From positions 62,001 to 126,000 of the forward strand of contig NZ_FNJC01000003.1 of assembly GCF_900104305.1 (NCBI RefSeq): DNA of 64,000 nt. The letters are read 5' to 3'. Shown one piece after another: positions 1-64,000 of this stretch. The stretch comes from Filomicrobium insigne. Lineage in GTDB: Bacteria > Pseudomonadota > Alphaproteobacteria > Rhizobiales > Hyphomicrobiaceae. The position numbers and the translations under genes were made by a program. Below the pieces are notes generated by a model, which worked only from the letters and a program-made list of their open reading frames with translations, had not been told where the DNA came from and searched no databases. Position 1 is the stretch's first letter, and each line of letters opens with the position of its first letter.

Positions 1-930
1 CCGCCTGAGTTCGAAGGACCCAACCTCAGCAAACGTTTGGCGGCCGCCTGGGCGAAATTCCTGGCGGGTGACGAAAAAAAGCCAGAGCGTCCGCGTGACG
101 AATTGCCGGGTATCAATGACTACTTGGCCGCAGCAAAACGCCACTATGGATTTGTTCCCGAGCGCATTTCCGAACGCGAATTCAAACTACGCTACGCACG
201 AGAAGCCCTGCGGTTAGGGCTTTCCAAGGATCAGGTCGTGCGTGTTTACGCGTTGGAGACCGGTGGCATCGGTACCGCCGACATGCAAGCTGGGATCCAC
301 CCTTTGAGAAAAACAGGCCGCCCCATTTCTTCGGCCCTCGGCTATGCCCAGCTACTCAGTGCGAATTCGGTAGACGAGCTTGTCAAGCATGGCGCTGACT
401 TCGTCGCTCGTTTGGAACGGATGTCCCGCAGTCACGAGGTGAGTGCTGAACGAAGACAAAATCTTCAAAAGAAGGCCAGCATATTACGCAGGATGCTCAA
501 AAAGGCGAAAAGCATCCCACATGTCTGGTCGAGACACCAAGCGTTCGCCAAAACGGGGCACGGAATGGGTATTCACCCCATCAATTTGGATGGGGACATT
601 GGACCGTGGCTGCAGGTCATCAAACTCAAAGGTATCAAGGAATTTGCCGAACGAAAGAATCGCTACAATCTGGATCCGACGGAACTTGAGCTGATGAACT
701 TGGCTGGTCCAGGCACTGGTGTTGAGATGATGACCTCTGTGGGGCTGCGTATGCCCACGGTCAATTTCTTTTCTCGCCGCGGTTATGAGCGCAATTCGAT
801 CGTGCGTGGGAGAACGTCGGCTGAGCTTTTGAAAGCCTTGGAAGATCGCATGAACCACAACGTCAAAAACTCGGGCGCTGTCGAGTTCGCTGAGGTTTTT
901 GACATGCTGACTGCCGAGGCACGCCGCTAG
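1..930 (+). CDS. Hypothetical protein, lysozyme-like features (5' partial)
   Basis: The reading frame is open from the first base, so the true start lies outside the window. The visible part is 309 residues. The stretch ALETGG followed about 25 residues later by ALGYAQLL resembles the catalytic-Glu region and the later GYAQ-type segment of lytic transglycosylases, so a peptidoglycan-cleaving fold is possible, but the rest of the protein matches nothing I recognise. It is rich in Lys and Arg and shows no membrane segment in the visible part. A strong terminator follows 38 bases after the stop. The function is unassigned; the lysozyme-like reading is a weak inference. Confidence 0.7.
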   Translation, partial: PPEFEGPNLSKRLAAAWAKFLAGDEKKPERPRDELPGINDYLAAAKRHYGFVPERISEREFKLRYAREALRLGLSKDQVVRVYALETGGIGTADMQAGIHPLRKTGRPISSALGYAQLLSANSVDELVKHGADFVARLERMSRSHEVSAERRQNLQKKASILRRMLKKAKSIPHVWSRHQAFAKTGHGMGIHPINLDGDIGPWLQVIKLKGIKEFAERKNRYNLDPTELELMNLAGPGTGVEMMTSVGLRMPTVNFFSRRGYERNSIVRGRTSAELLKALEDRMNHNVKNSGAVEFAEVFDMLTAEARR

Positions 931-968
931 AAGGTGCGGTACGGCGACAAGCTGGATCATCGCAGTTT

Positions 969-1002
969 AAGGGGATCGCGTTCTGGCGGTCCCCTTATTT
1001 TT
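969..1002 (+). terminator. Rho-independent terminator
   Basis: A 7-bp perfect stem AAGGGGA/TCCCCTT with a 14-base loop is followed by TATTTTT. It lies 38 bases after the stop of the lysozyme-like gene. Confidence 0.8.
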
Positions 1003-1120
1003 GGGGGAAATAAGCGGCCGCAAAGCCAGACGGTAATGGGGTTCTATTGTGGCTTCGTCCAAATAGATTTGAGCGTAGAAATAAAAGGTCGTGAGCTAAT
1101 AAACAAAGCGCGCCCCAACG

Positions 1121-1154
1121 GGAAAAGAGGCCGGCAATAAATTGTGCCAGCCTC
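1121..1154 (-). terminator. Rho-independent terminator of the DUF2147 gene
   Basis: Read on the minus strand, GAGGCTGGCA pairs with TGCCGGCCTC (one mismatch) and is followed directly by TTTT. It starts 19 bases after the stop of the minus-strand DUF2147 gene. Confidence 0.7.
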
Positions 1155-1173
1155 AACGTCTCACGCGATGGCG

Positions 1174-1956
1174 TTATTTCTTGCCGCAGGTGGAAGCGCC
1201 AAACAACGCGAAGAATGGTGCACGGAGGCCGCAGTCATTGTCATTCAATGCAGCGTCTGCACGCGTGTCGGGGGATGTGCCGGTCTCAGCTGCTGAGGCA
1301 ACCCGTGTCCTGACCACGACGATGTCGTCCGTTCCTCTTCCAAGCCCCATGGCTTGAGGTAACGGACGTGGTCGCTGTGCCAGCGTGGGTGCAGGTGCGA
1401 CAATTGCGGGCTCGCTCATAGCAGCGACAACAAGTGGCTTGCGTTGAGGGGCTGGGGCGTCACGCGGCCCTGTCCAGACAGGTTCTTTCTTCGGGGCCAC
1501 CTTCGGAGTTGCGCTCGCCGTGATGACTTCGGCTGCGGGCTTGTCGCAACGTTCGATATTATTTGGTGCGCGACGCCAAATCATCGTTTTGCTGAAGAAC
1601 TTGCTACCGGAATAGCCGATAACCTTCATGGTAGAACGATTGACCGGCTCTAGCGCGACACTGTACTTCGTGCCGTCGTCGGGGCTGGCGATCCAGCCGT
1701 TGTCCCATCCGGAAGCAACCTCAACGACGTCGCCCATGAGCTGACGTCCGCAGCCGTGACGGTCCTTGCGATCGCGAACCCAGACGACATAGCCGCAAAG
1801 CCGCGCGCCGCACTCGCGTACTTCGACGGCACCGCGACCTTCTTCATCTACCCACACGCCGAGCGGTGCACCGGCGCTGTAAGCTGGAACTGAGGCTAGA
1901 CCACCAGTTGCGGCACATAGTGTTACCAGTGCCAGTTTCTGCGCTGAAAACTTCAC
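1174..1956 (-). CDS. DUF2147 domain-containing exported protein
   Basis: This is a 260-residue protein with an N-terminal signal peptide (about residues 1-28, hydrophobic core LALVTLCAATGG, cleavage near AYSA). Residues about 30-125 match the DUF2147 family: GVWVDEEGRGAVEVRECG, then a GW.NGWI.SPDDGTKYS segment. In the family this is a small periplasmic beta-rich domain of unknown function. The second half is Pro/Ala-rich and looks disordered, ending with STCGKK. The start is a GTG with AGGGG seven bases upstream. It stands alone between its own terminator and hemF. The domain call is firm; the function is unknown. Confidence 0.85.
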   Translation of the reverse strand: MKFSAQKLALVTLCAATGGLASVPAYSAGAPLGVWVDEEGRGAVEVRECGARLCGYVVWVRDRKDRHGCGRQLMGDVVEVASGWDNGWIASPDDGTKYSVALEPVNRSTMKVIGYSGSKFFSKTMIWRRAPNNIERCDKPAAEVITASATPKVAPKKEPVWTGPRDAPAPQRKPLVVAAMSEPAIVAPAPTLAQRPRPLPQAMGLGRGTDDIVVVRTRVASAAETGTSPDTRADAALNDNDCGLRAPFFALFGASTCGKK

Positions 1957-2184
1957 GAGTAGCCCCTTACTAGAACTTCAAACCTGGGGTTGTGAGCTTC
2001 GGCAGGGTCCCCCCGTGCCTGTTCTCAGAGAGAATTGAAAGAGCCTCGCGAAAAGCGTTTGCTTTCAATACATTCCCTCAAGCCATCTTTCATCATGACA
2101 CGAGATTGTTAAGAACTTTATGTGGCGGCCGTAGGTCGAAGGCGGGAAAAATTGCGGCAAATGGTTCACATTCGCCGCTCTTCG

Positions 2185-3087
2185 TTAAGGCCATTTAACC
2201 ATAGGCGGCATGGACGACAGGATCGACGGCACGTTGCCCCCGGTCTTCAGCCCGAACAGCGTGCCGCGGTCATAGAGCAAATTAAACTCTACGTAGCGTC
2301 CGCGGCGGATCAGTTGCTCATCCCGATGGGCCTCAGTCCAGTCCGTCGCAAAGTTGCGGCGCACCAATTCGGGATAGATATTGAGGAACGCACGACCGAC
2401 ACTCTGAGTGAAGGCGAAGGCGGCATCCCATCCCCCGTCCTCCTCAGACGGCGTCAGATAATCGTAAAAGATCCCGCCGATACCACGCATCTCCTGACGG
2501 TGAGGCAGGAAGAAGTACTCATCGCACCAGGATTTGAAGCGGTCGTAGTCGGCGACCTTGTGCCTCTCGCAAGCCGAGCGCATGGCTTCATGGAAAGCAA
2601 CCGTGTCCGGATCTTCTTGCGTGCGGCGCGCCTCGAGCACCGGGGTAAGGTCAGCGCCGCCGCCGAACCACCATTTGCTCGTCGTCACCATGCGGGTGTT
2701 CATGTGAACCGCAGGCACATGTGGATTTTGCATGTGCGCAATAAGTGAGATGCCTGACGCCCAAAAACGCGGATCCTCCGCTGCGCCTGGAATCTGTTTG
2801 GCGAATTCTGGCGCGAAGCTGCCGTGGACGGTTGACGTGTGCACGCCCACCTTTTCGAACACGCGACCAGACATCATGCCCATAACGCCACCGCCGCCGG
2901 CTTCGCCAGTCGTTTGATCGGTGCGTGTCCAGGGTTCGAGCGAGAACTTACCGGCCGGTCTTAGCGACAGCGGCAGTCCTTTCGGCAGTTCCTCTTCAAG
3001 TTGCTCGAATGCCGCGCAGATATCGTCGCGTAGCTTCTCGAACCATTCCCTCGCCTTTTCCTGGCGTCCCGTAAGCTGCGTTGTCAT
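2185..3087 (-). CDS. hemF: Oxygen-dependent coproporphyrinogen III oxidase
   Basis: This enzyme converts coproporphyrinogen III to protoporphyrinogen IX in haem synthesis, using oxygen, in the cytoplasm. The 300-residue length is normal for HemF. Family signatures seen include [59 protein letters not shown] and the C-terminal [21 protein letters not shown] with SSMPP. The start follows the family N terminus. A TTGAC-N4-ATCAA site 94 bases upstream resembles an FNR/FixK box, which would fit oxygen control of haem genes. It is divergent from the ABC exporter gene and not in an evident operon. Confidence 0.97.
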
Positions 3088-3174
3088 CGATCGATCTGCA
3101 CCATTCTCGCGTTATCCCTTTGGCTACTACTGTTTAATCCGCCATCATCTTGACTATGTGAGGCGATAGCTACT

Positions 3175-3188
3175 TTGACGCGGATCAA
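3175..3188. promoter_or_regulatory. Possible FNR/FixK-type box
   Basis: The sequence TTGACGCGGATCAA differs from the FNR/FixK consensus TTGAT-N4-ATCAA at one base. It lies in the divergent region, 88 bases upstream of hemF and 144 bases upstream of the ABC exporter. Haem genes are common targets of these regulators in alphaproteobacteria. It is a single site with no experimental support. Confidence 0.4.
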
Positions 3189-3331
3189 ATCTCATAAGAC
3201 GCGCCGACGGCTTCCGGCTGCGCCCTGCAATCCAACCGAGCTGACCCTTTCTGCGCGTGTTATATCGCGCTGGGCACTTCGCGTCGGCGTGCGGGGGCGT
3301 TTCTGCCGATCCGGCGCGAGGAGCCCTTGAA

Positions 3332-5182
3332 ATGTTTACTCGCATCTTTGAATGGCTGGAGTCGAGCCGGGACCCGTTTCCTGGCGGGGCTGCTCAGATG
3401 CCACCCGACAAACTCGTGCCATTCATTATCCACTATACGCACCCGTTCTGGCCGCTCCTGCTCGCGTCCTCGATCCTCGGCGGTGCAATTGCTTTGATTG
3501 AGGTTTCGCTGTTTGCGGTCCTCGGTGGCCTCGTGAATTGGCTGTCCAGCTCGGATCCTCAGGCATTTTTTGCTGAGCACGGCTCGCGCCTTGTGATGCT
3601 TGGGGGCCTTGTCCTGATCGTTCTGCCGCTGCTCAAGTTCTTTTACGAAGCTTGTGTGCACCAGGGATTGATGGGCAACTTTGCAATGCGCACGCGTTGG
3701 CAAGCGCATCGCTATGTATTGCGCCAGTCGCTTGGGTTTTTCCAGGACGATTTCGCAGGCCGCGTCGCCACGAAAATCATGCAAACGTCGGTCTCTGTCC
3801 GCCAGGTCGTCATGATCATGGCAGAGGTTCTGGTTTATGTGTCGGTCTACTTCGTCGGTGCGGTCATCGCATTCGCCGCGACGGACCTGCGGCTGGCCGC
3901 ACCTATGTTGCTCTGGCTGGTCGGCTATATCGCCGCCGTTCGCTACTTCATCCCGCGGTTGCGGGAAATTTCCGCGGAGCAGGCTGACGCACGCTCGGTG
4001 ATGACGGGGCGCGTTGTCGACAGCTACACCAATATCCAAACCGTCAAGATGTTCGCCCATGCCGAGCGCGAGGACCACTATGCGCGTGACAGCATGGACA
4101 CCTTCCTGAGCACGGTGCACCGTCAGATGCGCCTGGTCACGTTGCTCACGGTTGCCCTCAACCTGCTCAACGCATTCCTTTTGTTCTCTGTCGCTGCTTT
4201 GTCGATCTGGCTGTGGTCCATCTCGGCAGTGACGACCGGCGCAATTGCATTGACCGTCGGGCTCGTTCTGCGGCTTCAAGGCATGTCGCACTGGATCATG
4301 TGGGAGGTCGCAGGCCTGTTCGAGAATATCGGCGTGGTTCAGGATGGTATTTCCACCCTCTCACGCGAGCGAACCGTTGTCGACGAACCGGGGGCACGTC
4401 CCCTCCACGTCGATCACGGAGCCATCGAGTTCCAGAATGTCGGCTTCCACTATGGGAAGAAGGGCGGAGTCATTCAGGACCTCTCGCTCAAGATCCGGCC
4501 CGGAGAGAAGATCGGTATCGTCGGTCGCTCCGGTGCGGGCAAGTCGACACTCGTCAGTTTGTTGCTGCGCTTCTACGACCTGGAGAAAGGCAGCATTCTA
4601 ATCGACGGTCAGGATATCGCGAAGGTCAGCCAGGAGAGTCTCCGATCCGCCATTGGAATGGTCACGCAGGACACCTCGTTGCTGCACCGTTCGGTGCATG
4701 ACAACATTGTGTACGGCCGTCCCGAGGCCACGCGCGAAGATGCAATCGCGGCCGCCAAACAGGCTCACGCGCATGATTTCATCGTGGGCCTAGTCGATAT
4801 GAAAGGGCGCAGGGGCTATGATGCCCACGTCGGCGAACGTGGCGTGAAGCTGTCAGGCGGCCAACGCCAGCGCATCGCCATCGCGCGCGTACTTTTGAAG
4901 AATGCTCCGGTCTTGATCCTCGACGAAGCGACCAGCGCACTCGATTCCGAGGTGGAAGCTGCAATTCAGGACAGCTTAGCGAGCCTGATGAGCGGAAAAA
5001 CTGTGATCGCCATCGCTCACCGGCTATCGACGATTGCCGCGATGGACCGGCTTGTCGTGATGGACTCCGGTGCCATCGTCGAAGAAGGAACGCACGACGA
5101 GCTCATCAAAAGTGGTGGGCTTTATGCTGAACTTTGGGCCCGCCAGTCGGGCGGGTTCCTCGCCCGTGAAGCTGCGGAGTAA
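3332..5182 (+). CDS. ABC exporter, fused permease and ATPase (MsbA/multidrug type)
   Basis: This 616-residue half-transporter has a six-helix membrane domain (about residues 30-330) and a C-terminal ATPase with Walker A GRSGAGKST, Q-loop near MVTQDTSLL, signature LSGGQRQRIAIAR, Walker B VLILDEATSALD and switch His in IAIAHRLSTI. All catalytic residues are present, so it should export a substrate as a homodimer in the inner membrane. The substrate cannot be told from sequence; lipids and drugs are usual for this family. I chose the ATG at 3332 because GCGAGGAG sits nine bases upstream; an upstream in-frame extension has no ribosome site. Confidence 0.93.
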   Translation: MFTRIFEWLESSRDPFPGGAAQMPPDKLVPFIIHYTHPFWPLLLASSILGGAIALIEVSLFAVLGGLVNWLSSSDPQAFFAEHGSRLVMLGGLVLIVLPLLKFFYEACVHQGLMGNFAMRTRWQAHRYVLRQSLGFFQDDFAGRVATKIMQTSVSVRQVVMIMAEVLVYVSVYFVGAVIAFAATDLRLAAPMLLWLVGYIAAVRYFIPRLREISAEQADARSVMTGRVVDSYTNIQTVKMFAHAEREDHYARDSMDTFLSTVHRQMRLVTLLTVALNLLNAFLLFSVAALSIWLWSISAVTTGAIALTVGLVLRLQGMSHWIMWEVAGLFENIGVVQDGISTLSRERTVVDEPGARPLHVDHGAIEFQNVGFHYGKKGGVIQDLSLKIRPGEKIGIVGRSGAGKSTLVSLLLRFYDLEKGSILIDGQDIAKVSQESLRSAIGMVTQDTSLLHRSVHDNIVYGRPEATREDAIAAAKQAHAHDFIVGLVDMKGRRGYDAHVGERGVKLSGGQRQRIAIARVLLKNAPVLILDEATSALDSEVEAAIQDSLASLMSGKTVIAIAHRLSTIAAMDRLVVMDSGAIVEEGTHDELIKSGGLYAELWARQSGGFLAREAAE

Positions 5183-5190
5183 GTTGCGAG

Positions 5191-5222
5191 GTGGGGCCGG
5201 ACTCAGTCAGTGGCCCCACTTC
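5191..5222 (+). terminator. Hairpin terminator between convergent genes
   Basis: A perfect 8-bp stem GTGGGGCC/GGCCCCAC with a 13-base loop is followed by TTCT. It starts nine bases after the ABC exporter stop and overlaps the end of the convergent trmL gene. The U-tract is poor. Confidence 0.5.
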
Positions 5223-5688
5223 TGACAGCCTCGACCGGCAGTTGTCCGGTTTGACGTAGCGCTTCGCCGAGGACCATCGCCCCGGCGACGGCGACATTGA
5301 GAGATCGCATTCCCGGTTGCATCGGAATCCGCACTGATAGGTCGGCCTGAGCATGGACTTCGGGCGGAACTCCCACACTTTCCCGGCCTAAAAGTAAAAT
5401 ATCAGTGGGCGCAAAGGCAGCTTCAGCGTATCGCTGCGCCGCAGCAGTCGTGAGTAGAACAAGCCGGCACCCCTGTTGCTGCCTCCAGGTGTCGAAAGCC
5501 GCGAAGCTTTCGTGGCGATGCATGTCGAGATGCGTCAGATAGTCGAGGCCGGCGCGCTTTAAGGCTTTGTCGCTCAAGCTGAAACCGGCAGGTTCTATGA
5601 TGTCGATAGGCACACCGAGGCATACCCCGAGGCGCAGGATGGTGCCGGTGTTCTGAGGAATATCCGGCTGATAAAGCGCAATGCGCAT
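5203..5688 (-). CDS. trmL: tRNA (cytidine(34)-2'-O)-methyltransferase
   Basis: A SPOUT-class methyltransferase that methylates the ribose of wobble base 34 in tRNA-Leu isoacceptors using SAM. At 161 residues it has the normal TrmL length. Family motifs are the N-terminal MRIALYQPDIPQNTGTILR, the central ILLGRESVGVPPEV knot segment and the C-terminal IPMQPGMRSLNVAVAGAMVLGEALR. The frame stays open far upstream, but the ATG at 5688 gives the standard N terminus. It is convergent with the ABC exporter and divergent from the bc1 operon. Confidence 0.93.
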   Translation of the reverse strand: MRIALYQPDIPQNTGTILRLGVCLGVPIDIIEPAGFSLSDKALKRAGLDYLTHLDMHRHESFAAFDTWRQQQGCRLVLLTTAAAQRYAEAAFAPTDILLLGRESVGVPPEVHAQADLSVRIPMQPGMRSLNVAVAGAMVLGEALRQTGQLPVEAVRSGATD

Positions 5689-6025
5689 CGCACAATCCGT
5701 GTTGGTGCAATAGACGATAAACTGAAGGCGACGCCCCGTTACCGGTCGCATGCGCCAAATTGCCCTGTTAGCTCCGACTAGTGCAGCCTTGAGGCAACAA
5801 CGAAAGGATGCCAAAAGGTCGCGTACATATTTGCGCCGTTCTGGCGCTGATCTGAATCCTGCGCAAACGGGGCGCCGGGCCAAGGGCGGAACACCTTCTC
5901 TCTGGCTCAATCGCTGGCGCCATTCTACTTCAGTACCGCGGACGCGACCCGCTCGCAGGGGTTCGATGACTATCTTTATGCGTTGCGCTTGATGCCGCAA
6001 CGGTCCGAGCTCGAGGGAGGCATGT
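5689..6025. other. Divergent intergenic region, trmL / bc1 operon
   Basis: This 337-base gap must hold promoters for trmL and petABC. I see no convincing -35/-10 pair and no coding potential that matches a family. A short GCGCC-N5-GGCGC inverted repeat lies at 5833-5847. Just before petA the sequence GAGGGAGG (6013-6020) is a strong ribosome site. Confidence 0.5.
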
Positions 6026-6598
6026 GTGGCAACTGATGTAGAAGATCCCCAACGTAGGGACTTTCTGATAATCGCGGGCAACGCTTTTGCGGCTGTCGGC
6101 GCCGCTTCCTTGATATGGCCGTTCGTCCAGCAGATGAACCCGGACGCAGGCGCAAAGGCTCTGGCTTCGATCGAGGTTGACCTTTCGCCGATCAAGGTCG
6201 GGCAGGCCATCACGGTTATGTGGCGCGGTAAGCCGGTCTTCATCCGTCACCGTACCCAGGAAGAGATCGACGCGGCGAAGAAGGTTCCGCTCACCGATCT
6301 TCCCGACGAAGCGGCACGCAACGACAACATTGCTGCCGATGCAGCGGCGACCGACGAAAATCGTACGCTGCCGGGCCACGAGAACTGGCTAGTAATGGTC
6401 GGTATCTGCACGCACCTTGGCTGCATTCCCAAGGGCCAGTCGCTTTCCGATACAAAGGGGGACTTCGGCGGTTGGTTCTGCCCCTGCCATGGTTCGCACT
6501 ACGACACCGCTGGCCGCATCCGCAAAGGACCTGCGCCGCGCAACCTCGAAGTGCCGACGTACGACTTCGTCTCAGACACAAAAATCAAGATCGGGTAA
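6026..6598 (+). CDS. petA: Ubiquinol-cytochrome c reductase, Rieske iron-sulfur subunit
   Basis: The Rieske subunit of the cytochrome bc1 complex passes electrons from ubiquinol to cytochrome c1. The 190-residue protein has a twin-Arg style N terminus (RRDFLIIAG) with one membrane anchor, then the [2Fe-2S] domain: ligands C128, H130, C152 and H155, with C133 and C154 for the disulfide (CTHLGC and CPCHGS). Start is GTG at 6026, six bases after GAGGGAGG. A nearby ATG at 6022 is out of frame and stops after four codons. First gene of petA-petB-petC. Confidence 0.97.
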   Translation: MATDVEDPQRRDFLIIAGNAFAAVGAASLIWPFVQQMNPDAGAKALASIEVDLSPIKVGQAITVMWRGKPVFIRHRTQEEIDAAKKVPLTDLPDEAARNDNIAADAAATDENRTLPGHENWLVMVGICTHLGCIPKGQSLSDTKGDFGGWFCPCHGSHYDTAGRIRKGPAPRNLEVPTYDFVSDTKIKIG

Positions 6599-6616
6599 GG
6601 GAGCCTATAGAGCGCC

Positions 6617-7915
6617 ATGGCTCAACACGAATCGACCTACGTGCCCAAATCCGCAACTGCTCGCTGGTGGGATGAGCGGTTGCCACTGATGCGGCTCCTT
6701 CACGATTCCTTCGTGGATTATCCGACGCCGCGCAATCTCAATTATCTGTGGACCTTCGGCGGGATCCTATCGTTCTGCCTCGTGGCGCAGATCCTGACGG
6801 GCATTGTGCTTGCAATGCACTACCAGCCGAGCGCTGCGGAAGCTTTTAACTCGGTCGAGCACATCCGTCGGAACGTCAACTACGGCTGGATGATCCGCAA
6901 CTTCCACGCGGTTGGTGCCTCGATGTTCTTCATCGCGGTTTATATCCATATCTTCCGCGGTCTCTACTACGGATCCTACAAGGCTCCGCGTGAGATCCTA
7001 TGGATCCTCGGCGTTCTCATCTTCCTTGTGATGATGGCGACCGCATTCATGGGCTACGCGCTCCCCTGGGGTCAGATGAGCTTCTGGGGTGTGACGGTCA
7101 TCACCAACCTGTTCTCGTCTCTGGATGGCATCTTCCCAGGGCTAGGCACGGCGATTGTGGAGTGGCTATGGGGCGGGTATGCCGTAACCGGCACGACGCT
7201 CAATCGCTTCTTCTCACTGCACTATCTTCTGCCGTTCGTAATCGCTGGCCTCGTCGTCTTGCACGTCTGGGCTCTGCACGTCGCAGGGCAGAACAATCCG
7301 ACGGGCTTGGATATCAAGACCAAGTCGGATGCAGTGCCGATGCACCCTTATGCAACGTCCAAAGACCTGCTTTGGATGTTTATCTTCCTGATTATGTTCG
7401 CTTGGTTTGTGTTTTTCCTGCCTGACTACCTTGGGCACGCGGATAACTACATAGAGGCGAACCCGCTGGTGACGCCGCCGCACATCGTGCCGGAGTGGTA
7501 CTTCCTGCCCTTCTACGCGATCCTTCGCGCCATTCCCGACAAGCTCGGCGGCGTAATCGCGATGTTCGCAGCGATCGCTATCCTGGTCTTCATCCCCTGG
7601 CTCGACACCTCGCGTGTCCGCTCGACGAAGTACCGGCCGATTTACAAGTGGTTCTTCTGGCTGTTCGCATTCTCTTGCCTCGCGTTGGGCTATCTGGGAT
7701 CGAAGCCGGCGGAAGGCGTCTACGTCTTCTGGGCGCGGATCTTCACCTTCTACTACTTCGCGCACTTCCTGCTGGTAATGCCCATCGTCGGCATCCTCGA
7801 AACACCCAAGAAACTCCCGCGTTCGATCACTGACGCTGTGCTCGGCGGCAAAGGGGACGGTTCAGGTGGCGCAGCCAAGCCCAAGGGTGCTGCTGCTGCA
7901 CCAGAAAGCCGATAG
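6617..7915 (+). CDS. petB: Cytochrome b of the bc1 complex
   Basis: A 432-residue full-length bacterial cytochrome b that binds both b haems and forms the Qo and Qi quinone sites in the inner membrane. Evidence includes the start region [20 protein letters not shown], haem-ligand His in [10 protein letters not shown] and HLH-type helices ([10 protein letters not shown]-like, [16 protein letters not shown]), the Qo-site PEWY in [17 protein letters not shown], and eight hydrophobic helices. Eighteen bases after petA. Cytochrome c1 is a separate downstream gene here, unlike the fused fbcH gene of Bradyrhizobium. Confidence 0.97.
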
Positions 7916-7934
7916 GACGGGGGACGAAGACAAG

Positions 7935-8828
7935 ATGAAAACGCTAATGAGCAACACCCTTCGGGCCGCCGGAATGCTGGCCGCAGTGCTGGCGACATCC
8001 GCTGTCATGACCGGCCCGGGCAACGCTGCAGGTGGCGAACCGATCCACATCGAGCGTGAGGATTGGAGCTTCGGTGGCTTCTTTGGCCACTTCGATCGTC
8101 CCCAGTTGCGCCGCGGCTTCCAGGTCTACAAGGACGTCTGTGCTGCGTGCCATGGGCTCAGCCGCGTCTACTTCCGCAACCTTGCGGAGCCGGGTGGCCC
8201 CATGTTCGACGAAGCGTCCGTCCAGGCGCTGGCGAAGGACTGGCCGAACCAGATCACGGATGGCCCTAACGATGAGGGCAACATGTTCCAGCGTCCGGCA
8301 AAATTGTCGGATCCGATCCACGGCCCGTACAAGAACGAGCAGGAAGCGCGCTTCGTAAACAATGGTGCGTATCCGCCAGACCTCTCGAACATCATCAAAG
8401 CCCGTACCATCGAAAATCACGATGCGTGGTACGCACATGTGTTCAAGATGGGCCGCGATATCCTGACGGGGTATCAGGAAGCAGGCGCGGATTACGTCCA
8501 TGCTCTGCTTGTGGGTTACACTGATCCGCCATCGGGGTTCGAGCTCAGCGAAGGCATGCACTACAACAAAGCCTTCCCTGGCCACCAGATCGCTATGAAC
8601 CCGCCGATCCCACCAGAGGGTGCGGTAGAGTATCAGGAAAATGCTGGCGCTAAGTCTTCGCTTGAGCAGAACGCGCGGGATGTCACGGCGTTCTTGGCCT
8701 GGGCTTCCGACCCGTCGCTGGAATCGCGCAAGCGCATCGGCTGGCAGGTTATGCTCTACCTTTTGGTCACGACAGTCCTGCTCTATATCGCGAAGCACCG
8801 CATCTGGGCGCGCGTGAAGAAGCGCTAA
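7935..8828 (+). CDS. petC: Cytochrome c1 of the bc1 complex
   Basis: A 297-residue haem protein of the bc1 complex, facing the periplasm and held by a C-terminal helix. It has a signal peptide (residues 1-32, ending PGNAAG), haem attachment CAACH at 69-73, the following GLSRVYFRNL segment typical of c1, and a C-terminal anchor VMLYLLVTTVLLYIAKHRIW followed by basic residues. The start ATG is preceded by GGGGGACGAAG. It closes the operon and is followed by a terminator. Confidence 0.97.
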   Translation: MKTLMSNTLRAAGMLAAVLATSAVMTGPGNAAGGEPIHIEREDWSFGGFFGHFDRPQLRRGFQVYKDVCAACHGLSRVYFRNLAEPGGPMFDEASVQALAKDWPNQITDGPNDEGNMFQRPAKLSDPIHGPYKNEQEARFVNNGAYPPDLSNIIKARTIENHDAWYAHVFKMGRDILTGYQEAGADYVHALLVGYTDPPSGFELSEGMHYNKAFPGHQIAMNPPIPPEGAVEYQENAGAKSSLEQNARDVTAFLAWASDPSLESRKRIGWQVMLYLLVTTVLLYIAKHRIWARVKKR

Positions 8829-8881
8829 TGTGTTTCGTGTAACCCTGGCGCTGGAATGCGCCGGACGTCGATAAAATCAAG

Positions 8882-8907
8882 AAAAGGCCTCGCGTGCGGG
8901 GCCTTTT
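8882..8907 (+). terminator. Rho-independent terminator of petABC
   Basis: A perfect 8-bp stem AAAAGGCC/GGCCTTTT with a 10-base loop, ending in TTTTCTC, 53 bases after the petC stop. Confidence 0.85.
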
Positions 8908-8936
8908 CTCGTTAAAGCCTTGCCCCGGCGTAGTTT

Positions 8937-8981
8937 GAGTGCTTCCGGAAAAGTGGGAACCGGTTTTCCTGCAAGAAGCAC
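8937..8981. repeat. Dispersed palindromic intergenic repeat, copy 1
   Basis: The 33 bases starting GAGTGCTTCCGG and ending CGGTTTTCC are identical to those at 17119-17151, and both copies end AAGAAGCAC. The outer arms (GTGCTTC/GAAGCAC) and inner arms (GGAAAA/TTTTCC) form a nested hairpin. Similar sequences occur many times between genes in Hyphomicrobiales genomes (from memory). Confidence 0.85.
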
Positions 8982-9023
8982 GACCAGACAAAGAGCGCAT
9001 CGGTATCAGGAGGGATCTGAACA

Positions 9024-9899
9024 ATGGTGCAAACGGTACTCGGCATTGTCGGCGGCAGTGGCCTCTACGACATCCCCGGCCTCGATAACGCCGAATGGCG
9101 TCACGTTGACAGTCCTTGGGGGCGCCCCTCCGATGACATTCTATTCGCTGAAATCGATGGATTGCCGATCCGGTTCCTCCCGAGACATGGCCGCGGCCAC
9201 AAGGTTTCACCGTCTCACATTAACTATCGGGCGAATATCGATGCGCTTAAGCGCGCCGGTGTCACGGATCTTGTTTCCGTGTCGGCGTGCGGATCCTTGA
9301 AAGAGGAACTGCCTCCAGGACACTTCGTCATCGTCGATCAATTCATCGACCGGACGTTCGCGCGCGAAAAAAGCTTCTTCGGCGCAGGCTGTGTGGCGCA
9401 CGTGTCCGTCGCCGAGCCGGTAAGCCCGCTCTTGGCCGATGCGATTGAAGCCGCCGCACGCGCCGAAGGCGTTCCCACAACACGCGGCGGAACCTATCTC
9501 GTGATGGAAGGCCCGCAGTTCTCGACCAAAGCGGAAAGCGAGCTGTATCGCTCCTGGGGCTGCAGCGTAATCGGTATGACCAACATGCCCGAAGCCAAGC
9601 TCGCGCGCGAAGCCGAGCTTTGTTACGCGACGCTTGCCATGGTGACCGACTACGACTGCTGGCATGACGAGCACGCGCACGTCGATGTCGCCTCGGTCAT
9701 TGCTGTGATGAAGGACAATACGGCAAAGGCTCAGCGGCTTGTCCTGAATTTGGCGAAGTCGATGCCGAAGGAGCACCCCGCGTGCCCGATCGGTTCTGAC
9801 AAGGCCTTGGACGTGGCGATCATCACGCCGCCGGAAGCGCGAGATCCCGCGCTGCTCGCCAAGCTGGAAGCAGTCGCCGGTCGCGTGTTTAAAGGATGA
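9024..9899 (+). CDS. mtnP: S-methyl-5'-thioadenosine phosphorylase
   Basis: It phosphorolyses methylthioadenosine to adenine and 5-methylthioribose-1-phosphate. The 291-residue protein carries the family motifs GIVGGSGLYDI, LPRHGRGHKVSPSHINYRAN, VSACGSLKEELPPG, VMEGPQFSTKAES and GMTNMPEAKLAREAELCY. Phosphate-binding Ser in GGSG and RHG Arg/His are intact. The ATG follows AGGAGGGA. The products feed two neighbours: adenine to Apt (10911) and methylthioribose-1-phosphate to MtnA (11831), so the region reads as a salvage group. Confidence 0.96.
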   Translation: MVQTVLGIVGGSGLYDIPGLDNAEWRHVDSPWGRPSDDILFAEIDGLPIRFLPRHGRGHKVSPSHINYRANIDALKRAGVTDLVSVSACGSLKEELPPGHFVIVDQFIDRTFAREKSFFGAGCVAHVSVAEPVSPLLADAIEAAARAEGVPTTRGGTYLVMEGPQFSTKAESELYRSWGCSVIGMTNMPEAKLAREAELCYATLAMVTDYDCWHDEHAHVDVASVIAVMKDNTAKAQRLVLNLAKSMPKEHPACPIGSDKALDVAIITPPEARDPALLAKLEAVAGRVFKG

Positions 9900-9905
9900 C
9901 GATGG

Positions 9906-9927
9906 GGGCCGGTCAAAGCCGGCCCTT
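9906..9927 (+). terminator. Rho-independent terminator of mtnP
   Basis: Perfect 7-bp stem GGGCCGG/CCGGCCC, 6-base loop, then TTCAT; six bases after the mtnP stop. U-tract is short. Confidence 0.65.
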
Positions 9928-10035
9928 CATCCTTTCAGACGAAAGCATTTTCCTCGCCCCAGAATGCAAGGGGCCGTATAATACTGCCGCGAGGCCGATT
10001 TTCGACGTCAGGCTAATTTTAGCGGATACCAAAAA

Positions 10036-10251
10036 ATGGCAGCACTTCAAAATACGATGAAATCGGTGTTGGCAGATCAAGGCTTTCGGATACACCTCAT
10101 CGTGTACCTCGCAGTCAACGTGCTCCTCTTTGTCATCAATATGATGACCAACCCGAACAATCTTTGGTTCTTCTGGCCGTTGGCGGGCTGGGGCCTCGGA
10201 TTGATCGGTCACGCCTTCGCCGTCTATCAAAGCGTCCGAACGGCTTCCTGA
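10036..10251 (+). CDS. Small 2TM domain membrane protein
   Basis: A 71-residue protein with two membrane helices (about 20-38, FRIHLIVYLAVNVLLFVINM, and 46-66, FFWPLAGWGLGLIGHAFAVY). The arrangement matches the 2TM domain family of unknown role. A TATAAT element lies at 9977-9982 upstream. No partner is evident in the neighbourhood. Confidence 0.75.
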   Translation: MAALQNTMKSVLADQGFRIHLIVYLAVNVLLFVINMMTNPNNLWFFWPLAGWGLGLIGHAFAVYQSVRTAS

Positions 10252-10333
10252 CGAAGCGCGTGTGTTGCCGCGAAAATTCGTCCGGCGGAGCGTTGCATCC
10301 GTAGGTTATGGTTTTGCAGGCGGCGCACCGTCT

Positions 10334-10762
10334 TCATTCCGGGAAATGGATGAAGATCTGCATCTTGATAAGCCACGGGAAGTAGGCCTGCAGAATGTCG
10401 CCCGCGACCCATAAAATGGCACCCAGAAGGATCAGGGCAGGGATTGCCGCGACCACAGCCTTCAGGAAAAACAAGCTCAGCGTCGTAAACGGCACGTCAA
10501 AGCGTTTGACAGCCGCCGGGACGGGCTCGACCGAATACGTTGTTGCAGCAGTGTAATCATGGCTTGCCGAGAAGGGTGCGCCGAATTCGTCATGGGGGAA
10601 GGATTGGGCACTCATGGACGGCTCCTCGCGCCCTAGAGCTTCCCTTTCGCGTGCTTCGCGTTCTCGGGCTTCCCTTTCGCGCGCCTCGCGCTCGCGGCGA
10701 AACGTGCGCGGCAGGTCGTCGAGCCCCTCATCCGCCGCCAACGGATAATCGATACTGGCCAT
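10334..10762 (-). CDS. Hypothetical protein, Arg-Glu repeat and C-terminal membrane helix
   Basis: A 142-residue protein of no family I know. Residues about 22-47 are a run of REARE repeats, likely a charged helix, coded by two 30-base DNA repeats at 10638-10667 and 10668-10697. Near the C terminus is a hydrophobic helix (FFLKAVVAAIPALILLGAIL) followed by a second amphipathic stretch. I chose the ATG at 10762 because GAGG lies seven bases upstream. It probably sits in the inner membrane with the charged part in the cytoplasm. Function unknown. Confidence 0.7.
   Translation of the reverse strand: MASIDYPLAADEGLDDLPRTFRREREAREREAREREAREREALGREEPSMSAQSFPHDEFGAPFSASHDYTAATTYSVEPVPAAVKRFDVPFTTLSLFFLKAVVAAIPALILLGAILWVAGDILQAYFPWLIKMQIFIHFPE
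10638..10697. repeat. Tandem 30-base repeat, two units
   Basis: Both units start with GCTTCCCTTTCGCG and differ at four later positions. They code for the Arg-Glu repeats of the minus-strand gene around them. Confidence 0.8.
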
Positions 10763-10910
10763 CACTTCACCTCGGTAATCAGCAGCACAGTTTTAAGCGC
10801 CGCAATCAAATCACTCTGCGATCAAAAAGCCCGCGACATTGCCGCTACGTCCTACCCCAGCGGGCAGGTTGTTGCTATTTTGCGCCCCTATTTTGACGTG
10901 GAGGTGGTCA

Positions 10911-11441
10911 TTGAAAGATCTAAAGAGCCTTATTCGTACGATCCCGGATTATCCCAAGCCCGGTATCCTGTTTCGTGACGTGACGACGCTTCTGGGTGAC
11001 GCGCAGGGCTTCAAAGCGGCGATCGCTCAACTTGCTGAGCCGTTCCGCACGATACCCGTCGACGCGGTGGCCGGCATCGAGGCCCGGGGTTTCATCCTGG
11101 GCGGTGCCGTCGCAGACCGCCTTGGCTGCGGATTCGTACCGATCCGCAAGAAGGGCAAGCTGCCCTGGAAAACGATCGGCGAGGAATACACGCTCGAATA
11201 TGGAGTTGACGTCATAGAGATGCATGAAGATGCCGTGGCAGCGGGATCGCGCATTCTCATTGTCGATGACCTGATCGCCACGGGTGGCACGGCAGAAGCA
11301 ACCGCAAAGCTGATCCGGCGCTCCGGGGCCGACATCGTTGCGGCGGCCTTCGTTATCGACCTGCCTGACCTGGGCGGCTTGAAACGTCTCGACGCTATGG
11401 GCGTAAAAAGCCATACCCTGATGGCTTTCGAAGGACATTGA
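10911..11441 (+). CDS. apt: Adenine phosphoribosyltransferase
   Basis: It joins adenine to PRPP to give AMP, recovering the adenine released by MtnP. The 176 residues are the usual length, with IPDYPKPGILFRDVT at the N terminus, AGIEARGFILG, RKKGKLP and the PRPP-binding loop ILIVDDLIATGGTA. The start is TTG at 10911, preceded six bases upstream by GGAGG; the longer in-frame start at 10839 has no ribosome site and would give an unusual N terminus. One base separates the stop from the next gene. Confidence 0.95.
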   Translation: MKDLKSLIRTIPDYPKPGILFRDVTTLLGDAQGFKAAIAQLAEPFRTIPVDAVAGIEARGFILGGAVADRLGCGFVPIRKKGKLPWKTIGEEYTLEYGVDVIEMHEDAVAAGSRILIVDDLIATGGTAEATAKLIRRSGADIVAAAFVIDLPDLGGLKRLDAMGVKSHTLMAFEGH

Positions 11442-11442
11442 T

Positions 11443-11685
11443 ATGTACCGCGGGCCCATAGAGAAGCGGCTCCTCGCCGAGGAAATAGAGCCCGCGGTCG
11501 CCCAGTTGCTCGCGTGGGAGGCAGATCCAATGGCTGAATGCCGCTGTCCGCGATGCGGTGCCGCTGGAGTGACCATTCGCGATTGTTCGGCACGCCCGCA
11601 CGCTGAGTGGTACCTGTTTACCTGTAAGTCCTGTGGGCTTGACGCGCCCCTCCATCGGGCTTCATGTCCGGGATATCGAGCCTAG
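11443..11685 (+). CDS. Small zinc-ribbon-like hypothetical protein
   Basis: An 80-residue protein with CRCPRC (residues 33-38) and CKSC (65-68), a spacing that fits a zinc ribbon, plus further Cys at 48 and 75. It starts one base after the apt stop, so the two are probably translated together. I recognise no family and there is no signal peptide. A nucleic-acid or protein-binding role is only a guess from the fold. Confidence 0.7.
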   Translation: MYRGPIEKRLLAEEIEPAVAQLLAWEADPMAECRCPRCGAAGVTIRDCSARPHAEWYLFTCKSCGLDAPLHRASCPGYRA

Positions 11686-11830
11686 TTATGGTTCGTTGCA
11701 TATCGCAACTGATCCTCGCTCAACCAAACGATATACTTTTTAGTGTAGGGCTAGAGATCGCGATAAACGGGTGTGCCCCGCATCATCGAGCCGGATCAAA
11801 ACAGCACAACCTTTAGGAAGTTAGAGGCTT

Positions 11831-12922
11831 ATGAAAATAAACGGCCGGCATTACCGCACCATCTGGCGCGCCGAGGATGGTGAGAGCGTCGAAATCATCG
11901 ATCAGACGCGCTTGCCTCATGAATTTGAAACGGCAACCCTGCGAACGTTGGAAGACGCTGGGCGCGCCATTCTAACGATGCAGGTGCGTGGTGCGCCCTT
12001 GATCGGTGCGACAGCCGCCTACGGGGTTTGCCTCGCCCTCCAGGAAGATGCGTCGGACGAAGCCGTTGACGCAGCGATTGCCTATCTCGCCAAGCAACGA
12101 CCGACGGCGGTCAATCTCCGCTGGGCGCTCGATCAGATGCGCAAGGCGATCCAGAATCTGCCGCGTGAGGAGCGTCTTGCTGCTGCTTACAAGCGGGCTG
12201 CCGAGATTTGCGATGAGGATGTCGAGACCTGCCGGTTGATTGGGACGCACGGCCTCAAGATTATCGAAGAGATCGCGAGCAGGAAGGCCCCGGGCGAGCC
12301 TGTCAATATTCTGACGCACTGCAACGCGGGGTGGATTGCTTGCGTCGATTGGGGGACAGCCACCGCGCCGATTTATATGGCGCACGATAAGGGTATCCCC
12401 GTTCACGTCTGGGTCGATGAAACCCGCCCACGCAATCAAGGTGCGGCCCTAACGGCGTTCGAACTCGGGGCCCACGGGGTTCCGCACACGATCATCGTCG
12501 ACAATGCCGGCGGCCATCTCATGCAACATGGCAAGGTGGACGTGTGTATTGTCGGGACCGACCGGGTTACCGCCAATGGCGATGTTGCCAACAAAATTGG
12601 AACTTATCTCAAAGCTCTGGCGGCCAAGGATAATAACGTTCCCTTCTATGTGGCCCTACCACACACCACGATCGATTGGACCCTCAACGACGGCAGGATC
12701 ATCCCTATCGAGGAACGGCCGGTCGATGAAGTTTTGAAAATGCCGGGGCGCTTGGCTGACGGCACCGTCGTGACGGTCGAGATCGCTGCGCCAGGTTCAC
12801 CCGCCGGTAATCCAGCTTTCGACGTCACGCCCGCACGGCTTGTAACTGGCCTCATTACCGAGCGTGGCATCTGCGAAGCGACCTCCGACGGTTTGGCATC
12901 TTTGTATTCGGAAAAGAAATGA
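11831..12922 (+). CDS. mtnA: S-methyl-5-thioribose-1-phosphate isomerase
   Basis: It converts methylthioribose-1-phosphate to methylthioribulose-1-phosphate. The 363-residue protein has the family blocks [23 protein letters not shown], the catalytic Cys164 in [10 protein letters not shown] and catalytic Asp244 in [19 protein letters not shown]. All key residues are present. Its stop overlaps the start of the class II aldolase gene by four bases (ATGA), which ties the two reactions together. Confidence 0.96.
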
Positions 12923-13728
12923 GCGACCGCCGTACCCGTAAGCCGCGTACCGTTCGGGCACAAACCGCGCGAGCGTCCGCGCCTGCGGCGAAGGTCGCGA
13001 AGAAACCTGCAAAGAAATCGGCAAGCCAAACCCGGTCCCAGACGGCGCGCGCCAAACGTCCTGTTGTTCGCAAAGCGAAGACGAGCGAGGTCGCGCAACG
13101 TAGAGCGGTAATCGCAACGGCGCTTGACATGAGCCGGACGGGTTTATCGCCCGGACGCTCCGGCAACGTCTCGTGCCGATGGCCGGGCGGTATGCTGATT
13201 ACGCCGTCCGGTATGGCGTACGAAGAGATCGAACCCGCCGACATTGTCTTCGTAGCTGATGACGGCAGCGTCCGGCCCAAGTCGCGGAAGCCGTCAAGTG
13301 AATGGCAGTTCCATCTCTCTGCCTACCATGCGCGCCCTGATCGCCACGCCGTGATACATACCCATTCAATGCACGCGACGGTGCTTGCTTGCGCGCATAA
13401 ATCGATTCCGGCCTTCCACTATATGGTCGCGATCGCTGGTGGGATGGACATCCCCCTTGTGCCTTATGCAACGTTTGGCACCAAAGAACTCGCGGATATC
13501 GTGGCGGCCGGGCTCGCCGAACGCGATGCGTGCCTGATGGCCAATCATGGCCAGATCGCAGTCGGCACAACACTTGGTTCCGCACTGGAGCTAGCTCACG
13601 AGGTCGAGTTTCTGGCGGAGCAGTATTTCAAGGTGTTGACCCTGGGCAAGCCGAAGCTGCTGTCCACCTCGGAAATGAAAGTCGTTCTGGAGCGGTTCAA
13701 GGGTTACGGCCAGCACGCCCAGGACTAA
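12919..13728 (+). CDS. Class II aldolase, probable 5-methylthioribulose-1-phosphate aldolase
   Basis: The 269-residue protein has a class II aldolase/adducin domain from about residue 58: catalytic Glu128 (SSEWQFH), zinc ligands H147 and H149 (IHTHSMHA) and H210 (MANHGQI). Coupled to mtnA by a four-base overlap, and with mtnP nearby, it fits the Ald2 enzyme of the DHAP shunt, which splits methylthioribulose-1-phosphate into DHAP and methylthioacetaldehyde. MtnB dehydratase is the related alternative. An odd N-terminal tail of 54 residues has 19 Lys/Arg and one acidic residue, like histone H1; no alternative start removes it. Confidence 0.85.
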
Positions 13729-13918
13729 CAGCCGCTCAGGCTGCCGCAAGGAATCGTCCTTAAGCAAAGTACCGACAAGTCGAATGTTGAAGCCATCGGA
13801 GCCAAAAGGTTCCGGTGACGGCAACGAGGTCTCCATTGCGGATTGCTTGGGGCGGAACCCGAATGAGCAACGGTACGTGCGGCATTCATGGCGGGTCGTC
13901 CGTGGCGAGGATCTGAGC

Positions 13919-15343
13919 ATGAACTACGTGACTGCGCAGAACACGTACGATGTCATTGTAATTGGTAGCGGTCCGGCCGGGAGGCGCGCCGCCGTTCAGT
14001 CGGCAAAACTTGGAAAATCGGTCCTCGTTGTCGAGAAGAACCGCCGCGTCGGCGGGGTCTCGCTGCACACTGGAACGATCCCTTCGAAGACCCTGCGAGA
14101 GACAGTGCTGAATCTGACGGGCTGGCGCGAGCGCGGATTTTACGGCCGGTCCTACCGGGTGAAGAAAGACATCCGCGCCGTCGATCTATTGTCACGCCAG
14201 CACAAGACGCTCGATCATGAAGTCGAGGTTCTTGAACATCAGTTTCAGAGAAATGGTGTCACAACCATCTACGGGACGGCGCGCTTCGTAGACACGGGGC
14301 GTGTCGAGGTGATGACGGCACAAGGCTCTATCGGCACTTACCGTGCCGAAAGGTTCGTGATTGCCGTCGGCACGCGACCATTCCGACCAGACTACGTTCC
14401 GTTCAATCAGGTCACTGTTCTCGATACCGACGACATCATTCAGATAGATCACATCCCCCGCAGTATGGCGATCATCGGAGCTGGCGTGATTGGCGTTGAA
14501 TACGCGTCCATATTCAGTGCGCTCGATGTGCAGGTCACGTTGATTGAACCGCGAACGTCGATTTTGGATTTCGTCGACAGCGAAATCATCGCCGAATTCA
14601 CTCACGAGATGCGCGATCGCGGCGTCGCAATGCGGTTGGGCTCCACGGTCGAGCAGATCACGCTTTCAGGAATGCGGCCCATCGTCCAGATCGCCGGCGG
14701 CCGCAGTGTTCATGCTGATATGCTTTTGTTTGCGGCCGGCAGAGTGGGCGCCACCAGTCCGCTTAATCTTGAGGCCATCGGGCTGGCAGTGGACCATCGT
14801 GGCCGCGTGACGGTAGACTCGAACACCTTCCAAACGTCTGTCCCGCATATCTATGCCGTGGGGGACGTCATAGGCTTTCCAAGCCTCGCGTCGACCTCGA
14901 TGGAACAAGGCCGGATCGCGGCCTGCCACGCCTTCGGCGTTCCGCCACCGCCAGCGCCGGAATACTTCCCCTATGGCATCTACGCCGTCCCTGAAATTTC
15001 GACAGTCGGAATGAGTGAAGCGGAAGTCGCCGGGCGTGGTATCGCATATGAATGCGGTATTGCACGGTTCAGGGAGACATCTCGCGGACAGATCATGGGC
15101 ATCCAGTCCGGCATGATGAAAATGATCTTCTCGATCAAGACAGGGCGATTGCTTGGTTGCCACATCCTCGGCGAAGGGGCGACAGAGCTGATCCACATCG
15201 GCCAAGCCGTCATGAATCTCAAGGGAACGATAGATTTCTTCCTTGAAAACACCTTCAACTATCCGACCCTGGCGGAAGCCTACAAAATCGCCGCCCTCGA
15301 TGCTTGGAACCGCATGGCGATGACCTCCCGCGCCATGGCCTGA
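13919..15343 (+). CDS. sthA: Soluble pyridine nucleotide transhydrogenase
   Basis: A 474-residue flavoprotein that moves hydride between NADPH and NAD+ in the cytoplasm. It has the FAD motif VIVIGSGPAGRRAA, an NAD(P) Rossmann motif IIGAGVIGVEYASIF, the FAD site YAVGDVIGFPSLAS and a dimerisation domain ending PTLAEAYKIAALDAWNR. The usual disulfide CxxxxC of this fold is replaced by SLHTGT in GGVSLHTGTIPSKTLRE; loss of cysteines separates SthA from lipoamide dehydrogenase. I chose the ATG at 13919, after GAGG, over an upstream in-frame start. Confidence 0.93.
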   Translation: MNYVTAQNTYDVIVIGSGPAGRRAAVQSAKLGKSVLVVEKNRRVGGVSLHTGTIPSKTLRETVLNLTGWRERGFYGRSYRVKKDIRAVDLLSRQHKTLDHEVEVLEHQFQRNGVTTIYGTARFVDTGRVEVMTAQGSIGTYRAERFVIAVGTRPFRPDYVPFNQVTVLDTDDIIQIDHIPRSMAIIGAGVIGVEYASIFSALDVQVTLIEPRTSILDFVDSEIIAEFTHEMRDRGVAMRLGSTVEQITLSGMRPIVQIAGGRSVHADMLLFAAGRVGATSPLNLEAIGLAVDHRGRVTVDSNTFQTSVPHIYAVGDVIGFPSLASTSMEQGRIAACHAFGVPPPPAPEYFPYGIYAVPEISTVGMSEAEVAGRGIAYECGIARFRETSRGQIMGIQSGMMKMIFSIKTGRLLGCHILGEGATELIHIGQAVMNLKGTIDFFLENTFNYPTLAEAYKIAALDAWNRMAMTSRAMA

Positions 15344-15359
15344 GAACTTGCCCGGGAGG

Positions 15360-15575
15360 CTATTTTCTCCAGCGCTTTGCGGCCTCCCGTTCCGCATCAC
15401 ACCGGCTGAGCCCAATATCGCGCAGCATGCGCTCGTCGAGCCGAAGCAGACGACGGCGCTGATACCAACGCTGGAGAGCTGCGGACAGCCTGAAGCACAG
15501 TCCGCGCTGCGATGAAGCGCAACCAGAAGCGTCGATATGCGCTGGATGAGTGTGGGTCTTGCTTAGTTCTGACAT
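15360..15575 (-). CDS. DUF1127 domain-containing small protein
   Basis: A 71-residue protein whose C-terminal half (RRRLLRLDERMLRDIGLSRC, then DAEREAAKRW) is the DUF1127 motif. Members are short Arg-rich proteins, abundant in alphaproteobacteria; some studied ones bind RNA and affect phosphate or carbon metabolism. The stop overlaps the end of the region shared with convergent sthA. The start at 15575 is divergent from the MocR regulator, so the operators between them could also affect this gene. Confidence 0.85.
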   Translation of the reverse strand: MSELSKTHTHPAHIDASGCASSQRGLCFRLSAALQRWYQRRRLLRLDERMLRDIGLSRCDAEREAAKRWRK

Positions 15576-15624
15576 GCTCGTCTCCGCTACTTGAGCGGGC
15601 CGAACATTCCCGATCTGTGTTGCA

Positions 15625-15672
15625 CTGGACAGGTACAGATTTGGGGAATACAAAAAGACTGTACCGGTACAA
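15625..15672. promoter_or_regulatory. Paired operator candidate of the MocR regulator
   Basis: Two related 14-mers, CTGGACAGGTACAG (15625-15638) and CTGTACCGGTACAA (15659-15672), lie 34 bases apart start to start. That is close to three helical turns. The second holds the perfect palindrome TGTACCGGTACA and ends 12 bases before the regulator start. MocR/GabR-type regulators often bind spaced direct repeats. Confidence 0.6.
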
Positions 15673-15684
15673 TGGAAAGCACAG

Positions 15685-17100
15685 ATGCTGCGGCTGGAAC
15701 TAACAAGAGGAGAGGGACGGCTCGCCGACCAAGCAGTGTCGCGCATCACCGAGATGATACAGTCCGGGAGTTTGCCGACTGGTCATAAGTTGCCGTCTGT
15801 GCGTGGCTTCGCCGAACAGAATGACATATCAAAATCTACCGCCGTGACGGTCTATGATCGTCTTGTTGCGAGCGGCTTGGTAAGCTCTCGCAGCAAAGTC
15901 GGTTTCTTTGTCGCTAGCCGAACAGCGCCGCTTGAGCTAGCTGACGCGAGCGAACCTTGCGAACGTGAGGTGGATCCTCTGTGGATGATGCGTCAGGCGC
16001 TCAAGGACGATCCGTCCATGCTGAAGCCAGGTTGTGGCTGGCTGCCGGATGACTGGCTGGATGGAGATAGTATCCGCCGTTCCCTTCGCAAAATCTCCCG
16101 TTCTGCCGACGCACAGCTGGTCGGTTACGGCCAGCCCCTCGGTTTCGCGCCGCTCCGGCATCAGCTTCAGATCGTTCTGGCCAGTCGAGAGATTGCAGCG
16201 GTTCCGAGTCAGATCATGCTGACGGACAGCGTTTCGCAGGCCATCGATTTGATCGTTCGCTTTCTGGTGAAGCCGGGGGAGACCGTCTTTGTTGACGATC
16301 CTGGTTATTTCAATTTACTCAACAACTTGCGAGTGCAGCGTACAAACATTGTCGGTATCCCGTACACGCGAACAGGCCCAGATCTTGAGGCTTTTGCCGC
16401 CGCCGCCGAACGCGAGCGGCCGGCCCTCTACATCACCAACTCCGCGCTCCATAATCCGAGCGGCGCGACGCTCAGCCCCGCAACAGCGCATCAGCTCTTA
16501 AAGCTCGCTGAGCAGTACGACATTCCCATCCTCGAAGATGACATCTATGCCGATTTTGAGGAAACGCCATCGGCGCGCCTGGCAACTTTGGATCAACTCG
16601 ACCGCGTCATCCATGTCGGCAGCTTCTCGAAAATCATGTCGGCCGCCTGTCGATGTGGCTGGATCGCATGTCGCCAGGATTGGTTAGAAGGGCTCCGCGA
16701 CCTGAAGCTCGCGATCGCAGTAACGAGCAATGAACTGTCGGCCCAGCTCGTCCACAACGTCTTGCAGGATGGCGGTTATCGCCGGTATGTCGCGGGCGTA
16801 AGGGAGCGCCTTGGCCGGACGTCCATTGTTGTTCGCCGACAGATTGAGCAGACGGGATTGAAGCTTTGGACGGAACCGGCAGGCGGCATATTCCTATGGG
16901 CAAAATTGCCGAAAGGCGTGGATGCGACCGAAATCGCGCGGCAAACAGCGCGAGAAGGTATCGCGCTGGCACCCGGCAACGTTTTCAGCGTGTCGCGAAG
17001 CGCAAGTGAATACCTCCGCTTCAACATCGCCCAATCGCGCAATCAAAAGATCTACGAAAATCTGGCGCGTGCGATCGATGAATACAAAATACCTGCTTGA
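15685..17100 (+). CDS. MocR/PdxR-family regulator (GntR DNA-binding domain fused to PLP aminotransferase fold)
   Basis: A 471-residue protein: winged-helix GntR domain at residues 1-75 (LPSVRGFAEQNDISKSTAVTVYDRL), then a fold type I aminotransferase domain with NPSGATLSP, the Asp-containing EDDIYADF and the PLP lysine in HVGSFSKIMSAACRCGW. Such proteins sense PLP or amino-compound adducts and control vitamin B6, GABA or taurine genes. No such target adjoins it, so the effector is unknown. Autocontrol is likely because paired repeats lie just upstream. Confidence 0.92.
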   Translation: MLRLELTRGEGRLADQAVSRITEMIQSGSLPTGHKLPSVRGFAEQNDISKSTAVTVYDRLVASGLVSSRSKVGFFVASRTAPLELADASEPCEREVDPLWMMRQALKDDPSMLKPGCGWLPDDWLDGDSIRRSLRKISRSADAQLVGYGQPLGFAPLRHQLQIVLASREIAAVPSQIMLTDSVSQAIDLIVRFLVKPGETVFVDDPGYFNLLNNLRVQRTNIVGIPYTRTGPDLEAFAAAAERERPALYITNSALHNPSGATLSPATAHQLLKLAEQYDIPILEDDIYADFEETPSARLATLDQLDRVIHVGSFSKIMSAACRCGWIACRQDWLEGLRDLKLAIAVTSNELSAQLVHNVLQDGGYRRYVAGVRERLGRTSIVVRRQIEQTGLKLWTEPAGGIFLWAKLPKGVDATEIARQTAREGIALAPGNVFSVSRSASEYLRFNIAQSRNQKIYENLARAIDEYKIPA

Positions 17101-17118
17101 GGAAGCGATTGCCGGTCC

Positions 17119-17163
17119 GAGTGCTTCCGGAAAAGTGGGAACCGGTTTTCCGATAAGAAGCAC
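17119..17163. repeat. Dispersed palindromic intergenic repeat, copy 2
   Basis: Identical over 33 bases to the copy at 8937-8969 and sharing the terminal AAGAAGCAC. It lies between the convergent MocR and ychF genes, where its nested hairpin could also act as a transcription barrier. Confidence 0.85.
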
Positions 17164-17180
17164 ACGGGCGAGCAAAGACC

Positions 17181-18278
17181 CTAGTTGGCGAAGCGGAAGT
17201 GCATCACATCGCCGTCTTTGACGACGTATTCCTTGCCCTCAAGCCGCATTTTGCCCGCTTCCTTGGCCCCGGTTTCTCCGCCGAGGCTGATGTAATCGTC
17301 GTAACCGATCGTTTCGGCTCGGATGAAGCCCTTCTCGAAGTCAGTATGGATGACGCCGGCAGCCTGCGGAGCTCTGGTTCCCACCGTAATCGTCCACGCG
17401 CGAGCCTCTTTCGGCCCAACAGTGAAGTAGGTAACAAGATTGAGTAGGCGATAGCCAGCACGGATCAGGCGGTTGAGGCCGGGCTCTTTTAAACCGAGGT
17501 CACTCAGAAAAGCTTCGCGCTCGTCATCTTCAAGCCCGGCAAGCTCCGATTCAATTTTTGCCGAGATGACAACGGACTGAGCTCCTTGTTCGGCAGCGGC
17601 TTCGGCCACTTTTTGGGAATGGGCATTGCCATCCGCAGCCGAGCCCTCATCAACATTGCAGACATAGAGGACCGGCTTGGCTGTCAGCAGCTGCAGCATT
17701 TCAAACGCGCGCCGTTCTTCGTCCGTCAGAACGGCATGGCGCGCTGGTTTGCCGGCGCGTAGCAACTCAAGCGCTTTGTCAATAACCGCGAGTTGCGCCT
17801 TGGCTTCTTTGTCGCCGGATTTCGCGCGTTTTTCGAGGTTGAGCGTGCGCCGCTCGCAGCTCTCAAGGTCGGCAAGCATGAGCTCTGTCTCGACCGTCTC
17901 TGCGTCGGCAAGCGGATCAATACGGCCTTCAACGTGGGTGATATCGTCATCCTCGAAGCAACGCAGCACGTAAGCAATCGCATCGACTTCGCGGATATGA
18001 GACAGAAACTGGTTGCCGAGACCTTCACCCTTAGAGGCGCCTCGGACAAGTCCGGCGATATCGACGAATGTCAGCCGCGTCGGGATGATCTGCTGCGACT
18101 TGGAGATTGTCGCAAGTTTCTGGAGCCGGTCATCGGGAACCCCGACTTCACCGACGTTGGGTTCGATCGTGCAGAACGGATAATTCGCCGCTTCAGCTGC
18201 CGCCGTTTGGGTCAGCGCATTGAAGAGGGTCGACTTGCCGACGTTGGGCAAACCGACGATACCGCATTTAAAGCCCAT
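17181..18278 (-). CDS. ychF: Redox-responsive ATPase YchF (Obg-related)
   Basis: A 365-residue P-loop protein with G1 [12 protein letters not shown], the G3 region [21 protein letters not shown], the G4-position NVDE of the ATP-preferring YchF group, a coiled-coil insert and the C-terminal TGS domain ending [15 protein letters not shown]. In other bacteria YchF binds ribosomes and affects stress responses. It is the last gene of rplY-pth-ychF, a common order. Confidence 0.96.
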
Positions 18279-18339
18279 GATTTATCCGGTCCTTTGAATG
18301 TTCTTTTTGCGTCCGGCGCTAAGGGGGAGCCTTGGAATA

Positions 18340-19083
18340 TCAGCTCCGGTTCGGGTCGCGTCCCTTGAGCCACTTTTGAAGATTTTCCGCAAGCGCGCTC
18401 TGCCGCTTTGACATGCGTTCGCCCGAGGGATGCCGTTTAGACGTAGGCCGCTTGAGTTCAGATGCGGCATCTGGAACGTCAGATGGTGAGGGGGCGGCCG
18501 CCTTCGAAGCCTCATCGGCCGAAGTGGCGCGCGCGACCTCCGAGAGAAAGCGGGCCTGATCTCCTTTAGCCAGACGGCCAGCGGATTTCGAAATGGCTTC
18601 GAGGAGCGGGTCTAGCCAATCCCGGTCAGCAGCAGAGAAATCGTGCAGCACATAGTGCGCGACAAGCTCCTTTTGGCCCGGATGGCCCACGCCGATCCGC
18701 ACACGCACATAGTCATTGCTAAGATGCGCCGAAATCGAGCGCAATCCGTTGTGTCCGGCATTCCCTCCGCCGGTTTTGACCTTGAGTTTGCCGGGCGCGA
18801 GGTCGATTTCGTCGTAAAGCACGACGATGTCTGCTTCTGAAATCTTCAGAAAACGCGCGGCTTCGCCAACAGCTTGCCCGGACTCGTTCATATATGTGTC
18901 AGGCTTGAGAATAAGGACGCGCTCGCCTGCAATCGTCCCTTCCGCTACGAGTCCCTTGAAGCGGCGACGAAATGCGCCAAACCCATGGTCCGCAGCAATG
19001 CGGTCGACCGCCATGAACCCGACGTTATGGCGGTTGCGCTCATATTTTGCTCCGGGATTGCCGAGGCCGACAAAAAGCTTCAT
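18340..19083 (-). CDS. pth: Peptidyl-tRNA hydrolase
   Basis: It releases tRNA from peptidyl-tRNA dropped by ribosomes. The motifs LFVGLGNPGAKYERNRHNVGF (catalytic His in RHNVG), KPDTYMNESGQAV, YDEIDLAPGKLKVKTGGG and GHNGLRSI are intact. At 247 residues it exceeds the usual 190 or so because of a C-terminal Ser/Ala/Lys-rich tail from about residue 185 that looks disordered. Between rplY and ychF in the same direction. Confidence 0.96.
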   Translation of the reverse strand: MKLFVGLGNPGAKYERNRHNVGFMAVDRIAADHGFGAFRRRFKGLVAEGTIAGERVLILKPDTYMNESGQAVGEAARFLKISEADIVVLYDEIDLAPGKLKVKTGGGNAGHNGLRSISAHLSNDYVRVRIGVGHPGQKELVAHYVLHDFSAADRDWLDPLLEAISKSAGRLAKGDQARFLSEVARATSADEASKAAAPSPSDVPDAASELKRPTSKRHPSGERMSKRQSALAENLQKWLKGRDPNRS

Positions 19084-19181
19084 GAGGCCTTCCGATGGCT
19101 TGGCGACATCTCATGAGGATCGCCGAAGGAACAGCGCGGAAGCCTTAAGCTCCTGCGCTGTCTCCGAATTCTAGCAGCACA

Positions 19182-19838
19182 TCAGCTCTTCTTTTCAGCA
19201 GCAGCAGCAGCAGCCGGTGCAGCAGCTTCCGCCGTAGTGGTAGCTTCTGTGTCTTCCTCTGCCTGCTGCTTACCGCGACCAACCACAGTAGCGACGGTGA
19301 AGTCGCGATCGGTGATGGTCGGCACTACGCCTTCAGGCATATTGATCGAAGAAACGTGGATCGAGCGACCGATCGGCACGCCAGCAAGATCGATGATGAA
19401 AGCAGCTGGGATCTTGTCGTAGGGGCACCAGACTTCAACGTCGTGGCGCACGATGTTCAAGACACCGCCGCGCTTCAGACCGGGTGATTGCGCTTCATTG
19501 ATAAAGCGGACCGGTATGAGAACACGGATCAAGCCGTCCTTACCAATGCGCAGAAAGTCGATGTGCACCGGCGTGTCACGCACGGGATCGAGCTGCATGT
19601 CGCGTGGAATGACGAGGCGCTCTTCACCGTCGATCTTCAGCTTGAATACCGTCGAGGTGAAATGACCCTTCAGGTATTGCTTCCAGATTTCATTATAGTC
19701 GAGGGCGATAGCCTCGGGTGGCTTGTTGTCGCCGTAGATTACGGCGGGAACTCTACCTTCGCGACGAACCTGGCGTGCGGCCCCCTTGCCAACACGCGGG
19801 CGCGCCAAGGCATCGAGCTCAACGGTCGATGTAGCCAT
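19182..19838 (-). CDS. rplY: 50S ribosomal protein L25, CTC type
   Basis: The 5S rRNA-binding protein of the large subunit. The 218-residue form has the N-terminal L25 domain (GKGAARQVRREGRVPAVIYG, RDTPVHIDFLRI) and the C-terminal TL5/CTC beta domain (HVSSINMPEGVVPTI). The tail is rich in Ala and Glu. The ATG at 19838 follows GGAGACG; a longer in-frame form has no family support. First gene of rplY-pth-ychF. Confidence 0.95.
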   Translation of the reverse strand: MATSTVELDALARPRVGKGAARQVRREGRVPAVIYGDNKPPEAIALDYNEIWKQYLKGHFTSTVFKLKIDGEERLVIPRDMQLDPVRDTPVHIDFLRIGKDGLIRVLIPVRFINEAQSPGLKRGGVLNIVRHDVEVWCPYDKIPAAFIIDLAGVPIGRSIHVSSINMPEGVVPTITDRDFTVATVVGRGKQQAEEDTEATTTAEAAAPAAAAAAEKKS

Positions 19839-19863
19839 TAGCTTGCGTCTCCAAATGCTAAGA

Positions 19864-19883
19864 GGGGCCCTGGATTGGGCCCC
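19864..19883 (-). promoter_or_regulatory. Leader hairpin upstream of rplY
   Basis: A perfect GC-only 7-bp stem, GGGGCCC/GGGCCCC, with a 6-base loop sits 25 bases before the rplY start. There is no U-tract, so a terminator is unlikely; it could be a translation-control or RNA-stability structure. Confidence 0.35.
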
Positions 19884-20095
19884 AAACACGCTGTGCGGCC
19901 TCCAAGGGTGCCGTCACGCGTCTCACACGATTTAAGTGAGAAGACTGGCTTATAACGGCATGGGGACCCCTTGGCAACGCACGATATACAATCGGCAACA
20001 CGCATTCGCCTTGATTGCAACGGTTTGTTCCGCCATGCGTTGGGCAGGTTCCGCCGGGTATGAACAACTATGCAGCCATTGGAGTGAATAAAATA

Positions 20096-21679
20096 ATGAG
20101 CACTACAACACGTGCGAAATACATGGCGTTGGGAGGCGCCATCAGCCTTTCTGTAGCCTGGCCACTGCCAATTCAGGCTGCTGACACAACTGTCCCAGTC
20201 TCCAATCCAGTTATTTTGGCGCAGGCAGGAAGCGGTGATGAACCTCATCCACGCGCAAAACAAAACCAAAAGGCTCAGGAAGAAAAGAAAAAGCAGCAGC
20301 AACAACGCAAGCAAGAGCAACGGTCTGAACGCAAGGAAAAACGCGAGCAAAAGAAGGACGATCACGCAGAGCGTAAGCGGGAGCGACGCGACGATCGCAA
20401 GGAAAACAAAGAACGCAAGCGCGACCAAAAAGCCGAGCGGAAAGAAGATCGCGCACAGCACAAGGAAGAACGACGCGAGGACCGTAAGGACAATCGCGAA
20501 CAAAAGCGCGAGAACAAGGCCGAGCGCAAAGAGGATCGCGCGCAACGCCAAGAAGAGCGGCGGGATGATCGTCAGGACAATCGCGAACAAAAGCGCGAGA
20601 ATAAAGCCGAGCGCAAAGAGGATCGTGCACAGCGTAAGGAAGAGCGACGCGACGATCGTCAAGAGAACCGCGAGCGCAATCGTGCCGATCGCAAGGACGA
20701 TAGACGCGATGAGCGTCGGGAAAAGCGCGAACAGCGGCGCGCGGGACCGAGCGAAGGCCGCAAAGGTCGCGAGGGTAATATCTCGGAAATTCGACGCCAG
20801 CGTAAAGAGCGCCGCGAGGGTGGTCGGGTAGTTATTGAAGAACCGGGCAACCGTCGCATAATTCGCGAAGGCCGGCGCACGATTATCCGTCACGATGATG
20901 CCGATCGCTTCCGCCGCAATGCACGCAATGTCGATGTCCGCCGGCGCAACGGCGAGCGGATCACCACGATCACACGCCCCAACGGTGTTACAATCATTAC
21001 CATCGAAGATGAAAACGGTCGCTTGCTGCGACGCGTCCGGCGTGGACGTGACGGCCGCGAAGTTGTGCTTATCGACAACCGTCGCCATCACCGTCACGGG
21101 CCGGATCGGCGTGGCGATAACGTGCTCTGGTTCCTTTTAGACCTCACCATGCCGCGGGTGAACATTGAGCGCCGCTACTATGTTGTGGACGCCGATAGGG
21201 CCTCGGAAGACGATCTGTATGACACGCTGATTGCACCGCCGGTCGTCGATATCGAGCGTGAATACTCGCTTGATGAGGTGCGCTACAACTATCCGCTGCG
21301 CGCCAGAATGCGTTCGGTCAACCTCAACACGGTCAACTTTGAGTTCGGTTCGTGGGAGCTTGATAACGAAGCGCTCGACCACCTGGAAGAGGTTGCGCGG
21401 GCGATCAATCGCGCTCTGGATCGGAACCCGAATGAGATCTTCCTGATCGAAGGACACACGGACGCCGTCGGCGAGGATGAAGACAATCTCACATTGTCTG
21501 ATCGTCGTGCCGAAAGCGTCGCGATTGTCCTGAGCGAAGATTTCGGCATTCCCCCCGAAAACCTGACGACACAGGGATATGGTGAGGAATACTTGCTGGT
21601 TGAGACACCAGAACCGGAGCGCAGAAATCGGCGCGTGACCATCCGGCGAATTACGCCTCTTCTAAGCCGGAACCGCTAA
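20096..21679 (+). CDS. OmpA-family outer membrane protein with charged repeat region
   Basis: A 527-residue exported protein. Signal peptide at residues 1-29 (cleavage near IQAAD). Residues about 45-245 are almost only K, R, E, D, Q and N, including three 29-residue tandem repeats (KAERKEDRAQ...). A middle segment RRVRRGRDGREVVLID leads to a C-terminal OmpA peptidoglycan-binding domain (about 400-520: FLIEGHTDAVGEDEDN, LSDRRAESVAIVL, TTQGYGEEYLL, RRNRRVTI). It likely links the outer membrane or periplasm to peptidoglycan through a long charged rod. Start chosen at 20096 by its signal peptide and upstream GGAG. Confidence 0.88.
   Translation: MSTTTRAKYMALGGAISLSVAWPLPIQAADTTVPVSNPVILAQAGSGDEPHPRAKQNQKAQEEKKKQQQQRKQEQRSERKEKREQKKDDHAERKRERRDDRKENKERKRDQKAERKEDRAQHKEERREDRKDNREQKRENKAERKEDRAQRQEERRDDRQDNREQKRENKAERKEDRAQRKEERRDDRQENRERNRADRKDDRRDERREKREQRRAGPSEGRKGREGNISEIRRQRKERREGGRVVIEEPGNRRIIREGRRTIIRHDDADRFRRNARNVDVRRRNGERITTITRPNGVTIITIEDENGRLLRRVRRGRDGREVVLIDNRRHHRHGPDRRGDNVLWFLLDLTMPRVNIERRYYVVDADRASEDDLYDTLIAPPVVDIEREYSLDEVRYNYPLRARMRSVNLNTVNFEFGSWELDNEALDHLEEVARAINRALDRNPNEIFLIEGHTDAVGEDEDNLTLSDRRAESVAIVLSEDFGIPPENLTTQGYGEEYLLVETPEPERRNRRVTIRRITPLLSRNR
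20429..20689 (+). repeat. Three tandem 87-base repeats
   Basis: Units at 20429-20515, 20516-20602 and 20603-20689 each code for 29 residues starting KAERKEDRAQ. Units 1 and 2 are closest; the end of unit 3 has diverged. A degenerate copy precedes them. The number of units may vary between strains. Confidence 0.85.
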
Positions 21680-21703
21680 ACGAACGCGCGCAAGAAGTAA
21701 TGC

Positions 21704-21730
21704 AAAGGGCCGGTTCGACCGGCCCTTTTT
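21704..21730 (+). terminator. Rho-independent terminator
   Basis: Perfect 10-bp stem AAAGGGCCGG/CCGGCCCTTT, 5-base loop, ending in five T. It lies 24 bases after the OmpA-family gene. Confidence 0.9.
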
Positions 21731-21755
21731 CGTTCAGTAGAGAGGAACGCGTGGA

Positions 21756-23165
21756 TCAGGTTTCTCCGGCGGTGCGCAGGTCACCGCGCGATCCGCCCAT
21801 GGCAAGCCCCAGAGCAAACGCGCCGCAGCCAATGATCAACGTCGCGGCCGAAAGGATCAGGAGGACCGAGTATTTGTGTTCGAACCCAGTCAGTGAAGCG
21901 ACAATATTAGAGTAGCCCGAAGACTCTGTGAAATAGAGCGCAGCCGCAGTCAGCGCGGCGAAAAACCCGGTGAGGTAACTCCAGACCGGGACATTATGAT
22001 ACCCGCCCCAGAGCGAGAAAAACACAACTGGCGCAAGGAACATAGAAGCTGTTCCCGATACAGCAACCGCGGCGAACAGGTCCTTGGATCCAAGGAACAC
22101 CATGATGAGACCGCCGAGCAGGAACAACGCCATGGCCTTGCGTCCATTGGCGAGCGTCGGTCGCGCAAGCCGCATGTCAACAACCGTCAGTTTTGCCGCG
22201 CTGGAGTACGTTGAATCGATCGTCGACATGCAAGACACGACCAGCGCAACGTTGAACACGAGCATTGGCCCGTCGCCGATGAGCCGCGTTAGGGTTGGAA
22301 TAAAGGCCTCTCCTTCGGCCTTCGAGAGGCCGGACCACACGCCGAGGAGGCCGAACGCGAGGATGCATAGGATGGAAATCCAACCGGCATGGTAGAAGCT
22401 CGCCATAGTTGTGCGTCGGTCGGCGATGAAGCCCCGATCCATCATAACCGGATCGTGCATTGGGTAGCTCCACACCTGCAGCAAAGCGACCGCCAACAAT
22501 GCCCAGCCGGGATTGGTCATATCGGCAGAGGAGGCCGTGACTGCTGCAATGTCGAACGTTCCGGTTGACAAAGCGATGCCGGCGAGAAGAGCCAGCGCGA
22601 TCAGAAATACCGCCATTTGGAATACGTCGGTTCGGATCGAAGCGTTGAGCCCACCCACGAGTGAATAGCCCAGTGTCACGGCGCCGACGAGCAGAATGGA
22701 AGCGACATAAGCCACGGACCCGTCGGTTCCGAAGATAAGCCCGATCACCAGCAAATTGGCGAACACTTCTGAGAGCAACCGAACGCCAATAACAAAATTG
22801 TACGTGGACGTTCCAACACTGCCGAAGCGGGCTTGGAGAAAGGCCTGCACGCTTTCAAAGCCATTGCGAAAGCGCAGACTGGAAATGATCCAGGCGCCGG
22901 TCAGAAATGACAGGTAATAGGCGGTATAGGAGAGCGCACCCGCAATTCCAAAAGCGTACCCAAGGATTGCCGCGTTGAGAATTGACCGGGCAAAAATCCA
23001 GGTTGTGACCTGGGACAGGGTCAGCGCCACGACACCTGGGGTTCTGCCATCAGGATGGTGGCCGCGATAAAAAGAAAGAAATGTCTTCGCTCGCGGACTG
23101 AGCCACATGCTGGCAATCGCAACGACAGCAATAACCGCGATAAGCGTAGAGATATTGTCCGGCAT
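21756..23165 (-). CDS. Sodium:solute symporter family (SSS) transporter
   Basis: A 469-residue inner-membrane protein with about 12-13 hydrophobic helices. The SSS pattern includes the N-terminal FYRGHHPDGRTPGVVALTLSQ, the TM1-like TWIFARSILNA, GLNASIRTDVFQMAVFL (typical GG.xA...TD.xQ) and a serine-rich STIDSTYSSAAKL segment equivalent to sodium-site helix 8. The substrate cannot be inferred. It is a lone gene, convergent with the OmpA-family gene. Confidence 0.88.
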   Translation of the reverse strand: MPDNISTLIAVIAVVAIASMWLSPRAKTFLSFYRGHHPDGRTPGVVALTLSQVTTWIFARSILNAAILGYAFGIAGALSYTAYYLSFLTGAWIISSLRFRNGFESVQAFLQARFGSVGTSTYNFVIGVRLLSEVFANLLVIGLIFGTDGSVAYVASILLVGAVTLGYSLVGGLNASIRTDVFQMAVFLIALALLAGIALSTGTFDIAAVTASSADMTNPGWALLAVALLQVWSYPMHDPVMMDRGFIADRRTTMASFYHAGWISILCILAFGLLGVWSGLSKAEGEAFIPTLTRLIGDGPMLVFNVALVVSCMSTIDSTYSSAAKLTVVDMRLARPTLANGRKAMALFLLGGLIMVFLGSKDLFAAVAVSGTASMFLAPVVFFSLWGGYHNVPVWSYLTGFFAALTAAALYFTESSGYSNIVASLTGFEHKYSVLLILSAATLIIGCGAFALGLAMGGSRGDLRTAGET

Positions 23166-23443
23166 GGGCGGCGGCTCCCCGTATGTGTTCGCTCATCGAT
23201 ACACCGTGGGCCGCAAATGCCAACTCCCCCAACTAAGTCATGACGCGAACGTGAGCCAACTAGAAAAGCGCGTGACCTAGCTTGAGCCGTGAGCAAACAC
23301 TGGGCAATAACGGAAATGGTGTTAGCCATCGATCAGCCGCAATCGAGGCGTCTCAAAATCCGCGCCTGAAGGAGAGATTCGGGCGCTGTTGAGGTCCGGC
23401 CGGGGCCGATTGTCGGCGCCGGGACCCGTGGAAACATAAAGCC

Positions 23444-23566
23444 ATGAAAACCTGTGTGAGCCTTTTAGTGGCCAGCTTGCTGGCGGCCGTGCTTCTTGGT
23501 GGCTGCGCGGGAGCCGATGCGGATGGTGGACCGCCGCCAGAAATTTCCGATCCAGCCGGAAGATAA
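23444..23566 (+). CDS. Very small lipoprotein (40 residues)
   Basis: A 40-codon frame starting with ATG at 23444 encodes MKTCVSLLVASLLAAVLLGG, then Cys21, giving a textbook lipobox LGGC after a hydrophobic signal. The mature part is only 20 residues, acidic and Pro/Gly-rich (C.GADADGGPPPE...). A strong terminator lies 57 bases downstream, which supports it being a real transcription unit. It resembles small entericidin-like lipoproteins in size only. Function unknown. Confidence 0.7.
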   Translation: MKTCVSLLVASLLAAVLLGGCAGADADGGPPPEISDPAGR

Positions 23567-23622
23567 GGAGGCAGCCCTTACCTCTTCGGCAGTTGATAAG
23601 CGCTTGGCAAGGGAACGAGCAC

Positions 23623-23656
23623 CGCCTCCGGCTTAGCCGCCGGAGGCGAAATTTTT
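23623..23656 (+). terminator. Rho-independent terminator of the small lipoprotein gene
   Basis: Perfect 10-bp stem CGCCTCCGGC/GCCGGAGGCG, 6-base loop, then AAATTTTT. It sits between convergent small genes. Confidence 0.85.
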
Positions 23657-23717
23657 GTCAAGATACTGAATAGTTTGAGGGGCGTGGACCCGCTTGAGGG
23701 CCAGACGCCACAGCTCT

Positions 23718-23954
23718 TTAACGAGCGAGTTTAAGACCGGTCGGGGATTTGGTGTTTGAAGAGCTGGAGCCTGAGGGCGCTTTAATCTTGATGCACTTCG
23801 TGCTGCCGCTGCCAGGCTGGGTTGTGTAGTAGCAGAATGTGCAGCGCGTGCCGTCCGGATGGTAGGTGTTTGTACAGACTTTCTTGGCCATTGCAGAGCC
23901 TGAAGCCAAGACACCTAAAGCGAGAGCGAGAGTAAAAACGGTGGTCCTCAACAT
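23718..23954 (-). CDS. Small secreted Cys-containing hypothetical protein
   Basis: A 78-residue protein with a clear signal peptide (MLRTTVFTLALALGVLASGS, cleavage after AMA). The mature part has four Cys in VCTNTYHPDGTRCTFCYY and STKCIKI, then a Ser/Pro-rich basic tail. The ATG at 23954 follows GGAG nine bases upstream. Export and possible disulfides are clear; the family is not recognised. It resembles in layout the Cys-rich protein at 40496. Confidence 0.7.
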   Translation of the reverse strand: MLRTTVFTLALALGVLASGSAMAKKVCTNTYHPDGTRCTFCYYTTQPGSGSTKCIKIKAPSGSSSSNTKSPTGLKLAR

Positions 23955-24083
23955 GTCCGTGTCTCCTTTTTCGATCACTTAAACGGCGCGACATTGCGCT
24001 GTTGAAGAGTTCGTCGGGGCGACAGCGGAAAAGGTTCAAAAAAATATTCAGCGAAGAGCAAGTTGTTCGATTTGAACTGAAAT

Positions 24084-25025
24084 TCAACGGCCTAGGATCG
24101 CGATAAGGCTGGTGAGTGTCACAAGAGAAAGTACTGTTGAAACAACGATAACGGCGTTCGAACGGGCAACGAATGCACCGTATTGTTGCGCGAGAATAAA
24201 TACAGTCACTCCTGTGGGGACCGCAGCCATAATGACGGCAATCGCGGCCAGCGGTTCTTCCAGCTTAAGCACCCAGTAGGCGAGCCAGAACGTAAGGAGT
24301 GGATGCAAAACGAGTTTGGTAAGGACCACCCAGCCAACTTCCACGCGTTCCCCTTTGACCGTCGCGCCGGCCATAAAAAGCCCTGCCGAAAAGAGCGAGC
24401 ACGGGATGAATGCATCCCCAAGGAGTTGAAAGCCATTTGCAATAGCCTCGGGAATGAAAATCCCAGACCAGGAAACTAAAAGGCCTGCGATGGTTGCAAC
24501 GATCATGGGGTTTCGAATGAGACCGCGCAACGAAGCTTGGAGAATGCGTCCCCCATCGCGACACTTGTCGGCTTCGGCGATGATGATCGCCAAAGGCATG
24601 AGGAGCGCGACGGGCAGAACGACACCGATGATGCCCGGTACGAGTACCGTTTCCCCAAATACAATTAAGACAAGCGGCAGTCCGACATAGCCGGTGCTGG
24701 AGAATGTTGCGGCGAGCGCATGCAGCCCGTTGGCAGTCAGGCTCTCAGGAAAAACAGTGCGTGCGATCAGCAAGCTTATGGCGAACATCGCCAGCATGCC
24801 GCCCCCTAGAGCACCGAGAAATGGCCAGTTGAAGAACTCGCCGACCGGAACACGCGCGAGCGAGATGAATATCAACGCGGGCAGGGAAACCAGAAAAACA
24901 AAACCACTGAGTATCTCGCTGCTACCACGTTTCAGAATGCGAAAACGCTCAAAAAGGTAGCCGGCCAACATTACTCCGAACAGCGGAAGAATGGTGTTCA
25001 AGGCGTTGATTGACAATGGATCCAC
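24084..25025 (-). CDS. AEC family transporter
   Basis: A 313-residue membrane protein with ten hydrophobic helices in two halves, typical of the auxin efflux carrier (AEC) family: N-terminal LPLFGVMLAGYLFERF, central NPMIVATIAGLLVSWSGI with ANGFQLLGDAFIPCSLFSAGLFM, and the C-terminal MAAVPTGVTVFILAQQYG. Bacterial members move organic acids such as malate. The start is GTG at 25025 and its ribosome site is weak. Confidence 0.85.
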   Translation of the reverse strand: MDPLSINALNTILPLFGVMLAGYLFERFRILKRGSSEILSGFVFLVSLPALIFISLARVPVGEFFNWPFLGALGGGMLAMFAISLLIARTVFPESLTANGLHALAATFSSTGYVGLPLVLIVFGETVLVPGIIGVVLPVALLMPLAIIIAEADKCRDGGRILQASLRGLIRNPMIVATIAGLLVSWSGIFIPEAIANGFQLLGDAFIPCSLFSAGLFMAGATVKGERVEVGWVVLTKLVLHPLLTFWLAYWVLKLEEPLAAIAVIMAAVPTGVTVFILAQQYGAFVARSNAVIVVSTVLSLVTLTSLIAILGR

Positions 25026-25141
25026 CTATGCGACGGGGCGTCGGGCATAGGTCAGCCGATTAAAGAAAAAGGCTTTGACGATCCCCCGAACTACCACATG
25101 AATGACAGCGATTTTTGAGAGCGGCAATTAGATTGCTTCTA

Positions 25142-25588
25142 TTAAGAAAGCTTCAGCAGATCGGCGCACAAACGCTCGGCGTCGCGGTCTTGCAGGAGCT
25201 CTGCGGTTGCTTCCTGCGCGGCGCGCCAATGGGGCATCGCAGCAATAAGGGCATCGCGGCCGGCGGCCGTAAGCGTCATCCGACGACTCCGCTTGTCAGT
25301 CTCATCGGCGCTCATGTCTACGAGCCCCCGCCGCACAAGCGGCTTGAGGTTGGCGGTTAGAGTTGTGCGGTCCAGCGCGAGTACTGACGCAACGTCCCCC
25401 ATCGTCGGGGGCTGCGGCCTGTTAAGCGACATCAGTAGCGAGAACTGCCCGCTGGTCAGGTTGACGGGTCTCAGTGCTTCGTCATAGCGGCGCGCCAGCG
25501 TTCTTGCTGCACGGCGTACGTGCAGGCAGAGGCACGCATCGCGGACTTCCAAGGTGAGTGAAAACGGCAGGTTATCGATTTTTGACAT
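25142..25588 (-). CDS. MarR-family transcriptional regulator
   Basis: A 148-residue winged-helix protein: helix-turn-helix PTMGDVASVLALDRTTLTANLKPL, wing segment ETDKRSRRMTLTAAGRDAL, with dimer helices at both ends. Two Cys near the N terminus (CLCLH) could sense oxidants. The start codon lies 12 bases from a perfect palindrome GTTGATATCAAC (25600-25611), a typical MarR operator, and the gene is divergent from the propeller/MoaD/cupin set. It likely represses itself and that set. Confidence 0.9.
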   Translation of the reverse strand: MSKIDNLPFSLTLEVRDACLCLHVRRAARTLARRYDEALRPVNLTSGQFSLLMSLNRPQPPTMGDVASVLALDRTTLTANLKPLVRRGLVDMSADETDKRSRRMTLTAAGRDALIAAMPHWRAAQEATAELLQDRDAERLCADLLKLS

Positions 25589-25599
25589 GAAACAATAAT

Positions 25600-25611
25600 G
25601 TTGATATCAAC
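25600..25611. promoter_or_regulatory. MarR operator candidate
   Basis: The perfect 12-base palindrome GTTGATATCAAC lies 12 bases upstream of the marR-type start and 69 bases upstream of the divergent beta-propeller gene. TTGATATCAA cores are frequent in MarR-family operators. Confidence 0.7.
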
Positions 25612-25679
25612 CCAAATTGTCTAGGGCTCTTGACTGCGGCATTCCGCGATGCCGGCCCTCAACCAACGGGAGCGCGTAA

Positions 25680-26762
25680 ATGGCGAGGAAAGTCCTTATT
25701 CTGGCCGGAACCAAGAAGGGAACGTTCATTCTGGAAAGCGACGCGTCGCGGCGCTCATGGGAGCTCCGCGGGCCATTTTGCGATACTTGGCCTATCAACC
25801 ACGTGATCGCCGATCCCAAGACGGGAACGATCTATGCCGGCGGAGGTAACGAGTGGTTCGGACCTGCAGTCTGGAAATCGACAGACCAGGGAAAAACCTG
25901 GACCCATTCGAGCGAGGGGCTCGCTTATAAGGAGGGTGAAGAGCCCGTGAAAGCCGTGTGGAGCCTGGCGATTGGACCCGGTGGGCTGTACGCGGGCGTC
26001 GAGCCAGCAGGGTTGTTCCATAGCGCAGATGGAGGCCAGACGTGGACGCATATCGAAGGGCTAAGTAACCATCCTTCTCGCCAAGATTGGCATCCGGGCG
26101 GCGGTGGCTTGATTTTGCACTCTCTTGTTCTCCATCCCGAAGACGACAAACAGATCTGGGTTGGGATTTCATCGGCAGGCGTATTCTACACCGCGGATGG
26201 TGGTGAGACTTGGCAACCACGCAATAAGGGCACCCGCGCCGACTACCTCCCCGAAGATCAGCGCTACCCTGAACTTGGTCAGTGCGTTCACTCCCTGGTT
26301 ATGGCCCCAGGGATGCCCAACCGGCTTTATCAGCAAAACCATTGCGGGATGTACCGGAGTGAGAACGGTGGCCAGCAGTGGGAAAGTATCGAGGCGGGAT
26401 TGCCATCATCGTTTGGATTCCCGGCAGCCGCCCATCCACGCGATCCGGACAGCCTTTTCCTTCTGCCATTGAACGGCGACATCGCCGGACGCTACATGCC
26501 GGACGGTAAGGCGGCGGTCTGGCGCACACGCGACAGTGGCGGCACGTGGCAGGCGCTTCGCGACGGTCTCCCGCAAACCAACGCCTTCTTCGGCGTGTTG
26601 CGTCAAGCATTGACCACAGATAGCCTCGAACCAGCTGGCGTCTACTTCGGCACTGGCGGTGGAGCACTGTTCGCCAGTGCCGATGAAGGGGATAGCTGGA
26701 ATTGCCTCTCTGACTATCTCCCCGCCATCCATTCCGTGGAGACGGTCGTCCTCGACGCATAA
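25680..26762 (+). CDS. BNR-repeat beta-propeller protein (exo-sialidase-like fold)
   Basis: A 360-residue protein with at least five Asp-box/BNR motifs: KSTDQGKTW, HSADGGQTW, YTADGGETW, RSENGGQQW, RTRDSGGTW and ASADEGDSW. There is no signal peptide, so it is likely cytoplasmic, unlike secreted sialidases; catalytic residues of sialidase are not evident. It is followed by a MoaD/ThiS-like gene 27 bases on and a cupin gene. Automatic pipelines often call such proteins glycosyl hydrolase or WD40/YVTN protein; enzymatic activity is unproven. Confidence 0.8.
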   Translation: MARKVLILAGTKKGTFILESDASRRSWELRGPFCDTWPINHVIADPKTGTIYAGGGNEWFGPAVWKSTDQGKTWTHSSEGLAYKEGEEPVKAVWSLAIGPGGLYAGVEPAGLFHSADGGQTWTHIEGLSNHPSRQDWHPGGGGLILHSLVLHPEDDKQIWVGISSAGVFYTADGGETWQPRNKGTRADYLPEDQRYPELGQCVHSLVMAPGMPNRLYQQNHCGMYRSENGGQQWESIEAGLPSSFGFPAAAHPRDPDSLFLLPLNGDIAGRYMPDGKAAVWRTRDSGGTWQALRDGLPQTNAFFGVLRQALTTDSLEPAGVYFGTGGGALFASADEGDSWNCLSDYLPAIHSVETVVLDA

Positions 26763-26789
26763 TTAAATTTCGCGAAGAGGCTATGTGAG

Positions 26790-27101
26790 ATGACAAATCC
26801 AGGATCATCCCTGACACAGGTTCCTGACGTACCGCCGAGTGTGACGGCGGTACTTGCTCCGGCATTGGTGAACTTGTTCCCAGGAGCACCGCGGCGCGTA
26901 GAGTTGCGCGCCGCAACGGTGCGTGACTTGATTGACCAGCTAAACGAGCGCTGGCCAGGAATGCGCGACCGATTGTGTGATTCAACACCCCGCATTCGTC
27001 GTCACATCAATGTCTTTGTGCGTGGCGAAAGGGCATTGTTGGACACGCCGTTGACGGAGAATTCCGACGTCTACCTCCTGACCGCAATCTCAGGTGGCTA
27101 A
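26790..27101 (+). CDS. MoaD/ThiS-family ubiquitin-like protein
   Basis: A 103-residue protein with the beta-grasp pattern of sulfur carriers: RRVELRAATVRDLIDQLNERWPG, then INVFVRGERALLDTPLTENSDVYLL, and the C-terminal AISGG with the diglycine needed for thiocarboxylate or adduct formation. No moaE, thiG, or E1-like moeB is nearby, so it is unlikely to be the molybdopterin or thiamine carrier itself. It lies between a propeller gene and a cupin gene, which suggests a separate role. Confidence 0.8.
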   Translation: MTNPGSSLTQVPDVPPSVTAVLAPALVNLFPGAPRRVELRAATVRDLIDQLNERWPGMRDRLCDSTPRIRRHINVFVRGERALLDTPLTENSDVYLLTAISGG

Positions 27102-27146
27102 CGTGTTGATGCGATCAACAACTAGTGCCGACCCCAAGGGACCCTT

Positions 27147-27611
27147 ATGACCGTCGTCACACCGGATCGCATGATAGTGGAAGAAGGATCTGCGGAAAAT
27201 CCATGCGGTCCAAACCAGACGCTGTGGATCAGTGAAGCGGGAGGTCTTACGCAGTTCGGCGCGTTTATAGAGATATTACCGGCCGGTTCCCGCTCATCGA
27301 TAAAGCACTGGCACAGCGCCGAGGACGAAATGGTGTTCGTGCTGGAAGGTCAAATCACGCTGGTCGAAGGTGATACGGAAACACTCCTGAAGCCTGGCTA
27401 TGCCGCAACGTTTCGGGCAGGAGATCCTACCGGGCACTTCCTCGAAAACCGCGGAGAGGCCGCTACGCGTTGCTTGGTCGTAGGGAGCCGTGCACCAGTC
27501 GATAAAATAACCTATCCGGATCACGACCGGGTCTGCCATCGCGACAGGTCGCTGCCGAGCGACATTTGGACTGACGGGGCCGGAAACCCCGCATCCAGTC
27601 CTCACGGATAG
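27147..27611 (+). CDS. Cupin domain protein
   Basis: A 154-residue single-domain cupin. Motif 1 is HWHSAEDEMVFVLEG (two His and one Glu for metal) and motif 2 GDPTGHFLENRG supplies the third His, so a metal site is complete. It has about 35 residues after the barrel. Third gene of the MarR-controlled set, 45 bases after the MoaD-like gene, with AGGGA before the ATG. The reaction, if any, is unknown. Confidence 0.85.
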   Translation: MTVVTPDRMIVEEGSAENPCGPNQTLWISEAGGLTQFGAFIEILPAGSRSSIKHWHSAEDEMVFVLEGQITLVEGDTETLLKPGYAATFRAGDPTGHFLENRGEAATRCLVVGSRAPVDKITYPDHDRVCHRDRSLPSDIWTDGAGNPASSPHG

Positions 27612-27648
27612 AATCGCCAATTAGCGCGAGGCATCAAAACTGCGTTGC

Positions 27649-28626
27649 TCAATAGAACAGGCTTGAGACGCTTTCTTCGCGGCTCGTCCGCAGGATTGCC
27701 TCACCAATCAAGGCCGCGATCGGAAGAACGCGGATATTGGCGGCCGCCTGAACGGCAGCGGTCGGCAAAATAGAATCCGTAATCACGAGCGATTTGAGCC
27801 GCGAATTCTTGATCCGGCTGACGGCGCCGCCAGACAAGACACCGTGCGTAATGTAGGCCATGACCTCAGTCGCGCCGTGCGCCAGCAAAGCTTCAGCTGC
27901 GTTACACAGCGTTCCGCCGGAATCGATAATGTCGTCGATGAGGATACAACGCTTACCTTCGACCTCACCGATCACATTCATCACTTCCGACTTGCCGGGG
28001 GCCTCACGCCGTTTGTCGCAAATCGCGATCGGAACGTTGATGCGCTTAGCCAGTGCCCGGGCACGCACCACGCCGCCGACGTCAGGCGAAACGACAATGA
28101 GGTCATCGGCTTCGTAGTTCTTCTCGATGTCACGCACCATGACCGGTGCCGCGAACAAGTTATCCGTCGGGATGTCGAAGAAACCTTGGATCTGGCCAGC
28201 ATGCAGATCGAGAGTAAGAACGCGGTCTGCACCGGCCCGTTCAATTAAGTTGGCGACGAGCTTAGCCGAGATCGGCGTGCGCGGACCGGGTTTACGATCC
28301 TGACGCGCATAGCCGTAGTAAGGAATGACTGCTGTGACCCGCCGCGCCGATGCGCGCTTCAGGGCATCGATGAGAATCAGGAGTTCCATGAGGTTGTCGT
28401 TCGCCGGGAACGACGTCGATTGCACGACAAAGCAATCCTGGCCGCGAACATTCTCCTGGATCTCGACGAAGATTTCCATGTCAGCAAAACGCTTCACCTG
28501 CCCCTTGGCCAGGGGCACGTTGAGATAGCTGCTGATACCTTCCGCGAGGGGACGATTGCTGTTGCCGGCGACGAGCTTGAGAGGGAGGCCGTCAGGACGA
28601 CCACCTGAGTGCGCATCGAAGGACAT
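27649..28626 (-). CDS. prs: Ribose-phosphate pyrophosphokinase
   Basis: It makes PRPP from ribose-5-phosphate and ATP, the donor used by Apt elsewhere in the window. The 325-residue protein has [34 protein letters not shown], the ATP region [21 protein letters not shown], catalytic [15 protein letters not shown] and the PRPP loop [20 protein letters not shown] chose the ATG at 28626; seven more codons upstream are possible. It often neighbours rplY-pth but is 8 kb away here. Confidence 0.95.
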
Positions 28627-28784
28627 CACTAGGGCACTCCACGACAATTCGATGACAGGTCTCTAGCAAGCGGCACCCGCTAATGTAAACACCGTGCGAG
28701 CAACGAACCCATCGAATAATGAACTTTTTTGAGCAAAGAGTTGAGATACCGTCCGAAACTCGCAACTCGGGCTGCTGTTCACAG

Positions 28785-28827
28785 AGAAAGAAGCCCGGGA
28801 GGTGACTTTCGTCATCCAGCCCGGGCT
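28785..28827 (-). terminator. Hairpin terminator of the duplicated-domain lipoprotein gene
   Basis: On the minus strand AGCCCGGG pairs with CCCGGGCT over a 20-base loop and is followed by TCTTTCTCT, 83 bases after the gene stop. Confidence 0.55.
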
Positions 28828-28909
28828 ATCGGTTCGATCGTCAGACGCCTAGCGCTTTATCCGGGGAGGGGGATCTCCGAAATATGTGCCAAGGCCGAGG
28901 GCGCCGAAC

Positions 28910-29986
28910 CTAGTTCGTCTTTGTTTGCGGAAGCAGCTTCAGGATACCCTGTGCGGCTGCTGCAGCTGCTGCGTCTGCGGTCTGCCCCCAAGAGCCGTCC
29001 AGAGAACCTTCCGGTATCTCGTTCTTCTGGGACACCGTGCCGAGCGTCTTGCCGGCAGGATCCTTGACGCGCCAATCGATTTGAATTGGCTGCTTACCCC
29101 CGGTACCGGTGCCGACCTTCACTTTACCTTCGATACGATAGGTCTGAGGCGAAGCGGCACTCGCCAGTGCGATGCCATTGCTGGTGAGCTGCTTCTGCAG
29201 CGCATTCGTCAGCGAAACGCTTCCGTCGCCAGGGGCTCCAGTCACACTCGGGACAATCGCACTCACAGCCCCTGCACGGCCAATGCTTCCGGTCGTAGCC
29301 GCCGCATTTTGGGGTGTCGCGGATGTCGTTGCTGCTGCAGTCTGCACCATTGCCCCGCCGTTGCTGGCGGTAGCCATGGGCTGGGCACTTGCGTTACCCG
29401 CGATTGCAGGAGAATTCGAAGCCTGGCTTGGCAACCAAGTCGCCAGCGAAGTCGCGGTCTTTTCCGAAATCGTCTCTAGGATTTGCGGAGTTACGACTTC
29501 CCATGGGTCACGCCCGGAGCCTGCCGGAGCCAGTTCCTCGCCGGTAATGCGGTTAACCCGCTTTCCAGCCGGATCTGTCACGTCCCAAATGTACGAGATT
29601 TTGGTGCCGCTCGCTTCACGAGCGGACACGACGTAGCCGCGCAGCGTGTATTGCGACGGCTCGCTCGGAGAGTTGACAACAGCGATCTGCTTACGCTGCA
29701 TCGCGGTGCCGAGCTGCGCCTGCAATTGCTTAGCTACACCATCAGGTGCGCCAATAACCGGTGCTATGGCAATTTTAGTGCCCTGTGTCGCAGAGGCCGG
29801 TGCGGCTTGCTCAGGAGCGACCGCCGTGCCTCCGGCGGTTGAGAATATATCTGTGGCGGTGGTCCCGCAGCCAGCAAGTGCAAAGCCCAAAACCGCAGCA
29901 AGGCTCGCCAGCGTAAGCGGTCGCCTTGCGCGTTGCGCGCCATCCCTGGTAGCGCGCTGCGCCGCAGCAAAAGTAATGGTCGTCAC
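28910..29986 (-). CDS. Hypothetical lipoprotein with two similar domains
   Basis: A 358-residue protein with a late lipobox (LASLAAVLGFALAGC, Cys near residue 40). The mature part has two related units, about 65-190 and 245-355. Each has a Q-rich helix (QLGTAMQRKQIAVV / LQKQLTSNGIALAS), then YTLRGYV or YRIEGKV, then WDVTDPAGKRV or WRVKDPAGKTL, then a closing helix ending in LATWLP or ILKLLP. The linker is Ala/Ser/Thr-rich. This points to an internal duplication. It is probably a periplasmic outer-membrane lipoprotein; the function is unknown. Confidence 0.75.
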   Translation of the reverse strand: MTTITFAAAQRATRDGAQRARRPLTLASLAAVLGFALAGCGTTATDIFSTAGGTAVAPEQAAPASATQGTKIAIAPVIGAPDGVAKQLQAQLGTAMQRKQIAVVNSPSEPSQYTLRGYVVSAREASGTKISYIWDVTDPAGKRVNRITGEELAPAGSGRDPWEVVTPQILETISEKTATSLATWLPSQASNSPAIAGNASAQPMATASNGGAMVQTAAATTSATPQNAAATTGSIGRAGAVSAIVPSVTGAPGDGSVSLTNALQKQLTSNGIALASAASPQTYRIEGKVKVGTGTGGKQPIQIDWRVKDPAGKTLGTVSQKNEIPEGSLDGSWGQTADAAAAAAAQGILKLLPQTKTN

Positions 29987-30185
29987 GACGACGTCCCCCT
30001 TTATGATCCACTGATCATCCGGCGGCCGGCGTACAAACCCTGCGGCCTAAAACTCCTATAACCGGTACACATTAGCCACCGATTTAACCTGCACGCCAAC
30101 ATGCCGTCCAGACCCCCGGCGCTCTAACCTGTTCGTACGGCTAATGAACGGGTCGTTACGCACAGTCCAGCTGTGGATAATGCAC

Positions 30186-30971
30186 TTATGCCACGAGAAT
30201 GGCAGAGATTTGACGCCCGTAGTCAGGTTCACCTCTGTGCGTGGTGCGTCGAAAACTGAAAAATTTCGATTCGTTCTCGTAGGTACACGCAGTGGCCAAG
30301 GCAATGGTGCCTACGCCTTGCGCCCCAAGTCTTGAAGCGACATAGCCAAGCAAATCGAAGTAAGGCCGAGGTTGCCCAGGAAATCTCCGGAAGAAACGAA
30401 GGTTGTCGTCTTGGGTGGATGTGAAATTTGCTTCGAAGTCATCGCCTACTTCATAGTTATTCTGGTGAATGCACGGTCCAATCGCCGCGATTATTCGATC
30501 GCGTTGGGCGCCAACCTCTTCCATTTTAGCGACCGTCGCCTCGAGAATGCCTCCAACGGCGCCACGCCAGCCCGCGTGGGCTGCCGCGACAACCCGCGAT
30601 TGTGGGTCCGCGAAGAGGACCGGGGTGCAGTCGGCGGTCAAAATTCCAATCGCAAGGCCCGGCACAGACGTCACGAGTGCATCAGCTTGCGGCATGTCTT
30701 CCGGTGCAAGGACCTGATCAACAATGACGGCTTCGGCGGAGTGGACTTGATATGGTGTCAGAACATGCGAATGGGTGGCACCAAGATGCGCAGCAACGCG
30801 AGATCTGTTCTCAGCAACAGCCTCACGGTCGTCACGTGAGCCGAAGCCGCAGTTGAGACTGGCGTAGAGCCCCTCTGAAACACCGCCGTCCCGCGTAAAG
30901 AAGCCGTGACGAATACCGGCGACGTCGTCCAGCGTATCTGCGGTCAATGGGGTCAGCATGTCGAGGTCCAT
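30186..30971 (-). CDS. pgeF: Peptidoglycan editing factor PgeF (laccase-domain, YfiH)
   Basis: A 261-residue protein of the DUF152 family, a purine-nucleoside-phosphorylase/oxidoreductase-like enzyme that removes wrongly placed L-Ser from cell-wall precursors in E. coli. Zinc-site motifs are HGFFTRDGGVSEG, QVHSAEAV, LTADCTPVLF, AAHAGWRGAVGGIL and CIHQNNYEV. The start is uncertain: ATG 30971 was chosen; TTG 30998 and ATG 30959 are alternatives, none with a good ribosome site. It follows the MidA gene closely and forms an lgt-midA-pgeF operon. Confidence 0.92.
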   Translation of the reverse strand: MDLDMLTPLTADTLDDVAGIRHGFFTRDGGVSEGLYASLNCGFGSRDDREAVAENRSRVAAHLGATHSHVLTPYQVHSAEAVIVDQVLAPEDMPQADALVTSVPGLAIGILTADCTPVLFADPQSRVVAAAHAGWRGAVGGILEATVAKMEEVGAQRDRIIAAIGPCIHQNNYEVGDDFEANFTSTQDDNLRFFRRFPGQPRPYFDLLGYVASRLGAQGVGTIALATACTYENESKFFSFRRTTHRGEPDYGRQISAILVA

Positions 30972-31011
30972 GATCCTCAGGTGTCTCGGTTGAGACAATC
31001 CGTGATTGTGT

Positions 31012-32139
31012 TCAGAAGCCGGGAAGCGTCGGCAACCCGCCGGAACGTACGCCTAATGCCTTGAAGCGTGTACCCATACCTTGCGGAGCCAACAACCGTG
31101 CGACACCCAATTCGATGTTGCCTGCTTCAATGGGGTTTGCCGCCATCAGACGTGACGCCCGCTGTACGATACCGAGTGCTCCTAAAAATTCTGCCTGCGT
31201 AATAGGACCATCAACAACCAGAGCCGGGTCGGCGGCGTTCTCAGATCCACTCATAGTGATTTGGGTGCGAACGGCCTCGAAGTCGACTTGCGTCGTCAAA
31301 TCGGCTTCTCCAGGTGAGGTGAGGGGATGTTCGTGATGATGGTCTCGCACCGCTTGCAAGCTGTCACCGATCTCAGATGCCGCATGACCATAGTCGATCA
31401 GCAAAGCTGCGAGCGGGGCGCTCTTGCCCAGTGAGGCGAGCGGAGCGGAAAGTTCGCTGAAATCAGGCACGGTGAGGATACTTTCCGCAGGCGCGTTCTC
31501 AGCATGCACTGGAATATCGAGCCGGCCACTGGGAGGCAAAGCGATTTCGCCGAATTGCAGCCGGTCCAAGTCGTCTACTGTGACCGAACGGCAGCGCCAG
31601 CCCGACGGCGTCGCGATCAGCTGCTCAACGGGAAGCGCATCGAGGAATTCATTTCCAATGACGATCGTCGGCCCTTCTGGAACGTCCTCCAGGCGAGGAT
31701 GCCAATTGATCGGTAAATCTATTGCCCCAAGCGTCTCGGTCTGCGCGGCGCGGAGCGTTTCACTACTCTCTACAAGATGGACGTTCGCTGCGGAGAGGAA
31801 ATCGGGCACAAGGCGAAGTGCACGCAAAGCATCGCGCATGAGGGAGCCGCGACCTGGCCCCAACTCGATCAGGTTAATTCTGGACGGGCCACCCATCTGC
31901 TGCCAGACGACGGCACTCCATAACCCAATGAGTTCGCCGAAAATCTGACTGATCTCGGGGGCCGTTATGAAGTCGCCCGTCCGGCCAATCGCCTCTCGCC
32001 GCCGGTAGTATCCATGATCGGCATCCTGCAGGCACGCCGTCATGTATTGTCGGACAGTCAGCGGCCCGTCGCGTTTTATCCGTGCGATAAGATTGCACGA
32101 CAGGGGCGTATCGCGTCGCGCATCTGGATCATAGTTCAC
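31012..32139 (-). CDS. SAM-dependent methyltransferase, MidA/NDUFAF7 family
   Basis: A 375-residue class I methyltransferase with the SAM loop IELGPGRGSLMRDALRAL, the family N terminus GPLTVRQYMTACLQDADHGYY, FITAPEISQIFGELIGLW and VIGNEFLDALPVEQ. In mitochondria the family methylates an Arg of complex I subunit NDUFS2; the bacterial role is likely similar but unproven. Its GTG start overlaps the lgt stop by four bases, and pgeF follows, an arrangement common in alphaproteobacteria. Confidence 0.93.
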   Translation of the reverse strand: MNYDPDARRDTPLSCNLIARIKRDGPLTVRQYMTACLQDADHGYYRRREAIGRTGDFITAPEISQIFGELIGLWSAVVWQQMGGPSRINLIELGPGRGSLMRDALRALRLVPDFLSAANVHLVESSETLRAAQTETLGAIDLPINWHPRLEDVPEGPTIVIGNEFLDALPVEQLIATPSGWRCRSVTVDDLDRLQFGEIALPPSGRLDIPVHAENAPAESILTVPDFSELSAPLASLGKSAPLAALLIDYGHAASEIGDSLQAVRDHHHEHPLTSPGEADLTTQVDFEAVRTQITMSGSENAADPALVVDGPITQAEFLGALGIVQRASRLMAANPIEAGNIELGVARLLAPQGMGTRFKALGVRSGGLPTLPGF

Positions 32140-32963
32140 GTAGAGGCCCGTGACTTGGAGCGCGCCAGCATTATGAACCAGATGCCAAGGAGCAGCATGG
32201 GGATGGAGTACACCATACCCTTGGTGATCGGATACTCAGGCGAGAATTGGCGGTATTCGATGATCTTGAAGAATTCGCAGAAGATGCGGAACACGGCGTA
32301 GCCCACGAGAAAGATCCCCGTGGTCAGTCCTGGCTGTTTCAGAGCCATCCATTTGTGCGTCACGAAACGCAGGATCAGGAAGAGAACGATGCCTTCAAGC
32401 GCCGCTTCATAGAGCATGGCCGGATGCCTTGGCTCTTCGCCCCAACCTGGAAACACCATGCCCCAAGGCATGTCGGTCGGCGTGCCCACGATTTCGCCGT
32501 TCACAAAATTGGCCATACGCCCGAAGAACAAGCCGATCGGAACGGCCGCCGCGACGACATCCATGACGGATAGGGCGACAAGCCCCTTCCGGCGCGCGAA
32601 AAGAAACATCGCAAGGCCTGAGCCCAGGAGGCCACCGTGGAAGGCCATGCCTCCACGCCAGATCGCGAACACCTGTAACGGGTTCTCAAAATAATATGAT
32701 GGCTCGTAAAAGAGTACGTGGCCAAGTCGGCCGCCGACAACGACGCCCGCAGCGACCCACAACAGCAATTCATCGACGTCATCGGCGGTCATCGCCGGCT
32801 TGTTATCACGCCAGAGCGACGCGTTGGCGACTAGCCGTTTGATATAGACCCATCCCAGGATCAGCCCTGCAGCATAGGCGAGCCCGTACCATCTGACCGC
32901 GATGGGTCCGATTTGAAGTGCCACCGGGTCGATCTGCGGATAAGAAATGGCGAGCAAACTCAT
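32136..32963 (-). CDS. lgt: Phosphatidylglycerol-prolipoprotein diacylglyceryl transferase
   Basis: It attaches diacylglyceryl to the Cys of prolipoproteins in the inner membrane, so it would act on the lipoproteins at 23444 and 28910. The 275-residue protein has seven membrane helices, RWYGLAYAAGLILGW at the N terminus, the essential HGGLLG segment and GRMANFVNGEIVG signature, and R..HPAMLYEA. First gene of lgt-midA-pgeF, divergent from ubiK. Confidence 0.95.
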   Translation of the reverse strand: MSLLAISYPQIDPVALQIGPIAVRWYGLAYAAGLILGWVYIKRLVANASLWRDNKPAMTADDVDELLLWVAAGVVVGGRLGHVLFYEPSYYFENPLQVFAIWRGGMAFHGGLLGSGLAMFLFARRKGLVALSVMDVVAAAVPIGLFFGRMANFVNGEIVGTPTDMPWGMVFPGWGEEPRHPAMLYEAALEGIVLFLILRFVTHKWMALKQPGLTTGIFLVGYAVFRIFCEFFKIIEYRQFSPEYPITKGMVYSIPMLLLGIWFIMLARSKSRAST

Positions 32964-33148
32964 GTGAATCCTTGGCTGCGCGGGGAAAGCTGGACGCCAG
33001 GGATGAACATAGCCCCGCGAGTGTCAAGGTGACATGCTGTGCGAGGCTTGAACGCGCGGGGCAGCGGGCTCATAGTCATTCCCCAGATACATTTGTCGTG
33101 TGTGGTGACGGTAACGCGCCCACACGTGTTGATTCTTAAGGACCGAAC

Positions 33149-33406
33149 ATGACGCAAACATCAAACCGCCTCTTCGACGATCTCGCCAAGCTCATGAACG
33201 ATGCGGCCGGCGCAGCGCAAGGCGTCAAGCAGGAGTTCGAGACGATGGCTCGGTCCCAAGGCGAAAAGATTCTTCGCGAGATGGATGTCGTTCAACGCGA
33301 GGAGTTTGAGGCTGTACGAGCCATGGCGGAAAAGGCGCGAGCAGAGAACGAACGGCTCGAAGCACGTATTGCCGCTCTTGAGGCTAAGCTCGGTCAAACG
33401 AGCTGA
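33149..33406 (+). CDS. ubiK: Ubiquinone biosynthesis accessory factor UbiK
   Basis: An 85-residue BMFP-family protein: LFDDLAKLMNDAAGAAQGVKQEFETMAR followed by a C-terminal coiled coil with heptads (ENERLEARIAALEAKL). UbiK helps UbiJ in the aerobic ubiquinone-making complex. AAGGA is well placed before the ATG. It is divergent from lgt, an order common in this group. Confidence 0.9.
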   Translation: MTQTSNRLFDDLAKLMNDAAGAAQGVKQEFETMARSQGEKILREMDVVQREEFEAVRAMAEKARAENERLEARIAALEAKLGQTS

Positions 33407-33695
33407 TCGAACGTGACTCGCCGGGGATGAGGGGCGTACCCGGAAGATGTCGAGTGCCAGAAAGTGCCTCTGGCTAAATATCCACGCGTTTTCAACAGTT
33501 TTCCGGAATCTGACGGCACTTGCCCCACGAATGTCGGGGGCTCGCCATCATGACCGTGGACACTCGTGTTCAGTTGGTTGCGACTCGTGCACGACAGATG
33601 CTTTCGTGACGCCGCGCGACGAGCTCCGGTGAGGGCCGGGGCAGACTGAAGACCACATATGGCGCGGCACGCGTCCGCAATTTGGGGAAAAAGTA

Positions 33696-34193
33696 ATGGC
33701 ATCTTCTGAGCTGGGCTACGATCGTGTGACGAACCCCATCGACCTTGTCGAGCAACTGGCGGGACGTCACGAGTGGGCCTGCGATCGCACCGGCGACGAT
33801 GAACTGACACTGATCGTCTCAGGAACCTGGACGGATTATCACATCTCGCTCAATTGGCGCGATGATCTGGAAGCTCTGCATCTTGCCTGCGCCTTTGACT
33901 TTAAGGTGCCCGATACGCGCCTCAGTGAGATGTACCGTCTCGTGGGGCAGATCAACGAGCAGCTTTGGCTGGGCCACTTCGACCTTTGGACACAGGAAGG
34001 TCTGGTGATGTACCGTCATGCCCTGCTGCTGAATGGGTCGGTTGTCACCCCGATGCAGTGTGAAGCGCTGTTACAGGCTGCACTCGAGAGCTGTGAGCGC
34101 TACTATCAGGCGTTCCAGTTCGTCGTATGGGCAGGCAAGGAGAGCCGTGAGGCTCTGATCTCGACAATGTTCGAGACTGAAGGCCAAGCCTGA
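33696..34193 (+). CDS. YbjN domain-containing protein
   Basis: A 165-residue soluble protein with the YbjN fold pattern: LIVSGTWTDYHISLNWRDD, CAFDFKVPDTRLSEMYRLV, QINEQLWLGHFDLWTQEGLVMYRHALL and VECERYYQAFQFVVW-like end. YbjN relatives act as sensory or chaperone-like proteins. It lies 31 bases before proC in the same direction, a conserved pairing in alphaproteobacteria. The exact role is unknown. Confidence 0.88.
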   Translation: MASSELGYDRVTNPIDLVEQLAGRHEWACDRTGDDELTLIVSGTWTDYHISLNWRDDLEALHLACAFDFKVPDTRLSEMYRLVGQINEQLWLGHFDLWTQEGLVMYRHALLLNGSVVTPMQCEALLQAALESCERYYQAFQFVVWAGKESREALISTMFETEGQA

Positions 34194-34224
34194 CGGCGAT
34201 CGCAGCCGTAGAAAGCTTTTCATT

Positions 34225-35049
34225 ATGACTTTGGCCCTCGAAGGACCGTTGTTGATTGCCGGAGCCGGCAAGATGGGGACCGCCATGCTCTCCGGCTTGT
34301 TAGAGGCGGGACTTGAGCCGTTCCAGGTCATTATTCAGGATCCCGCACCATCGCTTGAGGTGCAGGACTTTGTGATACGCGAGGGTGTACGCTGCGCACC
34401 CGCGATCACGTCGCTTGAGGCTCCGCCATCGGTCATTCTCGCGGCCGTCAAACCGCAGATCATGGACAAGGTGATGCCGGGACTGGCGCAATTGGCCGGT
34501 CCTGACACGCTTTTGCTGTCCATCGCCGCTGGCCGAACGATCGCGAGCTTCGAGCAGCACCTGCCGACGGGGACTGCGGTGATCCGGGCCATGCCCAACA
34601 CACCGGCGGCCGTCGGTGCCGGGATCACGGTCTGCTGCGCCAACGCGCACGTCAGCGAAAGCCAGAAGTTGATTGCCGAGGAGATGTTGCGCGCAGTCGG
34701 CGATGTGGCATGGATCGAAGACGAAGCCTTGATGGATTCGGTCACTGCGGTCTCAGGTTCCGGCCCCGCATATGTTTTCTATTTGGTAGAGGCGCTAACG
34801 GACGCAGGCATCGCTGCGGGCCTCGATGCTGAACTCTCCGCGCGCCTCGCCCGTGCGACCGTCGCCGGTTCCGGCCGTCTTCTTGAAGCGGCGGATGACG
34901 ATGCCGCGACATTGCGTAAGAATGTGACCTCTCCCGGGGGCACGACTGCGGCAGCTTTGGAAGTCTTGACGGCCGATGACGGCTTGAAGCCGCTGATGAA
35001 GGCCGCTGTGGCCGCCGCGGTGAAACGCGGACGCGAACTCGCAGGCTAG
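34225..35049 (+). CDS. proC: Pyrroline-5-carboxylate reductase
   Basis: Last step of proline synthesis, NAD(P)H-dependent. The 274-residue protein has LLIAGAGKMGTAMLSGLLEAG at the N terminus, AVKPQIMDKVMPGL, IRAMPNTPAAVGAGITV and the C-terminal signature VSGSGPAYVFYLVEALTDAGIAAGL with TSPGGTTAAALEVL. All conserved blocks are intact. It follows the YbjN-type gene closely. Confidence 0.96.
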   Translation: MTLALEGPLLIAGAGKMGTAMLSGLLEAGLEPFQVIIQDPAPSLEVQDFVIREGVRCAPAITSLEAPPSVILAAVKPQIMDKVMPGLAQLAGPDTLLLSIAAGRTIASFEQHLPTGTAVIRAMPNTPAAVGAGITVCCANAHVSESQKLIAEEMLRAVGDVAWIEDEALMDSVTAVSGSGPAYVFYLVEALTDAGIAAGLDAELSARLARATVAGSGRLLEAADDDAATLRKNVTSPGGTTAAALEVLTADDGLKPLMKAAVAAAVKRGRELAG

Positions 35050-35146
35050 CAAGAAGGCCGTCGACTCTCTATCACCTAGGCAGGCGGCGGCTCCATGCTA
35101 AGTAGGCGCACCGAGCTGTCCTTCGGCCATTTTGAGCGAGATAGAG

Positions 35147-35554
35147 ATGACGGTCACGATTTACCACAACCCGAAATGTGGAACGTCGCGCAACACGCTG
35201 GCGATGATACAGGCCAGCGGCGCGGAGCCGGAGGTAATTGAGTACCTGAAAGACCCACCGTCTCGGGCACGGTTGGTTGAACTCATCGCGGCCATGAAAA
35301 TTCCCGTCCGCGACCTGTTACGCCGCAAGGGAACGCCCTATGATGAATTGGGCCTCGACGATCCGAAGTGGAGCGATGACGAACTCATCGACTTCATGAT
35401 CGAACACCCTATCCTCATCAACCGCCCGATTGTGGTGACGGACAAGGGGGTGCGTTTATGTCGGCCTTCCGAGCAAGTTCTTGATCTTCTCGACAACCCC
35501 GATATCGGCAGCTTCACCAAGGAAGATGGCGAAGTGGTTCCCGGCCGCCGGTAA
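35147..35554 (+). CDS. arsC: Arsenate reductase (glutaredoxin-type, ArsC family)
   Basis: A 135-residue thioredoxin-fold protein with the catalytic Cys11 in IYHNPKCGTSRNTL, VIEYLKDPPSR, and the arsenate-binding RPIVVTDKGVRLCRP. No arsR, arsB or acr3 gene is nearby, so the gene is outside any arsenic operon and could be a Spx/ArsC-family protein with a wider role. The ATG at 35147 was preferred over an upstream TTG. Confidence 0.85.
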   Translation: MTVTIYHNPKCGTSRNTLAMIQASGAEPEVIEYLKDPPSRARLVELIAAMKIPVRDLLRRKGTPYDELGLDDPKWSDDELIDFMIEHPILINRPIVVTDKGVRLCRPSEQVLDLLDNPDIGSFTKEDGEVVPGRR

Positions 35555-35646
35555 GTCCGAGCTGAATCTTATATGCCGCGCCTCTGGCAATTGAGCCGGC
35601 ACGCTCCTAACTCATGAATAATTTGAATCTTGGAGAAAGCGCCGAC

Positions 35647-36354
35647 ATGAGCCAGTCCGGAGCGTATCCAGACACCTACAGGGATCGGATAATCGACGCT
35701 GCGTTGCGTCTCGCCGTATCGCGCCCGTGGGGTGAAATCTCCCTTCGCGAGATTGCTCAGGCTGCGGGGTCGAACTTGGTTGAGCTGCGTGGCAGTTTCA
35801 GCTCCAAAGCCGACATTCTCGCGGCCTTCACCCGGCGCATCGATGATGAGGTTCTGGCCAAGATACCACCGATGGAAAAGGGACAATCACATCGGGATGC
35901 GTTGTTCGAAGTCCTGATGACCCGGTTCGATGCGCTGCAACCGCATAAAGAGGCTGTTCGCTCGATCATGAACGGTGTGGGGCTTGAGCCATCTTTGCTT
36001 GCACCGTCCCTCGCTTCACAGTCCTGGATGTTGCAGGCAGCTGGCATCAATACGGATGGCGCAAGAGGGTCTTTGCGCGTGGCGGGTCTCGCGACTCTCT
36101 ACGCATCGGTTTTGCGGACGTGGCTTGAGGATGACGACCCTGGTCTCGCGCGAACGATGGCCGTGCTTGATCGTCGTTTGCGGCGCGGAGAGCGTGCTTT
36201 GGAGACTGTTGAGGACGCGGCAGGGTTTGTCGGTCGCGTGGGCGGGATATTCCGTTCGGCAATGCGGCGTAAGGATAAATCAGGCAGAGAGCACGAAACG
36301 TCCGCTCCGCCGGCTGGGACGGCACCCCAGCCACCGCAGCCAGAGGCGCCGTGA
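35647..36354 (+). CDS. TetR-family transcriptional regulator
   Basis: A 235-residue protein. The N-terminal 55 residues form the TetR DNA-binding domain (IIDAALRLAVSRPWGEISLREIAQAAG, with SFSSKADILAAFTRRID), although the recognition helix is unusual (LVELRGSF). The ligand domain is helical; the C-terminal 45 residues are Lys/Pro-rich and disordered. Start 35647 has GGAG 12 bases upstream. Stop is two bases from the convergent kinase gene end. No target is evident. Confidence 0.85.
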   Translation: MSQSGAYPDTYRDRIIDAALRLAVSRPWGEISLREIAQAAGSNLVELRGSFSSKADILAAFTRRIDDEVLAKIPPMEKGQSHRDALFEVLMTRFDALQPHKEAVRSIMNGVGLEPSLLAPSLASQSWMLQAAGINTDGARGSLRVAGLATLYASVLRTWLEDDDPGLARTMAVLDRRLRRGERALETVEDAAGFVGRVGGIFRSAMRRKDKSGREHETSAPPAGTAPQPPQPEAP

Positions 36355-36356
36355 CT

Positions 36357-37784
36357 TTAGAGCGGCACGCTGATGATTGCGCGCAGGCCGCCCATGGAGC
36401 TTTCGCCTAAGGTGATATCGCCACCGTGGCTGCGTGCAATGTCCCGCGCGATTGCGAGACCAAGTCCCGTGTTCCCCGAATCCTGGTTGCGGCTGACGTC
36501 GATACGATAAAATGGACGGAACACGTTCTCGCGCTCGTTCTCCGGAATACCGGGTCCATTGTCATCAACCTCAATGCGAACCCAACGGCGCTCCGTCGCT
36601 GCACGGATTACCACACAAGTTCCATAACGGCTCGCATTCGAAACGAGATTGGTGATCGCACGTTTGAACGCGTGCCGCTTGAGAGGAAGCACGATATCCT
36701 TCTTGCGACGCCGCATCTTGAACGAGATGTCGACACCTAACACCTCCGCCTCGTCGCAGACTTCCCGAAGCATTTTCTTGAGACTGGAGGGTTTGGCCTC
36801 TTCGCCACCGTCGCCCTTAGAGAACGCGAGATAATCTTCCAGCATATGCTGCATTTCGTTCACGTCGAAACGTAGCGACTGCACTTCGGGTGTGTCTTCG
36901 AGAAACGCAAGCTGGAGCTTGAAGCGGGTCAAGATCGTGCGCAGGTCGTGGCTGACACCCGCGAGCATCGTTGTGCGCTGTTCGACGTGCGTCATGATGC
37001 GTTCGCGCATTTCCATGAACGCCAGAGCAGCTTGGCGTACCTCACGCGCGCCGCGCGGCCGGAAGTCCGCTGGTGCGGGACGCCCCTTGCCGAACGCATC
37101 GGCGGCTTCCGCGAGTTTCACGATGGGACGTATCTGATTGCGCAGAAACATGATGGCGACCGTCAAGAGGATCACCGACGAACCCACCATCCACAGCAGG
37201 AATATCTCCGAGTTCGAAGCGTAGGTTTGTTTTCGCGTGGCCACGAACCGCAGCACGGCATTGTCATGCTTGACCCGGATTTCGACGAGCCGAGAATTGC
37301 CAACGGTGTCGATCCAGTACGGCCGATCGATTTGCCGGCTAATCTCGCGCGAAAGCGCTCGATCTAGCAGATCGAAGAACGGCTTAGGACGGGCGGCCGG
37401 CAGATCGCCTGCGGGTAGAATCTGCATGGATAGGTTGAGCCGGTCCCGCGCCATTTCGACGAGACGTCCGTGCCCATCCTTGAAAGGATAATTGTCGTAG
37501 ATCTCTATGAGGGCCGCCACGTCGCGCGCGGTCGCTTCGGAAAGGCGCCGCGTCACGGCTTGCCAGTGACGTTCCATAAAGACGAAGGCGACGACACCCT
37601 CGAGCACGACGATAGGCGCGATGATGATAATGAGGGCGCGGGCATAAAGCCCCTTCGGCACGACATCCGAAAGCCGGCGCGCGCCAAGCTCCCGCAGCGA
37701 CCGGAACCACGCCGTGATGCTAATCAGGAAGCGGTTCCATCTAATACGAGGTGGAGCTCCGGAAGCTGTGCGGAGGAACGTCAT
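36357..37784 (-). CDS. Two-component sensor histidine kinase (EnvZ-like)
   Basis: A 475-residue inner-membrane kinase: helices at about 50-70 and 193-214 flank a 120-residue periplasmic domain; HAMP at about 215-262; phospho-acceptor His279 in AGVSHDLRTILTRF; catalytic domain with N box NLVSNASRYG, G1 DNGPGIPENE and G2 GNTGLGLAIARD. GGGGGAG precedes the ATG. It follows the OmpR-type regulator by 139 bases, and both follow a MarR gene, so the three probably form one signalling unit. Confidence 0.92.
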   Translation of the reverse strand: MTFLRTASGAPPRIRWNRFLISITAWFRSLRELGARRLSDVVPKGLYARALIIIIAPIVVLEGVVAFVFMERHWQAVTRRLSEATARDVAALIEIYDNYPFKDGHGRLVEMARDRLNLSMQILPAGDLPAARPKPFFDLLDRALSREISRQIDRPYWIDTVGNSRLVEIRVKHDNAVLRFVATRKQTYASNSEIFLLWMVGSSVILLTVAIMFLRNQIRPIVKLAEAADAFGKGRPAPADFRPRGAREVRQAALAFMEMRERIMTHVEQRTTMLAGVSHDLRTILTRFKLQLAFLEDTPEVQSLRFDVNEMQHMLEDYLAFSKGDGGEEAKPSSLKKMLREVCDEAEVLGVDISFKMRRRKKDIVLPLKRHAFKRAITNLVSNASRYGTCVVIRAATERRWVRIEVDDNGPGIPENERENVFRPFYRIDVSRNQDSGNTGLGLAIARDIARSHGGDITLGESSMGGLRAIISVPL

Positions 37785-37923
37785 GCGATAACTCCCCCCT
37801 TTCTTCCAAGCGTTACGCGGGGCCCTTCAAAAAAGTTCAGGCGCGGTGGGCACCATGACACAAATTTCGTCTCCGGAGTGCCGCCGGTCGACGTTGCAAA
37901 TTCGGATGAGTGCGCGTCAAGTG

Positions 37924-38640
37924 TTAGTCGGTGTAGAGGATATACCCCTTGCCGCGTACCGTCTGCAAATAGACTGGGTTGGAGGGGTCGTTTTCAATCT
38001 TTCTTCGCAGACGGTTGATCTGCACGTCGATAGCCCGCTCGTTGCCCGTCGAGTCGTCGTTCGATAGCTCGTGTCGGGGGATAGGAACACCCGGACGGCT
38101 CGCAAACTGTCTCAGCAACTCGCGTTCGCGCTCGGTGATCTTGATGCTCTCATCGTCGCGTTTGAGTTCTCCACGTCCAACGTGGAACACATACGCCCCC
38201 ATCCGGACTTCATCCCCCGGCACGCCGGGAGCATGCCCGCGGCGAATGATGTTGCGCAGACGTAGCAGCAACTCACGCGGTTCGAAGGGTTTGGGGATGT
38301 AATCGTCGACGCCGGCCTCTAGTCCTGTAATCCGGTGGTCGGGATCGGACTGGGCCGTGAGCATGCAAATCGGAATGTCCTTCGTCGCCTTTAATTCACG
38401 GGCAAGGTCAAGCCCGCTTTGGCCCGGCATCATCCAGTCAACAAGGACCAGGTCGAAGGATAGGCCACGCATGGCGGCTTTCGCCGCTTCGGCGTCTTTG
38501 GACGTCGTGACGCGGAAGCCATTCTCGTAAAGGTAGCGCGCCAAAAGATCCCGAATGCGCTGATCATCGTCGATAACCAACACATGCGGCGCATCGTCCG
38601 GCAACGTCTCGTCACCGATTGGTCTCATTGGGTTCCCCAT
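37924..38640 (-). CDS. petR: OmpR-family response regulator (PetR-like)
   Basis: A 238-residue regulator: receiver with acidic D24-D26, phospho-acceptor Asp68 (LVLVDWMMPGQSG), Lys in YIPKPFEPREL; then a winged-helix DNA-binding domain (ITERERELLRQFASRPG, AIDVQINRLRRKIENDPSNP, TVRGKGYIL). In Rhodobacter capsulatus the gene pair petP (MarR type) and petR has the same composition and order, which is the reason for the symbol. It lies 25 bases after the MarR gene. GGAG stands five bases before the ATG. Confidence 0.85.
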   Translation of the reverse strand: MGNPMRPIGDETLPDDAPHVLVIDDDQRIRDLLARYLYENGFRVTTSKDAEAAKAAMRGLSFDLVLVDWMMPGQSGLDLARELKATKDIPICMLTAQSDPDHRITGLEAGVDDYIPKPFEPRELLLRLRNIIRRGHAPGVPGDEVRMGAYVFHVGRGELKRDDESIKITERERELLRQFASRPGVPIPRHELSNDDSTGNERAIDVQINRLRRKIENDPSNPVYLQTVRGKGYILYTD

Positions 38641-38665
38641 GGGAGCTCCGATCTGTCGGCCCCGC

Positions 38666-39244
38666 TTACGTAGACTTAATGGCCTTTGATCCAGTGTGCG
38701 ACCGGATCAAAGCTTCCACCTTGGCCCGGTCTTCGTGCCTAATCATGGCAAAAAGAAAACGCCGGGCAGCCTCATCTGCGCCTGGACCCGCCAGATCGAG
38801 CGCAGAACGGATGCGGACCAATTGCAGTTCGGTAAGCCGATCCACCAGCTTCGCACCCTTCGCCGTTGTAAAGAGCAGACGCTGGCGCCGGTCGGACTTT
38901 CCGGCCCTCTGTGCAATGAACTCCTCATCAATCAGCTGTTTCAGAACCCGTCCTAGGCTCTGCTTTGTGATCTTCAGAATGTCGAGGAGATCGGCGACGC
39001 GCAAGCCTGGATTGCGGTGAACGAAATGGAGGACGCGGTGATGCGCGCGGCCGAAACCATAGCGTTCGAGCACGACATCGGGATCGCCCGTGAAGTCACG
39101 ATAAGCGAAAAATAACAACTCGATACAGGCGATGAGACGTTCGCGCTGCAGCGCGTCAGCATCGTCCATGCCAGGGTTCTCTTGTAGTTGATCGGCCGGG
39201 AGACTGGATGCCTCGACGGGGGCCGGATCATTTATGTCAGTCAT
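38666..39244 (-). CDS. petP: MarR-family regulator (PetP-like)
   Basis: A 192-residue protein with an acidic flexible N terminus and a MarR core: RAHHRVLHFVHRNPGLRVAD, recognition helix ILKITKQSLGRVLKQLIDEEF, wing QRAGKSDRRQRLLFTTAKG. First gene of the petP-petR-kinase group. The start is uncertain: ATG 39244 was chosen, ATG 39286 would add 14 residues; neither has a clear ribosome site. An inverted repeat ATGTCA-N7-TGACAT is centred on the chosen start, which would suit autorepression. Confidence 0.82.
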   Translation of the reverse strand: MTDINDPAPVEASSLPADQLQENPGMDDADALQRERLIACIELLFFAYRDFTGDPDVVLERYGFGRAHHRVLHFVHRNPGLRVADLLDILKITKQSLGRVLKQLIDEEFIAQRAGKSDRRQRLLFTTAKGAKLVDRLTELQLVRIRSALDLAGPGADEAARRFLFAMIRHEDRAKVEALIRSHTGSKAIKST

Positions 39245-39252
39245 GTTGACAT
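39234..39252. promoter_or_regulatory. Inverted repeat at the petP-like start
   Basis: ATGTCA-N7-TGACAT is a perfect 6-bp inverted repeat covering the chosen start codon (39242-39244). It could be a MarR-type operator or could be fortuitous if the gene starts at 39286. Confidence 0.4.
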
Positions 39253-39464
39253 ATTTGCGTCCAATTGATACCTCTGGCAAGTCCATTTAGCGCGGAATTA
39301 TGAGACCGATTCAGGGGGTGAACACCCTTGAAATAAGCCCATCCCAAGCGCCAGAATGGCGAACGCAACTTGCTGTTTGATGCCCGAGGCCCTTGCGCCG
39401 ATGAGCGGCACCAGTGTTCGTTGCGTTGTGGTCGCATTCAAGACACCTTCGAGGAAACCTCAAA

Positions 39465-40361
39465 ATGGCTGCTCTGGTCCCATTCCATGATCGTGATGGC
39501 TTTATTTGGTTCAACGGCGAGCTGATCAACTGGCGCGACGCCAAGCTTCACGTCCTCACCCATGCGCTGCACTACGGGAGCGCCGTCTTTGAAGGTATTC
39601 GCGCTTACGGTGGCGAGATCTTTGAATTGACGCAGCACTCTGAGCGTTTGGTCGAAGGTGCCCGCATTATCGATTTTGAAATTCCATACTCTGTTGCTGA
39701 GATCGACGAAGCTTGCCGTCAGGTGATGAAGGCAAACAATCTCGTTGAAGCCTATCTGCGCCCCATTGCATGGCGTGGCAGCGAGCAGATGGGCGTTTCC
39801 GCTCAACACAATAGCATTAACCTAGCCGTAGCCGCTTGGGATTGGGGCTCTTATTTCCCGATGGAGCAGCGGCTCAAAGGCTTGCGGCTAACCCTCGCGA
39901 AATATCGCCGTCCTGACCCTGCGACGGCCCCGTGCAAGGCTAAAGCGGCGGGTCTTTATATGATCTGCACCATCGAGAAACACCGCGCCGAGCGCGCAGG
40001 CTACGCCGACGCTCTGATGTTCGATTATCGTGGTTACGTCGCCGAGTGCACCGGAGCAAACGTGTTCTTCATTAAGGATGGCGTGATCCACACGCCGACG
40101 CCGGATTGCTTCCTGGACGGCATTACGCGTCGCACCGTTATCGGCCTCGCCAAGAAGCGCGGGTATGAGGTGATCGAACGCCATATTCAGCCGGAAGAGC
40201 TCGGTTCTTTCTCCGAATGCTTCATTACGGGCACGGCAGCAGAAGTGACGCCAGTCTCTGAAATCGGTGAATATAAGTACACACCTGGTACCATCTCGGA
40301 GACTTTGTTGAAAGATTACATGGAGTTGGTCCAGCCTTCGAAGCAGCTCGCCGCGGAGTGA
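39465..40361 (+). CDS. ilvE: Branched-chain amino acid aminotransferase
   Basis: A fold type IV PLP enzyme of 298 residues for the last step of Leu, Ile and Val synthesis. Motifs are WFNGELINWRDAKLHVLTHALHYG, VFEGIRAYGG, YLRPIAWRG, the PLP lysine region CKAKAAGLYM, EADEALMFD-like ADALMFDYRGYVAECTGANVFF and GITRRTVIGLA. ATG 39465 follows GAGGAAA; a longer start at 39414 lacks a site. It is divergent from petP-like, an arrangement conserved in related genomes (from memory). Confidence 0.93.
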   Translation: MAALVPFHDRDGFIWFNGELINWRDAKLHVLTHALHYGSAVFEGIRAYGGEIFELTQHSERLVEGARIIDFEIPYSVAEIDEACRQVMKANNLVEAYLRPIAWRGSEQMGVSAQHNSINLAVAAWDWGSYFPMEQRLKGLRLTLAKYRRPDPATAPCKAKAAGLYMICTIEKHRAERAGYADALMFDYRGYVAECTGANVFFIKDGVIHTPTPDCFLDGITRRTVIGLAKKRGYEVIERHIQPEELGSFSECFITGTAAEVTPVSEIGEYKYTPGTISETLLKDYMELVQPSKQLAAE

Positions 40362-40495
40362 GACCCAACCCACTTTGGCTATGGCGGCACGTCGCTTGTT
40401 CGTCCGTCTACCAAGAAATACGCAACTGATTGTCTAGCGCTGCGTTCTCGCTGAGACTGTCCGCATATTGGCGGCAATCTAGGTGAGCTAAGGCG

Positions 40496-40759
40496 ATGCA
40501 GAGAGCCGGATTAATCATTGCAGCAGTCGTAGCGCTCAGTTTTTCGGGCGTTTCCGCTCTGGCCCAGGAGGGGCCGGGCGGAGCGATCAATCCCGGCAGG
40601 GATTGTCAAACGATCCTCAAGTGCAACTACAAGAAGGGTGGCTCCTTTCGGGGCTGCATATCCTCGTATTCCTGCAGGGTGTGCAAGTTCGTTCCGGCCA
40701 ACTGTCAGGTCGGGGGGCAGAAGCGAACCTGCCAACGTATCCGTTGCACGTGGGGCTGA
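40496..40759 (+). CDS. Small secreted Cys-rich hypothetical protein
   Basis: An 87-residue protein with a signal peptide (residues 1-23, ending ALAQ) and eight Cys in the mature 64 residues: DCQTILKC, GCISSYSCRVC, NCQ, TCQRIRC. The even number and spacing suggest up to four disulfides and a periplasmic or secreted location. No family recognised. It is convergent with the next small membrane protein gene with three bases between stops. Confidence 0.72.
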   Translation: MQRAGLIIAAVVALSFSGVSALAQEGPGGAINPGRDCQTILKCNYKKGGSFRGCISSYSCRVCKFVPANCQVGGQKRTCQRIRCTWG

Positions 40760-40762
40760 TGA

Positions 40763-41044
40763 TTAAGGACCTTCAACGGTACAAGGCCGCATCCGCCATA
40801 GTCCGCTGAGGACAAGCGCCAGGAACCCTGCGATGCCTGCGCCTACGGCCAACACCACCGATAAGCTTAAATAAATGTCGTGCAGATGGGCCACGAACAA
40901 GTAGGCGGCGGTCCAGAACTTTGCAGGGATAAGGCAAACTAAAAAGAGCCCAAGCGTGGGATTGGCCCGGCGCAGAAGCAGGTTATCGACTCTCGCCGTT
41001 TTGCCGGAACGGTTATCGAGTACAACACCGGCGGATCGCCCCAT
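40763..41044 (-). CDS. Small two-helix membrane protein
   Basis: A 93-residue protein with two hydrophobic helices (about 32-52, GLFLVCLIPAKFWTAAYLF, and 58-82, LSLSVVLAVGAGIAGFLALVL) and a basic N terminus. GAGGAAG lies eight bases before the ATG. No family recognised. Confidence 0.65.
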   Translation of the reverse strand: MGRSAGVVLDNRSGKTARVDNLLLRRANPTLGLFLVCLIPAKFWTAAYLFVAHLHDIYLSLSVVLAVGAGIAGFLALVLSGLWRMRPCTVEGP

Positions 41045-41257
41045 GGCCGCTTCCTCGCAACAGATGAGCCCTTACAAAACTGTATGGGCCTGCAACGTGC
41101 AATCAGGTTGTTAACGCAGCGATAATAAAATCACCCATTCTGGTGACAAATTGGACCAGATAACGCCGTTTACGTCCTAAGAGTTCCGATTGATGCGGCG
41201 CGAAATATAGTGGGCGTGAGTTCGCTTTTGGAAAGGCCTCCTCTTTAGGGACGGGAT

Positions 41258-42880
41258 ATGTCAAAACGCGATAGCGCCTACGATGTCGTCATTATCGGCG
41301 CTGGGCACAACGGATTGACCGCCGCCGCATACCTCGCCAAAGCAGGATTGCGCGTCGTAGCCTTAGAACGCCGCAAATGCGTGGGCGGTGCTGCTGTTAC
41401 CGAAGAATTTCACCCCGGTTTCCGCAATTCGGTGGCCTCGTACACGGTCAGCTTGCTCAACCCGCGCGTCATCGCGGATCTCAACCTTCATGCGCACGGC
41501 CTGCGCATTGTCGAACGGCCCGTCGCGAATTTCTGGCCCGTGGACGAACGAAGGGCCCTGGTCATGCCGTTCGGCACAGCGGCGCGCCAGCGCGCGATCG
41601 CCGAATTCTCGGCGGCGGATGCCGAGCGGCTCCCCGTATATGAAGCGGCGCTCGACCGCGCGGCCGATGTCGTGCGAGATCTAGCATTGCGAACGCCACC
41701 CAATGCCGGTGGTGGCATTATCGAACTGATCAAAGGGGCAGGGCTGGGCCGCCGTCTTATCGGGCTCGACTTGAACGACAAACGCCTGCTGGTTGATTTG
41801 TTCACGAAGAGCGCGGCCGACTTCCTGAACGGCTGGTTTGAAAACGATGTCGTCAAGGCGGCCTTTGCCTTCGACGGGATTGTGGGCGCTTACGCAGCAC
41901 CATCGACGCCGGGTACGGCGTACGTTCTCCTCCACCATTGCTTCGGCGAGGTAAACGGCAAGGCCGGAGTGTGGGGGCATGCCGTTGGCGGTATGGGGGC
42001 GATCACTCAGGCAATGGCTGCATCCGCGCGCGCCGCTGGAGCTGAAATCCGAATAGATGCCCCGGTGGCGAAAGTAATCGTCGGGAACGGCCGGGCAACC
42101 GGCGTCGAACTGACCTCGGGAGAGCGTATTAAAGCCAAAGTTGTTGCCGCCAACGTACCGCCGAAGTTGTTGTTCCGCGATCTCGTCCCTGACACCGCGA
42201 TTGATCCGGAACTGCGGCGGCGCATGCTGGCGATCAAGTCCGGCTCAGGCACGTTTCGCATGAACGTGGCGTTGTCGGAGCTGCCCGATTTTACCAGCCG
42301 TCCCGGCAAGGCCATGCAGCCGCACCATGGCGCAGGCATCATCATCGCGCCTTCTATGGACTACATGGAACGAGCCTATATCGATGCGCGCCTGGAGGGC
42401 TGGTCTCGGGCGCCGATCATCGAAATGCTGATCCCTTCGACACTGGACGATACGCTGGCGCCATCCGGCCAACATGTTGCGAGCCTCTTTATCCAGCATG
42501 TCGCGCCGCACTTGCCAGGCGATAGAAGCTGGGCCGACCCGGCTGAACGCGAAGCATTCGCCGACGTCGTCATCGATACGGTGACACGTTACGCGCCTAA
42601 TTTCCGCGAAGCAGTCATCGCGCGCCAAGTGCTCTCACCGCTCGATCTTGAAAACCTCCTGGGCCTCGTCGATGGTGATATATTCCATGGCCAACTGGGC
42701 TTGGATCAGCTCTTCTCCACCCGGCCAGTTTTGGGAAATGCCAACTACCGGCTCGGACTGCCCGGATTATATCTCTGCGGTTCGGGAGCCCACCCTGGGG
42801 GGGGCGTCACAGGGTTGCCAGGTCGCAATGCAGCTCAGGAAATTGCGAAGGATCTAAAGCGCTGGCCCCAATGGCTCTGA
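41258..42880 (+). CDS. CrtI/PYROXD2-like FAD-dependent oxidoreductase
   Basis: A 540-residue flavoprotein. Rossmann FAD motif VVIIGAGHNGLTAAAYLAKAG near the N terminus, then RKCVGGAAVTEEFHPGFRNSV, and the C-terminal FAD motif LPGLYLCGSGAHPGGGVTGLPGRNAA. This layout matches the phytoene-desaturase-like family that includes human PYROXD2. No crtB or other carotenoid gene is near, so carotenoid synthesis is not supported. Substrate unknown. Confidence 0.88.
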   Translation: MSKRDSAYDVVIIGAGHNGLTAAAYLAKAGLRVVALERRKCVGGAAVTEEFHPGFRNSVASYTVSLLNPRVIADLNLHAHGLRIVERPVANFWPVDERRALVMPFGTAARQRAIAEFSAADAERLPVYEAALDRAADVVRDLALRTPPNAGGGIIELIKGAGLGRRLIGLDLNDKRLLVDLFTKSAADFLNGWFENDVVKAAFAFDGIVGAYAAPSTPGTAYVLLHHCFGEVNGKAGVWGHAVGGMGAITQAMAASARAAGAEIRIDAPVAKVIVGNGRATGVELTSGERIKAKVVAANVPPKLLFRDLVPDTAIDPELRRRMLAIKSGSGTFRMNVALSELPDFTSRPGKAMQPHHGAGIIIAPSMDYMERAYIDARLEGWSRAPIIEMLIPSTLDDTLAPSGQHVASLFIQHVAPHLPGDRSWADPAEREAFADVVIDTVTRYAPNFREAVIARQVLSPLDLENLLGLVDGDIFHGQLGLDQLFSTRPVLGNANYRLGLPGLYLCGSGAHPGGGVTGLPGRNAAQEIAKDLKRWPQWL

Positions 42881-43006
42881 GATACCATCTGTCCCACGAC
42901 GCAGCCGAAAGGTGCAGTGCAACGAGCAGTTTGCTAAGTGATAGATCAGAGGCTCTCACCCGGTTGCTGCGGGGTCTTACAGACGAAGGATAGAGGAAGG
43001 ATCGGC

Positions 43007-43531
43007 GTGTCGCGATTTGAAAAGCCTACGCCTGTGGCACATGCCATGGATGGTGCGAGCTATCGAGCTCTGATGCGCCATCAGGCGGGAGCCGTGACGG
43101 TTATCGCTGCTGGCGAGGTGGGTGCACGAGCGGGCCTCACCGCGACCGCTGTATCGTCGCTGTCGGATAATCCGCCAACGCTGCTCGCTTGCATCGGCCG
43201 CAACGCGAGCGCACACGATGTGATCGCGACGGCTGGCGTCTTCAGCATCAACCTGCTGGCGAACGACCAGGAGGAGATTGCCCAGCGGTTTTCCGGCAAG
43301 AGAGGTCTCAGCGGTGAAGCACGGTTCACCGGTCTCGCTTGGCAGACGCTGAAAACAGGAGCACCCGTTCTGGAACGTGCCTTGGCCAGCCTTGATTGTG
43401 AGGTTCTGGAAAGCCACGGGTTCACGACGCATTCGATATTCATCGGTCGCGTTATCGCCGGAACGTTTCGCGCCGAGGCCGAACCGCTTTTGTATTTCCG
43501 TGGGGATTACTGGAAGCTGGAATCCCGCTGA
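43007..43531 (+). CDS. Flavin reductase family protein
   Basis: A 174-residue FMN-binding split-barrel protein: MRHQAGAVTVIAA, GLTATAVSSLSDNPPTLLACIGRNASAH, FSINLLANDQEEIAQRFSG and ESHGFTTHSIFIGRVI are the flavin-reductase-like blocks. Such proteins supply reduced flavin to two-component monooxygenases, none of which is adjacent. GTG at 43007 was chosen because AGGAAGGA is six bases upstream; ATG 43046 is possible. Confidence 0.88.
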   Translation: MSRFEKPTPVAHAMDGASYRALMRHQAGAVTVIAAGEVGARAGLTATAVSSLSDNPPTLLACIGRNASAHDVIATAGVFSINLLANDQEEIAQRFSGKRGLSGEARFTGLAWQTLKTGAPVLERALASLDCEVLESHGFTTHSIFIGRVIAGTFRAEAEPLLYFRGDYWKLESR

Positions 43532-43574
43532 GTGAGGCCATGGGGCCGGGGCATCTCTCGAAGGATAGCCATTG

Positions 43575-43997
43575 ATGCTGCGCATCACGCACGCTCTAAC
43601 GATTGACGACAGCGTTCTGGAAGAACGCTTCATTCGTGCGTCGGGTCCCGGTGGGCAGAACGTCAACAAAGTTTCGACTGCCGTAGAATTACGGTTTGAT
43701 CTGGCTCGGTGTGAGCAAATGCCCGATCGGGCACGCTCGCGTCTTCGGCGTTTAGCTGGTGCGCGTTTGACAGATGATGATGTGATCATCATCAAGGCCG
43801 ACCGTTTCCGCACGCAGGAGCGCAACCGGGCTGACGCGCGCGAGAGACTGGCTGACCTGATCCGCGAGTCTCTCATCGAACCCAAGCGCCGCATCGCAAC
43901 CAAACCGACGCGGGCCTCTAAAGAGCGACGTCTACGGGCCAAAACGCAGCGTAGTGATGTCAAGCGACTGCGCCGTTCCAAGCCCGATCTGAGTTGA
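43575..43997 (+). CDS. arfB: Alternative ribosome-rescue peptidyl-tRNA hydrolase
   Basis: A 140-residue release-factor-like protein that frees stalled ribosomes. It has the catalytic GGQ in ASGPGGQNVNKVSTAVELRF and the basic C-terminal tail (RASKERRLRAKTQRSDVKRLRR) that enters the empty mRNA channel. Both features define ArfB/YaeJ rather than RF1 or RF2. The ATG at 43575 was preferred over the adjacent TTG. Confidence 0.95.
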   Translation: MLRITHALTIDDSVLEERFIRASGPGGQNVNKVSTAVELRFDLARCEQMPDRARSRLRRLAGARLTDDDVIIIKADRFRTQERNRADARERLADLIRESLIEPKRRIATKPTRASKERRLRAKTQRSDVKRLRRSKPDLS

Positions 43998-44063
43998 AGT
44001 CCATAAAGGCGGCGGCATGAGTTCTGTCTGCCCAATCCTCAACAATAACGGAATAGAACGATC

Positions 44064-44858
44064 ATGCCTCGCTTTGCCGCCAATTTAAGTTTTCTGTTCA
44101 CAGAGCTGCCATTCCTGGACCGCTTTGCGGCTGCTGCTGAGGCTGGTTTTGAAGGGGTCGAGATCCTGTTCCCTTACGATTGGCCCGCGAGCGAGGTTTC
44201 CGCGGCACTTAAGGCCAATGACCTCACCTTGGTCCTCTTCAATATTTGGCCCGGCGACTGGGCTGCAGGGGAACGCGGGCTCGCAGGCATCCCGGGTCGT
44301 GAAGCCGACTTTGAGGAGCGCGTGGCTCAGGCCTTGCGCTATGCTGACGAACTTGGCTGTCTGCGCCTCCACGCCATGGCGGGATTAGCCGAGCACGGAG
44401 CAAATTTTGAAACCTATTACGCGAACCTCTCACGCGCTGCGCGCATGGCGGCATCCCACGGGATCGACATCCTGATTGAGCCGATAAACTCCCGCGATAT
44501 CCCGGGCTACCTGCTCAATCGGACAGAGGATGCGCGCACAACGATTGAAGCTGTCGGCGTGTCCAACATCGGCCTGCAATTCGACCTTTATCATCGGCAC
44601 ATCGAGCAGGGCGGCGTGGAAAACGCCATTATGGAATTCGGTTATCTCGCGCGCCACTATCAGGTCGCCGGCCCTCCCGATCGTGGCGAGCCCGATGCTG
44701 GCGATCTCGACTACGCGGCGATTTTTAATCTGTTGGATGCTAGTGATTTTCGCGGATGGGTCGGTTGCGAATATCGTCCGCGCGCCGCCACCAAAGAGGG
44801 GCTTATGTGGGCGCAGCGCTGCGGTGTCCGTTTTGACGGCAAACCCAATACAGCTTGA
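44064..44858 (+). CDS. hyi: Hydroxypyruvate isomerase family protein
   Basis: A 264-residue TIM-barrel sugar isomerase. Family features include LSFLFTELPFLDRFAAAAEAGFEGVEILFPYD, catalytic Glu in ILIEPINSRDIPGYLL, QFDLYHRHIEQGG and the second Glu in GWVGCEYRP. The group includes hydroxypyruvate isomerase and 2-oxo-tetronate isomerase (OtnI). With no otn or glyoxylate genes near, hydroxypyruvate is the default substrate but not certain. Confidence 0.87.
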   Translation: MPRFAANLSFLFTELPFLDRFAAAAEAGFEGVEILFPYDWPASEVSAALKANDLTLVLFNIWPGDWAAGERGLAGIPGREADFEERVAQALRYADELGCLRLHAMAGLAEHGANFETYYANLSRAARMAASHGIDILIEPINSRDIPGYLLNRTEDARTTIEAVGVSNIGLQFDLYHRHIEQGGVENAIMEFGYLARHYQVAGPPDRGEPDAGDLDYAAIFNLLDASDFRGWVGCEYRPRAATKEGLMWAQRCGVRFDGKPNTA

Positions 44859-44968
44859 TCGACGCAAAAGCCGGGATAATGCGTGTTATTTCGCTGTTAC
44901 AATTTTTTACCTGCGGGAGATGATCTCTCAGCCCGTCGAGATAGATTTTAGTTTTGCTACGATAATCG

Positions 44969-44994
44969 GGAACACGATGCGTTATTGGCGCGTT
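44969..44994 (+). promoter_or_regulatory. EcfG-type general stress promoter before the ATP-grasp cluster
   Basis: GGAAC at 44969-44973 and CGTT at 44991-44994, with a 17-base spacer, match the EcfG consensus exactly. It lies 129 bases upstream of the first ATP-grasp start in an AT-rich gap with no other gene. Confidence 0.7.
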
Positions 44995-45066
44995 GTCTGC
45001 TTATATATTCAGCACATCGCCCAAAAGACTATCGTTGCGGCTAACGATTGCCTGGGTGATACTGCG

Positions 45067-45079
45067 ATTGCTTAGCAAT
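45067..45079. promoter_or_regulatory. Palindrome in the ATP-grasp leader
   Basis: The perfect palindrome ATTGCT-T-AGCAAT lies between the EcfG-type promoter and the ATG at 45124, 44 bases upstream of it. It could be an operator for an unknown regulator. Confidence 0.35.
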
Positions 45080-45123
45080 AAGACAGCTAATGCTCTCCAC
45101 AGGCTCAAGCTACAGAGCAATCG

Positions 45124-46605
45124 ATGGCAACAATTGCAGCCTTGACGGATCCGACCCAGCCAGCACCCTTCGATAATTATGATCCAAGGGGTCACTATTG
45201 CGAACTCCTCGGCACGAAACTGGAACCCGGAAGCAGCGCCATAGGCATCTGGCAGCGTCTTCAGTCTCTCGGCCTCGACGCGTTGCAAACGCGAGCCGCT
45301 GAAGCGGCTAATGAACTCTTCAATTTAGGTATTACATTCACCGTCTATACCGAGCGCACGGCGATAGACCGTATTCTTCCCTTCGACGTGATCCCCCGTA
45401 TCATTCCGGCCAATGAGTGGGACCTGTTGGAAAAGGGAATTCAGCAGCGGGTGAAAGCGCTGAATCTCTTTTTATGGGACGTCTACCACGAACGGAAAAT
45501 CCTTCGCGATGGCGTCATTCCAGCCAATCTCGTTTTGAAGAATGCCAATTACCGCGAAGAAATGATTGGCCTCGATCCGCCATGCGGCACTTACATCCAC
45601 ATTAACGGCACAGATATTATTCGTGACGCCAATGGAGAGTTTCTGGTCCTTGAGGACAATGGCCGCGCGCCTTCTGGCGTCTCATACGTCGTAGAAAACC
45701 GCCACTTGATGCAGCGGGCCTTCCCCGATCTCATGCAGGGGTTGAAGGTGCGTTCGGTCTCCGACTATGGCGAACGCCTCCATCACAAGCTGGCGGAAGT
45801 CGCGCCAGAGGGTGTGACTGATCCCACGGTCGTTCTTCTGTCGCCGGGAGTCTACAACTCGGCGTACTTCGAACACATCTTCCTCGCGCGCGAAATGGGC
45901 GTCCCGCTCATCGAGGGCCGTGACCTGATCGTCGAGAACGATCGCGTCTTTATGAAAACCGTTGCCGGATTAGAGCCGGTCCATGTCATCTATCGTCGTC
46001 TAAATGACGATTTCCTCGATCCAGAGGCATTCAATCCCGAGAGCATGCTTGGGGCCGCGGGGCTCATGCGCGCGGCGCGCCGTGGTAATGTCACGCTCGC
46101 CAATGCCGTCGGAACTGGCGTTGCGGACGACAAGGCGGTTTATGCTTATGTGCCGCGCATTATCCAGTACTACCTCAACGAAGAGCCGATCCTCGGGAAC
46201 GTTGAGACACACATCTGCGCGGAGAAGGAAGGGCTATCCTATACGCTCGCCAACTTGGACAAGCTGGTGGTTAAGCCGGTCGGTGAATCGGGAGGCTACG
46301 GTATCGTCGTTGGTCCGAAGGCGACACGAGCCGAGCTCGACGAGGCCCGCGAGGGCATCCTGCGCGATCCGGCGAACTTCATCGCGCAACCAATGATAGA
46401 CCTCTCCGTCTGCCCCACCCTGACCGAACACGGTTTGCGCCCACGACATGTCGATCTGCGGCCCTATGCGATTACGGGACGTGACACCTGGGTGCTTCCC
46501 GGCGGCCTGACCCGAGTGGCGTTGAAGGAAGGGTCAATCATCGTCAATTCATCGCAAGGCGGCGGCACGAAGGATACGTGGGTGTTGAAGGAGGCGTGTA
46601 AGTGA
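45124..46605 (+). CDS. Circularly permuted type 2 ATP-grasp protein
   Basis: A 493-residue predicted amide- or peptide-bond-forming ligase. Blocks of the family are complete: WDVYHERKILRDG, YIHINGTDIIRD, the acidic VLEDNGRAPSGVSYVVENR, LLSPGVYNSAYFEH, the ATP-binding VVKPVGESGGYGIVVGP and PGGLTRVAL with SSQGGGTKDTWVL. It is coupled to the alpha-E gene by a GTGA overlap. Comparative genomics predicts synthesis of an unknown peptide by this set. An EcfG-type promoter lies upstream. The ribosome site is weak. Confidence 0.93.
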   Translation: MATIAALTDPTQPAPFDNYDPRGHYCELLGTKLEPGSSAIGIWQRLQSLGLDALQTRAAEAANELFNLGITFTVYTERTAIDRILPFDVIPRIIPANEWDLLEKGIQQRVKALNLFLWDVYHERKILRDGVIPANLVLKNANYREEMIGLDPPCGTYIHINGTDIIRDANGEFLVLEDNGRAPSGVSYVVENRHLMQRAFPDLMQGLKVRSVSDYGERLHHKLAEVAPEGVTDPTVVLLSPGVYNSAYFEHIFLAREMGVPLIEGRDLIVENDRVFMKTVAGLEPVHVIYRRLNDDFLDPEAFNPESMLGAAGLMRAARRGNVTLANAVGTGVADDKAVYAYVPRIIQYYLNEEPILGNVETHICAEKEGLSYTLANLDKLVVKPVGESGGYGIVVGPKATRAELDEAREGILRDPANFIAQPMIDLSVCPTLTEHGLRPRHVDLRPYAITGRDTWVLPGGLTRVALKEGSIIVNSSQGGGTKDTWVLKEACK

Positions 46606-47645
46606 GTCTGCTGGCGCGCTACGCAGAGCACTTGTTCTGGATGGCCCGTTATATGGAGCGGGCTGACAGTCTCGCCCGAATTATTGAAACGCATGCGGCC
46701 TACGATCGAGGGCGCGAGTCCGAGACGTCGTGGAAGTGGCTCGTGCAGCTCTACGCAGATGACGAGGAGTTCGAGGAAAAATACACCGACGCATCTCAGC
46801 GTAACGTCCTGCATTTTTATATCCGAGACCTGGACCATCCAGGTTCGATTTTGTCGGCTATAAAGGCGGCGCGGGAGAACGCGCGCGCACTCCGGGCCTA
46901 TCTGCCGACAGAGATGTGGTCGCAGCTCAACGAGTTCTACAATCGCATCATGCTGACAGGCGAAGCGGAAATCGACATCGTGCACCTCTCGCGCACGTGT
47001 GGCATGATCAAGAGCGGTTGCCAGGCTCAGTTTGGTATCGCCGACAGCACGCTTTATCGCGATGAAGGCTGGCGCTTCTACGGCCTGGGCCAATTTCTTG
47101 AACGTGCCGACCAGACGAGCCGGCTGCTCGATGTGAAGTTCGCACAGCTCGCTGCCGAAGAGTCTCCGCAAGACCGCATCGCCGACACGACATTTTGGGC
47201 ATTGGTTTTGCGCTCGGCGTCCGCGTATCAGGCATTCCAGAGGATCGAAGCCTGCCGCGTCGACCCGGATCGCATCGCTGTCTTCTTACTTCTCAACCCA
47301 AGCCATCCGCGCTCCGTTTCCTTCTGCACCCATCAGATGGAACGCCTGCTGCACGAACTACGTATGCGGTGTCGATTGGCGAGGACAGGACGTGCGTTGC
47401 ATCATCTCGATGAATTGACGGCATACCTGCAGGTGGCTCAGCAGCATGCCGATCTGGTCGGGAACCTGCATGCCTTCAACGACGGCCTTCAGCGGCGCCT
47501 CAACGCAATTGCCGATGAATTGGGGGCGACGTTCTTCGGATACGCACCGCATCAACCAATCGTCCAGACACCAGAGCCGGGAATGCCTGTGATCGGAAAT
47601 GTGACGCAGAGCCAAAGTCAGAGCCAAGGCTCGGCGCCCTCCTAA
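46602..47645 (+). CDS. Alpha-E domain protein
   Basis: A 347-residue all-helical protein of the alpha-E (DUF403) family, starting with the typical LLARYAEHLFWMARYMERADSLARIIETH. Internal blocks RACGMIKS-like RTCGMIKSGCQAQFGIADSTLYRDEGWRFYGLGQFLERADQTSRLLD are well conserved. The biochemical role is unknown; it always accompanies this ATP-grasp type. GTG start overlaps the ATP-grasp stop, so the two are made together. The C terminus is Gln/Ser-rich. Confidence 0.92.
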   Translation: MSLLARYAEHLFWMARYMERADSLARIIETHAAYDRGRESETSWKWLVQLYADDEEFEEKYTDASQRNVLHFYIRDLDHPGSILSAIKAARENARALRAYLPTEMWSQLNEFYNRIMLTGEAEIDIVHLSRTCGMIKSGCQAQFGIADSTLYRDEGWRFYGLGQFLERADQTSRLLDVKFAQLAAEESPQDRIADTTFWALVLRSASAYQAFQRIEACRVDPDRIAVFLLLNPSHPRSVSFCTHQMERLLHELRMRCRLARTGRALHHLDELTAYLQVAQQHADLVGNLHAFNDGLQRRLNAIADELGATFFGYAPHQPIVQTPEPGMPVIGNVTQSQSQSQGSAPS

Positions 47646-47699
47646 GCACGCTCCCCCGACCGAAATGTCTTCGTTGCTGCAACCTCATCATCGGTCTCC

Positions 47700-50600
47700 A
47701 TGCTTCATGTCGCACTGACTCACCGGACCACATATCGCTACGACCGGACAATCAACATGGGCCCGCAGATTATCCGTCTGCGTCCTGCCCCACATTGTCG
47801 AACACCGATTTTGAGCTACTCGCTCACATTGTCCCCGAAGTCGCATTGGCTCAATTGGCAACAGGATCCGTTCGGTAATTTCCTGGCCCGGGTCGTGTTG
47901 CCGGAACCGACGGATGAGTTCTCGGTAACGGTTGATCTGATCGCCGATATGGCCGTCATCAATCCGTTCGACTTCTTCATCGAAGAGAGCGCGGCGGAAT
48001 GGCCGTTTGCCTACGATCCGGCTCTGCAAAGAGAACTTCAGCCCTACCTGTTGCCGGAAGAGATGGGCCCCGAGCTGAAGGCTTACCTTGCGACCATCGA
48101 TCGTTCTGCGAAAACGACGATCGATTTTGTCTGCGACCTGAACCGCCAACTGCAATCCGCCGTGCGGTATCTGATCCGGATGGAGCCAGGCGTCCAGACG
48201 CCGGAGACAACGCTGACCAACGCCTCCGGCTCGTGCCGGGATAGCGCCTGGCTGCTTGTTCAGATCCTGAGAAATCTCGGATTGGCGGCGCGCTTCGTCT
48301 CTGGCTACCTGATCCAGCTGAAGCCGGATGTGAAAGCCCTCGAGGGGCCATCCGGGGCCGAAACGGATTTCACGGATCTGCATGCCTGGGCCGAAGTTTA
48401 CGTTCCGGGCGCTGGGTGGATCGGCCTCGACCCGACGTCCGGCCTCTTAGCCGGAGAAGGCCATATTCCGCTAGCCGCGACACCGCATCCCGTGAGCGCG
48501 GCGCCCATTACAGGCGCGCATGAAAAAGCCGAAGTCGAGTTCGACTTCGAAATGGCCGTAACACGCGTGCGCGAAACGCCGCGCGTGACAAAGCCATACG
48601 ACGATGCTCAGTGGCAAGACATCGTGAATGCAGGTCGCGCCGTCGATGTGCTGTTGAGCAAAGGCGACGTGCGCTTGTCGATGGGCGGTGAACCGACATT
48701 CGTCGCTGTCGACGACATGGATGGCGCCGAATGGAATACGGCGGCAGTCGGACCGACCAAACGGCGGTACGCAGAGGATCTTGTGCGTCGTCTGCGCGAC
48801 CGCTTTGCGCCGGGCGGCCTGCTGCACTACGGTCAGGGCAAATGGTATCCTGGTGAAGAGCTTCCGCGTTGGTCCTTCTCGATTTATTGGCGCGCTGATC
48901 AGGAACCGCTTTGGACCGATGACGCGCTCATAGCTCCCGAGGCGCAAGAGGGGCCACCACCCACAAAGCTGGACGCGGAAAAATTCACGAAAGCGTTGTG
49001 CGATGAACTGGGCTTGCCCGACGATAGCGGGATTCCCGCATACGAGGATGTCGCTCACTTCATGCTCATTGAGCAGAAGTTACCGATCAACCTGACACCG
49101 GAAGACAACAAGCTCGAAAATGAAGCCGACCGCGCCCGTCTTATCCGGGTATTTGAGCGCGGGCTAGGAGCTCCGGTGGGCTATGTTTTACCTATTCAGG
49201 CGTGGCAGACGCACGACCGCGGCCGGCGTTGGGTCACCGAACGCTGGGCGCTACGGTGGGACAAACTTTTCCTCACGCCGGGCGACTCCCCGATCGGATT
49301 CCGGTTGCCTTTAGCCTCGCTGAACTACGCAGCCCCCGTCGACTACCCACAAGTCATCCCTCGCGATCCGCAAGTGCCCCGCGAGCCGCTGCCGCAACGG
49401 CAAGTGCTTTTGCAGCGTCGACGCACAGTGACGCTTACGGCGCAACAGCCCGTGACAGCACCGGAGAAGGATGAAATTTATGGTGCCGTGCGCACGGCCC
49501 TTGCCGTCGAGCCGCGAGATGGCCGCGTATGTGTATTCATGCCTCCGCTTGAGGACGCTGAAGACTATGCTGCCCTCGCAGGTGCGATTGAGGGAGCGGC
49601 TGGAAAAACGGGAGTAAAGGTCCACATCGAGGGGTATTCCCCACCTCACGATAGCCGATTGAACGAAATCAAGGTCACGCCGGACCCCGGCGTCATTGAG
49701 GTCAACACGCAGCCGGTGAGTTCCTGGGCGGAGGCTCTCAAAGTGACGGAGGGGCTATATGAAGATGCACATCAGTGCTGGCTCGGTACAGAGAAGTTCA
49801 TGCTCGACGGCCGGCATACGGGTACGGGGGGCGGCAATCACATCGTGTTGGGTGGGCTGACGCCCGCCGACAGTCCATTCTTGCGCCGGCCGGATCTGTT
49901 GGCGAGCCTTGTCGCCTATTGGCAGAACCATCCCTCACTGTCCTATCTATTCTCCGGGATGTTCATCGGCCCCACCTCCCAGGCTCCGCGTGTTGATGAA
50001 GCGCGGCACGAAAGTCTGTACGAGCTGGAAATCGCGCTTGCCCAGGTGCCGGGCCCCGGGGAGGGGCACCTGCCACCCTGGCTCGTCGACCGTATCTTTA
50101 GAAACCTGCTCATCGATGTAACGGGCAACACCCATCGTGCCGAAATCTGCATCGATAAGCTGTATTCGCCCGATGGCCCGACCGGTCGCCTGGGCCTCGT
50201 GGAATTTCGATCGTTTGAAATGCCGCCGCACCCGCGCATGAGCTTGGCGCAACAACTACTTCTGCGGGCGCTCATCGCGTGGTTCTGGGAAACGCCTTAT
50301 CGTCGGCCTCTCGTCCGTTGGGGCACGTCACTCCATGATTGTTTCATGCTGCCTCACTTCGTGTGGTCGGATTTTGCGGATGTTGTGGCTGATTTGCGAG
50401 CCGCGGGCCTTCCCATCGAGCTATCCTGGTTCGAGCCCCACTTTGAGTTCCGTTTCCCGCGCTATGGCCAGGTTGCGACCCACGGATTGACGGTTGAGTT
50501 ACGCCAGGCGCTCGAACCCTGGCACGTTATGGGAGAGGAAGGTGCTGTCGGCGGCACCGCGCGTTACGTCGACTCCTCGCTTGAGCGTGTCCAGATCAAG

Positions 50601-50996
50601 GTCACAGGGCAGTCGGACAACCGCTTTGAAATCACCTGCAATGGGGTGAAGCTCCCCCTTACCAAAACGGGTGGTGCGGGCGAAGCGGTCGCAGGGATAC
50701 GTTACCGGGCGTGGCAGCCACCCTCATGCCTCCATCCCACGATTGGACCACACGTGCCCTTGACCATCGACATCTACGACACCTGGAGCGGCCGTGCCGT
50801 AGCCGGATGTCGCTATCATGTGTCGCATCCAGGCGGCCGCAATTTCGAAAACTTTCCGGTCAATGCGTTTGAGGCGGAGGGACGGCGGTTGGCCAGATTC
50901 GAGGGGAATGGCCACACGGCAGGAGCCACCACGCCGATCAATCCTCCCAGAAATCCGGACTATCCGGTCACCCTGGACCTGCGTCTTGTGCGCTAA
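47700..50996 (+). CDS. Transglutaminase-like protein fused to DUF2126
   Basis: A 1098-residue protein. Residues 1-90 are the bacterial transglutaminase N domain (HRTTYRYDRTINMGPQIIRLRP), 150-260 the core with triad Cys179 (GSCRDSAWLL), His228 (DLHAWAEV) and Asp244 (GLDPTSGL). Residues about 300-1098 are DUF2126, including VRLSMGGEPTFVA, VEVNTQPVSSWAE-like EVNTQPVSSW, GGGNHIVLGG and EFRSFEMPPHPRMS; this part has been suggested to be a glutamine-synthetase-like ligase (from memory). A protease or transferase plus ligase in one chain. Gap of 54 bases after alpha-E. Confidence 0.92.
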   Translation: MLHVALTHRTTYRYDRTINMGPQIIRLRPAPHCRTPILSYSLTLSPKSHWLNWQQDPFGNFLARVVLPEPTDEFSVTVDLIADMAVINPFDFFIEESAAEWPFAYDPALQRELQPYLLPEEMGPELKAYLATIDRSAKTTIDFVCDLNRQLQSAVRYLIRMEPGVQTPETTLTNASGSCRDSAWLLVQILRNLGLAARFVSGYLIQLKPDVKALEGPSGAETDFTDLHAWAEVYVPGAGWIGLDPTSGLLAGEGHIPLAATPHPVSAAPITGAHEKAEVEFDFEMAVTRVRETPRVTKPYDDAQWQDIVNAGRAVDVLLSKGDVRLSMGGEPTFVAVDDMDGAEWNTAAVGPTKRRYAEDLVRRLRDRFAPGGLLHYGQGKWYPGEELPRWSFSIYWRADQEPLWTDDALIAPEAQEGPPPTKLDAEKFTKALCDELGLPDDSGIPAYEDVAHFMLIEQKLPINLTPEDNKLENEADRARLIRVFERGLGAPVGYVLPIQAWQTHDRGRRWVTERWALRWDKLFLTPGDSPIGFRLPLASLNYAAPVDYPQVIPRDPQVPREPLPQRQVLLQRRRTVTLTAQQPVTAPEKDEIYGAVRTALAVEPRDGRVCVFMPPLEDAEDYAALAGAIEGAAGKTGVKVHIEGYSPPHDSRLNEIKVTPDPGVIEVNTQPVSSWAEALKVTEGLYEDAHQCWLGTEKFMLDGRHTGTGGGNHIVLGGLTPADSPFLRRPDLLASLVAYWQNHPSLSYLFSGMFIGPTSQAPRVDEARHESLYELEIALAQVPGPGEGHLPPWLVDRIFRNLLIDVTGNTHRAEICIDKLYSPDGPTGRLGLVEFRSFEMPPHPRMSLAQQLLLRALIAWFWETPYRRPLVRWGTSLHDCFMLPHFVWSDFADVVADLRAAGLPIELSWFEPHFEFRFPRYGQVATHGLTVELRQALEPWHVMGEEGAVGGTARYVDSSLERVQIKVTGQSDNRFEITCNGVKLPLTKTGGAGEAVAGIRYRAWQPPSCLHPTIGPHVPLTIDIYDTWSGRAVAGCRYHVSHPGGRNFENFPVNAFEAEGRRLARFEGNGHTAGATTPINPPRNPDYPVTLDLRLVR

Positions 50997-51236
50997 TTCG
51001 ACCCGTATGAGCATAAATCTACGCCGAATCTGCCGAAACATAGGCCAAGTGTATTCATTTGGTCACGTTGATTGGCAAAGCAGCCTCCTATAATCGGACA
51101 GCTTGGGGCGAGTCGTCGGTAAGTAGAAGCCAGCCGAAAGCACGTTTCTTGAAAGACATGGCGCGAACTCAAAAGGACGCGCAATGTATTCCCTACGTGA
51201 CCATGAGTACCTGCGGTGACCTGGAGCACCGAATAG

Positions 51237-53780
51237 ATGACGATGAGTGCACAGCAAGCCTTGCCCCCTAGTGGGAGCTTGTTAGCCGGTTACCGGCCCA
51301 TCGCAGGCGTTCGTGATGAACTGCTCGATGAGCACGGCCGGCTCCGGGCTCATTGGGCTGATGTGCTAGAAGCTCTTGAAGGTCTCGGTGATCACGAGCG
51401 GCATCAGCGCTCTGACCGTCTTAACCATCGCGTTCGCGAACTCGGCATAGCGAATGATATCTACGCTGACCCGAGCAACACCGAACAACCCTGGCATCTG
51501 GATCTCATTCCGCTGATCATTTCTCCCGCTGAGTGGCGTTGGCTTGAAGCGGCGATGATCCAGCGCGCGCGCCTGATGGACGAGATCCTCAAGGACGTCT
51601 ACGGTGAACAAAACCTCATGCGGCGCAACCTTTTGCCGCCATCTCTCGTATTCTCCGACCCGGCGTTTCTGCGCCCTTGCGTTGGTATAAAACCGACAGG
51701 CTCCCCCCTTCAATTTTACGCAGCGGATATCGCACGCGGCGCGGACGGCATGTGGCGGATCATAGATAGCCATGCCGAAACGATGGCCGGCATCGGCTTC
51801 GCACTAGCCAATCGCGTTGTGCTGACCCAGGTCGCTGGCGACCTGTCTAAAACCGCAAATATCATGCGCCTGTCGTCGTTTTTCAGCGACATGCAGGCCA
51901 GCCTCTTCGCACGGTCGGAAAGACCTGATCCCCGCATTGCACTGCTGACGTCAGGGCCGACGAATAGCGATTATTTCTCGCACGCCTACATCGCTCGATA
52001 TCTTGGGTGCCTCCTTGTTGAGGGAGGCGACCTCAGTGTGGTGAACGAGCGTCTGTACTTGAAGACGCTTGAGGGATTGAAGGCCATCGATCAAGTGGTG
52101 CGCTGCACCGAGGCGGCCTCGTCTGATCCGCTCGAATTGAACCCCAGCGATTTCGGCGGCCCGGTAGGGTTGGTTCAAGCTGCCCAATACAACCCGGATT
52201 TGATCGTCAACGCTCTGGGATCAGCGATCGTCGAAAACCGTGGTTTGAGCGGTTACCTTCCGAGACTGTGCCAGGAACTGCTCGGCGAACCCCTGACGTT
52301 AGGAGATGCGCCGCGTTATTGGCTGGGTGATGCGGAGGCCCGCGAGCAAGTGCTGCGGAATCCGGACAAATGGATTTTCCGCGCCGCGCACGAAGGAACA
52401 GGACGACCGGGCCGTGCAACAGCGGGCCGCATTCTTTCCGCACTCGATTCCGGGACGACCGAGTCGCTCCGCACAGAGGTTGAACTGTTCGGTCAGTCCA
52501 TGGTCGCGGAAGCACCCGTAGGGTTCGCAACGACACCCTCGCTGGGAGAGAACGGTCTGCATCCCGTGCCGTACGCCGTTCGCATATTCGTCAGCGCGAC
52601 TGAGGACGGGTATCGGGTGATGCCCGGTGGCATTGCGATGACCGTGGAGACCCAATCCGTCGCGCTGAGCGCCCCCTCTGCATTGACCCGAGACGTCTGG
52701 ATCAGTTCCGATACCCGTAGCCGCCCGCACACGAGCTTGTGGCGTCCGGCAATAGAAACAGCCACCGTAGATCGGTCGCAGCGCGCGCTGCAAAGCCGCG
52801 TCGCCGACAACCTATTTTGGCTGGGACGTTACGCCGAACGGACGGATTGGATTATGCGAGCGCTGCGGAGTGCTCTGGAGCGGCTTGATCAGGATGTGGG
52901 GGCTTCGCCTGACGGACCGCGAGCGGCACGGCGCTGTTTGTCCAGTTTGATTGCGCGCGACAGCGACGTGGACCTGCCGGGGCCTGAAGTATCCGACATC
53001 GATGCGTTGAACTGGATGATCGGCCAGCTGCTCTGCAATGACACCCACGTCTGCGGCCTCATCCAAACCGTCGAGGCACTTCATCGGACACTCGGACATA
53101 TTCGGGATCGGCTATCACTCGAAGCATGGCGCACGCTCAGACGGCTTCGCGCAGCGGATTTGCGTGGCGTCGCACGTATCGACGCGCTGGAATGGCTTGA
53201 AGATGGGCTGACCTCCATTGCCGCGTTTAATGGCCTGGTCCACGAGAACATGACACGCAACTTCGGTTGGGCTTTCCTCGATATGGGAAGGCGGCTGGAG
53301 CGCGCTTACAATCTCTCAGAAGCGATCGATGCCCTGATCGTGAAAAGCGAAGAACATTCCTCCGCGGAATTGGTTCTTTTGCTTGAACTGGGCGATAGCT
53401 TTATGACGTATCGCTCCCGTTATCGTCTCGAGCCAATGCTGCATCTTGTGCTAGATTTATTGTGCCTCGACGAAGCAAATCCGCGGAGCATAGCGTTCCA
53501 GCTCGCTGCTATTTCAAACCATCTCGAGCACCTGCCCAAGGGGCGGCTCGGAAATACCCTTTCGGAGGAGCGGCGTCTGGTGCTGGGGCTGCGGACTTCG
53601 GTCCAGCTCGCGCAGGCCGAATTGCTGGCCGACAAGAGTGGCGATAGCCAGCTCCGGGATGTTCTAACCGAACAAATGGACAAGCTTCCGCGATTGTCCG
53701 ATGCCATAATGCGTAGTTATTTTAATCCGAGCGACGAGCGTCCAAGTCGTGTGTTCACACGGTTAGAGCCCACTCAATGA
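51237..53780 (+). CDS. ATP-grasp and alpha-E fusion protein
   Basis: An 847-residue protein: a permuted ATP-grasp region (about 60-500) and an alpha-E region from about 520 (RVADNLFWLGRYAERTDWIMRALRSALERL). It duplicates the two previous single-domain genes in one chain. The ATP-grasp half has diverged: the acidic block of the separate enzyme (LEDNGRAPSG) reads IIDSHAETMAG here and the Lys of VVKPVGESGG reads FRAAHEGTG, so ligase activity may be altered or lost. The stop overlaps the next start by four bases (ATGA). Confidence 0.92.
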   Translation: MTMSAQQALPPSGSLLAGYRPIAGVRDELLDEHGRLRAHWADVLEALEGLGDHERHQRSDRLNHRVRELGIANDIYADPSNTEQPWHLDLIPLIISPAEWRWLEAAMIQRARLMDEILKDVYGEQNLMRRNLLPPSLVFSDPAFLRPCVGIKPTGSPLQFYAADIARGADGMWRIIDSHAETMAGIGFALANRVVLTQVAGDLSKTANIMRLSSFFSDMQASLFARSERPDPRIALLTSGPTNSDYFSHAYIARYLGCLLVEGGDLSVVNERLYLKTLEGLKAIDQVVRCTEAASSDPLELNPSDFGGPVGLVQAAQYNPDLIVNALGSAIVENRGLSGYLPRLCQELLGEPLTLGDAPRYWLGDAEAREQVLRNPDKWIFRAAHEGTGRPGRATAGRILSALDSGTTESLRTEVELFGQSMVAEAPVGFATTPSLGENGLHPVPYAVRIFVSATEDGYRVMPGGIAMTVETQSVALSAPSALTRDVWISSDTRSRPHTSLWRPAIETATVDRSQRALQSRVADNLFWLGRYAERTDWIMRALRSALERLDQDVGASPDGPRAARRCLSSLIARDSDVDLPGPEVSDIDALNWMIGQLLCNDTHVCGLIQTVEALHRTLGHIRDRLSLEAWRTLRRLRAADLRGVARIDALEWLEDGLTSIAAFNGLVHENMTRNFGWAFLDMGRRLERAYNLSEAIDALIVKSEEHSSAELVLLLELGDSFMTYRSRYRLEPMLHLVLDLLCLDEANPRSIAFQLAAISNHLEHLPKGRLGNTLSEERRLVLGLRTSVQLAQAELLADKSGDSQLRDVLTEQMDKLPRLSDAIMRSYFNPSDERPSRVFTRLEPTQ

Positions 53781-54652
53781 AGTTCGACGTCAGTCACAAG
53801 ACTGTCTACAATTATTCAGCAATGGTCTCCCACTCCAGCCATTGCGTGCACCTGACGCCCCGCCCTATCGCCCGTCAGACTGTCGAGCGTCACAGTCTGA
53901 TGATCGAGCCGGCGCCGACGACCCGCATCGATAGGATTGATTACTTCGGCAATCCTGTCTCGATCCTTAGCATCGACGGGGCGCATTCCGAATTCGTCGT
54001 CCATGCCCGTTCTACGATCGTCGCAGAACCTCCAGAGCCCGTTGATCCAGAAGCGACTTGCGCGTGGGAAGATGTGCAGCAACGCGTGACGACAGGGAAC
54101 GGCGACTTGGACCTTGATGTGATCCAGTACTTGTCACCGTCGCGGCTGACGCAGCCAATACCGGCGATTCTGACTTATGCGCGCCCGTCGTTTCCGGAGC
54201 GGCGGCCAGCCATCGCGGCAGCCTGGGATCTTGCGCAACGCATTTTTCAAGACTTCAAGTTCGACGCGACCGCCACGGATCTCTCTACGCCGCTCAGTGA
54301 AGTCCTGCGGAACCGCCGCGGTGTTTGTCAGGATTTCTCGCATCTTATGCTGTCTTGCTTGCGCGCGATGCATCTCCCGGCACGCTACGTGAGCGGTTAC
54401 ATATTGACGAAGCCACCTGAAGGGGGCGAGCGGTTGCAGGGTGCCGATGCCTCCCATGCATGGGTGTCGATTTGGGCGCCGGAATGCGGTTGGGTCGATA
54501 TGGATCCGACCAACAAGATCATGCCAGGCGAGGAGCACATCACCATCGCCTATGGCCGTGACTATGATGATGTATGTCCGATCAGTGGCGTCCTGTTGGG
54601 CGGACGCGAGCACGGGGTACGTGTCGCCGTTGACGTCGTACCCACTAGCTAG
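53777..54652 (+). CDS. Transglutaminase-like cysteine peptidase family protein
   Basis: A 291-residue protein with the bacterial transglutaminase N domain (VSHKTVYNYSAMVSHSSHCVHLTPRP) and the core triad Cys184 (RGVCQDFSHL), His227 (ADASHAWVSI) and Asp243 (DMDPTNKI). All catalytic residues are present. No signal peptide, so cytoplasmic. It is coupled to the ATP-grasp/alpha-E fusion and completes the second set. Its stop overlaps the stop of the convergent metallopeptidase gene. Confidence 0.93.
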   Translation: MKFDVSHKTVYNYSAMVSHSSHCVHLTPRPIARQTVERHSLMIEPAPTTRIDRIDYFGNPVSILSIDGAHSEFVVHARSTIVAEPPEPVDPEATCAWEDVQQRVTTGNGDLDLDVIQYLSPSRLTQPIPAILTYARPSFPERRPAIAAAWDLAQRIFQDFKFDATATDLSTPLSEVLRNRRGVCQDFSHLMLSCLRAMHLPARYVSGYILTKPPEGGERLQGADASHAWVSIWAPECGWVDMDPTNKIMPGEEHITIAYGRDYDDVCPISGVLLGGREHGVRVAVDVVPTS

Positions 54653-55737
54653 TGATTGGAAAGGTTAGGCAGAACCTTTTGCTCACCATGCCAGCCGCTT
54701 GCCCGGCGGACGGCCCGCTCTTTTCCCACAGCTTGCACCAAGCCGTGAACAAAGGCCATTTTCTCCAGCGCCGCTGACGGGTTGACGAAAGGATAGAAAT
54801 CCTGATGCCCCATGCTGCGACTGAGGCTGTTGAGCGCCAGTGTCAGAGGCACCCACCGTTCAATGAGAGCATCGAAGGCTTCTGCTGAATAGCTGTCAAA
54901 CCTATTGGCGGAATCTTGATCGTTCGCGAGCGTAATGCCATTTGCCTCGGCGGTGTCGACAGCGTCGATTATGTGCAGATAATGCGCCCAGGTCTCTGCC
55001 CAGTCTTCCCACGGATGTGAACTGGCGTACGCCGACACATAGCTGGATTGCCAGTCAGTCGGCGGACCTGCCGCATGATACTGTGAGAGCGCGCGCTCAT
55101 AGTCGATGCGCTCATCTCCAAACAAGCGCCTGAACTTATCGATGTGCGGCGTACGGTCGACAAGAATTGTCCAGTAGTAATGGCCGCTTTCATGCCGGAG
55201 GTGACCGAGAAGGGACCGATAGGGTTCAGCAAATAGCTGACGCGCACGCTCACGCTCCACGGCATCGGCTTCCGCCAGGTTGACGGTAATCAAGCCATCT
55301 GCATGGCCCGTCATCGCCCCGCTGACAAAATCGAACTTCAATCCGGGTTTGCCATCGATCTCCTCGTCGAAGGGAAGGGAGAGCCGCATCAAAGCATAGA
55401 TAAGCCGCTTCTTGGCATCCTCGAGAGCTGCCCATGCGGCGGTGCTACCGTTATCGGAAAGGTTAGGAATGGTTCTGTTGAGGTCACATGCTCGGCATAG
55501 ACCGCTTAAGTCCCCCCTCCGCATCAGCCAATTACACACGCCATGCTGTGAATTGCTGCAATAATGAACCCTGAGGGGCTGCTCACCGATCGTTTCCAAC
55601 TCATTATCTGGCGTGGGCTGCAGCGCGGACATCGTCAGCCGCTCGGGGAGAAAACCAAGCGGGCTACCGCACCGCACACAATGCACGTTCTGAAAATAAA
55701 CGATGTGCCCGCAATTCGAGCAGTTGAATTTCTGCAT
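54649..55737 (-). CDS. Zinc-ribbon metallopeptidase family protein
   Basis: A 362-residue soluble protein. The N terminus has zinc-ribbon Cys pairs (C6/C9, C20/C23) and a second set (C60, C68, C81/C84). A metallopeptidase motif HESGH (182-186, in GHLRHESGHYYW) is followed by WEDWAETWAHY (243-253), whose Glu could be the third zinc ligand. The family is often found with ATP-grasp/alpha-E/transglutaminase genes; here it is convergent with them, with a four-base overlap of stops. Likely cuts a peptide, substrate unknown. Confidence 0.9.
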   Translation of the reverse strand: MQKFNCSNCGHIVYFQNVHCVRCGSPLGFLPERLTMSALQPTPDNELETIGEQPLRVHYCSNSQHGVCNWLMRRGDLSGLCRACDLNRTIPNLSDNGSTAAWAALEDAKKRLIYALMRLSLPFDEEIDGKPGLKFDFVSGAMTGHADGLITVNLAEADAVERERARQLFAEPYRSLLGHLRHESGHYYWTILVDRTPHIDKFRRLFGDERIDYERALSQYHAAGPPTDWQSSYVSAYASSHPWEDWAETWAHYLHIIDAVDTAEANGITLANDQDSANRFDSYSAEAFDALIERWVPLTLALNSLSRSMGHQDFYPFVNPSAALEKMAFVHGLVQAVGKERAVRRASGWHGEQKVLPNLSNH

Positions 55738-55851
55738 GGAACAACGATACCCTAATGTCGGGTAACCCCGGTTGAGTTGAAGAAAACCGTCCTGAATAAC
55801 GTACGAGCAATCTGATGGGTTGCGCCGCCTGCTTCAAAAGCGAATGAGGTC

Positions 55852-56994
55852 ATGACTGCCGTGGGCAGCGAACCTTGCTACTCTGACCCCGTCACGGGAC
55901 GCCACTATGCACTTGGCGACCCCCGTTGGCGGTCGGATGATGGCCACCCCTTATCGATCATCGAGCTATGCGGTTTGCGTGCTTCCGAAATCGACGTGTC
56001 GGAACGCAGTCTTTGGCGCTATCGCAAGGCCTTACCGATTCCGATCGCAAACCCCGTCTGTCTGGGAGAGGGTGTTACCCCCCTTATCCAGCGTACATGG
56101 AATGGCCGCCAGTGCCATTTTAAACTGGAATGGTTCGCCCCGACCGGGAGCTTCAAGGACCGTGGCGCATCTGTGATGGTCTCGTTCCTGCGGCAGCTAG
56201 GCATCGCCGCTATTTTGGAGGATAGCTCGGGGAATGGCGGAGCGGCGATTGCCGCCTACGGCGCGGCTGCGGGAATGCGCGTCAAGATACTTGCACCGGC
56301 TAATGCCCAACCCCCCAAGATCGCCCAGATCAAGGCGTACGGAGCTGAAGTACAACTCGTGGAGGGGCCACGGGAAGCCACGGAAGCTGAAGCGATCCGC
56401 CAGTCTTCGGAAGTTTTCTACGCCAGTCACAACTGGCATCCCTTCTTTTTGCAAGGAACGAAAACTCTCGGCTACGAGCTCTGGGAGGATCTGGGCTTTC
56501 ATCCGCCAGATAACATCATCATACCGACAGGCGCAGGCAGCAACGTTCTCGGGTGCGACCTAGCGTTCACAGAGTTGATGCGAGCGGACCAAATTCATAC
56601 GTTGCCGAGACTTTTCGCAGCTCAGCCAGAAAATTGCGCACCGATACATGCACACTATCAGGCTGACAGGCACGCGATGGATGCGTTGCATTTCGCGCCG
56701 ACCGTCGCTGAGGGCGCGTCTATAAAGAACCCGGTGCGTCTCGGTTCTGTACTTAAAGCGATACGACGTTCAGGCGGAAACACGGTCGCCGTGAGCGAGG
56801 CCCAGATCGTCGCGGCGTGCCGGGGGTTGGCAGCCCAAGGACTCTATGTTGAACCTACCAGTGCAGTGGCCGCGGCCGCCTTTGATTTGTTGTGTCGGCG
56901 TGGGGAAATCGGTCCCGACGAAACGACGGTCGCCGTGCTGACGGGCAGTGGACTTAAGGCCTCAGCATTTATGACAGAGCTCTTTTCTCACTGA
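55852..56994 (+). CDS. Threonine-synthase-like PLP enzyme
   Basis: A 380-residue fold type II PLP protein. The N-terminal CYSDPVTGRHYALGDPRWRSDDGHPL resembles the zinc-ribbon-like start of threonine synthase but has lost the Cys. PLP lysine is in PTGSFKDRGAS, the substrate loop is DSSGNGGAAIAAYGAA, the phosphate loop is PTGAGSNVLG, and a Ser/Gly end TGSGLKAS follows. Divergent from the metallopeptidase by 114 bases. It may be threonine synthase, a Thr dehydratase or an amino-acid enzyme serving the adjacent cluster. Confidence 0.85.
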   Translation: MTAVGSEPCYSDPVTGRHYALGDPRWRSDDGHPLSIIELCGLRASEIDVSERSLWRYRKALPIPIANPVCLGEGVTPLIQRTWNGRQCHFKLEWFAPTGSFKDRGASVMVSFLRQLGIAAILEDSSGNGGAAIAAYGAAAGMRVKILAPANAQPPKIAQIKAYGAEVQLVEGPREATEAEAIRQSSEVFYASHNWHPFFLQGTKTLGYELWEDLGFHPPDNIIIPTGAGSNVLGCDLAFTELMRADQIHTLPRLFAAQPENCAPIHAHYQADRHAMDALHFAPTVAEGASIKNPVRLGSVLKAIRRSGGNTVAVSEAQIVAACRGLAAQGLYVEPTSAVAAAAFDLLCRRGEIGPDETTVAVLTGSGLKASAFMTELFSH

Positions 56995-57167
56995 CGAACG
57001 GGGGCTCTTATGAGCGAATCCTAGCGACGTCAGCAACGTGAAATTGAAAACAAAACACATAAAAATCAAAATGTTATATAGATCACATGTAATCGTAAAT
57101 TAGCAATTTGTAAACCGAGGTGCATCTACCGTCCGTCACTGTTCCCGACACAGATGGTGGTAACGCG

Positions 57168-58112
57168 ATGGCTACATTGCAGGCGGCTGACTATTCCGCC
57201 CGGTGCATCCCCCGACTGTTCCATGAGATCGTCGAAGGCAGTGTCGATGCCGTCGTCGTTGCTAATGAGGGTCACACGATCGGCTACGTCAACGCGGCGG
57301 CCGAAACATTGTTTGGTTATAGGCGCGAAGAACTCGTGGGGCAGCCGCTGGATATGCTCATCCCTCGCGCTGACCGGCGACACCGTCGACACTTGATCGA
57401 GCGCCTGAGTGCGTCTCCCACATCCAGATTTCTGTATTCAGACCATCATCATACGTTTTACGCGCTGAGGGCGAGCGGAGAAGCCTTCCCAGTCGAGATT
57501 TCTATCCTCAAGACGAAGGATGAATTGGGAGTGCGTTTCATCGCGTTCGTCCGCGACCTCACCAGACAGAAAGAGCTTGAGGCGAGCCTTGAGCGTCTCG
57601 CGAGCACGGACCCATTGACCGGGACACGCAATCGTCGTGCATTCTTGGAGGAAGCTCGGAAGGAACGTTTGCGCTGGAGGCGCTTTGGCGAGCCGCTGTC
57701 CTTGGCAATGATCGACCTGGATTGTTTCAAGAGCATCAACGACCGATTTGGTCACGTCTATGGAGATCAGGCGCTCAAACATTTTGTCACGACCGTCAAC
57801 AGTACAATCCGGGAAGTCGACATCTTCGGGCGTTGGGGTGGGGAAGAGTTTGCGTTGCTTTTGCCCGCGACATGCCTGCGTAATGCAGCAGTCGTTGCAG
57901 AGCGCATCAGAGCGCGCGTACAGGCAGCAACACCGCCGCGAGAGCCCCGTTGCGCCTCCGGATGTGCACAGATAACGGCGAGTATTGGTGTCTCAACCTT
58001 TGTAAGTGATCAGGACACGATCGAAAGCATCATAAACCGTGCCGACCGTATGCTCTATATGGCCAAATCGTCAGGCAGAAATTGCGTCTGCCTTGATACC
58101 CGTGGCGATTGA
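57168..58112 (+). CDS. PAS-GGDEF diguanylate cyclase
   Basis: A 314-residue cytoplasmic protein: PAS domain (about 25-140; VDAVVVANEGHTIGYVNAAAETLFGYRREELVG), then a GGDEF domain (about 155-310) with TDPLTGTRNRRAF and the active-site RWGGEEFALLLP. Four residues match an inhibitory I-site (REVD, five residues before GGEEF), so product inhibition by c-di-GMP is likely. Start is uncertain: ATG 57168 was chosen over GTG 57120. The region upstream (57040-57115) is very AT-rich and probably holds the promoter. Confidence 0.9.
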   Translation: MATLQAADYSARCIPRLFHEIVEGSVDAVVVANEGHTIGYVNAAAETLFGYRREELVGQPLDMLIPRADRRHRRHLIERLSASPTSRFLYSDHHHTFYALRASGEAFPVEISILKTKDELGVRFIAFVRDLTRQKELEASLERLASTDPLTGTRNRRAFLEEARKERLRWRRFGEPLSLAMIDLDCFKSINDRFGHVYGDQALKHFVTTVNSTIREVDIFGRWGGEEFALLLPATCLRNAAVVAERIRARVQAATPPREPRCASGCAQITASIGVSTFVSDQDTIESIINRADRMLYMAKSSGRNCVCLDTRGD

Positions 58113-58295
58113 TCACTAGCCTCTGGTAAAATCCGACTCCGAGTACGATCTAAACTCCGTATGCATAGTTTGATTGCGGAGGGGGCGAGCGCCGTCAAAA
58201 TTTGATCGTCGCGACGCTGGGACCGGATTGGTGTACGCCAAGTCGAAGGCAGAGGAAATGTTCGCCGGGACGCCGGCGTGGAGAAGGAGACAGCT

Positions 58296-58733
58296 ATGTA
58301 CAAACATATTTTGGTGGCAACGGATGGATCGGAGCCGGCCGAGCGCGCGATGCGCGATGGCTTTCAACTGGCGAAACTGCTGGGCGCTAAGGTCTCGGCC
58401 ATAACCGTCTCAAGGCCGTGGCAGGCCGTAGCGCCAGGCGAGCTTATGGTGGCATTCCCGGAAGAGGAATACATGCAAGGTATTCAGCAACTCGCGGAAG
58501 AGAATTTGAAGAAGGTCACGGAGGCGGCGGCGGCAGCGGGTGTGACGTGCGAAACGATGCACGTCATTAATGATCAAGTCTATCAAGCGATCATCGATGC
58601 GGCTGAAAAGAATGGTTGCGATTTGCTCGTGTTAGGGTCACACGGCCGCACCGGACTAGCCCAGTTATTTTTAGGCAGCGAAACACAAAAAGTTCTGGCG
58701 CACACAAAAATTCCTGTCCTAGTCCATCGCTAA
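58296..58733 (+). CDS. Universal stress protein (UspA family)
   Basis: A 145-residue cytoplasmic protein with the Usp fold: N-terminal [19 protein letters not shown] and the ATP-binding [15 protein letters not shown] (Gx2Gx9GS) near the C terminus, so it is of the ATP-binding class. AAGGAG lies six bases before the ATG at 58296. A palindromic TCAAA-A-TTTGA lies about 90 bases upstream. It neighbours several genes with EcfG-type promoters, but none is seen directly before this one. Confidence 0.93.
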
Positions 58734-58757
58734 CCGGTGGTGCGTGCCAAAGTGTGT

Positions 58758-58782
58758 GGAACGGAAGTAGTGATATCGCGTT
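58758..58782 (+). promoter_or_regulatory. EcfG-type general stress promoter before DUF1328
   Basis: GGAAC at 58758-58762 and CGTT at 58779-58782, spacer 16 bases, match the EcfG consensus exactly, 37 bases before the DUF1328 start. Confidence 0.75.
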
Positions 58783-58819
58783 TCCGATCTACAGACTACG
58801 CAACAACGGAGAGTGGATC

Positions 58820-58999
58820 ATGCTTGGTTGGGCCGTCCTATTCCTAGTGATTGCGCTGGTCGCAGCAGCACTTGGATTTGGTGGAGTAGCTGCAGTATCA
58901 GTGGAAATCGCGCAAATCGTCTTTTGGGTTTTTATCGTTCTGTTCGTCATTTCTCTGATATACGGGCTGATAAGTGGGCGACGTCCACCAGCTGTCTGA
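58820..58999 (+). CDS. DUF1328 small membrane protein
   Basis: A 59-residue inner-membrane protein with two hydrophobic helices ([20 protein letters not shown] and [21 protein letters not shown]). Matches the DUF1328/YtjA family, which is often induced by stress. GGAG lies before the ATG at 58820. An EcfG-type promoter sits immediately upstream and a strong terminator downstream, so it is a single-gene unit. Confidence 0.9.
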
Positions 59000-59012
59000 C
59001 GAAAAGAATGTG

Positions 59013-59042
59013 CCGGGCGTGTCGCATGCGCCCGGTTTTTTT
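59013..59042 (+). terminator. Rho-independent terminator of DUF1328
   Basis: Perfect 7-bp stem CCGGGCG/CGCCCGG, 9-base loop, followed by seven T; 13 bases after the stop. Confidence 0.92.
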
Positions 59043-59130
59043 ATGTTGAATCCAATAATTCCTGAAATTCATTCCAGGCTAAGAACATCCTGAAACTTTG
59101 AGACGGCACAGAGGTTGAGCAGTGGCTCCC

Positions 59131-60630
59131 TCATGTTTCAACGTGCGCCATGCTCACATCGATTTTGCAAACGACGCCTTCCGGTAGATAGTTGATGACA
59201 GCATTTCCATCGAGGGCTCGCGCTAGGATCCGCTCAGTCATCGTCTGCCCGAAACCGGGTGGAGAGGTCGGAGGGGACACTTCCGGTCCATCCTTTTCTT
59301 GCCACGTAATTTTGAGCGTATTCGGATCATCCGCTGGATCGAGTGTCCAGAAGACATTGATTTGCCCCTTGGTATCGGAAAGCGCCCCGAATCGTTGCGC
59401 GTTGCGGGCAAGTTCGTGCAGGGCAAGGCCCAGGTTCTGCGCGGGTTCTGTTCTTATGCGCACACTAGGTCCCTCAAGATGGAGTCTCCTCTCCGCGCCA
59501 TCCAGGTAGGGTTTTATTTGTGTGCGAACGAGTTCATCCAAGGGAATGGCGCGCCAGTCGTGCTCCACGAGGAGGTCCTGACTGCCCACCAATGCGCGAA
59601 GACGCGCATCGAATGATGCCAAGAATTCGCTTAGAGACTTTGACCGTTGCGCTGTTTGTCGCGCGATGCCGAGCAAAATCGTAAGTGTGTTTTTGGACCG
59701 GTGAGACATTTCACGCAAAACGCTACGTAAACGCTCTTCGCGTTCCTTCTGCTCAGTGACTTCCACCGCAATGGAAAGGATACCCGCGATCGACCCATCC
59801 TCATTGTGATAGGGCTCCGCGGTCAAATCGAAGTAGCGCAACTGATGGCCGTTCTGGACGATGACCTGACCGCGTTCTTCTTCGCCGGTATCGATAACTC
59901 TCTGTTTGAGAGACATCGTTTCCTCAGAAGTCTTGTTTGGCAGGATTTCGTCATCGGTCCGCCCCAGCATGTACTGAGCGTCAAAACCTGACGGAGCATT
60001 ACGTATCCAGACGTAACGCAGACTAAGATCCTGCATCGATACCGTGATGTTTGTATCGCGCAGCGCTATTTCGAGCCGTTTTTTCGCTTCGTAGACCTCG
60101 CGGGACCGTACCGCAACTCTCTCCTCCAAATCCTTCCGTGTTTCGCGAAGTTTTTCGAGCGTGCGGCGGTGTGCGGCAACGCGATGTTCAAGGTCGGCGC
60201 GGGACGGCATCTCGATAGCCGCACTGATCAGCAAGCACACAGCAATGGCGGCAAAAGGAGCCACGATAGCCGCACTGATCCACGCAAATTCCGCGATCTC
60301 GCTTTCTACGAGCCCATCGGGAAACAAGGGTGACAGATAGGTCGTAAGCCAGTGCGAGGTCGAAGGGAGCAGCAACGCAACGCCAGTCAGGAATGCAAAC
60401 ACGATCCCCAACGCCACACCCCACCACCCCGAGGGAGATAGCTCACTCAGCCGCTTTATCAGAAGGATGCTTCCAATGGCCATCACAATAAGCGCTGCGC
60501 CCACCATGGCTTGAGCTGCGATTGCGATGCCGGTTTCTGGCTCCAATTCGTTACCTGCGACTAGATATAAAAAGTTTGGGATGAAAACGGCGAGCGGACC
60601 ATATCCGGACGCCCAACATGAAGACGTCAA
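59131..60630 (-). CDS. PAS-domain HWE-family sensor histidine kinase
   Basis: A 499-residue membrane kinase. Four hydrophobic helices in the first 155 residues, a coiled coil (about 160-200), a PAS domain (about 205-305, SLRYVWIRNAPSGF, GRTDDEILP), phospho-acceptor His in REMSHRSKNTLTILLGIARQ and the HWE catalytic part GLALHELARNAQRFGALS with GFGQTMTERIL. HWE kinases commonly feed PhyR in the general stress response. The only start with support is TTG at 60630, 46 bases after an EcfG-type promoter; no ribosome site is clear. Confidence 0.87.
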   Translation of the reverse strand: MTSSCWASGYGPLAVFIPNFLYLVAGNELEPETGIAIAAQAMVGAALIVMAIGSILLIKRLSELSPSGWWGVALGIVFAFLTGVALLLPSTSHWLTTYLSPLFPDGLVESEIAEFAWISAAIVAPFAAIAVCLLISAAIEMPSRADLEHRVAAHRRTLEKLRETRKDLEERVAVRSREVYEAKKRLEIALRDTNITVSMQDLSLRYVWIRNAPSGFDAQYMLGRTDDEILPNKTSEETMSLKQRVIDTGEEERGQVIVQNGHQLRYFDLTAEPYHNEDGSIAGILSIAVEVTEQKEREERLRSVLREMSHRSKNTLTILLGIARQTAQRSKSLSEFLASFDARLRALVGSQDLLVEHDWRAIPLDELVRTQIKPYLDGAERRLHLEGPSVRIRTEPAQNLGLALHELARNAQRFGALSDTKGQINVFWTLDPADDPNTLKITWQEKDGPEVSPPTSPPGFGQTMTERILARALDGNAVINYLPEGVVCKIDVSMAHVET

Positions 60631-61000
60631 GGCGAAGCGAAAATTAGGGACAAGTGTGCACGCCGCCTATTCTTGAAACGTTCTTTAGCATGGCAGGTTC
60701 CCTATTCCTGTTCCTCTGAGAACTCCGGAAAGTAAACATCACGTACATATAATTGCGGGAGCAACTGATTCGGGTTGCCCGGCATAGTGATTTCTCGACG
60801 AGCATAGGCAGTCCACGGAACAAAAATGCGGGACGACATCTTCCTCATCCCTTACCACTCCGCAAGTACTTGGCCGTGAGAAGTCCCCTGCAGACGAGAT
60901 CACGCATCGAGGCGTCTCGGACAAGGTTAACGCGAGATCAGAAGAAGAGTTCCTTATCGTCGCGGATCGCAGGGTGAACTTGATTTCGCAGCGTGCCGGC
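60631..61000. other. Intergenic region between the two HWE kinase genes
   Basis: These 370 bases hold the EcfG-type promoter of the downstream kinase (60677-60701, minus strand). Beyond that I see no gene matching a family, no terminator with a T-run and no repeat. The last residues of the upstream kinase end at 61001. Confidence 0.55.
60677..60701 (-). promoter_or_regulatory. EcfG-type general stress promoter before the PAS-HWE kinase
   Basis: On the minus strand GGAAC (60701-60697) and CGTT (60680-60677), spacer 16 bases, match the EcfG consensus exactly, 46 bases before the TTG start. Confidence 0.75.
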
Positions 61001-62713
61001 TTAGTCGGGCAACGTAAGTTCGTCAGATTCATCCGCGCTTATGGCGGCAAGGGGGGCTGAAAATTCATAGCGTAAGCCCTCGGCGGCGAATGTGATTTTG
61101 GGCTGACTATCCGGTCCGTGCGCGAGTGATTGGCGCAAGAGCGTCTGCCCGAAGCCGCGGCGCGTAGGTTCATTGACGGGAGGCCCACCACTTTCCTGCC
61201 ACTCAAATCGGCAAACGGCGTTACGGCCACGTCCGACGACGTTCCAGCGGACACTGACGCGGCCAGTCGAGTTGGACATGGCTCCATATTTTACTGCGTT
61301 CGTCGCGAGCTCGTGCAGGATAAGCGCGAGTGTTTGCGCGGTGCCGGCGCTTAGCTGAACATCGGGACCGCTGACTATAGCGCGTGCACCAAAAGCCTCG
61401 AGCTCGGCCTGGACCAATTCGCGTAGAGGAGCGCCGGACCAGGATGAATCGAGAAGGAGCGTATGGGCGCGGGCGAGTGCGTGAAGGCGCTTTGAAAAGA
61501 CTTCGCGCGCCTCTTCGACATTGCGTCCGTCCGATAAGCTGCGGGTTGCAATAGATTGCACGACCGCGAGCGTGTTCTTGACCCGGTGCGCAAGCTCCCG
61601 CGTCATCAAAGACATACGTTCATTAGCTTCATCTGCCATTGCTTGGCGTTGCCCGATGGAGAGCACGAGGAATGAGAGGAGCGCGGTCGCCATCAAGCCA
61701 GCAGCTAGCAGTGTGTGGGCACCTGAATAATCAATTGATTGCTCGAACTCTGGTGTGGATTCAAAGCGCAGAAGCCAGTTTGCTCCGTACAGGTCGCGTG
61801 CAGCTTCAACACTGAACCGTGGCTTCGATCGCGCAGCGCTCATACCATCGGTAAGGTTTTCGGATTGATAGAGCTGTTTCGGATCGGCACCACCGGTGGC
61901 ATCGAAGATCGCTATACTCGTGAAGCGGTCGGGGCGCGGATATTGGCGCTCGACCACACTTTTCATTAGTTCTTTCACACGCAAGGGGCTGTAGATGAAC
62001 CCGCGCAGCGCCGCGCGCCGTTCTTCAACGGTACCGGTCGGCATGTTTTCGCGATAAAGCGGCAGGTAAAGTAGAAAGCCAGACGAACTGTCACTGTTCG
62101 CCTCTTTGGTTTGAAGGCTAGTAACATAACCGCTGGCCGCCGGTAATCCCGTGTCGCGCGCGCGTATCATCGCGGCTCTGCGGACAGGTTCTGACCACAT
62201 GTCGAAGCCGAGAACCTCCCGGTTCTGTACAAACGGTTCGACAAAGACGACCGCAGAATAGATGTCTCGATCTTCTTTGGGCTTCAGATCGTAACTTGGG
62301 AAGCCCTCGCCCCGGACGGCAGCGATATGCGCGTCCCTTTCGGTTCTCGTCAAAACGGCAGCAAAGCCGATGCCTTTGATCCCTGGAAAATTCTCAGTAA
62401 TCCGCAACGCTTCAACGTAGCGACGAAATTGAGTGCGGCTGACAGCCGGAAGGGTTTCGAAAAGGGCTTGTGTGCCCCGCAGCATATGCTCGTAAGCGGT
62501 TGTAGAACGCTCAATTTCCGCCATGAGGGCTTCGGTGCGTCCCTGAAAGACCTTTTCGGCTTGTTCCGTGACGCTGGAAACGCCAAAGCGCCAAGCTAGC
62601 GTCGTGGCCGTCAATCCGACCACGGCGACGATCATTACGGACCGTACCGTAGGCCGCATTGCTGCTCGCCAATCAGGAATATGGGATAGAAGCCGTCGAA
62701 AGGTCGGAAGCAT
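61001..62713 (-). CDS. CHASE-domain HWE-family sensor histidine kinase
   Basis: A 570-residue membrane kinase. A helix at about 26-44, then an extracytoplasmic CHASE domain (about 75-290; FPGIKGIGFAAVLTRTERDA, VVFVEPFVQNREVLGFDMW) and a second helix at about 325-345. Then the HWE kinase: acceptor His in RELAHRVKNTLAVVQSIATR, catalytic LILHELATNAVKYGAMS and RRGFGQTLLRQSL. CHASE domains bind small ligands. No response regulator is adjacent, so the partner is elsewhere; PhyR-type is plausible. Confidence 0.92.
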   Translation of the reverse strand: MLPTFRRLLSHIPDWRAAMRPTVRSVMIVAVVGLTATTLAWRFGVSSVTEQAEKVFQGRTEALMAEIERSTTAYEHMLRGTQALFETLPAVSRTQFRRYVEALRITENFPGIKGIGFAAVLTRTERDAHIAAVRGEGFPSYDLKPKEDRDIYSAVVFVEPFVQNREVLGFDMWSEPVRRAAMIRARDTGLPAASGYVTSLQTKEANSDSSSGFLLYLPLYRENMPTGTVEERRAALRGFIYSPLRVKELMKSVVERQYPRPDRFTSIAIFDATGGADPKQLYQSENLTDGMSAARSKPRFSVEAARDLYGANWLLRFESTPEFEQSIDYSGAHTLLAAGLMATALLSFLVLSIGQRQAMADEANERMSLMTRELAHRVKNTLAVVQSIATRSLSDGRNVEEAREVFSKRLHALARAHTLLLDSSWSGAPLRELVQAELEAFGARAIVSGPDVQLSAGTAQTLALILHELATNAVKYGAMSNSTGRVSVRWNVVGRGRNAVCRFEWQESGGPPVNEPTRRGFGQTLLRQSLAHGPDSQPKITFAAEGLRYEFSAPLAAISADESDELTLPD

Positions 62714-62858
62714 GCGGTATGATAACTGTCCTTATGCTGCTTTTTCGGCTGAGCTCGGGTGAAAGATCTATATGGCGCCAAACAATCGCATCGTGCGTGC
62801 GTCCCGTAAAGCTGTAGGCCGCCAACCGATGAATGTTGGCTCTTCGACCGCAACTAAG

Positions 62859-62883
62859 GGAACTCATGCATCGCACACGCGTT
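62859..62883 (+). promoter_or_regulatory. EcfG-type general stress promoter before trxC
   Basis: GGAAC at 62859-62863 and CGTT at 62880-62883, spacer 16 bases, match the EcfG consensus exactly, 88 bases before the trxC start. Confidence 0.75.
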
Positions 62884-62971
62884 CAATCAGGTCGGGTTCG
62901 TGAGATTGGCGCTGCGCACAACCGTGGGCCCATTCGCAAATTGCTAGGTGCTCGCAATACGAGGGGCTGAG

Positions 62972-63460
62972 ATGGCAAAGCCAGACACTCTCATTGTCAC
63001 ATGTCCAAAATGCGCGACGCTTAATCGTGTTCCCTTTGAAAAATTGGGCGACCACGGCACATGTGGAAAATGCCACAATCCGCTATTTGCGGGGAGCCCC
63101 ATAGAGTTGACCTCTGAAAACTTCTCAAAGCACGCCGCTTCGAGCGACATCCCCCTACTCATCGACTTTTGGGCGAGTTGGTGCGGTCCGTGTCGACAAA
63201 TGGCGCCTGGCTTTGCAGCCGCAGCCCAAAAGGTCGAACCGCGTTTGCGCCTGGGCAAGGTGGACACTGAAAAGGAGCAGGACTTGGCGGCGCGTTTTGG
63301 TATCCGCAGCATTCCGAGCCTCGTTCTCCTGCATAAAGGTGAAGAACTGGCGCGCACCACCGGCGCCATGCCCGAGACGGCACTTCTGAATTGGATTGAC
63401 AACGCGATGGCAAAGCGTCAGCGACATTTCCCAAGCCAATCAATTGGGGATGAAGCATGA
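62972..63460 (+). CDS. trxC: Thioredoxin 2 (zinc-ribbon thioredoxin)
   Basis: A 162-residue cytoplasmic thioredoxin. N-terminal zinc ligands C11, C14, C31 and C34 (CPKC and CGKC) and active site WCGPC at 70-74 with the cis-Pro in IRSIPSLVLL. The zinc ribbon separates TrxC from TrxA. GAGGGG precedes the ATG. The stop overlaps the start of the Old Yellow Enzyme gene by four bases. The EcfG-type promoter upstream fits a stress role. Confidence 0.95.
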   Translation: MAKPDTLIVTCPKCATLNRVPFEKLGDHGTCGKCHNPLFAGSPIELTSENFSKHAASSDIPLLIDFWASWCGPCRQMAPGFAAAAQKVEPRLRLGKVDTEKEQDLAARFGIRSIPSLVLLHKGEELARTTGAMPETALLNWIDNAMAKRQRHFPSQSIGDEA

Positions 63461-64000
63461 GCTTGTTATTCACACCGTCAAAGGTGGGATCTGTACAACT
63501 CCGTAATCGTATTATCATTGCACCGATGTGCCAATATTCAGCCGAAGAAGGTTGCGCCACTGATTGGCACATGATTCACCTCGGCAATCTGGCTCTTTCT
63601 GGAGCTGGGTTGCTCACGATCGAAGCCACGGCGGTCGTGCCAGAAGGACGGATCAGTCCTGATGACCTAGGTCTGTGGTCTGATGATACGGAAGCCGCGC
63701 TTAGCCGCGTGTTGCAGGCCGTTCGGCGTTACTCGGACATTCCGATCGCTATTCAGCTGGCACACGCCGGACGTAAGGCATCCGTGCGCGTGCCTTGGGA
63801 GGGCGGCGCGCAGATTAAACCGAATGAAAGTCGTGGCTGGCAGACCTACGCGCCTTCAGCCATACCTTTTGCCGAAGGCGACAATCCGCCGGTGGCCTTG
63901 GATCGCGGCGAAATGGAGATAATCCGCGAAGCCTTCGGTGAAGCTGCAAAACGAGCGGCGCGCTTGGGCCTCGACGCAATACAAATTCACGCGGCGCACG
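63457..64000 (+). CDS. Old Yellow Enzyme family flavin ene-reductase (3' partial)
   Basis: The first 181 residues of an NADPH:FMN oxidoreductase, cut by the window end. The N terminus SLLFTPSKVGSVQLRNRIII and APMCQYSAEEG, with the Cys after Met, and QLAHAGRKAS mark the YqjM/XenA (NamA) class of Old Yellow Enzymes, which reduces activated C=C bonds and nitro groups. QIHAAH at the edge begins the HAAHG substrate-binding segment. It overlaps trxC by four bases (ATGA), so the two are co-translated. Confidence 0.93.
   Translation, partial: MSLLFTPSKVGSVQLRNRIIIAPMCQYSAEEGCATDWHMIHLGNLALSGAGLLTIEATAVVPEGRISPDDLGLWSDDTEAALSRVLQAVRRYSDIPIAIQLAHAGRKASVRVPWEGGAQIKPNESRGWQTYAPSAIPFAEGDNPPVALDRGEMEIIREAFGEAAKRAARLGLDAIQIHAAH

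Follow-up and report, generated by a model that had tools for sequence, protein, structure and literature searches.

Motif sites in the window

A 64-kb stretch of the Filomicrobium insigne genome (the window) carries several copies of the sequence GGAAC-N16/17-CGTT, one of them in front of a gene cluster that contains an ATP-grasp ligase. This raises the question of whether these copies are promoters of a stress regulon and whether the ATP-grasp cluster belongs to it. Four sites had been read by eye in an earlier note, at 44969 (+, N17), 58758 (+, N16), 60677 (-, N16), and 62859 (+, N16). All four were exact and correctly placed. The list was incomplete, missing 41162 (-), 60929 (-), and 42152 (-), so that the window holds seven exact matches, six of which are intergenic. 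The intergenic share of the window was 14.7% according to our own gene caller, from which gene starts are approximate. For each of the six intergenic sites, a gene in the same orientation starts no more than 350 bp downstream. The site at 41162..41187 (-; GGAAC-N17-CGTT) is one of those in gaps; a 93-amino-acid (aa) open reading frame (ORF) (40763-41044) begins 117 bp downstream of it. The match at 42152 is probably due to chance, because it falls inside a gene for an FAD-oxidoreductase.

Across 100 shuffles of the window, the mean number of matches was 1.25 (standard deviation, 1.12; maximum, 4) and none yielded seven. The earlier note had estimated about one chance match per 64 kb. When motif density inside genes was compared with that in gaps, the two were not equal, with only one of the seven matches being coding. 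No Rfam family matched the window at gathering thresholds.

Placement of the motif across the genome

A simple excess of the motif over chance was rejected at the level of the whole genome. The total of 88 matches was not raised relative to other spacers (90 for N12/13, 94 for N19/20, and 85 for N21/22) or the reversed motif (86). It is placement alone that sets the matches apart from the controls. Genome-wide, 53 of the 88 N16/17 matches were intergenic, compared to 12 of the 86 reversed matches (Fisher P = 1.6e-10), and 48 versus 6 were promoter-placed (Fisher P = 2.7e-12). In a sample of N19/20 and N21/22 matches, a single one in 60 was intergenic. Within a contiguous 90 kb (C8:62001-152000), N16 gave 10 matches (9 intergenic) and N17 gave 4 (all intergenic), whereas 32 other spacers (5 to 14 and 19 to 40) averaged 1.1 matches and 0.16 intergenic matches, resulting in a sharp peak at N16/17. 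Scores for the flanking bases did not significantly separate promoter-placed from coding sites (P = 0.07), and this scoring was dropped.

If the motifs were chance matches without function, a genome-wide total equal to that of the control patterns would be expected, as was observed. The intergenic fractions (53/88 versus 1/60 for other spacers and 12/86 for the reversed motif), the spacer peak, and the sites around the regulator genes described below speak against this explanation. It is ruled out for the set of sites by their placement, and we regard it as exceedingly improbable overall.

Regulator locus and predicted regulon

The genes ecfG (C8:128329-128904), nepR, and phyR were found at one locus, C8:128329-130222, which is 2.3 to 4.2 kb beyond the end of the window. 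These genes outside the window very probably account for the motif sites within it. The nepR-ecfG pair is preceded by GGAAC-N16-CGTT and, in a relaxed scan, phyR by GGAAC-N16-GGTT. Both the motif (PMC7083833 and PMC4814048) and the arrangement of nepR-ecfG with phyR (PMC4814048) correspond to those published. Sites crowd around the regulator genes, 14 of the 88 lying within 26 kb of nepR compared to 1.2 expected, for an interval that was picked after the sites had been seen.

Genes behind the sites include nepR-ecfG, a ferritin-like Dps, CsbD, two superoxide dismutases, trehalose-phosphate synthase, and Ku, as well as DUF1328, trxC, HWE kinases, and the ATP-grasp/alpha-E/transglutaminase-DUF2126 cluster. 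Many of the downstream genes are classical stress genes; several others are no obvious stress genes. For promoter-placed sites outside C8:62001-133000, 37 downstream genes were listed, of which 30 were scanned with Pfam and 7 were left out. One site's gene, C8:145704-146216, extending over two loci, was excluded from the downstream list.

The sites are very probably promoters of the alphaproteobacterial general stress response, PhyR-NepR-EcfG, a regulatory system that is itself textbook knowledge. Upon stress, HWE-family kinases would phosphorylate PhyR, which would then bind NepR and release EcfG; free EcfG would direct RNA polymerase to GGAAC-N16/17-CGTT. The existence of an EcfG regulon as a whole is strongly supported, because the regulator locus is close by, the motif matches the published consensus, the placement and spacer controls are decisive, and many classical stress genes lie downstream. 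We consider it nearly certain, in line with what had been proposed from the window. Dependence of the individual downstream genes on EcfG is predicted from their promoters.

Alphaproteobacteria often have EcfG paralogues (PMC4814048, PMC3892343, and PMC7083833), and the promoters might be read mainly by such a paralogue or another ECF sigma factor instead of the EcfG encoded at C8:128329-128904. Since the motif is the EcfG consensus, sites are found around nepR-ecfG and phyR and upstream of them, and NepR has a single match in the whole genome, we judge this improbable.

DUF1328, HWE kinases, and trxC

The site at 58758..58782 (+; GGAAC-N16-CGTT) lies 37 bp before the called start of a DUF1328 small membrane protein (58820..58999, +; PF07043, 51 bits, within ORF 58616-58999). 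DUF1328 follows a site in relatives as well, an exact one in genome G001 and a GGTT variant in G003. Two exact sites precede a PAS-HWE sensor histidine kinase (59131..60630, -; PF07536, 81 bits, and PF08448), one at 60677..60701 (-; GGAAC-N16-CGTT), 46 bp before the gene, and the other at 60929..60953 (-), 298 bp upstream. A CHASE-HWE sensor histidine kinase (61001..62713, -; PF03924, 198 bits, and PF07536, 89 bits) has no exact EcfG site upstream. Both kinases carry the HRxxN motif in their translations (HRSKN and HRVKN, respectively).

The regulator neighborhood with HWE kinases and DUF1328 was found in two of the four same-genus genomes examined (G001 and G003) and was not seen in the examined stretches of G004 and G008. 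In G004, the 11.5-kb ecfG-phyR stretch contained no GGAAC-N16/17-[CG]GTT. Recurrence of the neighborhood in G001 and G003 raises the support for DUF1328 and the HWE kinase. In G001, an exact site lies upstream of the counterpart of the PAS-HWE kinase gene; in G003, none was seen there. The two kinases of the window, which lie near the regulator genes, are candidates for acting on PhyR.

The last site, 62859..62883 (+; GGAAC-N16-CGTT), lies 88 bp before the ATG of the thioredoxin gene trxC (62972..63460, +; NCBIfam NF008229, 149.7 bits; cutoff, 125). This site is exact, but trxC was not found in the recurring neighborhoods of the relatives.

ATP-grasp cluster and its probable promoter

The exact site at 44969..44994 (+; GGAAC-N17-CGTT) is intergenic and lies on the same strand, 129 bp before the ATP-grasp gene. 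An ORF of 181 aa in another frame, not called as a gene and also overlapping the preceding gene, runs across this site. The cluster starts with a circularly permuted ATP-grasp ligase (45124..46605, +; PF14403, 536 bits; PF04174, 498 bits), followed by an alpha-E domain protein (46602..47645, +; PF04168, 270 bits), a transglutaminase domain fused to a DUF2126 putative amidoligase (47700..50996, +; PF09899, 1318 bits; PF08379 and PF01841), a second circularly permuted ATP-grasp fused to alpha-E (51237..53780, +; PF14403, 344 bits; PF04168, 222 bits), and a transglutaminase-like protein (53777..54652, +; PF08379 and PF01841). Convergent with it is a gene for Peptidase_Mx, a putative zinc metallopeptidase (54649..55737, -; PF15887, 319 bits). 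In a relaxed scan, the latter was preceded at 60 bp by a near-consensus site, GCAAC-N17-CGTT (55798..55823, -); in Sphingopyxis, the -35 box often reads GCAAC (PMC7083833). The same scan detected neither a second EcfG-like site before the ATP-grasp gene nor one in the 240-bp gap before the ATP-grasp/alpha-E fusion gene. No sigma70-like site was listed on the plus strand of 44800-45124, in a scan whose total was not above that of shuffles.

The cluster had been described as an uncharacterized peptide-synthesis system. Its product is indeed uncharacterized, whereas the gene set is that of a known kind of amidoligase cluster. The predicted product is a peptide joined by amide bonds or else a modification of a protein. 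We consider it likely that the cluster is a direct EcfG target, and slightly more so that the sites as a whole are EcfG promoters of a stress regulon with this cluster as one target. If so, the cluster, driven by the 44969 site, would contribute to the stress response by making or attaching an amide-linked peptide.

ATP-grasp upstream regions in relatives

In a first sample of 98 upstream regions, which are not independent, an exact site was present in 3 of the 97 others, and 94 of the 98 had none, including those of most same-genus genomes. Of 86 genomes with a match, 75 were new, and the first 60 of these as listed formed a second sample. An exact site was present in 4 of the 60, 2 of these 4 coming from one genus, and absent from the remaining 56. 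At least one genome of the second sample, G094, was also in the first (as L189), where it had no site. Nearly all exact sites in both samples had N16/17 spacers, and G001 carries its own before the ATP-grasp gene. For one genome pair, the -35 and -10 elements of the upstream site were kept while the spacer had diverged. Some sites in relatives overlap ORFs: a 972-aa antisense ORF contains that of G036, and those of G063, G117, and G081 are overlapped by ORFs of 90 to 169 aa. Alignment of six same-family upstream regions revealed no conserved block, words enriched in the upstream regions were mostly GC-rich background, and in neither G001 nor G008 does the cluster neighbor the regulator genes. 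Membership of the cluster in the regulon is probable but less certain, with one exact site here, one in G001, and sporadic exact sites elsewhere.

Alternatively, the regulon is real and the cluster lies outside it; the 44969 site would then be inactive or due to chance, and another signal, e.g., nitrogen limitation, would control the cluster. Related clusters depend on NtrC and sigma54 in Burkholderia cenocepacia (PMC5491218), expression of Anbu, whose gene commonly accompanies such genes, is high during nitrogen starvation (PMC6376114), and most relatives have no EcfG site upstream of the ATP-grasp gene. A near match to the sigma54 consensus (at most one mismatch) preceded the ligase in 7 of the 98 regions, whereas the reversed pattern gave 2 and shuffles gave about 1; the region studied here was not among the seven, having no sigma54 promoter before its ATP-grasp gene at that threshold. 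Together with the low coding share of the window matches, the exact site in G001, and the concentration of upstream sites at N16/17 in both samples, this makes a cluster outside the regulon rather unlikely.

Comparison with known systems

The consensus, the nepR-ecfG operon divergent from phyR, the EcfG-type promoters on both, and the many stress genes resemble the PhyR-NepR-EcfG systems of Methylobacterium extorquens (PMC4814048), Sphingopyxis granuli (PMC7083833), and Sphingomonas melonis (PMC6599016). In comparison with the excerpts of these accounts, the system described here differs in probably including the ATP-grasp/alpha-E/transglutaminase cluster and in the crowding of 14 of the 88 sites around the regulator genes. 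The two kinases share the HWE domain, HRxxN, and nearness to the phyR locus with the PhyR-activating Paks (HWE/HisKA_2) of S. melonis (PMC5898713), as far as excerpts of that study describe them, but have different sensor regions, a PAS domain behind a hydrophobic N terminus in one and CHASE in the other. Only the CHASE kinase matched the PhyK model (24.5 bits; cutoff, 750), and both were below the cutoff of the LOV-kinase model.

The Anbu operon consists of genes for ATP-grasp, alpha-E, transglutaminase, and Anbu (Iyer et al. 2009, cited in PMC6376114). Here, too, genes for circularly permuted ATP-grasp, alpha-E, and transglutaminase proteins follow one another directly. Unlike that operon as summarized there, the cluster has a DUF2126 fusion, a second ATP-grasp/alpha-E fusion, and a stress-type rather than a nitrogen-type promoter. 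Anbu was not found in the genome, in which the sole match to the proteasome family (PF00227) is hslV beside hslU.

Among the open-licence matches listed, supplements excluded, we recognized no report of the cluster as an EcfG target. What is possibly new is the occasional recruitment into the stress regulon of a cluster reported elsewhere to be nitrogen controlled. More tentatively, and at somewhat less than even odds in our view, the Anbu-less ATP-grasp/alpha-E/transglutaminase-DUF2126 cluster may have been recruited repeatedly into the EcfG response across Hyphomicrobiales, with a stress-protective product, unlike its nitrogen-controlled relatives. A motif seen by eye has become a testable regulon with its regulator identified. 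For an amidoligase cluster of this kind, general stress would be a condition in which to seek the product.

EcfG-type sites in the window and across the genome

GGAAC-N16/17-CGTT, the site type of the general stress response sigma factor EcfG, occurred seven times in the 64-kb window, compared with a mean of 1.25 and a maximum of 4 in 100 dinucleotide-preserving shuffles. The four promoters proposed in the earlier note, preceding the ATP-grasp cluster (44969), DUF1328 (58758), a PAS-HWE kinase gene (60677-60701, minus strand), and trxC (62859), were all exact matches. Its list lacked three further matches: 41162(-) and 60929(-), both between genes, and 42152(-), in a coding region. According to a simple codon-statistics gene caller, which left 14.7% of the window intergenic, six of the seven matches were intergenic, each no more than 350 bp upstream of a same-strand gene. 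A Pfam search returned no match for a 93-amino-acid ORF (40763-41044, minus strand) that lies 117 bp downstream of an exact EcfG-type promoter. A relaxed scan for near-consensus sites found GCAAC-N16-CGTT at 20017-20041 (plus strand), 54 bp before a called gene (20096-21679).

Across the source genome (3.85 Mb, 10 contigs), the motif matched 88 times, against 86 matches for the reversed pattern and 90, 94, and 85 at control spacers N12/13, N19/20, and N21/22, so the genome-wide total was not raised. Placement, not total count, sets the N16/17 matches apart: 53 of 88 were intergenic and 48 promoter placed, compared with 12 and 6 of 86 reversed matches (Fisher P = 1.6e-10 and 2.7e-12, respectively). 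Only 1 of 60 other-spacer matches was intergenic (the first 30 each at N19/20 and N21/22, of 179). On the contig carrying the window (itself C8:62001-126000), the contiguous stretch C8:62001-152000 held 10 matches at N16 (9 intergenic) and 4 at N17 (all intergenic), versus a mean of 1.1 (0.16 intergenic) over 32 spacers (5-14 and 19-40). Against the objection that density might be similar inside genes, intergenic preference held; a genome-wide excess did not.

Exact EcfG sites at working spacers look depleted inside genes, with 35 non-intergenic matches genome-wide versus about 88 expected from other spacers; phase-matched N19/20 gave 94 in all, and none of 30 sampled was intergenic. Spurious stress promoters may be selected against. 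Totals in the same-genus genomes G001 (92 versus 99) and G008 (75 versus 78), unclassified by placement, fit depletion; none was found in 80 loci from diverse genomes (L184-L263).

Regulator locus and regulon content

The single NepR (PF18557) match in the genome, C8:128928-129029, adjoins an ECF sigma factor gene (C8:128329-128904), which places the latter 2.3 kb beyond the window end; a divergent phyR (C8:129422-130222) lies beside nepR. In the relaxed scan, GGAAC-N16-CGTT preceded nepR-ecfG and GGAAC-N16-GGTT preceded phyR. Gene arrangement and consensus are the same as those described for the alphaproteobacterial general stress response in PMC4814048 and PMC7083833. Within 26 kb of nepR, an interval picked after the sites were seen, lay 14 of the 88 sites versus 1.2 expected; in G001, 9 of 92 lay within about 10 kb either side, versus 0.4. 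These data support tracing the window's sites to ecfG, nepR, and phyR, past its end, as their cause.

Thirty of 37 listed genes downstream of promoter-placed sites were scanned with Pfam. Products of genes after promoter-placed sites included a ferritin-family (Dps-like) protein, MdoG/OpgG, Fe-SOD, Ku, L,D-transpeptidase, DUF308, CsbD, Cu/Zn-SOD, GT20 (trehalose-phosphate synthase type), dodecin, cytochrome c, rhodanese, Hsp20, DUF892, DUF883-like, and PRC-barrel proteins, and another HWE kinase. Molybdopterin oxidoreductase, HpcH/HpaI aldolase, and an NYN protein were less telling, and 5 of the 30 lacked a Pfam match. The shared regulon suggested in the earlier note is supported as an EcfG regulon in this genome. 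Exact sites also clustered elsewhere: six in 11 kb at C4:102800-113800 (five promoter placed) and four in 5 kb at C9:34982-39775, where the three promoter-placed sites precede DUF308, Cu/Zn-SOD, and GT20 trehalose-phosphate synthase genes.

Neighborhoods were compared in stretches of four same-genus genomes. G001 and G003 share the order HWE kinase, DUF1328, CHASE-HWE kinase, DUF1328, Dps, ecfG, phyR, CsbD, PRC, with EcfG-type sites in this neighborhood. Upstream of DUF1328, G001 has an exact site and G003 a GGTT variant; upstream of the HWE kinase, an exact site was present in G001 and none was seen in G003. The fetched G008 stretch contained ecfG, phyR, CsbD, and PRC with many sites, and kinases were not seen there. 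GGAAC-N16/17-[CG]GTT was not found in an 11.5-kb G004 stretch containing ecfG and phyR, nor was trxC in the compared stretches of the four genomes. Both window kinases, as translated, carry HRxxN (HRSKN and HRVKN), the motif given for PhyR-activating kinases in PMC5898713.

The ATP-grasp cluster

The cluster (45124-54652) encodes a circularly permuted ATP-grasp ligase, an alpha-E protein, a transglutaminase-DUF2126 protein, an ATP-grasp/alpha-E fusion, and a transglutaminase. Next comes a Peptidase_Mx gene in convergent orientation, with GCAAC-N17-CGTT 60 bp upstream. In the relaxed scan, 44969 was the sole EcfG-like site before the ligase, and none was found in the gap preceding the second half (50996-51237). 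The second ATP-grasp domain (51237-53780) and three relatives lack E-D-N 177-179 and K384, which are invariant in the first domain's family and which we take to be ATP or metal binders; judged from these residues, it may be catalytically degenerate.

Located near the regulator genes here, the cluster lies elsewhere in G001 and G008; even so, an exact site stands 190 bp before the ligase in G001. Exact sites preceded ATP-grasp in 4 of 98 distinct upstream regions (source genome counted), all at N16/17, versus none at 18 other spacers and five for the reversed pattern over 20 spacers. Sixty further regions from genomes of the same taxonomic order had exact sites at N16 in four and at N17 in none; 22 other spacers together gave three, and the reversed pattern gave eight over 24 spacers, two of them at N16/17. 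ORFs overlap the sites in some relatives. We read this sequence pattern as suggesting sporadic recruitment into the EcfG regulon, not an ancestral trait. The membership proposed in the earlier note is probable for this cluster, and the intergenic placement of 44969 was borne out.

In gene content the cluster is similar to the Anbu operon; for the latter, PMC6376114 gives protein tagging and other roles as proposals without experimental confirmation, and reports high Anbu expression under nitrogen starvation. NtrC and sigma54 are required by a related cluster in Burkholderia (PMC5491218). The Anbu operon contains Anbu, whereas an Anbu gene was not found in the source genome, whose one proteasome-family gene is hslV, adjoining hslU. 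Taken together, its domains and promoter suggest that the ATP-grasp cluster would yield an amide-linked product under stress. The general stress response system itself has been described before; what may be new is the probable place of the ATP-grasp cluster in the EcfG regulon.
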